From an uncultured Eubacterium sp. (lineage in GTDB: Bacteria > Bacillota > Clostridia > Lachnospirales > Lachnospiraceae): DNA of 47,280 nt. Under the pieces are notes generated by a model. The model searched no databases. It was given only the letters and a program-made list of their open reading frames with translations, and was not told the DNA's origin. Shown one piece after another: positions 1 to 47,280 of this stretch. Each line of letters starts with the position of its first letter. The first letter of the stretch is position 1. The DNA is taken from positions 1 through 47,280 of the forward strand of contig CANDMI010000023.1 in the NCBI GenBank assembly GCA_947385775.1. Direction: 5' to 3'. A program made the position numbers and the translations under genes.

Positions 1-32
1 CACAATATCTGACGCATCAATGGCAAGAACCT

Positions 33-61
33 GGAATGGCTTAAGCCATTCCGGCTTTTTA
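33..61 (+). terminator. Rho-independent terminator of a gene lying before the window
   Basis: A perfect 20-bp palindrome at 33-52 forms an 8-bp stem with a TTAA loop. It is followed by GG and a run of five to six T residues on the plus strand. It should end a plus-strand transcript that enters from the left. No reading frame in the first 32 bases could be identified with confidence, so the upstream gene is unknown. Confidence 0.6.
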
Positions 62-225
62 TACTGAATCAGCGGATTTGGCAGGATATTTGTGTAAGCC
101 AGAAAATCAATCCTTACATTTTACAAAACATTTCATAAACTCACGATATTTCCTTCAAAATAGTTTACAGTAACCGTCTTTCTTCTATTTTTGAAGGCTG
201 TCAATCCGAAGCAAATGGAAAAAAC
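62..225. other. Short spacer with no recognised feature
   Basis: AT-rich sequence between the left-edge terminator and the stop codon of the AAA-ATPase-like gene. I see no hairpin with a U-run for the minus strand, no promoter pair and no coding potential. Confidence 0.5.
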
Positions 226-1794
226 TCACCGTTGCCATTCTTCGATTATACATTCATGCTTCTTTTCGGCGCTGTTTTTATTATAATTAATCCCAACAAG
301 CAGCATTTTTCCAGAATACCCTTTCAGGCAATCCATATATTTCCTGCTGTGTATCTGGTCGATCGCAGCTTTTATTGACCGGTCATACTTTAGCTCCACT
401 ATGATAGCCGGACGGAACACGCCGCTTCTTGGCACAAACACAACATCTGCGTATCCCACGCCGGCAGGCAATTCTCGATACATAACATAATCTTTTTTTG
501 CCGCATAGCAGGCCAGGGAAATCACACAGGCAAGTGAATTTTCATCATTATACTTCAAAATAGAAGTATTGTCTTCATGCACCTGCTCCAATATCTGTGC
601 CACCCGGCTTTCTTCTTTCTCAAGAATAGCCCGCATCAGCTCTTCAGAAGCTTGAATGACATTTATAACATTCTCCCAGCCCCCATCTTTTATGGACTTA
701 AGATATTCCAGCGCGACCTCATCGTTTGGAATCTTCGCTTTCTGCGTCCTATAATTATATGTGAGGTATCCCAGATGAATCAAAAGCGTCAGCACATCAT
801 CCGCAGATTTTAAAGTCGCCATATCGTTTTGAAAAGAAGTGGTATCCACGGTAACCGCCTCCTTTGAAATCATCCGTGTAACCTTATCCCGAAGCCCGTC
901 CATATTCATACAAATATATGCTTTCAACGCGTCATAAGTTTCCGTAAAATTCCAATAGCTGTCAAACCTCTTTCTTAACATTGCGCTAACAACCGATTTC
1001 GGATTAAAAACCGATAAATCGTCCACTGTATATCCATCATACCATCTGCAAACCTCGTCAAAAGATATCTGGTAGCGGCCGCAAAGCTCCTTTACTTCCT
1101 GCTGTGTAAATCCGGTAAATTCAGAGATCGGGACGGCATTCATCATGGAATATTCGTCAAACATATTTAAAGCGGAATGCTCGCCATATTTTTTGATGGG
1201 AAGTATGCCCGTCATATAGGCCAATGCCACATATGGCTTGTCCTTTAACAGCTTTCTTAAAAAATCGAGATACCCGATCTGCTGATCTGGCTCCACCCCT
1301 TTTATACGCATCATACAATCCCATTCGTCGATCAGGAAGATAAACTGCATGCCCGTTTTCGCATAAATATCTTCCATCATATTGACCAGATGCTCTTTCG
1401 GATTCAAAATATCCCCGTATGCCCGCACAAATTCACCTGAAAGCCGTTTTACTAAAAATCCAACCATCTCCCCCGGTTTTTCACGATCCAGAAAATCTGC
1501 AATATTGATATAAATTACATTATACTGGTTTAAGTGTGTATAAAAGCTTTTATCTTTCGCAATCTGATAAGCTTCAAACAGCTTCTTTGAGCTGCATTCC
1601 CTCCCATAATAAGCCGCAAGCATTTGAAGCGCCATAGATTTTCCAAATCGACGTGGACGACTGACGCAAATGTATTCCTGTTCCGTATTGATACATCTAT
1701 TTGTATACGCGATCAACCCGGTTTTATCAACATATATCTCGGAATTGACCGCCCTAAGAAAACCCTGATTTCCTGGATTTAGATAAATTCCCAT
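226..1794 (-). CDS. AAA-ATPase-like / PD-(D/E)XK nuclease family protein
   Basis: A 522-residue protein of the family that joins an AAA-ATPase-like domain to a C-terminal PD-(D/E)XK nuclease-like domain. The N-terminus has the family's typical Y-L-N-P-G-N-x-G-F and Y-V-D-K-T-x-L motifs. The Walker A is S-R-P-R-R-F-G-K-S at residues 45-53, and the Walker B is F-I-F-L-I-D-E-W-D near 140. The C-terminus shows the nuclease signature D-V-V-F then I-I-V-E-L-K near 450-480. Members are abundant and multi-copy in gut Firmicutes and Bacteroidetes; their role is not firmly known. I start at 1794 rather than at an in-frame codon at 1845, because GGGAG sits 7 bases before this ATG and the protein then begins at the conserved M-G-I-Y-L-N-P. 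It is monocistronic, with a spacer of about 90 bp to its neighbour. Confidence 0.85.
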   Translation of the reverse strand: MGIYLNPGNQGFLRAVNSEIYVDKTGLIAYTNRCINTEQEYICVSRPRRFGKSMALQMLAAYYGRECSSKKLFEAYQIAKDKSFYTHLNQYNVIYINIADFLDREKPGEMVGFLVKRLSGEFVRAYGDILNPKEHLVNMMEDIYAKTGMQFIFLIDEWDCMMRIKGVEPDQQIGYLDFLRKLLKDKPYVALAYMTGILPIKKYGEHSALNMFDEYSMMNAVPISEFTGFTQQEVKELCGRYQISFDEVCRWYDGYTVDDLSVFNPKSVVSAMLRKRFDSYWNFTETYDALKAYICMNMDGLRDKVTRMISKEAVTVDTTSFQNDMATLKSADDVLTLLIHLGYLTYNYRTQKAKIPNDEVALEYLKSIKDGGWENVINVIQASEELMRAILEKEESRVAQILEQVHEDNTSILKYNDENSLACVISLACYAAKKDYVMYRELPAGVGYADVVFVPRSGVFRPAIIVELKYDRSIKAAIDQIHSRKYMDCLKGYSGKMLLVGINYNKNSAEKKHECIIEEWQR

Positions 1795-1884
1795 AAAAAT
1801 CTCCCGATACTTTTTATTGGTATCATTGTACGGTGGGTTTGGCAAAATGTCAAGAATGCGATCATAAAGGATTCATCACTATAT

Positions 1885-2559
1885 CTAGCGAAACATACGA
1901 TAGGAACATTTTACAACTTTATAACCATGCTTTGCTTTTTTATCTTTCTTTAAAGTAACCCACGTATACCCAACCCGTTCATACTTTTTCTCATCTTTCG
2001 GATCCATAAAGCGGAATCTGTTTTCAGCCTTTACTTTGCATACGCCTTTCTTCACCTTCGTAATGCCTTTTATAGAATAAGAGGGGTAAGATTCCCCAAA
2101 TTCCCCAAACCCCACATACACATATCCATTTTGAAACTTTGCCCGGACAAGAGCATTCTGGCTGTCAACCCCCTGCATCGGTTTATGGAACAGTTCTACA
2201 TACAAATCGTTTGCGAAAGAAATATCAACCGGGCAATAATAGGCATAGTTCCCGTTTTCCAACAAAGACATGCCCTCCTCCTCACCGCCTATATATTTGC
2301 TGTATTTACAGCCAGCTAATTCCGTGGCAATATTATACCTGTCAATATACGTCATCCGCAACGCGCCCTTATCGCCATCGCCAATATCTCTCTGGGCATA
2401 AAGCGTTGTAACGTAAAAACAGATATTTTCTGTCAGCCATTTTATTCCTTTATCCTTTTTTAAACCGGAAGCGGCAGCTGCATAAACCGGCTGGCATATA
2501 GTTTCAACTGCAAGTATAATAACTGCTGCCCATAAGATTCCCTTTAATTTTTTTATCAT
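1885..2559 (-). CDS. Secreted protein of unknown function
   Basis: A 224-residue protein that I do not recognise. A clear Sec signal peptide occupies residues 1-28: K-K-L-K, then a hydrophobic stretch, then V-Y-A-A-A. The mature part is mixed alpha/beta and rich in Tyr, Gly and Lys, with no catalytic motif that I can see. The start at 2559 is supported by AAGGAG six bases upstream. It lies in a run of secreted minus-strand genes and probably belongs to the same extracytoplasmic group as the RCC1-repeat proteins, but nothing in the sequence fixes a function. Confidence 0.7.
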   Translation of the reverse strand: MIKKLKGILWAAVIILAVETICQPVYAAAASGLKKDKGIKWLTENICFYVTTLYAQRDIGDGDKGALRMTYIDRYNIATELAGCKYSKYIGGEEEGMSLLENGNYAYYCPVDISFANDLYVELFHKPMQGVDSQNALVRAKFQNGYVYVGFGEFGESYPSYSIKGITKVKKGVCKVKAENRFRFMDPKDEKKYERVGYTWVTLKKDKKAKHGYKVVKCSYRMFR

Positions 2560-2616
2560 ATCTAACTCCTTAACCCCTTTGACATAGATATTGCCCTATG
2601 GTGCAATGCTGCAAAC

Positions 2617-3540
2617 CTAAAACCTTTTTATATGGTTTTTCCCCACTTCATCTGTATATTTGACATACCAGTCCGTCAATTCAAACGTGTAACGTATATT
2701 TGACATTCTCGCCAGCGTTTTTTTGTTTTTCCCGTCCAAATCTGTCCTCTTTACCGCCGCCTGGTACAGGCCGTCAGGCTTTCTTTTTAGCTCAGAATAA
2801 TAAATCCTGCCTTTTTTATAAAAATAAATATCGCCGCACTTCGTAAATACATTTGCTTTGCCTGTTTTTGCATTATATATAGTAAACGGGCGCGGAAAAG
2901 TATTCCCGGTTGCTGCGTTCATAAAAAAATACTTTCCATATTGATACACGGTTCCGCTGTCCTTCTTTACAACTTTTTTGGCCTTTTTGTTTTTTAGGTC
3001 AAAGCAATAAAACGGGCAGCTTATTTCCGCCGCCTCATCTGCCTGTATATAATACAGCCTGCCGCCATAATAACCAGCCAGCTCAAATACAGGTTCACCG
3101 CTGTCTATCCGAATCGTCATCAGCTTTTTCTTTGATGCGCCATCCGCTTTTATGCGGTGCATTATCCCCTGCGAATATGCGCGGTCATTATATTTTTCAG
3201 TTGTAGTATAATAAATCCAATTTCCATTTGTGACAATTTTGCCCCCTAAGCTGGCCATTCCCGCCGCAAGACTCAATGCTTTTTCCTCCCCACCGTCACG
3301 GCTTACGTATAATTTGCCATCCGCAAACCGAAACCGGGTATTCCCCGCTTTTTGGCCCTGCGATAATCCATATACATTCCATGTCTTATAAGAAGCCGCC
3401 TGGGTGGATGTGCGGCTATGCAAAAGCATTAGCGCACATAAAATACTGAATATCCCTATCCATTTTTTGTATGACATTTTTCCCTGCAAATTATTTTTTG
3501 CATCTTTTGTTATCCATAAATGGCTTGCTTTTTGTAACAT
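2617..3540 (-). CDS. Secreted protein, probable beta-propeller (DUF5050-like)
   Basis: A 307-residue exported protein. Its repeated short strands follow the pattern hydrophobic-Y-Y-x(4-6)-R-x-Y (for example W-I-Y-Y-T-T, R-L-Y-Y-I-Q and R-I-Y-Y-S-E). This resembles DUF5050-type or LDL-receptor-YWTD-like beta-propellers that display intracellular-looking readouts in clostridial surface proteins. The family call is inference from the pattern. The first ATG (3540) has a very strong GGAGGGGG site. An internal ATG at 3477 would give a more canonical signal peptide (K-K-W-I-G-I-F-S-I-L then T-Q-A-A-S) and has a weaker AGGGA site. I keep 3540, which implies a 21-residue extended N-region. Confidence 0.65.
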   Translation of the reverse strand: MLQKASHLWITKDAKNNLQGKMSYKKWIGIFSILCALMLLHSRTSTQAASYKTWNVYGLSQGQKAGNTRFRFADGKLYVSRDGGEEKALSLAAGMASLGGKIVTNGNWIYYTTTEKYNDRAYSQGIMHRIKADGASKKKLMTIRIDSGEPVFELAGYYGGRLYYIQADEAAEISCPFYCFDLKNKKAKKVVKKDSGTVYQYGKYFFMNAATGNTFPRPFTIYNAKTGKANVFTKCGDIYFYKKGRIYYSELKRKPDGLYQAAVKRTDLDGKNKKTLARMSNIRYTFELTDWYVKYTDEVGKNHIKRF

Positions 3541-3586
3541 TTTCCCCCTCCAAATGAAATAGTTCTGTCTGCTATTTTTCCTATAT

Positions 3587-3680
3587 TATACTCACGAGCA
3601 TACGTATTTGCCAAATGATTTGCTTTTTCTTTACAAATGTCGATACTTCTGTTGGCAAATCATTTCGCTCACGGGTATAT
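3587..3680. repeat. Imperfect palindromic intergenic repeat, copy A
   Basis: The outer arms are TATACTCACGAGC (3587-3599) and GCTCACGGGTATA (3667-3679), which are near inverted copies. An inner pair, AAATGATTTGC and GCAAATCATTT, lies at about 3613-3664. A related but longer element occurs at 9358-9491, so this looks like a dispersed palindromic repeat family. It lies between the stop of the first RCC1-repeat gene and the next gene. Confidence 0.55.
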
Positions 3681-3682
3681 TA

Positions 3683-3708
3683 CAGGCCAGATTTTTGTGT
3701 CTGGCCTG
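3683..3708 (-). repeat. Perfect 9-bp hairpin downstream of RCC1 gene, copy 1
   Basis: CAGGCCAGA and TCTGGCCTG are separated by 8 bases, 60 bp downstream of the stop of the RCC1-repeat gene at 3768. There is no U-run on the minus strand, so it is not a classical terminator. A homologous hairpin with flanking similarity lies at 10090-10113, after another RCC1-repeat gene. It may act in mRNA processing or stability, or be a repeat element. Confidence 0.5.
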
Positions 3709-3767
3709 CGCTGATGCTATGATTGCCACGATTGCCCTTTCCCTTTTATACAGAAGCGCTTCTGCTG

Positions 3768-5603
3768 TTAATTTGTAATGGCATAAGACGATTCCCCGCC
3801 TTTTGGGACCTTTTTCAGCTTCAGCAGGCGCGCCTTGCTCCATTGCCCGTAATAGGTTTTCTCCCCGGTTTTTTTATACGTCCTGACCTTTAAGTACATT
3901 TTCTTTGTGCCCGTTTTATATTTGGTCAGGGCCAGGCCGGTTTTTTTCGTCTTTTTCTTGCTCTGGCCGGAAAATTTCTTATTATATGCCATTGCGTATT
4001 CGTAACCATCCGCTGTTTTTTCCGCTTTCCAGTTAAAGCGCACCACGCCGTTTTCCTGCACGGCTTTTGTGACTTTCCCACGCGCTGGCACGGCGGTTAG
4101 CTTGAACTTGCGGACGGCGGCCCTGTAACCATTGCCTCCAGTGGCTTTGATTTTGATGTATGCCGGACCGTAACCTTTTACTGTGACTTTTCCTTTCTCG
4201 TTTACAGAGAGAATTTCACTGTTGCTACTTTTATAAGTCAGCTTTCCTGTCTTGGATGTTTTCGCATTTAGAGAGAAGGACAAGCCGTAAGCGACTTTTC
4301 CGTTTTTGATGGCGGATGAACGGTAGGTGATTTTTTGGGAAGGTTTTGCGTTGGAAAAAAAACTGATTTTTACCGGTTTTTCTCGTTCTATAGTTGTTCC
4401 ATCACCTAACTGGCCACCCCCATTATCACCCCACATATACAGGCTTCCGTCTTTCGTTACCGCCCCGCTGTGTTCGCCTCCCAAACTAAGCAATTGTACA
4501 TTTTCCAGCACCTTCACTGGTCTTGTCCTGCTTTTCTCTATGCCGTCGCCAAGCTGTCCGTCATCATTACATCCCCACATGTACAAACTTCCATCTTCTG
4601 TCACTGCCCCACTATGAGCAACATTATAACCAGGCGTTCCTCCTACATTTTTGTTTTCTCCTCCAAGACTAACAGCTTGCACATTTTCCATCACTTTCAC
4701 AGGTTTTTTACGATCTTTTTTCGTGCCATCCCCCAACTGTCCGCTGCTGTTATCCCCCCACATATACAAATCACCATCTTTCGTAATTGCTCCTGTATGA
4801 TGTTGTGCACCAAAACTAACCCATTTTACATTGCCCATTACTTTGAAAGGCCTGCTATAATCTTTCTCCGATTTATGGTATCCCAATTGTCCCAAACCAT
4901 CATGTCCCCATATATACAAGTCTCCATCTGATGTCACTGCTCCACTATGCCAGTATCCCAAACTGACTGTTTTTACATGTTCCAGTACTTTTACAGGTTT
5001 ATTACGGTTTTCTTTTGTCCCATCTCCAAGTTGTCCATCATCATTAGCGCCCCACATATACAGGCTTCCATCTTCTGTCACTGCCCCGCTGTGCCCGTGT
5101 CCCAAGCTGACGGTTTTTACATGTTCCAGTACTTTTACAGGTTTATTGCGGTTTTCTTTTGTTCCATCTCCAAGTTGTCCATCATCATTAGCGCCCCACA
5201 TATATAGGCTTCCATCTTCTGTCACTGCCCCGCTATGTCCACTTCCCAATCTGACGGTTTTTACATTTTCAAGCACTTTTACAGGCTTATAACAATTTTT
5301 TTCTGTTCCGTCTCCCACCTGTCCCTGATCATTCTCGCCCCACATATACAGATTCCCATCTTTTGTCACTGCTCCACTATGCCCTTCATAATACCAACCG
5401 CTGCATCCACCCAAACTAACATCCATCACCCGTTTGTCCACATTTTTTGCAACAGCCAGATGAAACCCACTTTTATCTGCTTCCTGCATATGACAACTTG
5501 CTGGCGCAGCATGTCCATCTGCAACAGAAATGCTTTCCGGTTCTACTGCCATTCCAAACAGAACTGCCAGCGCCAAAGCTATTGTTGATATTTTTTTTAA
5601 CAT
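3768..5603 (-). CDS. Secreted RCC1-repeat beta-propeller protein with Ig-like/Fn3-like C-terminus (paralogue 1)
   Basis: A 611-residue exported protein. A signal peptide (residues about 1-30) is followed by seven RCC1 repeats (about 60-400). Each repeat centres on H-S-G-A-V-T-x-D-G-x-L-Y-M-W-G then G-Q-L-G-D-G and P-V-K-V-x-E-N-V, giving a probable seven-bladed propeller. The C-terminus holds a bacterial Ig (BIG2-like) domain with the motif V-N-E-K-G-K-V-T-V-K-G-Y-G (about 415-500). A Lys-rich Fn3-like domain (about 505-600) ends in Y-A-I-T-N. RCC1 repeats in bacteria usually mediate protein or glycan contacts; the ligand here is unknown. Blades two and three are almost identical at DNA level, which implies recent intragenic duplication. 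There is no LPxTG or transmembrane anchor. Start chosen at the ATG just before the signal peptide. Confidence 0.85.
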   Translation of the reverse strand: MLKKISTIALALAVLFGMAVEPESISVADGHAAPASCHMQEADKSGFHLAVAKNVDKRVMDVSLGGCSGWYYEGHSGAVTKDGNLYMWGENDQGQVGDGTEKNCYKPVKVLENVKTVRLGSGHSGAVTEDGSLYMWGANDDGQLGDGTKENRNKPVKVLEHVKTVSLGHGHSGAVTEDGSLYMWGANDDGQLGDGTKENRNKPVKVLEHVKTVSLGYWHSGAVTSDGDLYIWGHDGLGQLGYHKSEKDYSRPFKVMGNVKWVSFGAQHHTGAITKDGDLYMWGDNSSGQLGDGTKKDRKKPVKVMENVQAVSLGGENKNVGGTPGYNVAHSGAVTEDGSLYMWGCNDDGQLGDGIEKSRTRPVKVLENVQLLSLGGEHSGAVTKDGSLYMWGDNGGGQLGDGTTIEREKPVKISFFSNAKPSQKITYRSSAIKNGKVAYGLSFSLNAKTSKTGKLTYKSSNSEILSVNEKGKVTVKGYGPAYIKIKATGGNGYRAAVRKFKLTAVPARGKVTKAVQENGVVRFNWKAEKTADGYEYAMAYNKKFSGQSKKKTKKTGLALTKYKTGTKKMYLKVRTYKKTGEKTYYGQWSKARLLKLKKVPKGGESSYAITN

Positions 5604-5672
5604 ATTACTTGCCCTTTCTTTTCCTAAATCACTTTTGCTATCTGTTTCATTCCCTTGTTAAATGAAAATATA

Positions 5673-7682
5673 CTAATTTGCAATTGCATAAAACGGCTGC
5701 CCTTTCCCTTTAACCTTTTTCAGCTTCACGGATTTTGCTTTGCTCCATTTCCCGTAATAGGTCTTTTTCCCTACTTTTTTATATGTCCTGACCTTGATAA
5801 ACATCTTCTTAGTACCCGTCTTGTATTTGGGCAAGGCCAGACCTGTTTTTGCCGTCTTTTTCTTGCTCTGACCGGTAAATTTCTTATTGTATGCTGTAGC
5901 ATACTCGTAGCCGTCCACTGTTTTTTCCGCTTTCCATTTAAAACGCACGACGCCGTTTTCCTGGACTGCTTTTGTGACCTGCCCGCGCCTTGGCACGGCA
6001 ATCAGTTTGAACTTGCGGACAGCGGCTTTGTACCCGTTCCCGCCGGAAGCCTTAATCTTAATTGTGGCAGGGCCGTAACCTTTTACAGTAACTTTACCTT
6101 TGGAATTTACATCCAATATTTTAGGGTTGCTGCTTTTGTAGGTCAGCTTTCCGGCCCCGGTTGTCTTCGCGTTCAGGGAAAAAGATCTGCCGTAGGCTAC
6201 CCTCCCTTTTTTGATGGCGGAAGATCGATAGGTAATTTTCTGGGCGGCTTTTTTAGCTGGGGCAACGCTGTCTTGCCCCGTATGATCCTGGCCTCCTTGC
6301 TCTGGATTTGTCGAGGCATCTTTTCCCGGGGTTTCTGGCTCTTCTGGTTCCGCTGGAGTTTGAGCCGCTGAAGCAAAGCTAACCTTTACAGGTTTATTCC
6401 GGTTTTTAAACGTGCCGTCCCCTAATTGGCCATTATTATTACATCCCCACATATATAAGCTTCCATCCTCCGTCACAGCTCCGTTGTAAAGAGCCCCTAT
6501 GCTAACTGACTGTACATTTTCCAGCACTTTTATCGGACTGTGACATTCCTCATTCGTGCCGTTTCCTAGCTGGCCAAGGTTATTATAGCCCCACATATAT
6601 AAACTTCCATCCTCTGCCACAGCTCCGCTATAGTTTATCCACGAGTCAACTGACTTTACGTTTTCCATTATTTTCACCGGCTGTCTGCGCTCCTCAACGG
6701 TTCCATCCCCCAACTGGCCGCATATATTTGTTCCCCACATATACAGGCTTCCATCCTCCGTCACAACTCCATTGTGAGGTCTCATGCTACATGATTTTAC
6801 ATGATCCATCACTTTGACCGGCTGACAGTAGAGGTCTTCACCTAACTGGCCATCCTCATTCCGTCCCCACAAATATAAACTCCCATCATTTGTCACGGCT
6901 CCGCTTTTGTCTGAACCTTTAATTGATTTCTTTACATTTTCCAGTATTTTCACAGGTTGGTTTCGATCTATGCTTGTTCCGTCTCCTAAACCGCCATCCG
7001 CATTCCATCCCCACACATATAAGCTTCCATCTTCTGTTATGGCTGCACTGCTACCGTTTTCTAAGCTGGTTTCCTGTACATTTCCCAATACTTTCACTGG
7101 CCGGTTCCGGTTTTCGTTTGTACCGTCACCCAACTGTCCATACCAATTCTCGCCCCACATATACAGGCTTCCATCTTTCGTTATAGCTCCGCTGTAACCG
7201 CCTCCCAGACTGGCTGATTTCACATTTTCTAACACTTTCACTGGTCGGTTTCGGCTCTCGTTTGTTCCATCCCCTAACGAGCCGTACTTATTATATCCCC
7301 ACATGTACAGATTTCCATCTTCTGTCACAGCCCCGCTGCTGCTGCCTCCCAAACTGACTGATTTCACATTTTCCAACACTTTCACTGGCTGATTGCGGTC
7401 TTCATTCGTTCCATCCCCTAACTGTCCATACTCATTATTCCCCCACATATATAGGTTTCCATTCTCTGTCACAGCTCCGACATACCAGCCCGCAAAACTA
7501 ATGGCCACAACTTTCTCATCTGCATTTCTAGCAGTATCCAAATACACCCCTCTGCCTCTGACATCTATCCCCGTTTTTTCCAGAACATCCTCATCCGTCA
7601 TAGCCGTACCTGTTACAGCCATTACCGATGTTCCAAGCAAAATTACCAATGAAACAGCCATTGCCATAAATTTTTTCCTCAT
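5673..7682 (-). CDS. Secreted RCC1-repeat beta-propeller protein (paralogue 2)
   Basis: A 669-residue paralogue of the proteins at 3768-5603 and 10252-12024. A signal peptide (M-R-K-K-F-M-A-M-A-V-S) is followed by eight RCC1 blades with the core G-A-V-T-E-D-G-S-L-Y-M-W-G. A linker unique to this copy, rich in Pro, Glu and Gln, comes before the shared BIG2-like and Fn3-like C-terminal module, which ends in Y-A-I-A-N. An upstream in-frame codon at 7769 would add 29 charged residues before the signal peptide. I chose 7682 because GGGAGG lies eight bases before it and export needs the hydrophobic segment near the N-terminus. It lies 69 bp upstream of paralogue 1 and may be co-transcribed with it. 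Confidence 0.85.
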   Translation of the reverse strand: MRKKFMAMAVSLVILLGTSVMAVTGTAMTDEDVLEKTGIDVRGRGVYLDTARNADEKVVAISFAGWYVGAVTENGNLYMWGNNEYGQLGDGTNEDRNQPVKVLENVKSVSLGGSSSGAVTEDGNLYMWGYNKYGSLGDGTNESRNRPVKVLENVKSASLGGGYSGAITKDGSLYMWGENWYGQLGDGTNENRNRPVKVLGNVQETSLENGSSAAITEDGSLYVWGWNADGGLGDGTSIDRNQPVKILENVKKSIKGSDKSGAVTNDGSLYLWGRNEDGQLGEDLYCQPVKVMDHVKSCSMRPHNGVVTEDGSLYMWGTNICGQLGDGTVEERRQPVKIMENVKSVDSWINYSGAVAEDGSLYMWGYNNLGQLGNGTNEECHSPIKVLENVQSVSIGALYNGAVTEDGSLYMWGCNNNGQLGDGTFKNRNKPVKVSFASAAQTPAEPEEPETPGKDASTNPEQGGQDHTGQDSVAPAKKAAQKITYRSSAIKKGRVAYGRSFSLNAKTTGAGKLTYKSSNPKILDVNSKGKVTVKGYGPATIKIKASGGNGYKAAVRKFKLIAVPRRGQVTKAVQENGVVRFKWKAEKTVDGYEYATAYNKKFTGQSKKKTAKTGLALPKYKTGTKKMFIKVRTYKKVGKKTYYGKWSKAKSVKLKKVKGKGQPFYAIAN

Positions 7683-7777
7683 CGAGTTTTCCTCCCATTC
7701 CATCAGCCGCTCTACGGCTTCCGTAAACAGCCGCCGCGTCTTTTCATCATAGACTTTTCTTAAAATCATTGTATGAA

Positions 7778-8461
7778 TTACTTCTTCTTGATTTTTAAAT
7801 TTACAGTATAGTCTCTCGCAGGTGAGTCATAGCACCGATTGATATATCGATTCTCAACATCTTTCAAGAAACTAAAATGGACCTCCCGCGCCTCTCCCTT
7901 TTTCAAATAGACTGAATATTTCGTTGTCGTAACATAATTCGTAAAATTGTTTTCTTTTTCAGCTTTTTCCTTTGTATATCCTAATTTATCCACACAATAA
8001 TTAATATATGTTTCCCTTAAATCTTTGCTGCCAATGTCGGCATCAGCGCTATATCGGCCATGTTCATTTTGGACATCTTTAGAACCTCCAGGAATGCATT
8101 TTTTTGTATAATCAGATACAAATCTCATCTTTTTATCGCCGCTATATGGATCATCTACTTGTTGCAAATTTCCAAAAGAAATAATTGTATTTAAGCCGCG
8201 ATAATCTTCTGATCTCAAATTAGAAATAGCAAACACATATGTACCCTTTTGGGGCGCTACGAATCTTAAAAGCCTCCCTTCCAGCATCATTGTTGCACTG
8301 TCATTTGGCACAGTTACCACATAAGAGCCAGTTGTTACTTTGGCTGGTTTATTTAACGTCCCGGCAGTCACCTTCTCCTCTGCCATAACTGGTATTGCTA
8401 ATGGTATAAAAATGATACATGCAAAAATAATTACAATGATATTTTTTACATTTCTCTTCAT
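7778..8461 (-). CDS. Secreted beta-rich protein of unknown function
   Basis: A 227-residue exported protein with a strong signal peptide (K-R-N-V-K-N-I-I-V-I-I-F to V-M-A-E-E, residues 1-28). The stretch around residues 60-85 (L-R-F-V-A-P-Q-K-G-T-Y-V-F-A-I-S-N) resembles the strand pattern of pre-peptidase C-terminal (PPC)-type beta-sandwich domains, but the match is only a resemblance. No catalytic motif is visible. The start at 8461 has AGGAAAGG upstream. Its stop lies about 95 bp before the start of paralogue 2, so the two may share a transcript. Confidence 0.65.
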   Translation of the reverse strand: MKRNVKNIIVIIFACIIFIPLAIPVMAEEKVTAGTLNKPAKVTTGSYVVTVPNDSATMMLEGRLLRFVAPQKGTYVFAISNLRSEDYRGLNTIISFGNLQQVDDPYSGDKKMRFVSDYTKKCIPGGSKDVQNEHGRYSADADIGSKDLRETYINYCVDKLGYTKEKAEKENNFTNYVTTTKYSVYLKKGEAREVHFSFLKDVENRYINRCYDSPARDYTVNLKIKKK

Positions 8462-8501
8462 ATTTTTCCTTTCCTATAGCTCCAACAAGCTAACCTCCTA
8501 A

Positions 8502-8806
8502 ATTTGCGATCGTATAAGACGATTCCCCGCCTTTTCGAACCTTTTTCAGCAAGCACCCCCTGCTTCACCGCCCGTAATAGGTTTTCTTCTCGATCCTTTC
8601 ATATGTTCTGACCTTGATAAACATCTTTTTGGTTCCCATCTTATATTTGGTCAATGCCAGGCCTTTTTTTCGTCTTTTTCTTGCTCTGCCCGATAAATTT
8701 CTTATTATATGCCGTCGCGTACTTGTACCCGTCCGCTGTTTTCTCCGCTTTCCATTTAAAGCGCACGACGCCATTTTCCTGCGCCCTGTGGCAGTCAGTT
8801 TGATAT
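8502..8806 (-). pseudogene. Decayed C-terminal fragment of an RCC1-family protein
   Basis: On the minus strand this segment encodes the Fn3-like end of the RCC1 paralogues, but in broken pieces. A-Q-E-N-G-V-V-R-F-K-W-K-A-E-K-T-A-D-G-Y is in one frame (about 8690-8790). After a frameshift, G-L-A-L-T-K-Y-K-M-G-T-K-K-M-F-I-K-V-R-T follows in another (about 8590-8670). A second shift precedes the tail G-E-S-S-Y. About 30 bp is also missing between the K-L-T-A and Q-E-N-G motifs. No signal peptide, propeller or start codon remains. It is best read as the remnant of a fourth family member, left after deletion of its 5' part. Confidence 0.8.
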
Positions 8807-8844
8807 GGTCTCACAATGGCGATAACGGACGATGGCATTAACGG

Positions 8845-9327
8845 TTAGTAGCATTCACTTACCTTCCAGGTACTTCCCACTTCCCAGGCAGGATAGGTTG
8901 TATAATTTCCCTTTCTAAGTCTTACAAACCCAGCCGCGCCGGAATCCCAGGACACTGTAACCCTGTAAGTCTTGTCCGGCTTTAGCTTGAGCTTTACGCT
9001 GCCGCCGGAAAGTGTTTTTTTCACAACACTCCTGCGGTCTGTTGATTCCGCTACAACCTTCCATGTGCCATACTGCTTTGAGGATTTTATTTTGACCCTG
9101 CCCATAAACCCCCTGCTTTCTTTTTCACATACTCCTTTTGTCTGCCGGAGCGTAATCGACTCAGAGCCCGGGATCGCATAATTTGCTTTTGTCTTAACTG
9201 TAATCGTGCATGTTTTAATTCCATTGCTGCACGTTGCAGCAGATACCGGAATGCGCATTGTAAAAACTACACCAAAAACCATAGCCGCCATGACAGCCCA
9301 TGAAAAGATTTTTCTTACTTTTGACAT
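8845..9327 (-). CDS. Small secreted protein of unknown function
   Basis: A 160-residue exported protein with a signal peptide ending near V-S-A-A-T (residue 31). The mature part is Lys/Thr/Val-rich with predicted beta strands. It has a repeated K-L-K-L-K-P-D-K-T-Y-R-V-T-V-S-W pattern like an Ig-type or Fn3-type sandwich, and two Cys near the N-terminus of the mature form. The start at 9327 is clear: AGGAGGAG lies eight bases upstream. It lies directly upstream of the decayed RCC1 fragment. Function unknown. Confidence 0.7.
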   Translation of the reverse strand: MSKVRKIFSWAVMAAMVFGVVFTMRIPVSAATCSNGIKTCTITVKTKANYAIPGSESITLRQTKGVCEKESRGFMGRVKIKSSKQYGTWKVVAESTDRRSVVKKTLSGGSVKLKLKPDKTYRVTVSWDSGAAGFVRLRKGNYTTYPAWEVGSTWKVSECY

Positions 9328-9357
9328 ATATCTGCTCCTCCTTTTTGTATTCCATTT

Positions 9358-9491
9358 CTATACCCACGAACGCTAATGTTTGCCAAATTTGTCTCCCGTT
9401 TATATCCGCGAACGCCAATGTATCTGGAAAACTTTTTCGTTCGCGGGTATAAACGAAAAAATCATTTGGAAAATAAGTATGCCCGTGGGTA
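9358..9491. repeat. Nested palindromic intergenic repeat, copy B
   Basis: The outer arms TACCCACG (about 9361) and CGTGGGTA (about 9484) enclose a second inverted pair: TATATCCGCGAACG (9401-9414) and CGTTCGCGGGTATA (9438-9451). Half-units of the form TAC-CC-x-CG-A-x-CG followed by a TTTGCCAAAT-like core are also found in copy A at 3587-3680. No ORF uses it. It lies between two secreted-protein genes. Confidence 0.6.
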
Positions 9492-9508
9492 AAGATAACG
9501 AACAGATA

Positions 9509-9537
9509 CAGGCAGTTAAAACAAAACTGCCTGTATA
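9509..9537 (-). terminator. Possible terminator hairpin after the BIG2-like secreted protein gene
   Basis: ACAGGCAGTT and AACTGCCTGT form a perfect 10-bp stem with a 7-base loop, 14 bp past the stop codon at 9551. On the minus strand it is followed by a T-rich but interrupted stretch, so it is a plausible but imperfect rho-independent terminator. Confidence 0.5.
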
Positions 9538-9550
9538 AGCTCCTCATTTG

Positions 9551-10051
9551 TTATTTCTTTACATACACTTTCGTCTTAAACGTAACAGAGTCCCCGCATG
9601 AAAGGTTAATCGTTGTCTTAATCACCGCGCTGCCCCGCCTGCGCGCCCGCACTACGCCAGTCCTGCTCACGGATGCCACATTCGATTTTGTGGAGCGGAA
9701 CACAATGCTGTCTACGCTCCTTTCGTAAATATCGTACCATTCTTCCTCGGAAAGGTCGTCAAACTCGCTGCCCCCCGCCGCAACAACCTGGATTGTGAAG
9801 CTGCTGCCTTTTTTAATTGTCTTTTTGGCTGGGGATACGCGAAGGTCTTCCGGGATCAGCGTATTCGCCTCCATAATGTCCGGATCCGGGTCATACTCAT
9901 AATCGGTATCCGGGTCATCTTCCCAGTCATCGTAACCGGAATCTTCATCATAATCCGATGAATAACCTCCATCCCCACCAGCCCATGCGCTTACCGGCGA
10001 CACCGCGCACATGGCGGACGCCAGCAATACTGCTGCCACTCTTTTTTTCAT
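9551..10051 (-). CDS. Secreted acidic protein with bacterial Ig-like (BIG2-like) domain
   Basis: A 166-residue exported protein. The signal peptide (M-K-K-R-V-A-A-V-L-L to A-W-A) is followed by a very acidic Asp/Tyr/Gly-rich segment (about 26-60). The C-terminal BIG2-like domain (about 68-166) has the usual P-A-K-K-T-I-K-K-G-S and S-N-V-A-S-V-S-x-x-G-V-V motifs. Three in-frame ATGs are close together. AGGAGG directly abuts one of them but lies nine bases before the ATG at 10051, so I chose 10051. The acidic segment could bind cations or act as a spacer; this is inference. It lies downstream of RCC1 paralogue 3. Confidence 0.75.
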   Translation of the reverse strand: MKKRVAAVLLASAMCAVSPVSAWAGGDGGYSSDYDEDSGYDDWEDDPDTDYEYDPDPDIMEANTLIPEDLRVSPAKKTIKKGSSFTIQVVAAGGSEFDDLSEEEWYDIYERSVDSIVFRSTKSNVASVSRTGVVRARRRGSAVIKTTINLSCGDSVTFKTKVYVKK

Positions 10052-10089
10052 GATTTTCATCCTCCTATTTTTTCTATATTTGCAAAACA

Positions 10090-10113
10090 CAGGCCAGATT
10101 CCTGCCTAGCCTG
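10090..10113 (-). repeat. Hairpin downstream of RCC1 gene, copy 2
   Basis: CAGGCCAG and CTAGCCTG form an 8-bp stem with one mismatch, about 140 bp after the stop of RCC1 paralogue 3 and 39 bp before the next start. The hairpin and about 35 bases on its right (GCC, ATTGCC and CCC blocks) resemble the hairpin region at 3683-3740. Confidence 0.5.
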
Positions 10114-10251
10114 CGTCCCTGCCATAATGAATTGCCGCTATTGCCGCCCAAAATAACCCCCGAAAATCAGTTTGTTTCAAAAGAATAATTTCCCGTAGAA
10201 CCGGAATAACCGACCAACTGCCCTGCTTTTACCCATAGAATGGCGGTTTAT

Positions 10252-12024
10252 TTAATTCGCGATCGCGTAAGACGACTCCCCGGTTTTCCGGACTTTTTTC
10301 AGCTTTAGCAAACGCGCCTTGCTCCAGCTTCCGTAATAGGTTTTCTTCCCTGCTTTTTTATATGTCCTGACCTTGATAAACATCTTCTTTGTGCCCGTCT
10401 TGTATTTGGTCAACGCCAGGCCCGTTTTTTTCGTCTTTTTCTTGCTCTGGCCGGAAAATTTCTTATTGTATGCTGTGGCATACTCGTAGCCGTCCGCTGT
10501 TTTTTCCGCTTTCCATTTAAAACGCACAACGCCGTTTTCCTGAACTGCTTTTGTGACCTGCCCGCGCCCTGGCACGGCAATCAGCTTTAAATTTCGGACA
10601 GAAGCTTTGTAGCCATTCCCGGCGGAGGCTTTGATCTTAATTGTGGCTGGGCCATAGCCTTTTACGGTGACTTTTCCTTTAGAGTTTACGGATAATATTT
10701 TTTTATCGCTGCTTTTGTAAGTTAGTTTTCCAGCACCGGTTGATTTGGCGTTTAAGGAAAAAGACGTGCCGTAAGCGACCTTTCCTTTTTTGATGGATTT
10801 GGAATGGTAAGTGATTTGCTGAGAAGCTTTTTTTACTGGGTCAGGTCTGTCTTTTACTGATGGAAAACGAATCAAAACTGGTCGGGATCGATGAGTCACA
10901 CTCGTTCCATCTCCTAACTGGCCACTATCACCACGCCCCCACATGTACAGTTTTCCATCTTCGGTTATGGCTCCGCTATGTTCTGCTCCCAAACTGACTG
11001 TCTGCACATTCTCCATCACTTTCACTGGACTATTACGTTGTTCCTGTGTACCATCTCCCAACTTGCCTGCGGCATTATCCCCCCACATATACAGACTTCC
11101 ATCCTTGGTTACCGCTCCACTATGATATTCTCCCAAACTAACCGTCTGCACATTTTCCATTACTTTCTCCATCGTAATACCTTGACCATAATACACATCA
11201 TGAGCATTCGAACCATCTCCCAGTTCACCATGATAGCCATGATAAGTATGATACAGAAACATATACAAGCTTCCGTCTTTTGTTACAACTCCTCTATGAT
11301 TTTCTCCCAAACTGACTGACTGCACATTTTCCATTACTTTCTCCAAGTTATCTAATCCATAAGCAGGATTCCCCCAATAAAGAGTTCCATTTTTGGTCAA
11401 TGTCGCATCCTCATTGTTATTATGATAGTTAAAGCTGACTGTCTGCACATCTTCACTCACTTTTTCAGGCTTGTTTTTTCTTCCTCCCCACATATACAAG
11501 CTTCCATCTTTCGTAACAGCCGCGCTAGTGTCTCCCAGACTGATTGACTGCACATTTTCCATCACTTTTACCGGCTTACTACGGTCTTCATTTGTGCCGT
11601 CTCCCAGTTGTCCTGAACCATTTGCGCCCCACATATACAGAGTTCCATCCTTCGTCACAGCCCCACTATGATTTTCTCCCAAACTAACTGTCTGCACATT
11701 CTCCATTACTTTCACTGGACAACCATCATCTCTTCCCCCAAAATGCACCAATCCATCTCCTACTTGACCTCTTTCCCTATTCCCCCACATATATAATGTT
11801 CCGTCCTCCATCACAGCTCCACTATGTTTCTCTCCCAAGCTAACAGCTACAACCTTCTCTGACGCTTTTTTCGCGTCATTCAGGTGCATCTTCCCACCAC
11901 TGATATCCAAACTCACTTGTTCCTCTATGTTTCCACTACGCACGACCGTCCCCGCTTTTGGACTTACCCCCATCTCAAATAAAACCGCCAACAAAATAGT
12001 CACTGCCACAATCTTTTTCTTCAT
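10252..12024 (-). CDS. Secreted RCC1-repeat beta-propeller protein (paralogue 3)
   Basis: A 590-residue paralogue. A signal peptide (M-K-K-K-I-V-A-V-T-I-L-L) precedes about seven RCC1 blades. Blades three to five are divergent: one is short, and one is Tyr/His-rich around Y-H-T-Y-H-G-Y-H-G in place of the usual M-W-G core. The shared BIG2-like and Fn3-like module follows and ends in Y-A-I-A-N. The start at 12024 is supported by GAGGA about nine bases upstream; an in-frame codon at 12093 would add 23 residues before the signal and is unlikely. It is 92 bp downstream of the peptidase gene. Divergence of the blades while the C-terminal module stays nearly constant suggests diversification of a binding face on a common anchor or adaptor. 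Confidence 0.85.
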   Translation of the reverse strand: MKKKIVAVTILLAVLFEMGVSPKAGTVVRSGNIEEQVSLDISGGKMHLNDAKKASEKVVAVSLGEKHSGAVMEDGTLYMWGNRERGQVGDGLVHFGGRDDGCPVKVMENVQTVSLGENHSGAVTKDGTLYMWGANGSGQLGDGTNEDRSKPVKVMENVQSISLGDTSAAVTKDGSLYMWGGRKNKPEKVSEDVQTVSFNYHNNNEDATLTKNGTLYWGNPAYGLDNLEKVMENVQSVSLGENHRGVVTKDGSLYMFLYHTYHGYHGELGDGSNAHDVYYGQGITMEKVMENVQTVSLGEYHSGAVTKDGSLYMWGDNAAGKLGDGTQEQRNSPVKVMENVQTVSLGAEHSGAITEDGKLYMWGRGDSGQLGDGTSVTHRSRPVLIRFPSVKDRPDPVKKASQQITYHSKSIKKGKVAYGTSFSLNAKSTGAGKLTYKSSDKKILSVNSKGKVTVKGYGPATIKIKASAGNGYKASVRNLKLIAVPGRGQVTKAVQENGVVRFKWKAEKTADGYEYATAYNKKFSGQSKKKTKKTGLALTKYKTGTKKMFIKVRTYKKAGKKTYYGSWSKARLLKLKKVRKTGESSYAIAN

Positions 12025-12117
12025 CAATTCATCCTCTTTCCATAATCTGACATCCACACCCCAAGCTTCTTTGCCCTGCGGCGTGGGTGCCATTTTTAAA
12101 TAGAAGCCTAATCCCGC

Positions 12118-13785
12118 TTACCACGATGCCATCGTAACCGGGATATATCTGCTGTTATACAGCGAATCAAAACTCATCCGCTCATTTACACGCCAGGAAG
12201 AATGCAAGGAACTCTTGTATGTAGTCTGATGCGTTACCTTCACATAATCATTCCCCACTTCCGTTACCATCATCACATGGGCGCCCGACGGGTTTTTCAG
12301 AAGTAAATCCCCTGGCTGGAGGCTACTGTAACTGTCTTTCATTACATTTTTTCCATTTCTGGTGCAAATCGATGCGGTATTCCTTAAATTCTTATGGTCA
12401 TATTTCCCGACTTTTTTGGTTTTTCCGTCTACCGGATACAAACCGCCTGTAGCCAGGATCGGGAATTTCGAATTTACTTTCCGGTAGGCGTAAGAAACTG
12501 CCGAAGAACAGTCATTTCCCATATACGTATTTTTACCGGAAGGGCCAGTATAAACTTTGCCTGACAATTTACCCTGAAACGCTTCTAATGAAGTATTACG
12601 CGCCTTTTGTGTATAAGGAATGCCATAATAAGTCGTTCCCGCAGTCCATACATGCCTGTTTTTTGACGAATAAGACCAATGCTGGAATGATTTTTTCGGT
12701 GTCCATTCTATCGTCGCCATAGCGTTCATATACGAAATCACAGCTTCTCGTCCAGATTTGTTTGTATTATTGGATGCTCCCTGTTTCTTTTGTGTTTTCA
12801 CCAACGCAAACTTCTGCGCCTTAGATCCATTGGACTGGTATAACTGTATATTCGTCCCACTAGACGCAACGCCGCCGGACACGTCGATCATCTTGCCATT
12901 GCCCTTGCACTGGAACGTATAGTACCCGTTCCCCACGCTGGTCAGCTTCCAGCGCTGCGCATTTGAGTTATTCGGCGTATACTGCTGTATATTTGTCCCG
13001 TTCGCGGATTCCCCTCCGGCGCAGTCAACCGCCTTATTGCTGTTTGCATTTGTAATCGTGTAATAGCCATCGCTATTATAGGTAAACGTAAACTTCTGGG
13101 CATTCGTCCCGTTGTCTTTCCAAAGCTGCAAATTCCCTCCGTTATCTGTGGATGCATCATAAATATCCCATACATACTGCCGGTCGATCATGGAAACCAC
13201 CTTGTACATCCCATTTGGAACCGGCTGGCTGGAACTGCCCTGGCTGCTTTGCCCATTGGAGCCGCTGCTGCCGTTTTTCGCAATCCAGCCCATCTTATAT
13301 CCATTGGACACCGGATAAACCACCTGCATATAGTTCCCGGATTCTGACAGCTTATAGCAGGTATCCCCCGCGGAAATAGAACCATAAGACGTTCTCCCAT
13401 CCGCGCGCCGGTAAGTGGTAACCTGCCTGTCCTGCGTCCACCTTTGCGCCGCCCCGTTTTCCATGTTATAACCGGAAAACGCGCTCCTTGGAAACCACGC
13501 CGTACGCGTCCCATTCGACACCGGGTATTTCACCTGCACCGCATTCCCACTAATCCGCAGGATCCTGCACTCGTCTGTCGCACAGTCAATATAGCCCCCG
13601 GTCTTATTCCGCAGGTTCGCCGCCGAATACGCATAAACCTTTCCAGAAGCTTTCAGCGTATAACATACAATTGGCTTGCTTGATGAAATAGACGGCAGCG
13701 CTACCGCCGCAAACAGCGTCACAGCACCAGCCATGCACAGCGCAACAGCCAGCAGCATAGCAGCTATTTTTTTCTTTGTTTTCAT
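12118..13785 (-). CDS. Secreted cell-wall hydrolase-like protein: SH3-like, ricin-type lectin and NlpC/P60-like amidase domains
   Basis: A 555-residue exported protein. The signal peptide covers residues 1-28. Two SH3-like segments (about 38-170) share the motif Q-V-x-Y-P-V-S-N-G. A Gly/Ser/Gln linker leads to a ricin-B-type lectin fold (about 190-330) with Q-x-W repeats (N-A-Q-K-F, N-A-Q-R-W, K-A-Q-K-F). The C-terminus is an NlpC/P60- or amidase_6-like domain (about 345-555). Its likely nucleophile is C426 in N-D-C-S-S-A-V, and H503 lies in G-A-H-V-M-M-V. The expected role is cleavage of peptidoglycan peptides, with the lectin giving sugar binding. The start at 13785 has GGAGG-type sites upstream. 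A 24-bp dyad lies about 65 bp upstream and may be an operator. Confidence 0.85.
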   Translation of the reverse strand: MKTKKKIAAMLLAVALCMAGAVTLFAAVALPSISSSKPIVCYTLKASGKVYAYSAANLRNKTGGYIDCATDECRILRISGNAVQVKYPVSNGTRTAWFPRSAFSGYNMENGAAQRWTQDRQVTTYRRADGRTSYGSISAGDTCYKLSESGNYMQVVYPVSNGYKMGWIAKNGSSGSNGQSSQGSSSQPVPNGMYKVVSMIDRQYVWDIYDASTDNGGNLQLWKDNGTNAQKFTFTYNSDGYYTITNANSNKAVDCAGGESANGTNIQQYTPNNSNAQRWKLTSVGNGYYTFQCKGNGKMIDVSGGVASSGTNIQLYQSNGSKAQKFALVKTQKKQGASNNTNKSGREAVISYMNAMATIEWTPKKSFQHWSYSSKNRHVWTAGTTYYGIPYTQKARNTSLEAFQGKLSGKVYTGPSGKNTYMGNDCSSAVSYAYRKVNSKFPILATGGLYPVDGKTKKVGKYDHKNLRNTASICTRNGKNVMKDSYSSLQPGDLLLKNPSGAHVMMVTEVGNDYVKVTHQTTYKSSLHSSWRVNERMSFDSLYNSRYIPVTMASW

Positions 13786-13850
13786 AAATTAACTCCCTCC
13801 TTCTGCCTCCTTGAAAGAACGGTTGATTCTACTACCTTCTTTCCATATAG

Positions 13851-13874
13851 TGTCAAAAAGTGTACTTTCTGACA
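13851..13874. promoter_or_regulatory. Dyad 1, operator-like site overlapping a possible -35 element
   Basis: A 24-bp near-perfect palindrome with TGTCA and TGACA ends and a central GTGTAC. One further base pair extends the symmetry at each end. Read on the minus strand it contains TTGACA, which could be the -35 element of the hydrolase gene, with TAGAAT 19 bp downstream as a weak -10. It would suit a dimeric repressor. Confidence 0.5.
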
Positions 13875-14030
13875 CCAGCCTATTACCGGGATGATTTTTC
13901 ACTTTTAAAGGTAAAATATAGAAAATACGATCAAAAATTTAGAATTTATACATAAAAATAAAAAGAAAACTATGAAAAATATAGACTTCCAGACAACGTT
14001 ATGCTAAACTAAATTTGTATCATCAAAAAC

Positions 14031-14054
14031 TGTCAAAAAGTACACCTTTTGACA
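14031..14054. promoter_or_regulatory. Dyad 2, second copy of the operator-like site
   Basis: The same length and same first eleven bases as dyad 1, and the same TGTCA/TGACA ends, with central GTACAC. The centres of the two dyads are 180 bp apart. It lies about 60 bp upstream of the promoter of the small plus-strand ORF. Confidence 0.5.
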
Positions 14055-14112
14055 GTTAATATCGCTTGTTTTTCTGTAAAATTCAGTATCAATTCTTGAG
14101 ATAAGATCGTAA

Positions 14113-14141
14113 TAGACTCTGCATTCTTGATATGTTATACT
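14113..14141 (+). promoter_or_regulatory. Promoter of the 63-residue ORF
   Basis: A TAGACT -35-like hexamer and a TATACT -10 hexamer are separated by 17 bp, and TG one base before the -10 gives an extended -10. The start codon is 44 bp downstream. Confidence 0.55.
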
Positions 14142-14184
14142 GAAAAAAATTTGAATTGATTTTATTTTGCAGGAGGTGGATAAT

Positions 14185-14376
14185 ATGCCTAATAACGGCG
14201 AAATTATTGAAAGGGCTATCAATGATTTTCAAAAAATACAGGCTCATATGATGATTGCAAGAAAAGAAAACGCAACAGAGACATATGCAAGCTTAAAAAA
14301 TGATTATATGTCATTAAAAGCGCTCTTGACATCTTTAGGCGTTAACCTCACAGACATTGACCAGATTAAAGAATAA
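14185..14376 (+). CDS. Small alpha-helical protein of unknown function
   Basis: A 63-residue, probably cytoplasmic, all-helical protein. It has no signal peptide or Cys. I do not recognise it. The ATG at 14185 is preceded by a perfect AGGAGGTGG site at a spacing of five bases, and a good promoter lies upstream. A rho-independent terminator follows the stop codon. It is therefore a genuine, independently transcribed gene and the only plus-strand gene in the window. The heptad-like pattern (I-I-E-R-A-I-N-D-F and Y-M-S-L-K-A-L-L) suggests a helical hairpin or coiled-coil dimer. Confidence 0.75.
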   Translation: MPNNGEIIERAINDFQKIQAHMMIARKENATETYASLKNDYMSLKALLTSLGVNLTDIDQIKE

Positions 14377-14390
14377 CGAAATTGTAAGCG

Positions 14391-14435
14391 AATCAGGGCG
14401 CAAGTCTATGATATATAGCTTACGTCCTGATTTTA
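14391..14435 (+). terminator. Rho-independent terminator of the small ORF
   Basis: A long imperfect stem, AATCAGGGCGCAAG against CTTACGTCCTGATT, is capped by a second short stem and followed by TTTTATAG. It begins 15 bp after the stop codon. It lacks a U-run on the minus strand, so it would not clearly terminate the large converging operon. Confidence 0.75.
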
Positions 14436-14501
14436 TAGCTTCCTTACCGCCCACAAGTTTCACCAACTTTTCTTTTTTATCCACTAGTCTTTTTTTCAGC
14501 G

Positions 14502-16910
14502 TCAATCCTCACAAACCCGCTCGCACACCCCCTCATAATCCGCCCTATCCGCTTCCACTACAACCCCTGCCCCAACCCTTTTTAGGCAGGCCGTGGTTTT
14601 TGGCCCAATACTATAAGAAATGATCTTTTCGCCCCATCCGTCCCCCAGCTTTTTCGCCAGCCGCGCCGCCAGGGACGCGCAGGTAAAGATCACCCCGTCA
14701 TAATCGGAAATATCCCCGATCTCTTCCACATCAAATGGCACATCCACATTTTCATAAACAACAATTTCCTCCAGCTTTCCATACCCCTGCAAAGCCTGCT
14801 TCAAATGGCTGTCCGCATTTTCCGCCTTAAAATACAAAACCTTTTTCCTGGAAGCCATTATTCCATCCGCAATCCTAAAATCTAACTCTTCATCCGAAGC
14901 CCCCGCGCCATCTAAAACAAGCTCCCGCTTTAACGCCTCCGCAAGCGCCGTGCTATGAAATTCCTCCGGTATCAGATCCGCATTTATGCCATAGCTTTTT
15001 AAAAGCTCCGATGTCTTATCCCCAATGGACGCGATCTTGCATCCGGTAAGGGCGCGTACGTCCAGCCCCAGCGCAAACAGATTTTCAAAAAATGCCTGAA
15101 CGCCGTTTTTGCTCGTAAAAACCATCCAGTCTGCGCCGCTAATCTGGCCCGGAGTAAACGCTTCTTTCCGGTTTACAATCTTACCGGCCTGCACCTCCTT
15201 CACGAAAGCGCCTTTTTGCCGCAACAGCTCCCCCAGGCGGCTGTTTGCTTCGCCTATGACCGGAAGCAGGTAGCGTTTGCCAAATAAAGGGCGGGTTTCA
15301 TAAAAATTCAGCTTATCCCGAAGGGATACCACATCCCCTGCTACGATCAGCGCAGGGGAACAAAGGGACGCGCGCTCCGCTTCTTTTGCCAAATGCGCCA
15401 GGTCAGATACGCAGGTTTTTTGTCGGGGCAAAGCCGCATTGGATATGACCGCCGCTTTTGTATCCCGCGGCATTCCGGCTTCTATCAGCTTTTGGGTGAT
15501 TTCCCTTACCTTGCTTAAACCCATCAAAAATACGCAGGTTTCCTTGCCGGTCGCCATCGCCGCAAAATCAATGTCCGAAAGTTTGTCGTCCCTGTCATGG
15601 GCGGTTACGACGTGAAACCCCATAGACAGCCCCCGGTGGGTGATCGGGATTCCCGCATAGGCAAGCCCTGCTATGGCGGAGCTGACTCCCGGAATTACCT
15701 CAAAGGGCACGCCGTTTTCTTCCAGATACAGCCCTTCCTCGCCGCCCCGCCCGAATACGTAGACATCGCCGCCCTTTAGACGGACCGTTTTATCGTATTT
15801 CATGCTCATTTCCACTAAAAGACGGTTGATCTCCTCCTGCTTCATCGTATGGTTGTGGCTCTGCTTGCCCACGTAAATAAGCTCACAGCCCTGCTTTGCC
15901 TCATTTAGCAATTCATCGGACGCTAACCTGTCGTATAAAATGCAGTCCGCTTCCCGGATGGCCTTTTGCCCTTTTACGGTGATAAGCCCCGGCTCCCCAG
16001 GCCCTGCGCCCACCAAAGACACAAGCCCCGCCATCTGCTTTCGTATGCTGGCGGCGGCTTTTTTTGCGGCTTCTTTCGGATCCCTCCCCTGTACAGACAC
16101 GTATGCCTGCCTGCTTCCGGTTTCGTTTCCATACATCACGCGCAGCTTAAATACGCCGCCCTCTTTTTGGCACGCCGCCCCGATCGGGATGTGGCAGTCG
16201 CCGCCGATCTCTTGTAAAAAACCGCGCTCCGCTTTTATCAGCTCTTCGGTTTTTGCGTCGGAAAGCGCGTCCAGCATTTGAAGCAACGCGTCCTCATTTT
16301 CCCGAATCTCCAGCGCCAGCGCGCCCTGGGCCGGAGCCGGGATCATTTCTTCCATGCTAAAATATGCCGTGATCTTATGCCCCAGCCCCAGGCGGTGCAG
16401 CCCGGCGGCGGCTAATACGATGCCGTCCAGCTTTTCTTCTTCCATCTTCCGAAGCCTGGTGTCCACATTCCCCCGGATATTTACGACCCGGATATCCGGC
16501 CGAAGCCGCTTTAGCTGAAATTCCCGCCGCTTGCTGCCGGTGGCAATGACCGCTCCAGGCGCTAATTCTTTTAAAGACCGCTTTTCCCGTAAAATCAACG
16601 CGTCCCTGGCATCCTCCCGCTCCCATGCCCCGCAAAACATAAGCCCGCCAGCCGGGTATGCGGGCATATCCTTCATGCTGTGTACGCCAATGTCTATTTC
16701 ATGGTTCAAAAGCTTTTCTTCCACTTCCTTTACAAACAGCCCCTTGCCCCCGATCTCATGCAGCGGCTTATCCAAAACCAGGTCTCCCTTTGTCTTTACC
16801 GTCTGAATCGCAAATTCATGCTGCGGGTATGCCGCCGCAAGCCTGTCTTTGACCGATTCCGCCTGGGCCATGGCAAGCTTGGATTTCCTCGTCCCGATTA
16901 CATATCTCAT
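14502..16910 (-). CDS. hemC-cobA-hemD: Trifunctional fusion: hydroxymethylbilane synthase, uroporphyrinogen-III C-methyltransferase, uroporphyrinogen-III synthase
   Basis: An 802-residue fusion of three consecutive tetrapyrrole enzymes. HemC occupies about residues 1-293 and joins four porphobilinogens; its dipyrromethane-cofactor Cys is C239 in G-G-D-C-H-I-P-I-G-A, and the catalytic Asp lies in H-S-M-K-D-M-P (D81). CobA (SUMT) occupies about 296-540, with V-G-A-G-P-G-E-P-G-L and P-G-V-S-S-A-I-A-G; it makes precorrin-2 with two SAM. HemD (about 545-802) closes and inverts ring D. Fusing the three channels unstable hydroxymethylbilane towards the corrin/siroheme branch. CobA-HemD fusions are common in clostridia; adding HemC in one chain is less usual. 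It is the last gene of the unit, 44 bp after hemA, with no clear terminator downstream. Confidence 0.93.
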   Translation of the reverse strand: MRYVIGTRKSKLAMAQAESVKDRLAAAYPQHEFAIQTVKTKGDLVLDKPLHEIGGKGLFVKEVEEKLLNHEIDIGVHSMKDMPAYPAGGLMFCGAWEREDARDALILREKRSLKELAPGAVIATGSKRREFQLKRLRPDIRVVNIRGNVDTRLRKMEEEKLDGIVLAAAGLHRLGLGHKITAYFSMEEMIPAPAQGALALEIRENEDALLQMLDALSDAKTEELIKAERGFLQEIGGDCHIPIGAACQKEGGVFKLRVMYGNETGSRQAYVSVQGRDPKEAAKKAAASIRKQMAGLVSLVGAGPGEPGLITVKGQKAIREADCILYDRLASDELLNEAKQGCELIYVGKQSHNHTMKQEEINRLLVEMSMKYDKTVRLKGGDVYVFGRGGEEGLYLEENGVPFEVIPGVSSAIAGLAYAGIPITHRGLSMGFHVVTAHDRDDKLSDIDFAAMATGKETCVFLMGLSKVREITQKLIEAGMPRDTKAAVISNAALPRQKTCVSDLAHLAKEAERASLCSPALIVAGDVVSLRDKLNFYETRPLFGKRYLLPVIGEANSRLGELLRQKGAFVKEVQAGKIVNRKEAFTPGQISGADWMVFTSKNGVQAFFENLFALGLDVRALTGCKIASIGDKTSELLKSYGINADLIPEEFHSTALAEALKRELVLDGAGASDEELDFRIADGIMASRKKVLYFKAENADSHLKQALQGYGKLEEIVVYENVDVPFDVEEIGDISDYDGVIFTCASLAARLAKKLGDGWGEKIISYSIGPKTTACLKRVGAGVVVEADRADYEGVCERVCED

Positions 16911-16954
16911 TGCCCCTTCTCCCTGTTCTTATGATCCAATTCTTTTTTCTGATT

Positions 16955-18181
16955 CTATATCTGAAACAACTGCCCCACCAGACGCTTAAATTCTTCCTGT
17001 TCATCCGTTGTGTCCAGATGCTTCATCTCCCGGATCGGCTCGCGCAAGAGCCGCTGTAGAGAAGCGTTTAATACTTTGCGCAAAAGCTTTTTCTCACGCC
17101 CGCTTAGCTCCATTTTCCGGTTCAGATATTCGTAGCTGTCCTCCACAATTTCGCTGCACCGCTGCTGCAAAGACGCGATGGTTTCATCCATCCGGCTGGA
17201 AAGGAACCAGCTCATCGTTTCCTCTAAATCTTCTTCGATCAGCCCCTCGCCCTCCCGCACCAGCGCTTCCCGCTCCTTTTCATTTTCCTTCGCGATTTTT
17301 TGCAGCCCGTCTATATTAATTAATGTTACGTTCCGCTCCTTTGCAAACGCCATATCGATATCCCTTGGCGCGGCCAGATCCAGGAAAACGAGCGGCGCCG
17401 CCGGGGTGAAGCATTCCCTTTTTACCACCAGATGCGGGGAAGATGTAGCGGACACGACGATATCGCATTTTGCCATTGCCTCGTAACGCGCCTCATAAGA
17501 AGTTAGCTGAACTGCCGGAAATTTCTCCCGAAGCTGCCTGGCATGTGCGTAATTTCGGCTACAGGCCGTGACGAGCCCTGCGTGATACTCAAACAGGTAT
17601 TTTAACGCCAGGCAGGCCGTTTTGCCGCTTCCGATCACAAGCGCTGTCCTGCCTTTAATGCCGCAGGCTTTATTGAGCATCTGGATGCCGATATAGCTGA
17701 CGGATAACGGCTTTTCGCTGATTTTCAGCGTGGTTTGTATTTTTTTTGCGCAGGTGACGGCGTCCCTTACGATTTTATTCAGCTCCTTGCCGCTATGCCC
17801 CATAGTTACCGAATACCCAAGGGCTTCCTTTACCTGCCCTAAAATCTGGGTTTCCCCCAGCGCCAGCGACTCTAACCCCGCCGTAACCCGAAACAGGTAG
17901 GCCGCCGCCTCTTTCCCGGACAATGTGACCAGATACGGCCCAAGGCTTACGTCCGGGAACATCCCTTCGTATATTTCCCGCATCTGGCCCCGCTGGCCCT
18001 CCCGCTCATAAAAAAAGTATGCTTCGCTCCGGTTACAGGTGGAAAGCGCCATGACCTGCTCTACCCCTATACAGGCTGCCTTTTGAAAAAATTCCAGCTT
18101 CATCACGTCCGTAAAAGACGTTTTATCCCGGATTTCAAGCTGTGCCTTTTTATAGTTAACCCCCACAACCCCAAACTCCAT
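16955..18181 (-). CDS. hemA: Glutamyl-tRNA reductase
   Basis: A 408-residue enzyme that reduces glutamyl-tRNA to glutamate-1-semialdehyde with NADPH, the first committed step of the C5 pathway. The N-terminal catalytic domain has the nucleophilic Cys C49 in L-S-T-C-N-R-S-E. The Rossmann NADPH domain starts near residue 168 (A-L-V-I-G-S-G-K-T-A). The C-terminal dimerisation domain carries R-E-P-I-R-E-M-K. An upstream in-frame codon at 18322 would overlap hemL by over 100 bp and add 47 Arg-rich residues. I chose 18181, where GGGGAG precedes the ATG and the protein begins with the usual M-x-x-G-V-V-G-V-N-Y. It is followed 44 bp later by the HemC fusion. Confidence 0.93.
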   Translation of the reverse strand: MEFGVVGVNYKKAQLEIRDKTSFTDVMKLEFFQKAACIGVEQVMALSTCNRSEAYFFYEREGQRGQMREIYEGMFPDVSLGPYLVTLSGKEAAAYLFRVTAGLESLALGETQILGQVKEALGYSVTMGHSGKELNKIVRDAVTCAKKIQTTLKISEKPLSVSYIGIQMLNKACGIKGRTALVIGSGKTACLALKYLFEYHAGLVTACSRNYAHARQLREKFPAVQLTSYEARYEAMAKCDIVVSATSSPHLVVKRECFTPAAPLVFLDLAAPRDIDMAFAKERNVTLINIDGLQKIAKENEKEREALVREGEGLIEEDLEETMSWFLSSRMDETIASLQQRCSEIVEDSYEYLNRKMELSGREKKLLRKVLNASLQRLLREPIREMKHLDTTDEQEEFKRLVGQLFQI

Positions 18182-18209
18182 ATGTAACTCCCCTTTTCCA
18201 AACCGTTCC

Positions 18210-19481
18210 TTACCGCCGAAAATATCCTTCCAATACCAGGCAGGTTTCTTCAATATCTTCCTGCGTATGCGCATCCGACACAAACATAGCCTCAAACTGG
18301 GACGGCGCCGTATAAATCCCATGGTCTAACAGATAGCCAAAATACTGCGCAAACCTGCCCGTATCGGAGGAAACCGCGCTTTCGTAATCCGTAACCTCCC
18401 TTGCGGTAAAAAAGACGCTAAGCAGCGAACCGATCTGGTTTACGCATACCGAGTCCCCGGCTGCGTTTCGCACGGCCTGGGCGATTTTTTTCGCTTTGCG
18501 CTCAAGCCGCCCGTAAATACCCGGATCTTCCATTAAAATACGAAGCGTTTCGATTCCCGCCGCCGTAGATACCGGATTGCCGGATAAAGTGCCTGCCTGG
18601 TAAACCGGCCCCACCGGGGCTGCAAACTCCATAATGTCCCTCCTGCCGCCGTATGCCCCCACCGGCATCCCGCCGCCTACGATTTTTCCAAGGGTTGTTA
18701 GATCCGGCGTTACCTGAAAATATTCCTGGGCGCCCCCGGTTGCCAGGCGAAATCCGGTAATGACCTCGTCAAAGATTAAAAGCGCGCCGTAGCGCGTTGT
18801 GATTTCCCGCAAAAAAGAGAGAAATCCATCCTGCGGCAGCACTACCCCCATATTTGCGGCTACCGGCTCTACGATCACCGCCGCGATTTCCTTCGGATAT
18901 TTCAGAAAAAACCGCTCTACCGAATCCTTGTCATTGTACGAAGCGGTCAGCGTATTTTTCGTATAATCCAAAGGCACCCCCGCGCTGTCCGGTATGGAAG
19001 CCGTCAGCGCGCCGGAGCCCGCCTTTACCAGCAGGCCGTCGGAATGCCCGTGGTAGCACCCAATAAATTTCAATATTTTATCCCGCTTCGTATAGCCCCT
19101 GGCAACCCGCAGCGCGCTCATAACCGCCTCGGTGCCGGAACTGACCAGGCGGCTTACCTCGATGGACGGAACCATTTTTTCAATCAGCTTTGCAAGCTCC
19201 ACCTCCCGTGCGGTCGGCGCGCCAAAGGTAAGCCCGTATGTACAGGCTTCCCGCACCTTTTCCACTACGCGGGGGTTGGCGTGCCCCAGAATCCCCGGCC
19301 CCCAGGAGCATACGTAGTCAATCATTTCATTTCCGTCCACGTCTACAATTTTATCCCCATAAGCGGACGCGATAAACCGCGGCGTGCGCCCCACCGCCCC
19401 AAACGCCCGCACCGGGCTGTTTACGCCCCCTGGAATATAGCGCCTGGCTTCTTCAAACAACTTTTTTGATTTCGTATCCAT
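18210..19481 (-). CDS. hemL: Glutamate-1-semialdehyde 2,1-aminomutase
   Basis: A 423-residue PLP enzyme that converts glutamate-1-semialdehyde to 5-aminolevulinate. The PLP lysine is K266 in T-T-L-G-K-I-V-G-G-G, preceded by the cofactor-binding D-E-V-I-T-G-F-R. Family motifs G-G-V-N-S-P-V-R and S-S-G-T-E-A-V-M are present, and the length matches the family. The start at 19481 has GAAGGG upstream; the in-frame extension to 19553 is a Lys/Glu-rich stretch that overlaps hemB and is not part of the family. It lies between hemB and hemA with short spacers, so it is co-transcribed. Confidence 0.94.
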   Translation of the reverse strand: MDTKSKKLFEEARRYIPGGVNSPVRAFGAVGRTPRFIASAYGDKIVDVDGNEMIDYVCSWGPGILGHANPRVVEKVREACTYGLTFGAPTAREVELAKLIEKMVPSIEVSRLVSSGTEAVMSALRVARGYTKRDKILKFIGCYHGHSDGLLVKAGSGALTASIPDSAGVPLDYTKNTLTASYNDKDSVERFFLKYPKEIAAVIVEPVAANMGVVLPQDGFLSFLREITTRYGALLIFDEVITGFRLATGGAQEYFQVTPDLTTLGKIVGGGMPVGAYGGRRDIMEFAAPVGPVYQAGTLSGNPVSTAAGIETLRILMEDPGIYGRLERKAKKIAQAVRNAAGDSVCVNQIGSLLSVFFTAREVTDYESAVSSDTGRFAQYFGYLLDHGIYTAPSQFEAMFVSDAHTQEDIEETCLVLEGYFRR

Positions 19482-19531
19482 ATGCTGCCCTTCTTTTTTT
19501 GTTTTCTTTTGATTTTCTTTGTTTTCCTTTG

Positions 19532-20506
19532 CTACTCCGCTTCCTTCAGCCACCGCGCCACATCCAGCGCATGATACGTGATCACCAGATCCGCCCCGGC
19601 GCGCTTTAGCCCTGTCATAATCTCCATAACGACTTTTTTTTCATCGATCCACCCGTTTGCCGCGGCCGCTTTTACCATGGAGTATTCGCCGCTTACGTTA
19701 TACGCCGCAATCGGCAGCTTACAAAACGAACGTATATCCTTTATCACATCCATATAACAGGCCGCAGGCTTTGCGATGATCATATCCGCCCCTTCTAAAA
19801 TATCCTGCTCCACCTCCCGCAAAGCCTCCCGCCCGTTGGCAGGATCCATCTGGTAGGTTTTGCGGTCCCCAAACCCAGGGGCGGAATGCGCCGCATCCCG
19901 AAACGGCCCATAAAACGCGGAGGCAAATTTCGCGCTGTACGCCATGACCGGGGTATAAAGGAACCCGTTTTCATCCAGGGCCGCCCGAATTGCGCCCACC
20001 CGTTTATCCATCATATCGCTTGGCGCGATCACATCCGCCCCGGCCCGCGCATAGCTTACCGCGGTTTTTGCAAGAAGCGGCAGCGTTTCGTCATTTAATA
20101 TCACACCGTCCTTTACAAGCCCGCAATGCCCGTGGGACGTATATTCGCAAAGGCATACATCCGCGATCACAAGTAAATTTTTATACTTTTCATTTGTTTT
20201 GATAAAACGGATGGCCTGCTGCACAATCCCCCCGTCATCGTAGGCGCCGCTGCCCCATTCATCCTTATGCTTTGGTATGCCAAACAATAAAAGCGCAGGC
20301 ACACCCACGTCCGTCACCCGGTCTAATTCTTCTGATAAACGGTCAATGGAATACTGGCAGATACCCGGCATAGAAGCCACCGAGTTGCGGATGTCCTGCC
20401 CTTCCGCCACAAATACCGGATAAATCAGATCCGAAACCTGTATGCGGTTTTCCCGCACCATATCCCTTAATACGGCATTCATCCGAAGCCGCCTTGTACG
20501 TTCCAT
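19532..20506 (-). CDS. hemB: Delta-aminolevulinic acid dehydratase (porphobilinogen synthase)
   Basis: A 324-residue enzyme that condenses two 5-aminolevulinates to porphobilinogen. The active-site lysines are K193 (S-A-K-F-A-S-A-F-Y-G-P-F-R) and K246 (I-I-A-K-P). The metal site C118-x-C120 and C128 (D-V-C-L-C-E-Y-T-S-H-G-H-C-G) marks it as the zinc-dependent type. The start at 20506 has AAGGA upstream. It is 30 bp downstream of sirC and 50 bp upstream of hemL. Confidence 0.95.
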   Translation of the reverse strand: MERTRRLRMNAVLRDMVRENRIQVSDLIYPVFVAEGQDIRNSVASMPGICQYSIDRLSEELDRVTDVGVPALLLFGIPKHKDEWGSGAYDDGGIVQQAIRFIKTNEKYKNLLVIADVCLCEYTSHGHCGLVKDGVILNDETLPLLAKTAVSYARAGADVIAPSDMMDKRVGAIRAALDENGFLYTPVMAYSAKFASAFYGPFRDAAHSAPGFGDRKTYQMDPANGREALREVEQDILEGADMIIAKPAACYMDVIKDIRSFCKLPIAAYNVSGEYSMVKAAAANGWIDEKKVVMEIMTGLKRAGADLVITYHALDVARWLKEAE

Positions 20507-20536
20507 ATAAATCCTTCCTTTCTAAAAAATACCGCA

Positions 20537-21157
20537 CTACAAATTTTCCGCGCATCTTTCCAAGATCCGCCCGATTTCTTCTTCCGCAGGAACCCTGTCC
20601 AGCTCTATGCTAAGACGCAAGATTTCCTGATAAATCCGCTTTGCCGCGCGCCTTGTCTGCGGGCGCTGCTGCACGGTTTTCCTTAATTCCCCTAAGCAGC
20701 GTGAAACCTCCCCAAGCTGCGCCGTCATCACAGGGCGCATCTGTTCTTTTAAGTATTGTGTGACCACAGGGCTCTGGCCGCTGCTGGAAAACGCGCAGAC
20801 AACCTCCCCTTCTTTTAAATACGCCGGGAAAAAAAAGCTGCAATCCTTAGGGCTGTCCACCACGTTAAGCGGAATCTTCTCCCTCCTGCACGCCTGGCTT
20901 AATATCCGGTTGCATTCGCTGTCCCCAGTGGCTGCGACTACAAGCCGCTGCCCCTTTATATCCCCTTCCTCAAGCATCTTGGTGCGGCAGATTACCCCTT
21001 CCATCCCAAAAAGCTCCGGCAGGATATCCGGCGCCACTACCGTAACCTGCGCCCCAAAATCCAGCAATACCTTTACCTTATGCAGCGCCACCTGCCCGCC
21101 CCCGACCACCAGGCACGGCATGTCTTTCAATTCCACAAGCATCGGAAAACAGGCCAT
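20537..21157 (-). CDS. sirC: Precorrin-2 dehydrogenase (CysG N-terminal / Met8p-like)
   Basis: A 206-residue NAD-dependent enzyme that oxidises precorrin-2 to sirohydrochlorin, the substrate of the cobalt chelatase. The N-terminal Rossmann fold shows L-V-V-G-G-G-Q-V-A-L-H-K. It also has N-V-V-D-S-P-K-D-C-S-F-F-F-P-A, which contains the conserved Asp of the family, and S-S-S-G-Q-S-P. Some members also insert iron (bifunctional ferrochelatase); this cannot be decided here. I start at the ATG at 21157, preceded by GAGGTG, rather than a TTG at 21175. Its place between the NEAT-like gene and hemB fits a role at the branch to cobalamin and siroheme. Confidence 0.88.
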   Translation of the reverse strand: MACFPMLVELKDMPCLVVGGGQVALHKVKVLLDFGAQVTVVAPDILPELFGMEGVICRTKMLEEGDIKGQRLVVAATGDSECNRILSQACRREKIPLNVVDSPKDCSFFFPAYLKEGEVVCAFSSSGQSPVVTQYLKEQMRPVMTAQLGEVSRCLGELRKTVQQRPQTRRAAKRIYQEILRLSIELDRVPAEEEIGRILERCAENL

Positions 21158-21189
21158 CTTTTCACCTCTTATCAATTCTTTCCAAAATT

Positions 21190-21738
21190 TTATGTATATC
21201 TCTTTTTTACCATATAATTCAGTATACCGCCAATTACAATAATTGCAAAGGCTACAAATAAAACCCGTTTTGCCGCTTCCTGGGGCAGCTCGCTTTTCTC
21301 CCCTATGGTGTCTTTATAAAATATAAAGCGGTAATTGATCTCAATCGGGCTTCCCATCGCCGTAGTATCCGCAACCGCCTCCATCGGCGCATCCCAGACA
21401 AGCGCCGGTATCTCAAAAACAGAGTTCATCCCTTCCCCGCTCTGGTTTTCATAGCGGACGCCGTCTACGATCATATAATCATAATTGGGGCTGCTCCACT
21501 GGATACGGGCATAAGGCGTTCCATTTTTTACCGTGAGTACGGTGGGCGACGTTACAGAAGCTTTTCCGCTGCCGCCGCTTAAATCCACCGATACGCTGTA
21601 TTCCCCGTCTTTCATGCCCCCGTCCGCGCCGCTTTTTGCATAAGCGCGGCTGGGTATAAAGAAGAATACCAAAAATATGAGCGCTGCCTTTACCCACAAT
21701 CCCCGTAATGCATCCCATGTTTTTACGCTGCGCTTCAT
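21190..21738 (-). CDS. Membrane-anchored protein with NEAT-like domain
   Basis: A 182-residue extracytoplasmic protein. An N-terminal hydrophobic segment (signal or anchor, about 15-34) precedes a single beta-sandwich domain (about 40-145) and a C-terminal transmembrane helix with a positive K-K-R-Y-T tail. The domain has D-G-E-Y-S-V-S-V, W-S-S-P-N-Y-D-Y-M-I-V-D-G and F-E-I-P-A-L. It closely matches the second domain of the lipoprotein at 41054-43123. The strand pattern resembles NEAT (near-iron-transporter) domains, but the classical Y-x-x-x-Y haem motif in the last strand is missing. It sits next to an ABC-2 transporter pair, so it may hand a metal or tetrapyrrole to or from that transporter; this is inference. 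Start chosen at the ATG after GGGGG. Confidence 0.7.
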   Translation of the reverse strand: MKRSVKTWDALRGLWVKAALIFLVFFFIPSRAYAKSGADGGMKDGEYSVSVDLSGGSGKASVTSPTVLTVKNGTPYARIQWSSPNYDYMIVDGVRYENQSGEGMNSVFEIPALVWDAPMEAVADTTAMGSPIEINYRFIFYKDTIGEKSELPQEAAKRVLFVAFAIIVIGGILNYMVKKRYT

Positions 21739-21821
21739 TTCTGCCCCCATAGTTCTACATTCTATCAAAGTTTTTTGAACCCATCAAAGATTCTGCTTTT
21801 CTTCTAAGGCTCTGCTCCCCA

Positions 21822-22553
21822 TCAAAGATTCTGCTTCCGGTATACAAACCATAACCCGGCTGCTGTCAAAGCGGATAAATAAGCCAGTAATACGAAAATC
21901 CCGGACGCATCCCATGCTTCTCCGTACGCGATGGAGCGCACAATGCCGCTTGTTTCAGATAACGGCAGTATCCCAATGGCCCCCCGCAGCCCCTTTGGCA
22001 TATTTTCCGTAGAAAAAAAGGTATTGCATAAATACGCCATCGGCATGATCAGGTAATTGGAAAATCTGGGCACATCCGCATGGTTCCTGGCTAAAAAGGA
22101 CACCACTACGCCAAGGGCGGAAAACACGGCTCCATTTAAAAACAATACCAAAAAAGAAACCCCGTTAAAAATAAGCCCCGTATGGATTGGCCATACCAGC
22201 AGCAGAATCACCCCGCCCGCATACAGCCCCCGAAGGGAGCCGGCAAGTATCTGCCCCGCCATAAACTGCCAGAGCGGCGTCGGTGAGATCATCACCTGGT
22301 CAAAGGCTTTTTCATACAGCCTTTGGACATTTAAGTTTTGCGCTATGGCGTTAAAGCTGCCGTTCATCGTAGTCAACGCCACCACCCCCGGTATCAGGTA
22401 ATGCAAATACGGCTTCCCGTGGGACACGGTCTGAACCCCCAGCCCGAAAACCAGAAGGTACATAAGCGGCGCGATCATAGCCGCCAATGTGATCTTATAA
22501 AAATCCCTGCGAAATTCCACCCATTTTTCCCATAAAATTGTAATTATCCCCAT
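21822..22553 (-). CDS. ABC-2 type transporter permease
   Basis: A 243-residue integral membrane protein with about six hydrophobic helices of the ABC-2 (drug/polysaccharide exporter-like) superfamily. Typical features are R-R-D-F-Y-K-I near the start, Q-R-L-Y-E-K-A-F-D-Q-V-M-I-S-P-T-P after helix two, and P-L-S-E-T-S-G-I-V-R-S near the end. Its start overlaps the upstream ATPase gene by 10 bp, so the two form one transporter. ABC-2 systems usually export; the substrate cannot be read from sequence. Lying inside a cobalamin unit, beside a NEAT-like membrane protein, it may handle a tetrapyrrole or metal complex. Confidence 0.85.
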   Translation of the reverse strand: MGIITILWEKWVEFRRDFYKITLAAMIAPLMYLLVFGLGVQTVSHGKPYLHYLIPGVVALTTMNGSFNAIAQNLNVQRLYEKAFDQVMISPTPLWQFMAGQILAGSLRGLYAGGVILLLVWPIHTGLIFNGVSFLVLFLNGAVFSALGVVVSFLARNHADVPRFSNYLIMPMAYLCNTFFSTENMPKGLRGAIGILPLSETSGIVRSIAYGEAWDASGIFVLLAYLSALTAAGLWFVYRKQNL

Positions 22554-23404
22554 GTTTTTCCATCGGCCCCATCTTTTTTCGCGCGTTCAATGAACACATC
22601 CTCTAACGTCGTCCCCCGAAGCTGCATCTTAGCTGTGGTGTGCGAGGCATATTCCAAAGCTTCTTCTTTTGTATGAAAATAACGGGTTTTCGTCTCTCCC
22701 TGGGCTGTTTCATCTACGGCAAACGGCCCTAGGGAAGCGATGAAATTTTTCGGGGCGTCGATCTCCTTTTCCCCGATCCGCCCGTGGGCCATCATCGCGA
22801 CCCTGCCGCACAAATTTTCCGCCTCTTCCATATAATGGGTCGTAAGCAGGATCGTCAGATTCTTTTCATTCAACCGCTTTAACAGCCCCCACATCTGCCG
22901 CCTGGAAACCGCGTCCATGCCCGCCGTAGGCTCGTCTAAAAGCAGGATTTCCGGCCCGGTCAGAAGCGCGCGGCATACCATCAGCTTGCGCTTCATGCCG
23001 CCGGACAGCTTGCGGACGGTTTTTTTGCGGTGTCTTTCCAGCCCGCAAAATTCCAGCAGTTCTTCGCTTTTTCGCCGGATTTCTTTTTTCGGCATATAAT
23101 ACAGCCTGCCCTGGTATTCCATAATTTCATCCATATTCATATCCTGGCGCATGGAATATTCCTGTGTAATGACGCTTAGCTTGCGCTTTAAATCTGTGCG
23201 CTTTCGCGTAAGCAGCTCCCCGTCAATATATATTTCCCCGCTGGTAGGCAAAAGGAGGGTAGAAAGCATCCCAATCGTAGTCGTCTTACCCGCCCCGTTT
23301 AACCCCAGCAGCCCAAAAAACTCCCCGGTTTCGATTGTCAGATTCACGGAATCCACCGCCGTAAACGCGCCAAATTTTTTCGTAATATTTCTAAGGGCGA
23401 TCAT
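22544..23404 (-). CDS. ABC transporter ATP-binding protein (DrrA/CcmA-like)
   Basis: A 286-residue nucleotide-binding protein. Walker A is G-L-N-G-A-G-K-T-T-T (about 34-43), the signature is K-L-S-G-G-M-K-R-K-L and Walker B is I-L-L-L-D-E-P-T-A-G-M-D. A C-terminal extension of about 60 residues is typical of the DrrA-type partners of ABC-2 permeases. The start overlaps the stop of cbiL by four bases (ATGA), and the stop overlaps the permease start, so translational coupling is expected. Substrate unknown. Confidence 0.9.
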   Translation of the reverse strand: MIALRNITKKFGAFTAVDSVNLTIETGEFFGLLGLNGAGKTTTIGMLSTLLLPTSGEIYIDGELLTRKRTDLKRKLSVITQEYSMRQDMNMDEIMEYQGRLYYMPKKEIRRKSEELLEFCGLERHRKKTVRKLSGGMKRKLMVCRALLTGPEILLLDEPTAGMDAVSRRQMWGLLKRLNEKNLTILLTTHYMEEAENLCGRVAMMAHGRIGEKEIDAPKNFIASLGPFAVDETAQGETKTRYFHTKEEALEYASHTTAKMQLRGTTLEDVFIERAKKDGADGKTWG

Positions 23405-24132
23405 AGACAGCCTGCTTCCCGGTCTTCTTCCCGATCTTCTTCCCGATCTTCTCCTTTGGAAATAATCAGGGAATAATACCCGGCTGTGTCCGGTATTTCG
23501 TCCACATGCATATAAACCTGCTCGCTGCTTGTCCCGCAGTTTTCGATCATCACCGCGTCGCGCCCGCTTTTTTTCAAAATCTCTTTCACCTGCCCCATTT
23601 TGCTGCCGGATTTCATTAAAACGCAGGTGCCGGAGTCTGGCAGCGTTTCCGACAGCATATGGACAGCCGGGAAAATATGAACCTGTTCATTCCAGATGGC
23701 AAGGGGCATATTCATCCGCGCCGCAGCCGCGCAAAAGGATGGTATCCCGCTGACAAGCTGCGTGGAATACCCGTCTTTTTCCACGATCTGCTGGATATAG
23801 GCAAACGTAGAGTAAACCGAAGAATCTCCAAGCGTAAGGAATACCACATTTTTGCCCTGCTCCAAATACGATTCCACAAGCTTTGCCCCCTGCCTGTGGC
23901 ATCTTGCCTGCTCTTTTTTATCATGGGTCATAGGCATATATACCGCAAGGAGCTGCTTTTTTGCCAGCTCCGGGACTGCTGCCGATGCGATTTTATATGC
24001 CACGGTTTCTTTTGGGCTGTTTCCCGGCAAAGCGACCACATCGTTTTCCCGGATCAGCTTTACCGCCTTTAACGTCATAAGCTCCGGGTCGCCAGGGCCG
24101 ACCCCTACCCCATATAAAATTCCATACTTCAT
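23401..24132 (-). CDS. cbiL: Cobalt-factor II (precorrin-2) C20-methyltransferase
   Basis: A 243-residue SAM-dependent tetrapyrrole methylase that adds the C20 methyl group. The N-terminal motif G-V-G-V-G-P-G-D-P-E-L-M-T-L-K-A and the mid-protein T-L-G-D-S-S-V-Y-S-T-F and G-I-P-S-F are diagnostic for CbiL/CobI. The start overlaps the cbiA stop by four bases. The last about 16 residues are an added acidic/basic tail made of E-E-D-R repeats, encoded by a 12-bp tandem repeat, and are not part of the family fold. The substrate is cobalt-factor II in the anaerobic route, inferred from cbi neighbours. Confidence 0.92.
   Translation of the reverse strand: MKYGILYGVGVGPGDPELMTLKAVKLIRENDVVALPGNSPKETVAYKIASAAVPELAKKQLLAVYMPMTHDKKEQARCHRQGAKLVESYLEQGKNVVFLTLGDSSVYSTFAYIQQIVEKDGYSTQLVSGIPSFCAAAARMNMPLAIWNEQVHIFPAVHMLSETLPDSGTCVLMKSGSKMGQVKEILKKSGRDAVMIENCGTSSEQVYMHVDEIPDTAGYYSLIISKGEDREEDREEDREAGCL
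23420..23455 (-). repeat. 12-bp tandem repeat encoding the E-E-D-R tail of CbiL
   Basis: Three copies of a GGAAGAAGATCG-type unit (minus strand) in frame at the 3' end of cbiL. Copy-number change would alter the tail length without disrupting the frame. Confidence 0.7.
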
Positions 24133-25580
24133 GCGCTATCCTCTTTTCCATCGTTTTTTGTATACCCGTTTTCCAGCGTATGCTTATACCGCGCCGCTTT
24201 TCCCAAAAATGACTGCGCAAACGCCGGATTGGACGGATAATATAAATGCGGGAAGCCCATCCAGCGGTTTTCATCCGTGATCACGCAAGGATACTCCTTC
24301 CCCGTGGCGGGCTTTACGGCGGTAACCCCCGCCCCGTTCATCGTGCTGTCATAATAGTGAAATTCATGCCCCTTAATATATGCCCCCGGAGGCAGGAAAT
24401 TATTTTGCTTCTCCCGCATCGTTACATACCCAAAGCGCGTCAGCTTTCCGGTATAAAAACAGTCCGCAGGGATTACGCCGCACATCTCATAGCGGCCTCC
24501 ATCCTGGTCAGTCAATGCTTCATGCAGATACATAAACCCCCCGCATTCCGCCACAATCGGCATCCCCTGCTTTGCCGCGGCTTTCACCGCCCTGCGCATC
24601 CGTCCGTTTTCGCTTAGCCGCTTAGCGTACAGCTCCGGGTATCCGCCGCCTAACAATAAAGCGTGGCACCCTTTTGGCAGTTCTTTATCGAAAAGGGGCG
24701 AAAAATACCGGATCGCCGCGCCGTTTTCTTCCAGCAGGCGTATATTATCTTCATAATAAAAACAAAACGCTTCGTCCCTTGCCACCGCAAGCGCAACCTC
24801 CGCTTCCCGCTTGCGCCAAACATGCGGCGTATCAATGCCTGGCCACGGCGCCGTCCCGCAGGCATCCGTTTTTAAACATCCTCCAAGCTCCTGCGCCTGC
24901 TCCGCTATGGAAACCAGCTCTTTTAGAGAAACATTCTTTTTCAATTCTTCCGCCGCCATACGAAGCTTTTCTTGTATGTCATGCAGCTCATCCGGCAAAA
25001 CCAGCCCCAGGTGGCGGCAGTCCATACGGCATTCCTCCTTTTGCGGCAAAAATCCCGCGACGGTAAGCTTTAGCTCCGCCTCTATAAGCGGCTTTATCAT
25101 CTCATAATATCCCCTGGATACCTTGTTTAAGATGACCCCTTTTATTAAATGATGTTTATCATATAAAAGAAACCCCGCCAGCATCGGGATAACCGAGCGG
25201 CCCATCCCTTTTGCGTCTATTACAAGCACAATCGGGGTTTTCGTCACCTTTGCCAGATGGTAGGAGGAGCCTTCCTCCCGGATTCCCCCAAGCCCGTCGT
25301 AAAGCCCCATTACGCCTTCCAAAACCGCAATATCGGCCCCCGCGCCATGGTTCAAAAAAAGCTCCCGCGTCCCATCTTCCCCTGTAAAAAAGGTATCCAG
25401 GTTTTTGGACGGGACTTTCAGCGCCTTTTCATGAAACATTGGGTCAATATAATCCGGGCCGCATTTAAAAGAAACCGCCTGGCGGCCCTCATCCTTTAAC
25501 GTCTGTAAAAAGGCGCAGGTAACCGTCGTTTTCCCGCTGCCGCTTTTGGGCGCGGCTATCATTATCCTGTTTATTTTCAC
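24129..25580 (-). CDS. cbiA: Cobyrinate a,c-diamide synthase
   Basis: A 483-residue ATP- and glutamine-dependent amidase that converts cobyrinate to its a,c-diamide. The N-terminal P-loop is A-P-K-S-G-S-G-K-T-T (about 10-19). The C-terminal class I glutamine amidotransferase domain has nucleophile C346 in A-E-C-G-G-F-M-Y-L and G-H-E-F-H-Y-Y. I use the GTG at 25580: it lies seven bases after the upstream gene's stop and follows AGGAGG/GAGG sites. An ORF-opening ATG at 25616 would overlap the upstream gene by 29 bp. The stop overlaps cbiL by four bases. Confidence 0.92.
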   Translation of the reverse strand: MKINRIMIAAPKSGSGKTTVTCAFLQTLKDEGRQAVSFKCGPDYIDPMFHEKALKVPSKNLDTFFTGEDGTRELFLNHGAGADIAVLEGVMGLYDGLGGIREEGSSYHLAKVTKTPIVLVIDAKGMGRSVIPMLAGFLLYDKHHLIKGVILNKVSRGYYEMIKPLIEAELKLTVAGFLPQKEECRMDCRHLGLVLPDELHDIQEKLRMAAEELKKNVSLKELVSIAEQAQELGGCLKTDACGTAPWPGIDTPHVWRKREAEVALAVARDEAFCFYYEDNIRLLEENGAAIRYFSPLFDKELPKGCHALLLGGGYPELYAKRLSENGRMRRAVKAAAKQGMPIVAECGGFMYLHEALTDQDGGRYEMCGVIPADCFYTGKLTRFGYVTMREKQNNFLPPGAYIKGHEFHYYDSTMNGAGVTAVKPATGKEYPCVITDENRWMGFPHLYYPSNPAFAQSFLGKAARYKHTLENGYTKNDGKEDSA

Positions 25581-25587
25581 GCAGCCT

Positions 25588-27768
25588 CTATTCCTCCTTA
25601 CAAAACGTAAACGCACAGATCCAAACCGGGTTTTCCGACCGCACCAGATGGTAATCCCCGGCTTCCCTTGCCCTGCTTACCTGTAGCTGTACGGCCTGCG
25701 CGTCCTTTATCCGGCCCGATGTTTTGGCAAAATATAAGATTTCCTTGATTTCACACACCGTCTCCATACTGACCGCGTTTATGACAACCCGCATTTTTGG
25801 ATTTCTGTTATAAAGCGCGGTTAATATCTCTTTTAACCTGCCGCCGCTGCCCCCTACCAGCGCATGGGTTGGGGCCGGCAGCCCGGGAAACGCTTCCAGC
25901 GCTTTTTGCGCAACAACCTGAATATTCGAAAGCCCGGCTTTTTTTCTGTTTTGCTCTATTAATGAAACGGCTTCCTTTTTCCGCTCTATGGCGTACACCT
26001 GTATATCGTCCGACAGGGCCGCTATTTCCACGGCGATGGAGCCTGTGCCGCTGCCAATGTCGTAAACCACCGCACCGTCCCGCAGCTTAAGCTTACATAT
26101 ACTGACCTCCCGCACCTCCTCCTTGGTCATGGGAACCTTATCCCGGATAAACCAGCTGTCCGGCAAGCCGTGGGTTAATTCCCTTCCCGCCGCGGACGGG
26201 TTTTTGACCAGGCAGGTGTACAGCCCTTCCTCCCTAAGCCCACGGCATTCCAACGGGGTATGGGTTTCGATACGCTGGCTTTCGTAAGAAAGCTGGTAGC
26301 CGGTTACGACCTCACAATCCGAAAGCCCCGCCAAAAGCAGCTCCTCCCCAATCCGGTTCACATCCGCGACGCCGGAGGTAAGCAAAAAGGTTTTGGAGTT
26401 CGCCCTTACCTTTTTTGCAAGGTTGCATATTTTTTTCCCGTGCAGGCTGTAAACGGCGGCATCCTGATAGCTTTCCCCGACGCGCGCCGCCAGATACGCC
26501 ACAGAGGATATGCCGGGCAGCATCCGCACACGGGCCCGCAGCCCGCCCTGGCGGATCTCTTTTTCCAAAGCGTCGTATACAGGCTTCGCGCCGCTGTAAA
26601 ACCCGCTGTCCCCGGAAAATAATACGGCGGCTTTTTTTATCCTTTCCGGGTTTTCCTTTTGGGATTCCTTTAAATAAGGGATGATCTGCCCCGCAAGGTA
26701 ATACGGCAGCTTTTCCGCCCCGGCAGGCATCCGCTCCAAAAGCCTTGGGGCGCCAAACAAAAGATCCGCTTCCCGCACTGCCTGCTCCACCTCTATCGTA
26801 AGGCTGCCCCTGTCCCCCATGCCAACGCCCGCTAACGAAATCTCCATAAAAAACTCCTGAACGCCGCCTGACGGTTCCGTGTCCGCAGGTAAAATGCGTT
26901 TTCCGCAAATCCCTTCCAGCTTCCCGCAGACCTCCGCAAAGGAATATCCTTTTGTTTCCTGCGGCCGTCCGATCACAAACGCCTGCACCCCCGCGTTTTT
27001 TGCGGCTGTAAGCTTTTGTGGGAATCCGCCGTTTGCGCCGCTGTCTTTTGTCACCATGCAGGAAATGTCAAACTGGCGGAAAACCGCTTCGTTCATCTCC
27101 ACGGAAAACGGCCCCTGCATGGCGATGACCCGTTTTCCGAAAATGCCCTGTTTTTCACACAGCAAAATGCTCTCGGCGCTTGGCAGCGCCCGGACATACA
27201 GCCGCTCCTTTAGCAGCGGGCGGGCGCTGTAGGATGCTAATTCCTTGCTTCCGATGGCCAGCAGGATATTCCCGCTGGTATGCTCTAGGGCCGCTGCGCA
27301 GGCTTCGTTCGTATGAAAATAGGTAACGCCTTCTTCTTTATTATCTTCTTTATCCTTTTTTTCTTCCGCTGACTGCCCCTGCCCTGCGTCCCGCAGCAGC
27401 CGTAAATATGGAATTTTCCTATGAGAATGATCTAAAATTCGCTCTAAAATCCGGGAATGCTCCAAAACCGATTCGTCCCTGACGGATTCCTGTAAGCCCT
27501 CCAACGCCGCCTTAATCGTTGCCGTAACCTCTCTGGCATAGGGGTGCGTAGCGTCCACCACCGCGGCATACCGCCCGGTTCCCATCAGGCTTTCCATCTC
27601 CTGACGGCCCATCCTCCCCTGGCGCACGTTTGCATATGGGGAATGGGAAAGCGCCATTTCCCCGTATTCCGTGGCTACGCAGACGGTATGCGGGATTTTT
27701 GCGGCTGACAGGCATTCTGACAGCTTCCTTCCCTCAGTTGTCCCCGCAAACAGCAATATCTCCTTCAA
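25588..27768 (-). CDS. cbiJ-cbiE-cbiT: Fusion of cobalt-precorrin-6A reductase (CbiJ), C5/C15-methyltransferase domains CbiE and CbiT
   Basis: A 726-residue fusion of three steps. Residues 1-292 are CbiJ/CobK, the NADPH reductase of precorrin-6A: L-F-A-G-T-T-E-G-R-K, V-V-D-A-T-H-P-Y-A and T-K-D-S-G-A-N-G-G-F. Residues about 308-520 are CbiE, a tetrapyrrole methylase: G-V-G-M-G-D-R-G-S-L-T and G-D-S-G-F-Y-S-G. Residues about 525-726 are CbiT, a Rossmann methyltransferase/decarboxylase: V-Y-D-I-G-S-G-T-G-S-I-A-V-E. CbiE-CbiT fusions (CobL) are common; an additional N-terminal CbiJ is unusual. An insert rich in Lys/Glu/Asp lies at about 130-147. The start overlaps the 3' end of cbiH by 35 bp, and the stop is seven bases before cbiA. 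Confidence 0.93.
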   Translation of the reverse strand: MKEILLFAGTTEGRKLSECLSAAKIPHTVCVATEYGEMALSHSPYANVRQGRMGRQEMESLMGTGRYAAVVDATHPYAREVTATIKAALEGLQESVRDESVLEHSRILERILDHSHRKIPYLRLLRDAGQGQSAEEKKDKEDNKEEGVTYFHTNEACAAALEHTSGNILLAIGSKELASYSARPLLKERLYVRALPSAESILLCEKQGIFGKRVIAMQGPFSVEMNEAVFRQFDISCMVTKDSGANGGFPQKLTAAKNAGVQAFVIGRPQETKGYSFAEVCGKLEGICGKRILPADTEPSGGVQEFFMEISLAGVGMGDRGSLTIEVEQAVREADLLFGAPRLLERMPAGAEKLPYYLAGQIIPYLKESQKENPERIKKAAVLFSGDSGFYSGAKPVYDALEKEIRQGGLRARVRMLPGISSVAYLAARVGESYQDAAVYSLHGKKICNLAKKVRANSKTFLLTSGVADVNRIGEELLLAGLSDCEVVTGYQLSYESQRIETHTPLECRGLREEGLYTCLVKNPSAAGRELTHGLPDSWFIRDKVPMTKEEVREVSICKLKLRDGAVVYDIGSGTGSIAVEIAALSDDIQVYAIERKKEAVSLIEQNRKKAGLSNIQVVAQKALEAFPGLPAPTHALVGGSGGRLKEILTALYNRNPKMRVVINAVSMETVCEIKEILYFAKTSGRIKDAQAVQLQVSRAREAGDYHLVRSENPVWICAFTFCKEE

Positions 27769-28495
27769 CCCGGTACCCCCGTTTCGTAATAAGCTTTCCG
27801 TTTCGGATTTCCGAGCCGGAATTTCCGATAAATACAGTTGTGAACATATTGACCCTGGCGCTTTTTAGCTCCTCCAGCGTACATACGGCCGCTTTCGTCC
27901 CTTCCCGCCCGATATTTTCCACGTAACCGCAGGCCCGCCCCGGCTCTATGACGCGCAGCAATATGCCGCAGGCCCGCTCCAGATAATCTTTCCTTTTATG
28001 GCTGGACGGGTTATACAGCGCGATCGCAAAATCCCCCTCCGCCGCGGCCAGAAGCCTTTTTTCAATGATTTCCCAGGGCGTTAACAGGTCGCTTAAGCTG
28101 ATGACGCAAAAATCGTGGTTTAACGGCGCGCCTAAGACCGCGGCGCCGCTGTTTGCCGCGGTCACCCCGGGGATTACCGCCAGCTCTATATCCGGATAGC
28201 CTTTTCCAATCTCGTACATCAAAGAAGCCATCCCATACACCCCGGCATCCCCGCTGCATACAAGCGCGGTTTTTTTCCCTTTCCGCGCCTGTGCAAAGCA
28301 AAGCCTGCACCGTTCTTCCTCCTGCCGCATGGACGTGGAAATAAGCTCCTTTCCCTGAAACCTCCTGCCCAGCAAATCCAGATATACGGTATATCCGATA
28401 ATGACATCCGCATTCTCCAGCGCGTTTACCGCCTCCGCCGTCATCATTTCCTCTTTCCCCGGCCCCATTCCTACAATATAAATCTTATTCCCCAT
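27734..28495 (-). CDS. cbiH: Cobalt-factor III (precorrin-3B) C17-methyltransferase
   Basis: A 253-residue tetrapyrrole methylase that adds the C17 methyl group with ring contraction. Motifs are I-V-G-M-G-P-G, A-D-V-I-I-G-Y-T-V-Y-L-D, C-S-G-D-A-G-V-Y-G-M-A and P-G-V-T-A-A-N-S-G-A-A. N-H-D-F-C-V-I-S-L-S-D-L-L-T-P-W is diagnostic for CbiH/CobJ. The length is that of the single-domain form. The start overlaps cbiG by 11 bp and the end overlaps the CbiJ fusion by 35 bp. Confidence 0.95.
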   Translation of the reverse strand: MGNKIYIVGMGPGKEEMMTAEAVNALENADVIIGYTVYLDLLGRRFQGKELISTSMRQEEERCRLCFAQARKGKKTALVCSGDAGVYGMASLMYEIGKGYPDIELAVIPGVTAANSGAAVLGAPLNHDFCVISLSDLLTPWEIIEKRLLAAAEGDFAIALYNPSSHKRKDYLERACGILLRVIEPGRACGYVENIGREGTKAAVCTLEELKSARVNMFTTVFIGNSGSEIRNGKLITKRGYRVEGDIAVCGDN

Positions 28496-29612
28496 AAAAA
28501 CATACCTTCCATTCCCGTTTTGCGATGGCGAGCGTCATCCCGTTTTCCGCCTGTTTATGCAGGAGGAGGCAGCCGCCGGATTCCCCGCAGGCTTTTACCG
28601 CCGCCCTTTCGCATACATTTCCGACCCCCACCTGCCCTTTTACAAACGCGGACTCCAAAAACTCCCCATCTACGCTTTTTAGCTCCTGCGCCGTATAGGT
28701 CAAAAACGGCGCCCGGTTTCTCCGGCTCCACTCCAAAAGCCCCGGCTCCCCCTTTTTTTGTACGATCGAAGCGATTGCATATATCTGCCACGCTTGGATG
28801 CCAAGCATGTCCAGGCGCTTACGGATAAACGCGTCCAGCTCCCCATAGCTTTTTCCCTTCCGGCATCCCACCCCAAGCACATACCGCTTTGGTTTTAGCA
28901 GGACTGCGGCGGCAAAGGGTTTTTGTTCGGATGTAACCACAATATCCACAGGTTCAGCCGGCGGGTAAGGCACAAGCCGCACCCCTTTCGGCAGAACGCC
29001 TCCGAAACGCCCTGTTTCGATATGACCTGCTTCAAAATGCCCTGTTTCGATATGGCCTGTTTCAATCGAAACCGTAACCTCCATTCCTGCCAGTATTTTG
29101 GATGAAACCTTTACAATCCCCTCTTTATTTTCCATCCAAAGCCCGTTTTGCTTCGCAAACAGATCCACCGCAAATTTCCGGTTCAGATCCGTCGCTGTCG
29201 TAATCACAGGCGCGGCCCCTGTTTTTTCGGCCAGATACAGCGCCAGTTCATTGGCTCCCCCCATATGACCGGATAATACCGGAATCACATACCGCCCCTG
29301 CTCATCCATCACCAGCACAGGCGCATCCTGCAACTTATCCGTTACAAAAGGCGCGATGGAACGGACTGCAATCCCGCAGGCCCCGATAAATAACAGCGCG
29401 CTTTTCTCCCGCATCCGCTCCCCCGCCCACTGGGCGGCAGGGGTTTTAACCGGTATCCCAAACCGGCTGTCTTTAATACACTCCCGGCATTTCGTATATA
29501 TAAAAATGCCCTCCTGCTCCTGCCCCAGTATTTGCGCAAGCCGCTTTGCAAGCCGCGCCCCGTTTTGGGTAAAGCTGATGACGCTTAGCCCGTACCAGTT
29601 TTGCGGCTTCAT
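28485..29612 (-). CDS. cbiG: Cobalt-precorrin-5A hydrolase
   Basis: A 375-residue enzyme that opens the delta-lactone of cobalt-precorrin-5A and releases acetaldehyde. The N-terminal region has F-I-G-A-C-G-I-A-V-R-S-I-A-P and L-S-G-H-M-G-G-A-N-E-L. The C-terminal CbiG domain has G-V-G-C-R-K-G-K-S. Between them, in the middle domain at residues 183-205, lies an in-frame 15-bp tandem repeat (I-E-T-G-H type, four units) that is not a family feature. It overlaps cbiF by four bases (ATGA) and cbiH by 11 bp. Confidence 0.94.
   Translation of the reverse strand: MKPQNWYGLSVISFTQNGARLAKRLAQILGQEQEGIFIYTKCRECIKDSRFGIPVKTPAAQWAGERMREKSALLFIGACGIAVRSIAPFVTDKLQDAPVLVMDEQGRYVIPVLSGHMGGANELALYLAEKTGAAPVITTATDLNRKFAVDLFAKQNGLWMENKEGIVKVSSKILAGMEVTVSIETGHIETGHFEAGHIETGRFGGVLPKGVRLVPYPPAEPVDIVVTSEQKPFAAAVLLKPKRYVLGVGCRKGKSYGELDAFIRKRLDMLGIQAWQIYAIASIVQKKGEPGLLEWSRRNRAPFLTYTAQELKSVDGEFLESAFVKGQVGVGNVCERAAVKACGESGGCLLLHKQAENGMTLAIAKREWKVCFYGE
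28998..29066 (-). repeat. 15-bp in-frame tandem repeat within cbiG
   Basis: Four and a half units encode I-E-T-G-H, I-E-T-G-H, F-E-A-G-H and I-E-T-G-R. The repeat lies in the region linking the N-terminal and C-terminal CbiG domains. Copy-number change would add or remove five residues per unit. Confidence 0.8.
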
Positions 29613-30367
29613 TGCCTGGCCTCCCGAAACCCGGTGGAAAAATCCGCGGCGTACAGCCTGGATTTTTCATAATGCTGATGCGCTACGGCCTCCCCCACCA
29701 GTATGAGCGCGGTTGCGGTAATATGATGCTCCACCGACACCGGATACAGCGTGCCAACGGTGCAGATATACGCTTCCTCCTGCGGCCATGTGGCTTTATA
29801 GACCAGCGCGGCGGGCGTTGTCTCTTTGTAGCCGCCTTCAATTAACCGCCTGCTTAATTCCCCGATCATGCCGGCGCTTAAATAAACCGCCATCGAAGCC
29901 TGGTGGGCGGCAAGGCTTTCGATTTTTTCCTTTTCCGGCACCTTTGTCCTGCCCTCCATCCTCGTAATAATAAGTGTCTGGGAAATGCCTGGCAGGGTAT
30001 ATTCCAGGTTCAGGGAAGCCGCCGCCCCAAAGCAGGCGCTTACGCCCGGACAGCTTTCATAAGGGATGCCGGACCGCTCCAGCTCGTCCATCTGCTCTCT
30101 GACTGCGCCGTATATGCTTGGCTCCCCGGTATGGAGCCGCACCACCTCTTTCCCTTCCCTGTGCGCCCGGTTCATAACCTGTATGACCTCTTCCAGCGTC
30201 ATTTTCGCGCTGTTATGTATTTCGCAGGACTCTTTTGCATAAGACAGCAGGTCAGGATTCACCAAAGAGCCTGCATAGATGACCACGTCCGCCTGCCGCA
30301 GCAGACGCATCCCCCGTACTGTGATCAAATCCACTGCGCCTGTTCCTGCCCCAACAAAGTAAACCAT
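29609..30367 (-). CDS. cbiF: Cobalt-precorrin-4 C11-methyltransferase
   Basis: A 252-residue tetrapyrrole methylase that adds the C11 methyl group. Motifs are F-V-G-A-G-T-G-A-V-D-L-I-T-V-R-G, V-I-Y-A-G-S-L-V-N-P, H-T-G-E-P-S-I-Y-G-A and P-G-V-S-A-C-F-G-A-A. The ORF could be read from 30469, but the family begins at M-V-Y-F-V-G-A-G, so I use 30367, where GGCGG precedes the ATG. This start still lies 43 bp inside the 3' end of cbiD. The stop overlaps the cbiG start by four bases. Confidence 0.94.
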   Translation of the reverse strand: MVYFVGAGTGAVDLITVRGMRLLRQADVVIYAGSLVNPDLLSYAKESCEIHNSAKMTLEEVIQVMNRAHREGKEVVRLHTGEPSIYGAVREQMDELERSGIPYESCPGVSACFGAAASLNLEYTLPGISQTLIITRMEGRTKVPEKEKIESLAAHQASMAVYLSAGMIGELSRRLIEGGYKETTPAALVYKATWPQEEAYICTVGTLYPVSVEHHITATALILVGEAVAHQHYEKSRLYAADFSTGFREARQ

Positions 30368-31452
30368 TTTTCCGCCCCCCTGCTCTTTGCCAGTTCTCCG
30401 TATCCGCTGGCGTATAAAATACAATCCATTTCCATCCTGCCCTTTGCCCGGTATTCCATATAATCGCAAATGCGTGTTACGACCCGCTCCATAACCGGGC
30501 CAAGCTTCCCGCTTTTTTCTAAGATCAAAACCGCTTCCTCCGTCGATACACAGTCCAGTATGGCATTTACCAGGCTTACGTCCACCCCTTCTTTTATGGA
30601 AAATGCCGCAAGCAGCTCCATCCTGGCATCCGCTTCCCTGGAATGGGTATTCATAATCCCTCCGGCTACCTTGATCAGCTTTCCGATATGCCCGGTCAAA
30701 AGCATGTTCCGATACCCGAGCTCCGCCGCCATATCAATCGTCTCTCCGATAAAGTTGCTGCACTTTATGCTCCGCTCCAGGTCGTAGCCATATGCTTCCT
30801 TCATAAAATCCTGCCCGTAATTGCCCGGCGACACCGCCACATAATGATATCCGTATGTCCGGCGCTGCCGCAGCTCCAGCCGGATGGTTGTTAACAATGC
30901 CTGGCTGCTCATAGGCTCTACCACGCCGCTTGTGCCTAATATGGAAATCCCGCCCACAATCCCAAGCCTGGGGTTGTAGGTGCGTCTGCCAATCTCCTCC
31001 CCCCGAGGCGCGTATATTTCGATTTTTAAGCTTCCATCATAGCCTGCCGCCACACACGCTTCCAGCGCTTCTTTTTGTATCATTTCCCTTGGGACATGGT
31101 TGATGGCGGCATTTCCAACGGGCTGGTCAAGTCCGGGCCTTGTCACCCTGCCGATGCCCTGCCCGCCTTCTATCATAATCTTTCCTGCACCTGTATCTTC
31201 CTCATTTAAATAGGAAGCTTTTGCGTAGATCAAAAGTCCGGTGGTAATATCCGGGTCGTCCCCGCCGTCTTTTTCTACCGCACAGCTTACTTCGCGCTCA
31301 CCTCGGCAAATATCCTTAAGCTTTGCCTGATAGCGCATCCCTTTTGGCGTATTTATGGAAATTTCCGTCTTTTCCCGCCCGGTCAGCAGCATAAACGCCG
31401 CCGCCTTTGCCGCCGCTGCCGCGCAGCTTCCGGTTGTAAAGCCATATCGCAT
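30325..31452 (-). CDS. cbiD: Cobalt-precorrin-5B C1-methyltransferase
   Basis: A 375-residue enzyme that methylates C1 in the anaerobic pathway. The diagnostic N-terminus G-F-T-T-G-S-C-A-A-A-A-A-K-A-A-A is present, followed by V-E-K-D-G-G-D-D-P-D-I-T and, near the middle, G-I-S-I-L-G-T-S-G-V-V-E-P-M-S. This gene marks the pathway as the anaerobic, early-cobalt-insertion type. It starts ten bases after cbiC ends, and its end overlaps cbiF by 43 bp. Confidence 0.95.
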   Translation of the reverse strand: MRYGFTTGSCAAAAAKAAAFMLLTGREKTEISINTPKGMRYQAKLKDICRGEREVSCAVEKDGGDDPDITTGLLIYAKASYLNEEDTGAGKIMIEGGQGIGRVTRPGLDQPVGNAAINHVPREMIQKEALEACVAAGYDGSLKIEIYAPRGEEIGRRTYNPRLGIVGGISILGTSGVVEPMSSQALLTTIRLELRQRRTYGYHYVAVSPGNYGQDFMKEAYGYDLERSIKCSNFIGETIDMAAELGYRNMLLTGHIGKLIKVAGGIMNTHSREADARMELLAAFSIKEGVDVSLVNAILDCVSTEEAVLILEKSGKLGPVMERVVTRICDYMEYRAKGRMEMDCILYASGYGELAKSRGAEKWFTLLGQEQAQWI

Positions 31453-31462
31453 TTTTTAAACC

Positions 31463-32128
31463 TCATAGTTGGTAGAGCGCCGCATTGCAGATAGCCGCGG
31501 CTATATTGCTGCCGCCTTTCCGCCCCCGGTTTACAATATACGGGATATCCATCTCCATAATAAGCTCCTTTGACGCTTCCACATTCACAAACCCCACCGG
31601 AACGCCTATAATAAACCCGGGCCTCCAGCCGTTTCCCCCGGCGCGTTCCATACAAAGCTCATATAATTTGATCAGGGCCGTGGGTGCGTTTCCGATCGCA
31701 AATATTACCGGTTTTGAGATCTTTGCCGCCCGCTCCATGCTGACCGCCGCCCGGGTCGTATTGCGCTGTTTTGCCAAACTTATGGTTTCCTCCTCCGCCA
31801 TAAAACAGTGCGCTTTTCCGCCAAATCGGGCAAGGGAATTTTTATTAATCCCCGCAAGCGCCATATTCGTATCCGTCACAATATCAGCCCCGGCTTTTAA
31901 CAGCCGCTTTAGCTCCCAAACCGCCCCCTTGGAAAAGCACAGCGTCTTTGCGTAATCAAAATCCGCGCTCGTATGGATAGCCCGTTTTACGATGGCTTCC
32001 TCCTCCTTTTTTAGTGCAATGCCCCGCTGCGACAGCTCTTCGCCGATTATTTCAAAGCTGCGCGCTTCTATTTCCTGGGGCTGTAAATATTCTATTTTCG
32101 GATGTCCCGTTTTTCCTTCTATCTTCAC
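31463..32128 (-). CDS. cbiC: Cobalt-precorrin-8 methylmutase
   Basis: A 221-residue enzyme that moves the C11 methyl group to C12, giving cobyrinate. The catalytic His is H52 in A-I-H-T-S-A-D-F-D-Y-A. Further family motifs are T-D-T-N-M-A, F-A-I-G-N-A-P-T-A-L and P-V-G-F-V-N-V-E-A-S-K-E. Length is typical. It lies 17 bp after cobD and 10 bp before cbiD. Confidence 0.95.
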   Translation of the reverse strand: MKIEGKTGHPKIEYLQPQEIEARSFEIIGEELSQRGIALKKEEEAIVKRAIHTSADFDYAKTLCFSKGAVWELKRLLKAGADIVTDTNMALAGINKNSLARFGGKAHCFMAEEETISLAKQRNTTRAAVSMERAAKISKPVIFAIGNAPTALIKLYELCMERAGGNGWRPGFIIGVPVGFVNVEASKELIMEMDIPYIVNRGRKGGSNIAAAICNAALYQL

Positions 32129-32145
32129 AATATCCTCGCTTACAT

Positions 32146-33156
32146 TTACAGATTTTCCAATAATATTTCATTCTCTTTCCTGCTTTTCACGGCAATCCGG
32201 TAAAATCCTTCCCCAAGCCCTCTGAAATTTGCGCAGTCCCGGATTAAAATCCCCTTTTCCAGCAGCCGCCCGTAAAGCGGCGCGTCGCTGTAAAACAAGA
32301 TAAAGTTCGCGCTGGATGGAACTGCCAAAAACCCTTTGCGCCGCAGCCCTTCCTCCAAAAAACGCCGTTCTTTTTCTATAAACCCCGGTGTCTCCCGTAA
32401 GAAATCCGCCTGCCCCGCACAGGCGCAGCCCGCTTCCTGCGCAAAACAGGAAATATTCCATTCCGGAAGCTGGGCTGCGATTTTCCCGCGGATTTTTTCG
32501 TCTTTACAGACCATATATCCCAACCGCACCCCCGGTATGGAAAATATTTTTGTAAACGCCCGTATGATAATCAAATTTTCAAACTCCGCTGCCGCAGGCA
32601 AAAACGAATGCGCTCCGGCGCAAAACTCTATAAAGCATTCGTCCAATACCACAAAAATCCCCAGCTCCCGGCACCTTGCAAAAAGCCCCTTTGCTGTCCC
32701 AGGCTCCAAAAGAACCCCGGTGGGGTTGTTGGGATTTGCCAGAAATACCATTCCCACGCCCTCTGTCAGCATCCCTTTAAAATCCTGCCCCACGCTAAAC
32801 CCGCATTCCTGCCGCAGCCTGTAATAAACCGGCTGCGCCCCCGCCGCTTTTGCGGCGTATTCATAGCCATAAAACGACGGAACCGGGATAACCGCCTGTT
32901 TTGCCCCTATACCGTGGGCCGCCGCCATAAGAAGCTCGGAGGCGCCGTTTCCAAAAAGCAGCCAATCTTTTGGCACGGAAAGCATACCGGAAACCGCCTG
33001 TTTTAATTTTTCCGCTTTGATATCGGGATACTGCCCGCAAAGCCCCACGGCCCGGTGCAGCGCTTCTTCTACGCCCCTTGGCTTTAACGGATTCAGGTTT
33101 ACCGAAAAATCATACCTTACCTGATTGCGGTAAATATCCCCGCCGTGCACTTCCAT
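32146..33156 (-). CDS. cobD: L-threonine-O-3-phosphate decarboxylase
   Basis: A 336-residue PLP enzyme of the class I aminotransferase fold. It makes (R)-1-amino-2-propanol phosphate for the nucleotide-loop linker. The PLP lysine is K203 in A-F-T-K-I-F-S-I-P-G-V-R-L-G-Y, with A-N-P-N-N-P-T-G upstream. The family begins with H-G-G-D-I, so I use the ATG at 33156, preceded by AGGAGAGGG. An alternative ATG at 33186 overlaps the cbiB stop by four bases but lacks a clear ribosome site. No L-threonine kinase (PduX-like) that would supply the substrate is seen in the window. Confidence 0.9.
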   Translation of the reverse strand: MEVHGGDIYRNQVRYDFSVNLNPLKPRGVEEALHRAVGLCGQYPDIKAEKLKQAVSGMLSVPKDWLLFGNGASELLMAAAHGIGAKQAVIPVPSFYGYEYAAKAAGAQPVYYRLRQECGFSVGQDFKGMLTEGVGMVFLANPNNPTGVLLEPGTAKGLFARCRELGIFVVLDECFIEFCAGAHSFLPAAAEFENLIIIRAFTKIFSIPGVRLGYMVCKDEKIRGKIAAQLPEWNISCFAQEAGCACAGQADFLRETPGFIEKERRFLEEGLRRKGFLAVPSSANFILFYSDAPLYGRLLEKGILIRDCANFRGLGEGFYRIAVKSRKENEILLENL

Positions 33157-33182
33157 ATGTATAGCCCTCTCCTGTTTATTTT

Positions 33183-34229
33183 TCATAGCAATACAAGCCC
33201 AAACGCCGCCATCCCAAGCAGGCACAGGCACTCGCAAAGCCACGCCGTACGGTACAAAAGGCGGTTGGCGCGCCGGATATCTTCATATTCCACATTCCGC
33301 AGCGCGTCCCCGATATAGGGCTTTCTTACAACCTTTCCAAAATAGCGGGCATCCCCCGCAAGCCGTATCCCAAGCGCCCCGGCGCATACCGACTCTGTCT
33401 GCGCGGAGTTTGGGCTTTGATGGTTCCTCCTGTCCCTCCGATATACCTCCCAGGCGCGCTTTGCGCAAAACTGCCCATCCGGCGGCATACAGCAAAGGAT
33501 CATAAGATACGCGCTTACCCTTGCGGGAATATAATTCAATACGTCATCCAGCTTTGCCGCCGCCCTGCCAAAATACAAATACCGCTCGTTTTTATACCCG
33601 ATCATGGAATCCATCGTATTCACAGCCTTATAAAAAAATCCAAGCACAGGGCCTCCCGCCGCCAGATAAAGCATCGGGGCGATCACGCCGTCCGAGGTGT
33701 TTTCCGCCACGGTTTCAACCGCCGCTTTTGCAACCCCTTCTTCCCCTAGGCATTGGGTGTCCCTGCCTACGATCATGGAAACCGCAAGCCGGGCCTTTTC
33801 CATATCGCCGGATTTCAGACACTTGTATACTTTCATGCTTTCCGATTTCAGGCTTTTTACGGCAAGCATCTGGTAAGTCATGACGCACTCCGCAGCAAGC
33901 CCCGCATACGGGTGTAGCCAATATGCCAGGGCCAGCAGGAAAAACGCAAAGGCTGTCACACATACAAGCACAAAAACCGCCAGCCCCGCGCCCTGCAAAA
34001 GCTCCCTACGGTTTGCCCGCGCCTTATCGCCTGCCCCATTTGCGCCATCCCTGCCGGGCTGAAGGCTGCGGATTCTTTTTTCACCCCCGGCAATCAGCTT
34101 CCCGATCAGACGCACCGGATGCGGCATACCGTAAGGATCCCCCAGCAGCAGATCCAGCAAAAACCCCAGGAAAAAAGCCGCCATATGGTATCTATAGTAT
34201 GTGAAATACATAAAAACCAGCCCTCTCAT
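33183..34229 (-). CDS. cbiB: Adenosylcobinamide-phosphate synthase
   Basis: A 348-residue integral membrane protein that attaches aminopropanol (phosphate) to adenosylcobyric acid. Family motifs near the N-terminus are F-L-L-D-L-L-L-G-D-P and M-P-H-P-V-R-L-I-G. N-T-S-D-G-V-I-A-P-M and a final G-D-A-L-R region also match. Several transmembrane helices are evident, with a charged insert around residues 50-75. The ORF opens at 34319, but I use the ATG at 34229: it overlaps the cobC stop as ATGA and follows GAGG. Confidence 0.93.
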   Translation of the reverse strand: MRGLVFMYFTYYRYHMAAFFLGFLLDLLLGDPYGMPHPVRLIGKLIAGGEKRIRSLQPGRDGANGAGDKARANRRELLQGAGLAVFVLVCVTAFAFFLLALAYWLHPYAGLAAECVMTYQMLAVKSLKSESMKVYKCLKSGDMEKARLAVSMIVGRDTQCLGEEGVAKAAVETVAENTSDGVIAPMLYLAAGGPVLGFFYKAVNTMDSMIGYKNERYLYFGRAAAKLDDVLNYIPARVSAYLMILCCMPPDGQFCAKRAWEVYRRDRRNHQSPNSAQTESVCAGALGIRLAGDARYFGKVVRKPYIGDALRNVEYEDIRRANRLLYRTAWLCECLCLLGMAAFGLVLL

Positions 34230-34858
34230 AATTTTGCCTCTGCCCTTATCTGAATGCTGTCGGCCATCCGGCTGTTTCCTGTTTGCGCATCCATTGCCCC
34301 AAGCCACGTTAGCGTGCAAAGATATCCCCCGCCATTGGATACCTGCCCTTTATAGTATTCCATCCCGCCAAAAGCGTACAGCAGCGCCATGATCGTACCG
34401 CCATGGACGACTGCCGCCGCCTGTGCAGGCGATCTTTTGCATAGTTTAACCAGCCCCTTTTTACACCGTGACACAAAATCTTCCCGGCTTTCGCCCCCTG
34501 GAAAGGCAAGGGCTCCGCCGCTGTCTATCCACGCCTGATAACGCGCGTCCCCGTTTAATTCCTCAAAATTTTTATTTTCAAACTCCCCAAAGTCCATCTC
34601 CCTCCATTCCGGCACATATACCGGGGATATCGATGGATAGAGTATGCCTGCCGTTTCCACGCACCGTTTCATAGGGCTTACAAACACCGCGTCTGCCTTG
34701 GGATAACGGCCCCGGGCTTTGTAAGTTAACAATTCCCGCCGTCCCCGTTCTGACAGCGCTTCATCCGTTTTCCCCAAATACCGGCGCTCCTCATTCGCCT
34801 TTGTGGCGCCGTGGCGGATCAGGGCGAGGGTTATTTGATTTTCTGCCCGATTCCGCAT
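34226..34858 (-). CDS. cobC: Histidine phosphatase family protein, probable alpha-ribazole phosphatase
   Basis: A 210-residue member of the phosphoglycerate-mutase-like (histidine phosphatase) superfamily. The phosphorylated His lies in L-I-R-H-G-A-T (H16), with S-P-M-K-R-C-V-E-T-A and the second active-site region V-V-H-G-G-T-I. In this context it is most likely CobC, which removes phosphate from alpha-ribazole-5'-phosphate or adenosylcobalamin-phosphate. The specificity is inferred from neighbours, as the fold covers many substrates. It overlaps the short CobU homologue by 28 bp and cbiB by four bases. Confidence 0.85.
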   Translation of the reverse strand: MRNRAENQITLALIRHGATKANEERRYLGKTDEALSERGRRELLTYKARGRYPKADAVFVSPMKRCVETAGILYPSISPVYVPEWREMDFGEFENKNFEELNGDARYQAWIDSGGALAFPGGESREDFVSRCKKGLVKLCKRSPAQAAAVVHGGTIMALLYAFGGMEYYKGQVSNGGGYLCTLTWLGAMDAQTGNSRMADSIQIRAEAKL

Positions 34859-35226
34859 ATGACGCGCTCCACCCCCTCCGCTTTTTGGGCAAGCCGTATC
34901 AAAAGCCTGCCGGCTTGTTCCCGGTATTCCCTTTCAAAAGAATCCGCCGGGACAATCCCATTTCCCACCTCGTCGCTGATAATGACGCAGTTTTTACAGC
35001 GCTCCAAAAATGCGTCCAGCTCCTTTTGCGGGCATCCGCCGCGGGACATGCATTCCCTCACCCATTGGTGGAAACGGTTTATTACCACGCACCCGCCGGA
35101 CTCCATTTTCAAAATCTCCTGCTTATCCGGCAATGCCGCGTCCCACACGTTACCTTCCTTTAGCTGATATTTGGACAATACATAGTCCAGCTTCCCCTGC
35201 GCAAACCCGCCTATTATTAATTTCAT
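34831..35226 (-). CDS. Short CobU-like protein (adenosylcobinamide kinase/guanylyltransferase homologue)
   Basis: A 131-residue protein, about 45 residues shorter than normal CobU. The C-terminal half matches CobU well: I-S-D-E-V-G-N-G-I-V-P-A-D, then E-Q-A-G-R-L, then a C-terminal G-I-G-Q-K-I-K. The P-loop is degenerate: G-G-F-A-Q-G-K has Leu in place of the Ser/Thr after Lys. The region with the guanylylated His is missing. A second, full-length CobU (36029-36562) lies one gene upstream and has the P-loop and His but lacks the G-I-V-P motif. The two may work together or this one may be regulatory or decaying. The start has AAGGGG upstream. Confidence 0.75.
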   Translation of the reverse strand: MKLIIGGFAQGKLDYVLSKYQLKEGNVWDAALPDKQEILKMESGGCVVINRFHQWVRECMSRGGCPQKELDAFLERCKNCVIISDEVGNGIVPADSFEREYREQAGRLLIRLAQKAEGVERVICGIGQKIK

Positions 35227-35238
35227 ATCATACCCCTT

Positions 35239-36015
35239 TTAAATCATATCCGCCAGAAAAATCTGGACTGCCGCCGCCGTCACTACGACGCACCCCTCGC
35301 AAAGCAGCACAAAGCACCCGGATGTATCCCCATTGACGCCGCCAAACTCTTTCACGCTCCGGTAACGGTAATACCACAACGCCGCCCCCGCTGCAATAGA
35401 CACCAGCAGCCCTGCCGCAAACGACCAGTAAACCAGCAGCCCGATACAGGCGGCGCTCTGCAAATACAAAGAGCCTTTTACGATTTTTTTATGGGAGCTG
35501 TCCGCAAAAAGGTACAGCATCCCGTCCTTTTTCGCCAGCGGGAACGAAACCACGCTAAGCCCGCAAAGGCAGCGGGATAAGAAAAATCCGCCGCAGACTA
35601 CCTTCCATAGCGTCACGTCCTTTATTTCGGAAAACGCCCCCAGAAAAACCAGCCCGTATACCGCAAACGTAATGACCGCAAACGCCCCGATATGGGAATC
35701 CTTTAAAATCTCCAGCTTCCGCTCCTTGGAACCGTAAGAATGCAGCGCGTCCATCGTATCGATAAAACCATCTACATGAATGCCGCCGGTCAGCAATACC
35801 GGGATGGCCGCCCCCACCGCGGCATGGCATACCGCCCCGATATGAAAGCTGCCGCAAATCCAGCCCCAGGCATAAATACAGCCGCCAATCAGCCCCCCAA
35901 TCCAGGGAAAAAAGCAGAAAATGTATTTCATGTCCTCTTCCTTCCATGGAAACTGGGGCACCGGAATCTTGGAATACATTGCGGCTGCTATAAAAAAAGA
36001 TTTCACTGCCCGCAT
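35239..36015 (-). CDS. cobS: Adenosylcobinamide-GDP ribazoletransferase (cobalamin synthase)
   Basis: A 258-residue membrane enzyme that joins adenosylcobinamide-GDP and alpha-ribazole (phosphate) in the last step. The acidic motif G-G-I-H-V-D-G-F-I-D-T-M-D-A-L (about 77-91), conserved in CobS, is present, with E-R-K-L-E-I-L-K-D-S-H-I-G-A-F after it. At least five hydrophobic helices are visible. The start has GGAGG six bases upstream, and the neighbours overlap or nearly abut it. Confidence 0.94.
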   Translation of the reverse strand: MRAVKSFFIAAAMYSKIPVPQFPWKEEDMKYIFCFFPWIGGLIGGCIYAWGWICGSFHIGAVCHAAVGAAIPVLLTGGIHVDGFIDTMDALHSYGSKERKLEILKDSHIGAFAVITFAVYGLVFLGAFSEIKDVTLWKVVCGGFFLSRCLCGLSVVSFPLAKKDGMLYLFADSSHKKIVKGSLYLQSAACIGLLVYWSFAAGLLVSIAAGAALWYYRYRSVKEFGGVNGDTSGCFVLLCEGCVVVTAAAVQIFLADMI

Positions 36016-36028
36016 TTTTATCCTCCGC

Positions 36029-36562
36029 CTATTTTATACGCACAGGTTCTCCCGCTACAACCTCCACTACCCGCTGCGCCGCCGCCGCAAGGAGCCGGTT
36101 CGCCCTGCCCATTGCGCGGATATATTTCATCGTCGCCTCATCATACATAATGCCGTCTTCAAAAACGTTGTTGCTCACCACTATAAAATGGGTCACATTG
36201 TCCCGCAGCAGCAGGATTCCGTTTACAACCGCGTCCACCGCCTGTGCTTCTTCCAAAACCCCTTCCTGCGTAAACATCTCGTTTGCCATTAAATTAGAAA
36301 CGCATTCCAGCAGTACGGCGCATCCCGGAGTTTCCATTTTTCCCAGCGCCCCCTGTATGCGGACGGGCTGTTCGATGGCGCGAAAGCCTTTCCCGGCCCG
36401 GAGCTTTTTATGCCGCGCCACCCTTTTTTTCCCTTCCTCGTCCAATACCCGCATCGTCGCCAGATAATACCGTTTCATGCCGTCTTTTGTAAGAGATGCC
36501 ACGGCCTGTTCCGCATATGCGGATTTCCCGCTTCCGCCGCCCCCGATCACCAGCTCCATCAT
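36029..36562 (-). CDS. cobU: Adenosylcobinamide kinase / adenosylcobinamide-phosphate guanylyltransferase
   Basis: A 177-residue CobU/CobP protein. The N-terminal P-loop is I-G-G-G-G-S-G-K-S-A-Y-A-E. The guanylylated His of the family is probably H51 in R-V-A-R-H-K-K-L-R. L-L-E-C-V-S-N-L-M-A-N-E follows. The usual N-E-V-G-x-G-I-V-P segment is replaced by S-N-N-V-F-E-D-G-I-M-Y-D-E, which is unusual. A short homologue with the intact version of that segment lies nearby (34831-35226). It lies between cobT and cobS. Confidence 0.88.
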   Translation of the reverse strand: MMELVIGGGGSGKSAYAEQAVASLTKDGMKRYYLATMRVLDEEGKKRVARHKKLRAGKGFRAIEQPVRIQGALGKMETPGCAVLLECVSNLMANEMFTQEGVLEEAQAVDAVVNGILLLRDNVTHFIVVSNNVFEDGIMYDEATMKYIRAMGRANRLLAAAAQRVVEVVAGEPVRIK

Positions 36563-36589
36563 AGCCCAAACTACCCCCGCTTTTTATCA

Positions 36590-37681
36590 TCAAAACCGCT
36601 CGTACTGCTCCACCTGGATGTCCGAAAAAGAAACCTTCCCCTGGTAAATACACAACGCCATATCTAACAGCGACAGCATCATCACGGCCCCGGTGCCTTC
36701 CCCCAGCGCCATATCCCCGTGGATAACCGGCTTTAGCCCCAGCGCTTTTAACAGCTTTTCCACCGCCGGCTCCTTCCCCTTATGGGAAGGTATCAGATAC
36801 CGGGCCGTACCGGGTATCAAACGCTCCGCCAGCAGCGCCGCCACCATACTGATCACCCCGTCTAAGACAACCGGCATATGGAAAACGGCCCCGCCAATGC
36901 ATACCCCCGCAAGCCCCGCGATATCCAGTCCGCCTACCGTCTGTAGCACCGTAAGCGGCTCCGCCTCATAAAGCCCGTACTTTGCAACCGACTCTGCGAT
37001 GACCTGCTTTTTGCGCTCTAACTTTTCATCGCAAAGCCCCGCGCCCCTGCCAGTCACCTCCTGCGCTCTACAATACAGCAATGCCGCCGCAACCGCGCTG
37101 CTGGTAGTCGTATTCCCTATCCCCATCTCTCCGGTGGCGACGATCTGATACCCTTTCTTTTTGCAGTCCAAAACAAGCTCCATCCCGGCCATGACCGCGC
37201 GAAGGGCTTCCTGCTGCGTCATCGCAGGTTCTTTGTAAAAATTCCTGGCTCCCTTTCGCACTTTTTTGTCCAGCACACCCTCGATACGCTCTTCGCTGTT
37301 TATCCCGATGTCCACCGGAATCGTATCCGCGCCGATTGCCGCGGCCATTTTCCCTACGGAAGAAAACCCCTGGGCCATTTCCTTTGCCACCGCAAGCGTA
37401 ACCTCCTGCCCGGTCTGGCTGACCCCTTCCTCCACCACTCCGTTATCCGCGCACATAATGATCACGGCCTTTTTACTAAGGCTTATATCTTCCGTGCCTA
37501 AAATCGCGCCGATCTGCGCGGTAATCCCTTCAAACCTGCCCATGCCGTCCAGCGGCTTGGCAATCCCGTCCCAGTTTTTTAATATTTTTTTATATACCGT
37601 TTCATCCGGCGCGTCCACCGCCAGCGCCTCAAACTCCTCTTTTGTGCCTTTATCCAATATGCGCTTCCCTAAGTATTCCAT
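36590..37681 (-). CDS. cobT: Nicotinate-nucleotide-dimethylbenzimidazole phosphoribosyltransferase
   Basis: A 363-residue enzyme that activates the lower-ligand base to its alpha-riboside phosphate. Family motifs are [35 protein letters not shown] and G-E-G-T-G-A-V-M, the last holding the catalytic Glu. The start overlaps the 3' end of cbiP by 32 bp. No benzimidazole-synthesis genes are seen, so the base used (benzimidazole, purine or phenolic) is unknown. Confidence 0.95.
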
Positions 37682-39134
37682 AAATCTCCCTCATGTCCAA
37701 ATGCTGCGATAAAATATCCGCAAGCTTTTCATACTGCTTTTCTTTATAGTCCCTGTAATCCAAAACCCCGGCATGTTCCAGGGCAATCCCTTTTTTTTGC
37801 GCCAGCGCGCCCAAAAGCGCGCAGGCAATTTTTGCTTTGTCAAATACGCCGTGGACGTAGGTTCCGTATACATCCTTCGTCCCCCCGCTTACAAACACGG
37901 ATTTTATGCTTTCATCCCCGGCCCCCTGCATGACGCTTTGCCCCATATGTATCTCATACCCTTCGTAGGAAAGCCCCGAAAGCCCGGAAAAGATACCCTC
38001 CATCCTATTCATAACCCCATTGGCCTGGCGGCGCACCTTTTCCCGGGTAAGCTCCGTTATCACCGGCAAAAGCCCTATCCCGTCTATGGAGCCTCCGGCT
38101 TCCACCTCTTTAGGGTCGGATATTTTAAGCCCAAGCATCTGATACCCGCCGCAGATGCCGCAGATGGGTATTTTACCCGCCAGGCCCTTTACCGCATCCT
38201 CCAGGCCGTTTTCCCGCATCCACCTTAAATCCTCCATCGTGTTTTTGCTGCCTGGTAAAAACAGGATATCCGGACAGCCCAACTCCCCCGCCGTGGCCAC
38301 ATAACGCACCGTCGCCTGCGGCATTTGTTCAAACACGTTAAAATCCGTAAAATTAGAGATTCTGGGATACCGGAGCACAGCAATATCGATCCCGCCCTTT
38401 TGGCGTTTTTCAAACCGTCCCGTCAGGCTGTCCTCGTCCTCTAATTCAATATCCATATAAGGCACTACCCCCGCCACCGGGACGCCACCCTTTTTTTCTA
38501 ATATTTCAACGCCGCTGTCCAAAAGGGAACGGTCGCCCCGGAATTTGTTGATAATAAGCCCTTTTACCCTTGCCCGTTCTGATTCCGTCAAAAGCATCAG
38601 CGTCCCCAAAAGCTGCGCAAACACGCCGCCCCGGTCAATATCCCCTGCCAAAAGCACAGGGGCGTCTATCATTTCCGCAAGCCCCATATTGACAATGTCA
38701 TTCTCCCGCAGGTTTACCTCCGCCGGGCTGCCCGCGCCTTCCACCACAATCACGTCCGCCATCCCCGCAAGCTTTCGGAACGCTTTTTTTATTTCCGGTA
38801 TCAGGCTCTTTTTATAATGAAAATATTCCTTCGCGCCCATATTCCCGATGGACGTACCGTTTACAATGACCTGCGCCCCCGTATGGTTTGTGGGCTTTAA
38901 CAACACCGGATTCATACAGCATAAAGGCTCGATTCCCGCCGCCTCCGCCTGCATCACCTGTGCCCGCCCCATTTCCAGCCCCTCTTTTGTAATAAAAGAA
39001 TTGAGGGCCATATTCTGGGATTTAAACGGCGCCGCCGCATACCCGTCCCGTTTTAAAATTCTGCAAAGCCCCGCTGTCAAAAGGCTCTTTCCCACGCCGG
39101 ACATCGTCCCCTGCACCATAATCACTTTTGCCAT
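37650..39134 (-). CDS. cbiP: Cobyric acid synthase
   Basis: A 494-residue glutamine-dependent enzyme that amidates four side chains of adenosylcobyrinate a,c-diamide. The N-terminal [11 protein letters not shown] is the ATP-binding loop of the dethiobiotin-synthetase-like domain. The C-terminal amidotransferase domain has nucleophile C328 in [22 protein letters not shown] is diagnostic. The start overlaps the ATPase gene by 13 bp, and it is preceded by AGGTGGGG. Confidence 0.95.
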
Positions 39135-39922
39135 ATCCCCACCTGCTTTACATATTCCAAAAACTTCTTATTTTTCAAAAACTCCCCGCCCTTCATATCA
39201 TACAGCCGCTCAATAAAATCTGACGAAAACACCTCGGCGGGCGTGCCGTAGCGCTCTACGTATTCCCCTTTTAAGCACAGCAGCCTGTCCGATACGATTT
39301 TCGCAAGCTCCAGCTCGTGCAGGGACATAATGACCGTAAGCCCTTTTTTCTCCCGCATTTCCTGTAATATAAATAAAAATTCCAGCTTATAACGGATGTC
39401 CAGATAGGAAGTCGGCTCGTCCAATATGACGATCTCCGGTTCCTGGCAAATAGCCCTTGCAAGCATCACCCGCTGCTTCTGCCCGTCGCTGATTTTATCA
39501 AACTCACATTCCCCGATGCCCGCGGTATGGGTTAACTCCATCACCTCGTCCACGATCTCTTCGTCCTGCTTCGACAGATTTCCAAACCAGCCGGTATAAG
39601 GGTATCGCCCGGTAGCAACCACATCCCGGCATGTTTTCATTTCCGCTTTTACCTTTTGCGTAAGCACCACCGACATCTTTTTCGCAAGCTGCCCGGCCTT
39701 CATTTCAGACAGCGGCTCGTCTCCCAGATATGCCGCCCCGCCCATTAATGCAAGCTGCCCCGCTATGCTTTTTAATACCGTAGACTTCCCGGCCCCGTTT
39801 GGCCCGATCAGGCTTAAAATTTCCCCTTTTGGCAGCGCGACCTCGATTTCCTTTATCAGAGGTTTCTGCCCGTACCCTACGCACATTTTCTTTGTGGTAA
39901 AATAATAATTTTCCGTATTCAT
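39122..39922 (-). CDS. ABC transporter ATP-binding protein (FepC/BtuD-type)
   Basis: A 266-residue ATPase of the iron-siderophore/B12 import family. Walker A is [10 protein letters not shown] (about 39-48), a variant signature I-S-D-G-Q-K-Q-R replaces L-S-G-G-Q, and Walker B is V-I-L-D-E-P-T-S. The reading frame is open back to 40216, but the ATG at 39922 overlaps the permease stop as ATGA and gives the family length. With the FecCD permease and the fused binding protein it should form an importer; cobalamin, cobinamide, haem-like or metal-chelate substrates are all possible. Confidence 0.88.
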
Positions 39923-40953
39923 ATATGCTGTTCTTTCCGTTTTTTTATCATAATCCAGAGCACTACAGGCGCCCCAAAAATCGCGGTCACCGTGCTGATG
40001 CTTAATTCTGTAGGCGCAAGCATGGTCTTTGCAAGCAGGTCGCAAAACAGGCAAAAGACGCTGCCCCCAAGAAAGCACGCCGGAATCATAAAAATCGGCT
40101 CCGCCGTATTCAAAAGCTTTTTTACCAGATGGGGCGCGGCAATGCCCACAAAGGAAACCGGGCCTGCAAACGCCACGATACACGCCGATAAAACGCTGGA
40201 AAACAGCACAATGCACACCCGCAGCACACGGATATTGACCCCTACGCTTTTTGCATAGGCATCCCCGAGCTGATAGGCGCTAAGGGGCTTGGACATCAAA
40301 AACACCGCCAAAAACGTCACGCCTACCACCCCGGACATGACCGCTACATTTTCCCAGGACATGCCAGAAAAGCTGCCCCTGGACCAGTTGTGCAGGTTGA
40401 TGATATCGGCGTCGTCCGCAAAGGTAATGACAAGCTCCGTAACCGCCGTACAGATGTAACCGATCATAACGCCGCTGACCACCAGCATGGACATATTCGG
40501 GACCCTGCGTGAAACTAATAAAACAAAGCCCATGGACAGCATCGCCCCCGCAAACGCGGCAAGTATCATAGCCGCCGACGTCACCCGTATCTGCCTGCCC
40601 ATTAAGAAAACCATCACAAGCGCCACGACCATTTTTGCCCCGGAGGATATCCCAAGGACAAAGGGCCCGGCAATGGGATTATTAAAAAACGTCTGCAATA
40701 GATATCCCGCAAGCGCGAGCGACCCGCCCAATAAAAACGCAGCCGCGGCCCTTGGCAGGCGGATATCCCACAAAATCTTTACCGCCGTCTCCTCCCCCTT
40801 CCCGCCAAGCATCCCCGCTATTTCCGACAGGGAGATACGGATACTGCCGATACAGATATTCAGTACGAAAAAAACTGCCGCCCCGATTCCAAGAAAAATA
40901 AACGCCGCCAGATACCTGCCCTGTCTTTTTGCCATACCGCCTTTTACTGGCAT
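39919..40953 (-). CDS. ABC transporter permease, FecCD/BtuC family
   Basis: A 344-residue polytopic membrane protein with about nine to ten hydrophobic helices. Typical motifs are I-R-L-P-R-A-A-A-A-F-L-L-G-G-S-L-A-L-A-G, N-N-P-I-A-G-P-F-V-L-G-I-S-S-G-A and F-V-G-I-A-A-P-H-L-V. This family imports siderophores, haem and B12. The start at the ATG 40953 is preceded by GGGGGG at eight bases. It is coupled to the ATPase by a four-base overlap and lies about 100 bp after the lipoprotein gene. Confidence 0.9.
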   Translation of the reverse strand: MPVKGGMAKRQGRYLAAFIFLGIGAAVFFVLNICIGSIRISLSEIAGMLGGKGEETAVKILWDIRLPRAAAAFLLGGSLALAGYLLQTFFNNPIAGPFVLGISSGAKMVVALVMVFLMGRQIRVTSAAMILAAFAGAMLSMGFVLLVSRRVPNMSMLVVSGVMIGYICTAVTELVITFADDADIINLHNWSRGSFSGMSWENVAVMSGVVGVTFLAVFLMSKPLSAYQLGDAYAKSVGVNIRVLRVCIVLFSSVLSACIVAFAGPVSFVGIAAPHLVKKLLNTAEPIFMIPACFLGGSVFCLFCDLLAKTMLAPTELSISTVTAIFGAPVVLWIMIKKRKEQHI

Positions 40954-41053
40954 CAAAAATGCCCCCCTTTTTATTACTTTTTACGTCTCGTTCTTCCGCC
41001 TGGCCTTTGCAACTTATCCCGCGGCAAAATTGAACGTTATTTCCTGACAGCCC

Positions 41054-43123
41054 CTATTTCAAACGAAAAAGATAGTGCATTCCGTCTTTTTTACCGTGAA
41101 TCATCCTGTGAATATCATCCATCAAATAGCCGATGGACAACGACTGCTGGTACACATCGTTTGTGGTACACCAGACATTTCCTTCCTTCACCGCTTTAAA
41201 ATCCGCCAGCAGCTTACATTTATCCAGCAATTCGTCCACGCCGGATACGCCGCCGTCAATGGAGCTGTTGTAAATCAAATAATCCGCATCCTTTGCCCCT
41301 GCGTAAAATTCCTCGATCTGCATATTCATCGTGGAGCGTTTTTCCTCCGCGTCCCCCAGCTTAGGAAATACATACCGCCCCCCTGCAAGCCCGATCATTT
41401 TGGGAATATAATCCGACGGCCGGCGTACCTGCGCCAGCCCGTTTGAGGTAATATAAAAAAACGCTACCGTCTTTTTTGTGTTTTCCTTGGCGCTAACCCG
41501 TTCCAGTATTTCCTGCTGCCCCGCGAATATTTTTTCCGCTTCTTTTTCCTTCCCAAGCAGCTCCCCATAAAACTTTACCCATTCCACCCGCCCTAGGGGA
41601 TGAGATTCATAGCTGGAATAGTCTATTAGAACTGGTATCCCAAAATCAGCCAGCTTTTCGACTACCTCCGGGGTATGGGAGATCATCATGTTTTCAATCG
41701 CAAGCGGACAATTACTGGATACAATCATCTCATAATCCGGCATATTGTATTTTCCGGCATAGAGGATATCCCCCTTTTCCATCGCTTCTTTTGCTTCTTT
41801 AATATACCATCCATCCGCCTTTTGCCCAGAAAACCGAATCGTAGACAGCCCTCCCAGCTCACTGAACATATTCATCGCGGAGGACGCTACCAGATATATA
41901 TTTTCCAGCGGACGCTTTAGCGTCACCACCTGCGTATTTTCCGCCAGCCCAAGCGCCTTTGCGGGATCCTCTGGCGCTTCCTTTCCCCGGGGCACGAGCA
42001 AAAACCGCGCGCCGTCCATAGAAGTAGAAAGCAGGGTATAGCCGCCCTGATAATAATCTACAGTAAAGTTTTTTGCGTAACGAAGCTCTAGGCTTTTTTC
42101 ATAAACGAGCCCTCCCGCCCCTGCCTGCCCCTTTGGCTTTGCGCCAGCCGTATCCGCCGCTTTCTCAATTGACCCGGAATGGAAGGTCAGCGTATATTCC
42201 ACTTCATGGGGCTTGCTCATTGCTACGGTATCTCCGATGACCTTTATCGGCTCATCCAGCTTTACGATTGGAAACTCAAACACACTGCCGCCTCCTACAC
42301 TGGCCGGAAGGTATTTTTTCCCATCCACAAGCATATAATCATAATTCGGGCTGCTCCACTGCACCGTAGCCACGGCTTTTCCATCCGCTATCGTAACGGA
42401 AGCGGGAGACAGCAGCTTCGCCCTCCCGCTTCCGCCCTCAAATGTAAAATCCATGCGGTAATCGCCGTCGTCCAGCTCCTCTATGCTCATTTTCCCTGCC
42501 CCATCAGCGGTTTTGCCTTGTTCCCCATCTTCCAACGGAATCGGATTTGACACGGTCACCTTATGGTCGTACCATTTTCCCTTTGTCCCAACCAGCGCAA
42601 GGTCAAACGGTTCCCCGATCGCCGGAACCGGCACGTCAAAACCATATACCTCCTCCGTCATGCCGTCGCTGTATGTAACCGTATCCCCGCTGGGCATAAG
42701 CCACGCATCCTTATTGCCGGCCGCGTCTTTTGCAAGCCCGGGATAGAGGTTCACGATCCTTTTGGAGTTTAAGGAAATATGGATCGTCATATTTCCCCCC
42801 GCCACGGTAAGCGTCCCCTTGCCTTCGCAGGCTTCGCTTACATGGAACATGCCGCTGTCCGTATCAAATTCCGCAAGATATACGCCGTCTGAAAGCCCGG
42901 CGGAGCCTGGCTGTTTGTCCGCATCCGATGTTTGGGTGTTATCCGACTGTTTTGCCGCATCTGATGCACCGCCTGACGGCGCGCTTTCTCCTGTATCAGA
43001 TTCAAGCCCTGCCTCTTCTTGGGACAGCGTGTCGCTTTTATTCGCCGCATCGTTTTTATCCCCGCAGCCGCCAGCCAGTAACGCAAAAAGGAGCAAAACC
43101 GCAATTCCCACATGTTTTTTCAT
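41054..43123 (-). CDS. Lipoprotein with two NEAT-like domains fused to a FecB/BtuF-type binding protein
   Basis: A 689-residue surface lipoprotein. A signal peptide ends in L-L-A-G-G-C (C20 lipidated), and a flexible Asp/Ser/Gln-rich linker (21-75) follows. The first NEAT-like domain (about 78-197) has K-W-Y-D-H-K-V near its end, partly like the Y-D-H-x-x haem motif. The second (about 214-318) has W-S-S-P-N-Y-D-Y-M-L-V-D-G and matches the membrane protein at 21190-21738. Residues about 340-689 are a periplasmic-binding-protein-like FecB/BtuF module (Y-Y-Q-G-G-Y, N-G-L-A-Q-V-R-R, G-G-R-Y-V-F-P). It is the binding component for the FecCD importer. The metal or tetrapyrrole ligand is inferred from context. 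A tandem repeat precedes its start. Confidence 0.85.
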   Translation of the reverse strand: MKKHVGIAVLLLFALLAGGCGDKNDAANKSDTLSQEEAGLESDTGESAPSGGASDAAKQSDNTQTSDADKQPGSAGLSDGVYLAEFDTDSGMFHVSEACEGKGTLTVAGGNMTIHISLNSKRIVNLYPGLAKDAAGNKDAWLMPSGDTVTYSDGMTEEVYGFDVPVPAIGEPFDLALVGTKGKWYDHKVTVSNPIPLEDGEQGKTADGAGKMSIEELDDGDYRMDFTFEGGSGRAKLLSPASVTIADGKAVATVQWSSPNYDYMLVDGKKYLPASVGGGSVFEFPIVKLDEPIKVIGDTVAMSKPHEVEYTLTFHSGSIEKAADTAGAKPKGQAGAGGLVYEKSLELRYAKNFTVDYYQGGYTLLSTSMDGARFLLVPRGKEAPEDPAKALGLAENTQVVTLKRPLENIYLVASSAMNMFSELGGLSTIRFSGQKADGWYIKEAKEAMEKGDILYAGKYNMPDYEMIVSSNCPLAIENMMISHTPEVVEKLADFGIPVLIDYSSYESHPLGRVEWVKFYGELLGKEKEAEKIFAGQQEILERVSAKENTKKTVAFFYITSNGLAQVRRPSDYIPKMIGLAGGRYVFPKLGDAEEKRSTMNMQIEEFYAGAKDADYLIYNSSIDGGVSGVDELLDKCKLLADFKAVKEGNVWCTTNDVYQQSLSIGYLMDDIHRMIHGKKDGMHYLFRLK

Positions 43124-43130
43124 TTGTTTC

Positions 43131-43218
43131 TAACCTCTTTATTTCATACTTCTTTATTTCATACTTCTTTATTTCATGCTTCTTTATTTTATACTTGTCA
43201 TAACCTCTTTATTTCATA
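43131..43218 (-). repeat. 15-bp tandem repeat between cbiK and the NEAT/FecB-like gene
   Basis: Units at 43134-43148, 43149-43163, 43164-43178 and 43179-43193, all of the form TATGAAATAAAGAAG on the minus strand, with a further copy at 43204-43218 that includes the last two codons and stop of cbiK. An identical 18-bp sequence flanks both ends. Most units spell ATG-AAA-TAA, a start-stop mini-ORF, after a weak purine-rich ribosome site. Confidence 0.8.
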
Positions 43219-44423
43219 GCCTGAGCCGTATGGGCCACATAAAGCTTTTGAATCGCGCCAATTGAGCCAAGCCCGGCCACCTGCGCATCCACCTGCTCAA
43301 AATTTCCGGAAGCCTGAAACATGCTAAGCCAGGAATCCTCCTCTTCCCCTGCCATATCGTTATTGGCATGGTCGCCCGCCACTACCATTAACGGGCGCAA
43401 AACCACCTTTTTATAACCCGCTTCTTTTACCGCTTCGATAACCGCTTCGCAGGCTGTATCTTCCGGATCCCCTTCAACCGTGCCAATATACACATTGTCA
43501 TATCCAAGCGCCTCCATCTGGGACTGCATCTGGGTATAGGACACCTTTGCCGTATGGAACGTGCCGTGCCCCATAAACACAAACGCCGTGCCGTCTTTTT
43601 TTGCCGCGCCCAGGCTGTCATACCCGGCTTCCTTTACCGCCGCTTTCGTCAGCGCTTTGGCAACCTTCTTTTTATCAGCGTTTATAACCGTAGCGTCCGC
43701 CCCTACTTCTCCCAAAAGCGGCTCCGCCACCTTTACAGAATCAAACTTATCCTGATAGGAATCTACCGCTTCCATCAGCTCGTCATATTCCGCCCCATGC
43801 ATCAGGTGCGTCGGCTGGATGACTAAATTTTTCACCCCGTTTGCCACCCCACGCTCCAAAGCCTGCTCCATATTATCAATGGCTTCCCCGTCCCGCGCCT
43901 GTATATGGTTAATAATAATCTGCGCTGTAAACGCCCTGCGCACAGACCAGTCCGGGTTCGCTTTTTGAATCGCATCCTCCACGCCTTTAATATCTTGCGT
44001 CCGGCTGTCGTTGAAAGAAGTCCCAAAGCTGACTACCAAAATTTCATTTTCCCCAATATCATCCTGATTGCGCGGGTCATCCTTTGCGGCGTCCCCGGTA
44101 TCCCTGCCAAAATAATCCGGGTCCGCGTTCTCCCCTTCCACAAGCTCCTTTTGGGCATCCGTCAGCGCATCCCAGGCCGCTTTCGCCTGCTCACACTGGG
44201 CATCGGTTTCCTCCGTACGCTCCTGTACATAAATCGCGTCGATCAGTTCGGCTGCCTTATCCGCGGCTTCTTCTTCATCTTTTGCCCCATCGCTTACTGT
44301 TTTGGCGCCATCATCCACCTGGCCGTTATCCGCTGTCCCCGCGGTATCCTTCGCGCAGCCTGCAAATGCCAGGGAACATGTAAAAACACCCGCAAACAAC
44401 GCAACAACTAATATTTTCTTCAT
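43209..44423 (-). CDS. cbiK: Sirohydrochlorin cobaltochelatase with lipoprotein signal
   Basis: A 404-residue protein. It begins with a lipoprotein signal ending in L-A-F-A-G-C, with lipidated C23. An acidic linker and a helical stretch (about 58-96, with W-D-A-L-T-D-A-Q-K-E-L-V) follow. The CbiK chelatase (about 126-404) starts at L-V-V-S-F-G-T-S-F-N-D. The three metal/catalytic residues known from Salmonella CbiK (H145, E175 and H207) map to H286 (M-G-H-G), E317 (G-T-V-E) and H352 (G-D-H-A-N-N-D). The enzyme inserts Co2+ into sirohydrochlorin. A periplasmic form is known in Desulfovibrio, but here it is the only chelatase in the unit and is predicted to be outside the membrane. The start at 44423 has AAGGAG nine bases upstream. 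First gene after the riboswitch. Confidence 0.92.
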   Translation of the reverse strand: MKKILVVALFAGVFTCSLAFAGCAKDTAGTADNGQVDDGAKTVSDGAKDEEEAADKAAELIDAIYVQERTEETDAQCEQAKAAWDALTDAQKELVEGENADPDYFGRDTGDAAKDDPRNQDDIGENEILVVSFGTSFNDSRTQDIKGVEDAIQKANPDWSVRRAFTAQIIINHIQARDGEAIDNMEQALERGVANGVKNLVIQPTHLMHGAEYDELMEAVDSYQDKFDSVKVAEPLLGEVGADATVINADKKKVAKALTKAAVKEAGYDSLGAAKKDGTAFVFMGHGTFHTAKVSYTQMQSQMEALGYDNVYIGTVEGDPEDTACEAVIEAVKEAGYKKVVLRPLMVVAGDHANNDMAGEEEDSWLSMFQASGNFEQVDAQVAGLGSIGAIQKLYVAHTAQAMK

Positions 44424-44489
44424 CTTCCTAATCTCCTTCTTCACACCTGCTTTTGCAGGGCTTATTAAATTTTCGTTTGTTATAGCGCA

Positions 44490-44530
44490 TAAAAAAATCC
44501 TTCGACGCAGCTAAAACTACGGCAAAGGAT
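44490..44530 (-). terminator. Rho-independent terminator of the cobalamin riboswitch
   Basis: A stem of about 14 positions (ATCCTTTG against CGAAGGAT with a further CGTAG/CTGCG part) has a TTTTAG loop and is followed on the minus strand by seven T. It lies between the aptamer and cbiK, so it is the likely expression platform that stops transcription when B12 is bound. Confidence 0.85.
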
Positions 44531-44547
44531 CCACACATAACAAACCC

Positions 44548-44586
44548 ACAGAACGCACAAGCCAGATATCCCGGCGTGCTTTCTGT
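44548..44586 (-). promoter_or_regulatory. Leader hairpin resembling the 3' end of the aptamer
   Basis: ACAGAA, GCAC and GCC pair with GGC, GTGC and TTCTGT. The apical part GCCGGGATATCTGGC repeats, with few changes, the conserved 3' strand of the cobalamin aptamer 100 bases upstream. It could be part of the expression platform (antiterminator or competitor) or a leftover of partial duplication. Confidence 0.5.
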
Positions 44587-44635
44587 AAATGTACAACCAA
44601 TTACTCGTGGTTTTGAAGCAAACGCTTCTGTACAA

Positions 44636-44798
44636 CACACAGGCAAGTATCCCGGCTTAAAGATCTTCACAGCAGCCCTCCAGTTCCCCAATGGATTTAC
44701 GGCTCCTGCTCCCTAATTACGGTGACGAGTTCGTATAGGATTTGCACCTATTTCCCTTTTTACCAAAGCATTGTTGAAATTGCTTTGGAACCTGCATG
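44636..44798 (-). ncRNA. Cobalamin riboswitch (RF00174-type)
   Basis: The minus-strand leader has the conserved elements in order: a P2-like stem CCAAAGCA/TGCTTTGG; GGGAA then GGTGCAAATCC; a C/G-rich core with CACCGTAATTAGGGAGCAGGAGC; GGGGAACTGGAGGG; and the 3' element AGCCGGGATACTTGCC. GCAGG at the 5' end can pair with CCTGT at the 3' end as P1. It lies downstream of a strong promoter and upstream of a terminator, so it probably controls the whole unit by B12-induced premature termination. Confidence 0.92.
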
Positions 44799-44822
44799 TT
44801 TTTCTCATATGTAATTGGTAAA

Positions 44823-44850
44823 ATTATAGCATATTTTGTTGAAAAGTCAA
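44823..44850 (-). promoter_or_regulatory. Sigma-A promoter of the cobalamin unit
   Basis: TTGACT and TATAAT are separated by 16 bp on the minus strand in AT-rich sequence, about 25 bp upstream of the riboswitch aptamer. This is the only strong promoter found upstream of the cobalamin genes. Confidence 0.85.
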
Positions 44851-45048
44851 TACTTTTTTGTTCAAACCACAGATGATCTTTTGTGATATTCAAAAACCAC
44901 AAGTTACTCTTACAAGTTATCTTGTTTCGCCGTTCTCGAATATACCATTAACGGCCAGCCCCCTACTCGATTTTTCCAGATTTAATTTTCAGACTGGAAG
45001 CGACCTTGCCGCTGCGCCACGGACTCTTTCCTCCACACGTTTATTGGG
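44851..45048. other. Intergenic region with no recognised gene
   Basis: The stretch upstream of the cobalamin promoter and downstream of the acetyltransferase gene. It holds a small palindrome ACAAGTTATCTTGT and a short tRNA-D-arm-like sequence (about 45000-45030), but I see no complete RNA gene, ORF or clear terminator. Confidence 0.5.
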
Positions 45049-45714
45049 CTATTTTTCTTCCATTTCCTCACCTTCTTCTAGAAACGAATGGCTCATAATA
45101 TAAAACTCATCCTGGCTTGGCTGGTATTTCTTTTCCATCTTTTCAAGCGTGTCGTCATAACGTTTCGCGTCTTCTTCCAAAACCGCCATGACCGGGCTGT
45201 CCTGATAGATCCATTTATGCCCCAAAAGCGTATTGGCGACAAGCTCCTTTACCATCATTGCCGCCGGATATTTCCCATCCGGCGTGCATACCTGGTATTT
45301 CTTGCAGCTTTTAAAGCCGCGACTTACATAATTTGCAGGGCTTCCAAATATGACGATCGCGTCATACCCCAATTCCGCCGCTTTTTGAAACGTATGCTCC
45401 ATAAGCATTTTCCCATATCCCATCCTCTGATATGCTGGCAGGATGCAGACCGGGCCAAACGTCAGGATTTCTTTTGTACGGCCCGCCTCGTCTGTCAGCC
45501 TTGCCTTTGTATACATGATATTTCCGATAATCGTTCCGTTTAACTCCAGCACAAAATCCAGCTCCGGGATAAAATCCTCATGTTCTCTCATGACATGGAC
45601 TAGATAATGCTCGACGCAGCCTGGGACATAGAGGTTATAAAAAGCTTTTCTTGTTATCGTTTCTACTGTTTCATAATCTTGTATTCTTTCATTTCTGATG
45701 TTGATTTTTTCCAT
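45049..45714 (-). CDS. GNAT family N-acetyltransferase
   Basis: A 221-residue acetyl-CoA-dependent acetyltransferase. The GNAT core is visible: I-L-T-F-G-P-V-C-I-L-P-A-Y-Q-R-M-G-Y-G-K-M-L-M (motif A with Q-R-x-G-x-G-K, about 88-107), then Y-D-A-I-V-I-F-G-S-P-A-N-Y-V-S-R-G-F. The C-terminal part (about 130-215) is an extension of unknown role. The acceptor cannot be named. The start has GGAAGG upstream. It is 44 bp after sfsA and outside the cobalamin unit. Confidence 0.88.
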   Translation of the reverse strand: MEKINIRNERIQDYETVETITRKAFYNLYVPGCVEHYLVHVMREHEDFIPELDFVLELNGTIIGNIMYTKARLTDEAGRTKEILTFGPVCILPAYQRMGYGKMLMEHTFQKAAELGYDAIVIFGSPANYVSRGFKSCKKYQVCTPDGKYPAAMMVKELVANTLLGHKWIYQDSPVMAVLEEDAKRYDDTLEKMEKKYQPSQDEFYIMSHSFLEEGEEMEEK

Positions 45715-45758
45715 CCCTAACCCTTCCTTGTTTTTGATCTTAATCTATACAGACCTCA

Positions 45759-46424
45759 CTAAGCAAACACAAGCTCCCCCGGCTCTACATGGCAGGGCAG
45801 GCATAAAATCCGAACTCCCTTTGCCACCGCCTCTTCCATAGCCGTCCCAAACTCTGGATGCATGTCCACATTTGGCCTTACCTCTTTCACGCCGTCCATT
45901 TGAATCACAAACGCAAGCGCCGCTTCGTATCCTTCCTCCTTCGCCCGGATCAGTTCTTTGATATGCTTTACGCCGCGCTCGGTGGGCGCGTCCGGAAAAT
46001 ACCCGATCCCATCCACCTCCAGTGTGCAGCCCTTAACCTCCATCAAAAATCGCCGAGGCTTGGCGCCTGGCGCCTCCTTTTCCATATAAAAGTCAATTCG
46101 AGACGCGCCAAAAGAAAACTCTGGGATGATCTTGCTGTAATCCTGCGCCGCCAGCCATTCTTTCATGACCTTGTTTGGCGCCTGGCTGTCAATGTTAAAC
46201 AAAACTCCGGTATTTTTCCTCACTGTCACCAGGTCATATTTTGTTTTTCTGCCCGCCGTTTGCGGCGCCGTCAACCATACCTCGCATCCTGGAATGAGCA
46301 ACTCCCTGCATCTGCCCGTGTTTTTCACATGGACCGCCTGCGGGCAGCCATCGATCTCCACTTTTGCGATAAAACGGTTGACCCGTTGGATAAACACGCC
46401 TTTTGTTATGTTATCGTACTTCAA
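45759..46424 (-). CDS. sfsA: SfsA family protein (sugar fermentation stimulation protein)
   Basis: A 221-residue SfsA protein, a family with an OB-like N-terminal and a PD-(D/E)XK-like C-terminal domain, reported to bind and cleave nucleic acid. Motifs are R-V-N-R-F-I-A-K-V, H-V-K-N-T-G-R-C-R-E-L-L, F-L-M-E-V-K-G-C-T-L (with the nuclease-like E-V-K) and F-P-D-A-P-T-E-R-G. Two start codons are possible. I use TTG at 46424, because AAGGAG lies eight bases upstream and M-K-Y-D-N-I matches the family start. GTG at 46433 directly abuts the ribosome site. It overlaps the Nudix gene. Confidence 0.9.
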   Translation of the reverse strand: MKYDNITKGVFIQRVNRFIAKVEIDGCPQAVHVKNTGRCRELLIPGCEVWLTAPQTAGRKTKYDLVTVRKNTGVLFNIDSQAPNKVMKEWLAAQDYSKIIPEFSFGASRIDFYMEKEAPGAKPRRFLMEVKGCTLEVDGIGYFPDAPTERGVKHIKELIRAKEEGYEAALAFVIQMDGVKEVRPNVDMHPEFGTAMEEAVAKGVRILCLPCHVEPGELVFA

Positions 46425-47028
46425 CCCCCTCACTCCTTAGCGACAGCAGCCATGCGGCAACATGCACCGCCTGCTGAAACTTTCCTTCCAAAATCAGCCT
46501 TTCTATCTCCTTTGCAGGCAGCTTTATCACCTTTAAAAATTCCGTCTCGTCAAGGGACTGCCCGGATACCTTATGGCAATTTCGCGCTTGAAATAAATAT
46601 GCGTAATTGTCGGCTATCGTCGCATTCGCCGCAATGGTAAGAAGGCGGCTCCATTCCTCCGATTCATAGCCGGTTTCTTCTAATAATTCCCGTTTTGCCG
46701 CCGCAAGCGCATCTTCCGCAGACACATCTTGTGAGCCTCCGTACTCTTTCCCATCCTTACGCTCTATGCCCCCCGCCGGAAATTCCGTCGTCACCTTTTT
46801 AAGCCCCTGGCGAAACTGTCTGACGCACAAATAATCGCCATCCCTGTCCGTTGCCACGATCACCACATAATCTCTGCGGCTGTAGCTGTAAAACGGTTCA
46901 CGCACATTTCCATCTGGAAAACGATATGCGGATTTTCGAAAATCGATCCACTGGTCCTGTAGGATATGCTCTGTGCCAACCTCCTCCCAGGCAAGCGGCT
47001 CCTTTAAAACATCGTTCTTTTCATCCAT
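46411..47028 (-). CDS. Nudix hydrolase, ADP-ribose pyrophosphatase-like
   Basis: A 205-residue Nudix protein. The Nudix box is present: G-G-I-E at its start and R-E-L-L-E-E-T-G-Y at its end. The gap between them is longer than the consensus because of an Asp/Gly-rich insert of about 15 residues. V-V-I-V-A-T-D-R-D-G-D-Y-L-C-V-R-Q-F-R and the C-terminal layout match ADP-ribose pyrophosphatase-type members that cleave nucleoside diphosphate derivatives. Exact substrate unknown. AAAGGA lies before the ATG. It overlaps sfsA. Confidence 0.85.
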   Translation of the reverse strand: MDEKNDVLKEPLAWEEVGTEHILQDQWIDFRKSAYRFPDGNVREPFYSYSRRDYVVIVATDRDGDYLCVRQFRQGLKKVTTEFPAGGIERKDGKEYGGSQDVSAEDALAAAKRELLEETGYESEEWSRLLTIAANATIADNYAYLFQARNCHKVSGQSLDETEFLKVIKLPAKEIERLILEGKFQQAVHVAAWLLSLRSEGVEVR

Positions 47029-47088
47029 CTTATTTTTCCTTTACACAAACTAATCTTAACTTCTTACGCAAGCTGCGAATCTTCGTAT

Positions 47089-47117
47089 AGTCTATGTCAA
47101 ATGTCAAGCCCTGTCAA
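47089..47117 (-). promoter_or_regulatory. Possible promoter of the Nudix-sfsA-GNAT genes
   Basis: On the minus strand TTGACA (47112-47117) is followed after 17 bp by TAGACT (47089-47094), about 60 bp before the Nudix start. Two more TTGACA copies lie in the spacer (47102-47107 and 47095-47100), giving three direct repeats. Confidence 0.4.
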
Positions 47118-47280
47118 GTAAGATGGATCGAAATTGCGTTATGCACGCGTTAAAGCGTTACTTTTCACGGGTTGGGGCGCTAACGTGTAAATCATCAATA
47201 ATAGGCAATTATCCAGCAGTTGAGTTTTTGGGATAATTTGAAGGTTTGTGCTACCCGGACGCTGGAAGCAAGCCGGGGGC
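47118..47280. other. Right-edge sequence with no gene seen
   Basis: A GC-richer stretch with an imperfect inverted repeat, CACGCGTTAAAGCG against CGCTAACGTG (about 47141-47207). No U-run follows it and no ORF is evident. It may belong to a feature cut by the window edge. Confidence 0.4.

Follow-up and report, generated by a model that had tools for sequence, protein, structure and literature searches.

We propose that two proteins with NEAT-like domains, encoded in a cobalamin operon of an uncultured Eubacterium sp., are part of a system that loads cobalt into a tetrapyrrole outside the cytoplasm and takes up the product, a reading to which we give a probability of roughly 0.6. On the outer side of the membrane, a CbiK of lipoprotein type would insert Co2+ into a sirohydrochlorin-type tetrapyrrole, the membrane-tethered NEAT domains (D1 and D2) would bind the ring and pass it on, and a binding protein fused to D1-D2 would hand the cobalt-tetrapyrrole to a BtuC-BtuD importer, after which cytosolic Cbi enzymes would finish the corrin. 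Such a system would stand in for the usual cobalt importer and cytosolic cobaltochelatase. The computed evidence consists of the fold, the order of the genes, signals, the conservation of chelatase residues and co-occurrence; the direction of flow and catalysis outside the cell we infer.

Organization of the operon

The window (the entire 47,280-nucleotide stretch analyzed) carries the operon on its minus strand, headed by a cobalamin riboswitch (44625..44810; RF00174, 73.1 bits, E 3.1e-16). Since transcription starts from this element (44810-44625), the 689-aa lipoprotein (41054..43123) is the second gene and the 192-aa membrane protein (21190..21768) lies near the far end, where a preliminary sequence-only reading had placed them. 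Between riboswitch and lipoprotein is the gene for a 411-aa CbiK cobaltochelatase with an export signal (43209..44444; PF06180, 1.8e-70). The lipoprotein comprises D1 (42524..42898, residues about 76-200, with a W-Y-D-H motif), D2 (42167..42475, residues 217-319, with H306-x-x-x-Y310) and a Peripla_BP_2 region (PF01497, 4.4e-26, residues 412-656). It is followed by a BtuC/FecCD-type permease (39919..40956; PF01032, 1.2e-78) and a BtuD/FecE-type ATPase (39122..40216; PF00005, 3.2e-26; top NCBIfam match FecE, under the model's cut-off), the latter coordinates being those of an open frame whose protein start is probably internal. PF01497, FecCD and an ABC ATPase are all found within one operon, as in BtuCDF/CbtJKL-type importers; the permease scores 205.3 bits with the BtuC equivalog model of NCBIfam, missing its cut-off of 334 bits.

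The corrin and nucleotide-loop genes (24129..39134) encode CbiP, CobT, CobU, CobS, CbiB, CobD, CbiC, CbiD, CbiF, CbiG, CbiH, CbiJ-E-T and CbiA, of which CbiF, CbiG and CbiJET were assigned by NCBIfam (CbiG under its cut-offs), CbiD by PF01888 and the rest from their translations alone. Further along are CbiL, the precorrin-2 C20-methyltransferase (23401..24132; name likewise read off the translation), an ABC-2 ATPase (22544..23404; PF00005, 3e-31; NCBIfam drrA-like, 4.8e-71, under the model's cut-off), an ABC-2 permease (21822..22553; PF01061, 2.8e-19) and the membrane protein, which consists of a signal, D2 (residues 52-155, with IxxxY), a C-terminal transmembrane segment and a KKR tail. A SirC/CysG-B-like precorrin-2 dehydrogenase (20537..21175; TIGR01470, 1.6e-37, above cut-off) precedes HemB, HemL, HemA and a HemC-CobA-HemD fusion with a weak HemD part (14502..20506; NCBIfam), genes of sirohydrochlorin supply. 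With HemA, HemL, HemB, HemC-CobA-HemD and SirC present, the window does not have the gene content of a tetrapyrrole precursor salvager. The preliminary reading had overlooked D1, the lipoprotein's second NEAT-like domain, and had mentioned neither that CbiK carries an export signal nor that an ABC-2 pair adjoins the membrane protein.

The cassette of CbiK, NEAT protein, binding protein, BtuC and BtuD is complete, with D2 in it, in 57 of the 62 loci that have room on both sides. Loci among the matches listed include Faecalibacterium, Gemmiger, Blautia and Butyrivibrio.

NEAT-like domains

That the lipoprotein and the membrane protein have a domain in common, as first suspected from recurring motifs, was confirmed: residues 52-155 of the 192-aa protein align with residues 217-319 of the 689-aa lipoprotein at 45/104 identities (43%; E 2e-27), and WSSPNYDYM, FE(I/F)P and (A)M..P.E..Y occur in both. 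A motif-pattern search of public genomes returned at least 596 stretches; 589 of the 596 matches listed encode a relative, so the D2 pattern is not a product of chance.

The supposed likeness to NEAT domains held for the fold and for the relatives, whereas the window copies themselves fall under the Pfam cut-off. Compared with PF05031, the lipoprotein scored 15.2 bits against a gathering score of 32.8 (E 0.029, residues 239-314) and the membrane protein gave no match; in the genome-wide search of the host, these two proteins were the only matches, both sub-cut-off (E 0.15 and 0.65). PF05031 matched 58 of 73 aligned D2 sequences at E<=0.1 (best relative 3.7e-7), the next-ranking family being aBig_2 (31 members, best 0.0012), and 10 of 29 aligned D1 sequences, the window's own D1 being without a match. 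The AF2 model of the lipoprotein's D1D2 (pLDDT 90.0, pTM 0.56) retrieved with Foldseek NEAT-protein entries in the first 27 PDB rows, NEAT tandems included, and the match to IsdX1 had a target-normalised TM score of 0.71. The predicted structure supports a NEAT beta-sandwich fold in D1-D2 of the lipoprotein; for the membrane protein, the same fold is predicted from the 43% identity between the two D2 copies. Sequence searches of the PDB gave no match for the membrane protein, nothing at E<=0.01 for the binding-protein part of the lipoprotein, and nothing significant for the A1 profile (top 4qrk, E 0.056) or the A3 profile (4qrk, E 0.11; IsdX1, E 0.18-0.21).

The classical YxxxY motif is absent, as had been remarked: the lipoprotein D2 has HxxxY and the membrane copy IxxxY. 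At the position that we equate, from the Pfam register, with the YxxxY site, 69 of 73 aligned D2 sequences have H, two have Y, one has V and one, the window membrane copy, has I. Loss of this His from the membrane D2 counts against our proposal.

Predicted export of CbiK

The window CbiK has a hydrophobic N-terminus ending in FAGC (lipobox-like, with Phe at -3), judged by eye from the translation to be an export signal, and its chelatase domain spans residues 135-410. It scores 186.9 bits with the NCBIfam equivalog SiroCoChCbiK, short of the cut-off of 400. Both catalytic His residues (in GHG and GDH) align with S. enterica CbiK 1qgo, whose catalytic pair is given as His145 and His207 in the relevant part of PMC7689651. 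Among 72 CbiK frames from 80 loci, a strong hydrophobic segment lies ahead of the chelatase domain in 65 (that of L113, counted here, is doubtful), with a lipobox in 56; five others have a visible signal slightly below the cut-off and two have none. Exported (n=89) and cytosolic (n=21) CbiK have in common 48 columns conserved at >=90%, both catalytic His among them, and five columns conserved in cytosolic CbiK are looser or different in exported CbiK. CbiK-D1-D2 fusion proteins occur among the relatives.

After 1qgo, the next solved CbiK homologues are FetB (9b86, haem-binding) and the D. vulgaris chelatase (2xvx). IhtB and FetB of P. gingivalis, which we take to be one protein, are a surface lipoprotein and, unlike the cassette CbiK, not tied to a B12 operon. 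The protein has been tied to haem iron in the text available from PMC13227078. By analogy with the reverse chelatase activity proposed for it, exported CbiK could serve haem-iron acquisition, with NEAT domains, known haem binders, delivering haem. We consider this very improbable: in 17 of 19 genomes the exported CbiK match has a cobalamin riboswitch no more than 1 kb upstream (judged by eye), D2 is confined to CbiD+ genomes among the 98 surveyed, HxxxY replaces YxxxY, and the host genome has no further PF05031 match.

Phyletic co-occurrence

Among 98 genomes, D2 was identified in 21, all of them CbiD+, and the 57 CbiD- genomes yielded no copy (CbiD in 21/21 genomes with D2 versus 20/77 without, p 2e-10, counts uncorrected for relatedness). 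This distribution speaks against corrinoid scavenging, in which cobamides or cobinamide would be imported by a BtuCDF-type system with NEAT domains as corrinoid receptors, as the CbiD- genomes are the neediest ones; moreover, a finished corrin has no use for the cobaltochelatase in the cassette. BtuCDF is classically a corrinoid importer, and a BtuCD-type importer and a cobalamin riboswitch are indeed present, but we think this explanation has little chance of being right.

Exported CbiK was found in 19 of the 41 CbiD+ genomes, 18 of which also have D2; within these 41, exported and cytosolic classes were assigned from N-termini by eye and a hydropathy rule, not by SignalP. Five of the 19 have a cytosolic CbiK too, and three more have a divergent cytosolic one. 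Counting against our proposal are D2-type cassettes without exported CbiK in G038 and G052, and cytosolic CbiK with BtuFCD but no D2 in G020. Apart from G093 and G095, CbiX matches were discarded as CbiK cross-matches by their coordinates.

Cobalt-type CbiM occurs in 2/19 genomes with exported CbiK versus 16/20 other CbiD+ genomes (p 1.7e-5, uncorrected for relatedness), a comparison made without G015, whose contig breaks off at the cassette, and G052, which has no CbiK; an earlier, slightly different split gave 2/19 versus 15/19 (p 4.7e-5). The cobalt type was defined by the HIMEG motif (in G030 by score alone) and NikM-like relatives by the HMADAL motif or a top score to the reference, with weak matches in G037, G079 and G092 left outside the cobalt type; the gene-content survey of cobalt transporters covers CbiM and these relatives. 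Cobalt might instead enter through a NikM-like relative in five of the 17 exported-CbiK genomes that lack cobalt-type CbiM.

HemB, HemC and SirC are all missing in 8 of the 41 CbiD+ genomes, most of which keep nearly whole corrin clusters. All eight have D2 and seven have exported CbiK; cytosolic CbiK, CbiX and cobalt-type CbiM were found in none of them. Tetrapyrrole-auxotrophic relatives would load rings met in the gut. HemB and HemC are present in 13 of the 21 D2 genomes, so gene content does not force ring import there. CbiL was not found in eight CbiD+ genomes, every one with D2, where a later intermediate may be imported.

These data also bear on plain Co2+ uptake of the Sinorhizobium CbtJKL kind, with exported CbiK and NEAT-like domains as surface Co2+ binders feeding BtuCDF-type import and cobalt entering sirohydrochlorin in the cytosol, either spontaneously or through SirC/CysG-B. 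The cassette does take the place of cobalt-type CbiM, the window SirC is of the CysG type, and CbtJKL, which is BtuFCD-like and controlled by an adenosylcobalamin riboswitch, imports Co(II) according to the portion of PMC7689651 used here. Such uptake would, however, not account for the NEAT folds, for the chelatase signature that exported CbiK keeps intact or for the eight genomes that make corrin yet lack HemB, HemC and SirC, and we judge it unlikely.

Relation to known systems

Like the Isd-type haem relay (PF05031; IsdH, IsdB, IsdX1, Hbp2), the cassette combines the NEAT fold, tandem domains and a membrane or surface tether with a PF01497 binding protein and a FecCD permease downstream. 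It differs in having HxxxY or IxxxY rather than YxxxY, in its B12 riboswitch and linkage to CbiK and the corrin pathway, and in its anchors, which are a lipoprotein or a C-terminal transmembrane segment, no sortase anchor having been noticed. A second comparison is with Desulfovibrio, in whose B12-element study we take cbiK to be periplasmic CbiKP; D. vulgaris differs in having a CbiK in the cytosol as well. In the sections drawn on here, one B12-element controls both cbiK-cbiL and btuCDF of Desulfovibrio (PMC545781), and O. alaskensis has a riboswitch at cbiKP (PMC11124144). B12 control of chelatase and importer is common to both arrangements, whereas the Desulfovibrio system belongs to a Gram-negative periplasm and no NEAT domain is named in those sections. 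CbtJKL resembles the cassette in its BtuFCD-like importer under a B12 riboswitch and differs in its reported substrate, Co(II), and in a description without exported chelatase or NEAT domain, as far as the consulted part of PMC7689651 goes.

Proposed ligand and export

The sequence-only reading had suggested a tetrapyrrole relay outside haem uptake, with a corrinoid, sirohydrochlorin or a cobalt complex as ligand. Context and gene content agree with such a relay and, as we infer, favour a sirohydrochlorin-level cobalt-tetrapyrrole over corrinoids or haem.

The window organism makes its own ring and would probably export it. A route through the ABC-2 pair and its NEAT-bearing membrane partner is speculative. 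Relatives of the membrane protein with a like tail adjoin ABC-2 genes at L126, L131, L134 and L065. A close orthologue of the ABC-2 permease was found in 2/98 genomes, with two more at 20-24% identity, which leaves the export of self-made sirohydrochlorin without a general carrier. On these numbers (2/98 genomes, 4/80 loci) the ABC-2 exporter was rejected as a general component. A constant linkage of CbiL to the exporter was rejected too, since CbiL lies elsewhere in several genomes.

A wider notion, which we advance tentatively and consider doubtful, is that a sirohydrochlorin-level tetrapyrrole, a B12 intermediate, serves gut Clostridia as a public, metallophore-like cobalt carrier. Producers would release it through the ABC-2 pair and the NEAT-bearing membrane protein, and neighbours, among them species without tetrapyrrole synthesis, would charge it with cobalt by surface CbiK, bind it through NEAT domains and take it up by a BtuCD-type transporter. 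Literature searches for sirohydrochlorin together with NEAT and for cobaltophore returned nothing, and among papers that mention NEAT domains alongside cobalamin or cobalt none concerned NEAT in B12 or cobalt uptake, judging by titles and the beginnings of abstracts.

Implications

Bacteria that keep the corrin pathway and miss tetrapyrrole synthesis are known, and no importer for tetrapyrrole precursor salvagers is named in the portion of PMC6461909 that describes them. If our main proposal is correct, the cassette would be a candidate importer for such bacteria, many gut Clostridia would have shifted B12 metal insertion to the outside of the membrane, and NEAT domains would serve cobalt and B12, beyond haem iron. 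It would also change which gut bacteria score as B12 producers. Should the public-carrier notion hold as well, a committed biosynthetic metal insertion would happen outside the cell, and part of the tetrapyrrole precursor salvagers (Shelton et al.) would have their entry route.

Operon structure and the two D2 proteins

Domains, gene order, export signals, conserved residues and co-occurrence were determined computationally. The operon is transcribed from the minus strand, starting at a cobalamin riboswitch (44810-44625) that is followed by CbiK (43209-44444) and a 689-aa lipoprotein (41054-43123). Further downstream on this strand lie BtuC-type and BtuD-type genes, corrin and loop genes (several named from reading translations only), CbiL, an ABC-2 ATPase, an ABC-2 permease, a 192-aa membrane protein (21190-21768) and, at the far end, SirC, HemB, HemL, HemA and a HemC-CobA-HemD fusion, the HemD part of which is a weak match. 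This gene set spans glutamyl-tRNA reductase to the loop-assembly genes. The sequence-only reading had proposed that the lipoprotein and the membrane protein share a domain; the coordinates of both proteins were confirmed, and the common domain, D2, aligns between them with 43% identity over 104 columns (E 2e-27). The lipoprotein also carries a second NEAT-like domain, D1.

Elsewhere in the window, RCC1-type repeats (PF00415/PF25390), unusual for a bacterium, occur in three large proteins (611, 698 and 613 aa) at 3768-12093 on the minus strand, adjoined by a ricin-type lectin protein (12118-13785).

Predicted NEAT fold and the putative YxxxY position

NEAT relays of the known kind serve haem, whereas the NEAT-like domains described here belong to a B12 operon. 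The HMM comparison with the NEAT family PF05031 that the sequence-only reading had called for placed the window copies below the cut-off (15.2 v 32.8 bits for the lipoprotein; no match in the Pfam search for the 192-aa protein). At E<=0.1, PF05031 matched 58 of 73 aligned D2 sequences (best 3.7e-7) and 10 of 29 aligned D1 sequences (best 8e-4); the second-ranking family for D2 was aBig_2 (31/73, best 0.0012). Sequence-only searches against PDB gave no significant NEAT match. Structure prediction, which the same reading had called for, yielded a NEAT fold for D1-D2 of the lipoprotein (one AlphaFold model from 48 sequences, pLDDT 90.0, pTM 0.56), and NEAT-protein entries occupied all of the first 27 places in a Foldseek search of PDB. 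Tandem IsdH N2-N3 spanned both domains (E 1.2e-7) with an rmsd of 17.7, hence the relative domain placement differs; single IsdX1 matched with a TM of 0.71 by target length and an rmsd of 2.9. The putative NEAT fold of D2 in the membrane protein rests on similarity. Judging from the register of the lipoprotein's Pfam match, the D2 position four before the invariant Tyr would take the place of YxxxY. It is His in 69 of 73 sequences, Tyr in two, Val in one and Ile in one, the last being the window's membrane copy.

A conserved cassette with an apparently exported CbiK

We examined the best-scoring 80 of at least 589 confirmed public D2 loci. CbiK upstream of D2, with a binding protein, BtuC and BtuD downstream, was found at 57 of the 62 loci with room on both sides (all except L072, L087, L126, L134 and L137). 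Some fusions join CbiK to D1-D2 or to D1, others join D2 or D1-D2 to the binding protein. In another arrangement, seen in the window and at L126, L131 and L134 (Blautia), a membrane D2 adjoins the genes CbiL-ABC-2 ATPase-permease. At L065 the ABC-2 pair and D2 are present with no adjacent CbiL; genome G025 has CbiL and ABC-2 without D2 at that site. The G025 locus (L214, contig C5, 5955-9979) reads CbiL-ABC-2 ATPase-ABC-2 permease, then a putative corrinoid-protein activator with a ferredoxin domain, an assignment made from sequence only. Riboswitch-headed variants in G052 (L188) and G038 (L189) encode proteins of 961-1600 aa that combine D1/D2-like domains with fragments of a binding protein; a binding protein, BtuC and BtuD come next, with no exported CbiK. 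In G020 (L148), a cytosolic CbiK-CbiL fusion (514 aa) precedes a riboswitch and binding protein-BtuC-BtuD genes with no D2, possibly a NEAT-free form.

The CbiK of D2 loci looks exported. Judged by eye and hydropathy, 65 of 72 frames pass the hydropathy rule (including L113, whose hydrophobic segment is doubtful), 56 of these with a lipobox; five fall just under the rule, yet are signal-like, and two are cytosolic. Exported (n=89) and cytosolic (n=21) CbiK have 48 columns in common at >=90%, both catalytic His included, and five cytosol-conserved columns differ or are looser in the exported form. Between signal and chelatase domain (residues about 45-120), the window's CbiK and its relatives have a conserved, helical-looking stretch, AAxLIDAIYVQERTxETDAQC..AKAAWDALTDAQKxLVEGE..PDYFG, with no Pfam match at E<=1. 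Signal-less, partly divergent CbiK-like genes (G007 C120; G008 C96; L134 12677-13486; L075 6922-7740) occur in genomes or loci also bearing D2, possibly serving sirohaem or another metal.

Distribution among 98 genomes

In the 98 genomes (the organism's own and its relatives; drafts, and not independent), D2 was present in 21 and CbiD in 41. CbiD accompanies D2 in 21/21 genomes and is found in 20/77 others (p 2e-10, uncorrected for kinship). Corrinoid scavenging, which we regard as improbable, is hard to square with the absence of D2 from every one of the 57 CbiD-negative genomes. Within the 41 CbiD-positive genomes, in which export class was read, 19 have an exported CbiK, 18 of them with D2; the remaining one, G022, has CbiK and D1 with no D2 match, and G015, G038 and G052 have D2 with no exported CbiK found. 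A cobalamin riboswitch, read by eye, lies <=1 kb upstream of the exported CbiK match in 17 of 19 (none found in G022; contig start in G023). Acquisition of haem iron, the role familiar for NEAT relays, fits poorly with this riboswitch and the CbiD link, and we consider it highly improbable.

With G015 and G052 left out, the cobalt-type CbiM importer component occurs in 2/19 exported-CbiK genomes vs 16/20 other CbiD-positive genomes (p 1.7e-5); a further five exported-CbiK genomes carry a NikM-like relative. Eleven of the 19 have no other CbiK or CbiX, and none of these has a cobalt-type CbiM; among them is the window's own genome, with a single CbiK and no match for CbiX or CbiM. The cassette could serve plain Co2+ uptake, and a BtuFCD-like Co(II) importer, CbtJKL, is described (PMC7689651); we judge this reading unlikely.

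CbiD-positive genomes without HemB, HemC and SirC

Eight CbiD-positive genomes (G011, G016, G021, G035, G046, G052, G055 and G076) have neither HemB nor HemC nor a SirC-like gene, PF13241 having no match or at best one weaker than 1e-7; six of the eight pass the quality filter (completeness >=90%, contamination <=5%; G035 is 60% and G046 88% complete). D2 is present in 8/8 of these vs 13/33 other CbiD-positive genomes (p 0.0034). Seven have an exported CbiK. Cytosolic CbiK, CbiX and cobalt-type CbiM are missing from all eight; the exported CbiK is their sole recognised cobaltochelatase, except in G052, where no such enzyme was found. Leaving CbiL aside, six of the eight have an almost complete corrin cluster; those of G011 and G035 were only partly read. 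CbiL was not found in eight CbiD-positive genomes, all with D2 (G007, G008, G015, G016, G041, G052, G055 and G076), four of which (G016, G052, G055 and G076) also lack HemB, HemC and SirC; it is present in 20/20 D2-negative CbiD-positive genomes (p 0.0034).

A proposed route for cobalt-loaded rings

Our preferred reading, with a probability of roughly 0.6, is that cobalt would be inserted into a sirohydrochlorin-type ring at the cell surface, and that the loaded ring would be passed on by NEAT domains and taken in by a BtuCD-type importer. Ligand, catalysis outside the cell and direction of flow are what we infer here; the sequence-only reading had suggested a tetrapyrrole relay outside haem uptake. 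The window organism makes its own ring, which on this reading must somehow leave the cell; a candidate exit route is the ABC-2 pair encoded between CbiL and SirC. A close orthologue occurs in only 2 of the 98 genomes, so in other producers the ring would have to leave by different means, or the plain Co2+ reading applies to them.

Parts of the system have precedents: in Desulfovibrio one B12-element is reported over cbiK-cbiL and btuCDF (PMC545781), and for cbiKP a riboswitch is reported in O. alaskensis (PMC11124144). A literature search of titles and abstract starts, covering few subscription papers, returned no match to the combination found here. Tetrapyrrole precursor salvagers have been described (PMC6461909), and the parts of that paper covered name no transporter for them. 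CbiD-positive cells without HemB, HemC and SirC can build corrins only from imported tetrapyrrole; in cells with no recognisable CbiL, it may be a later intermediate that is taken up, or CbiL may have been replaced.
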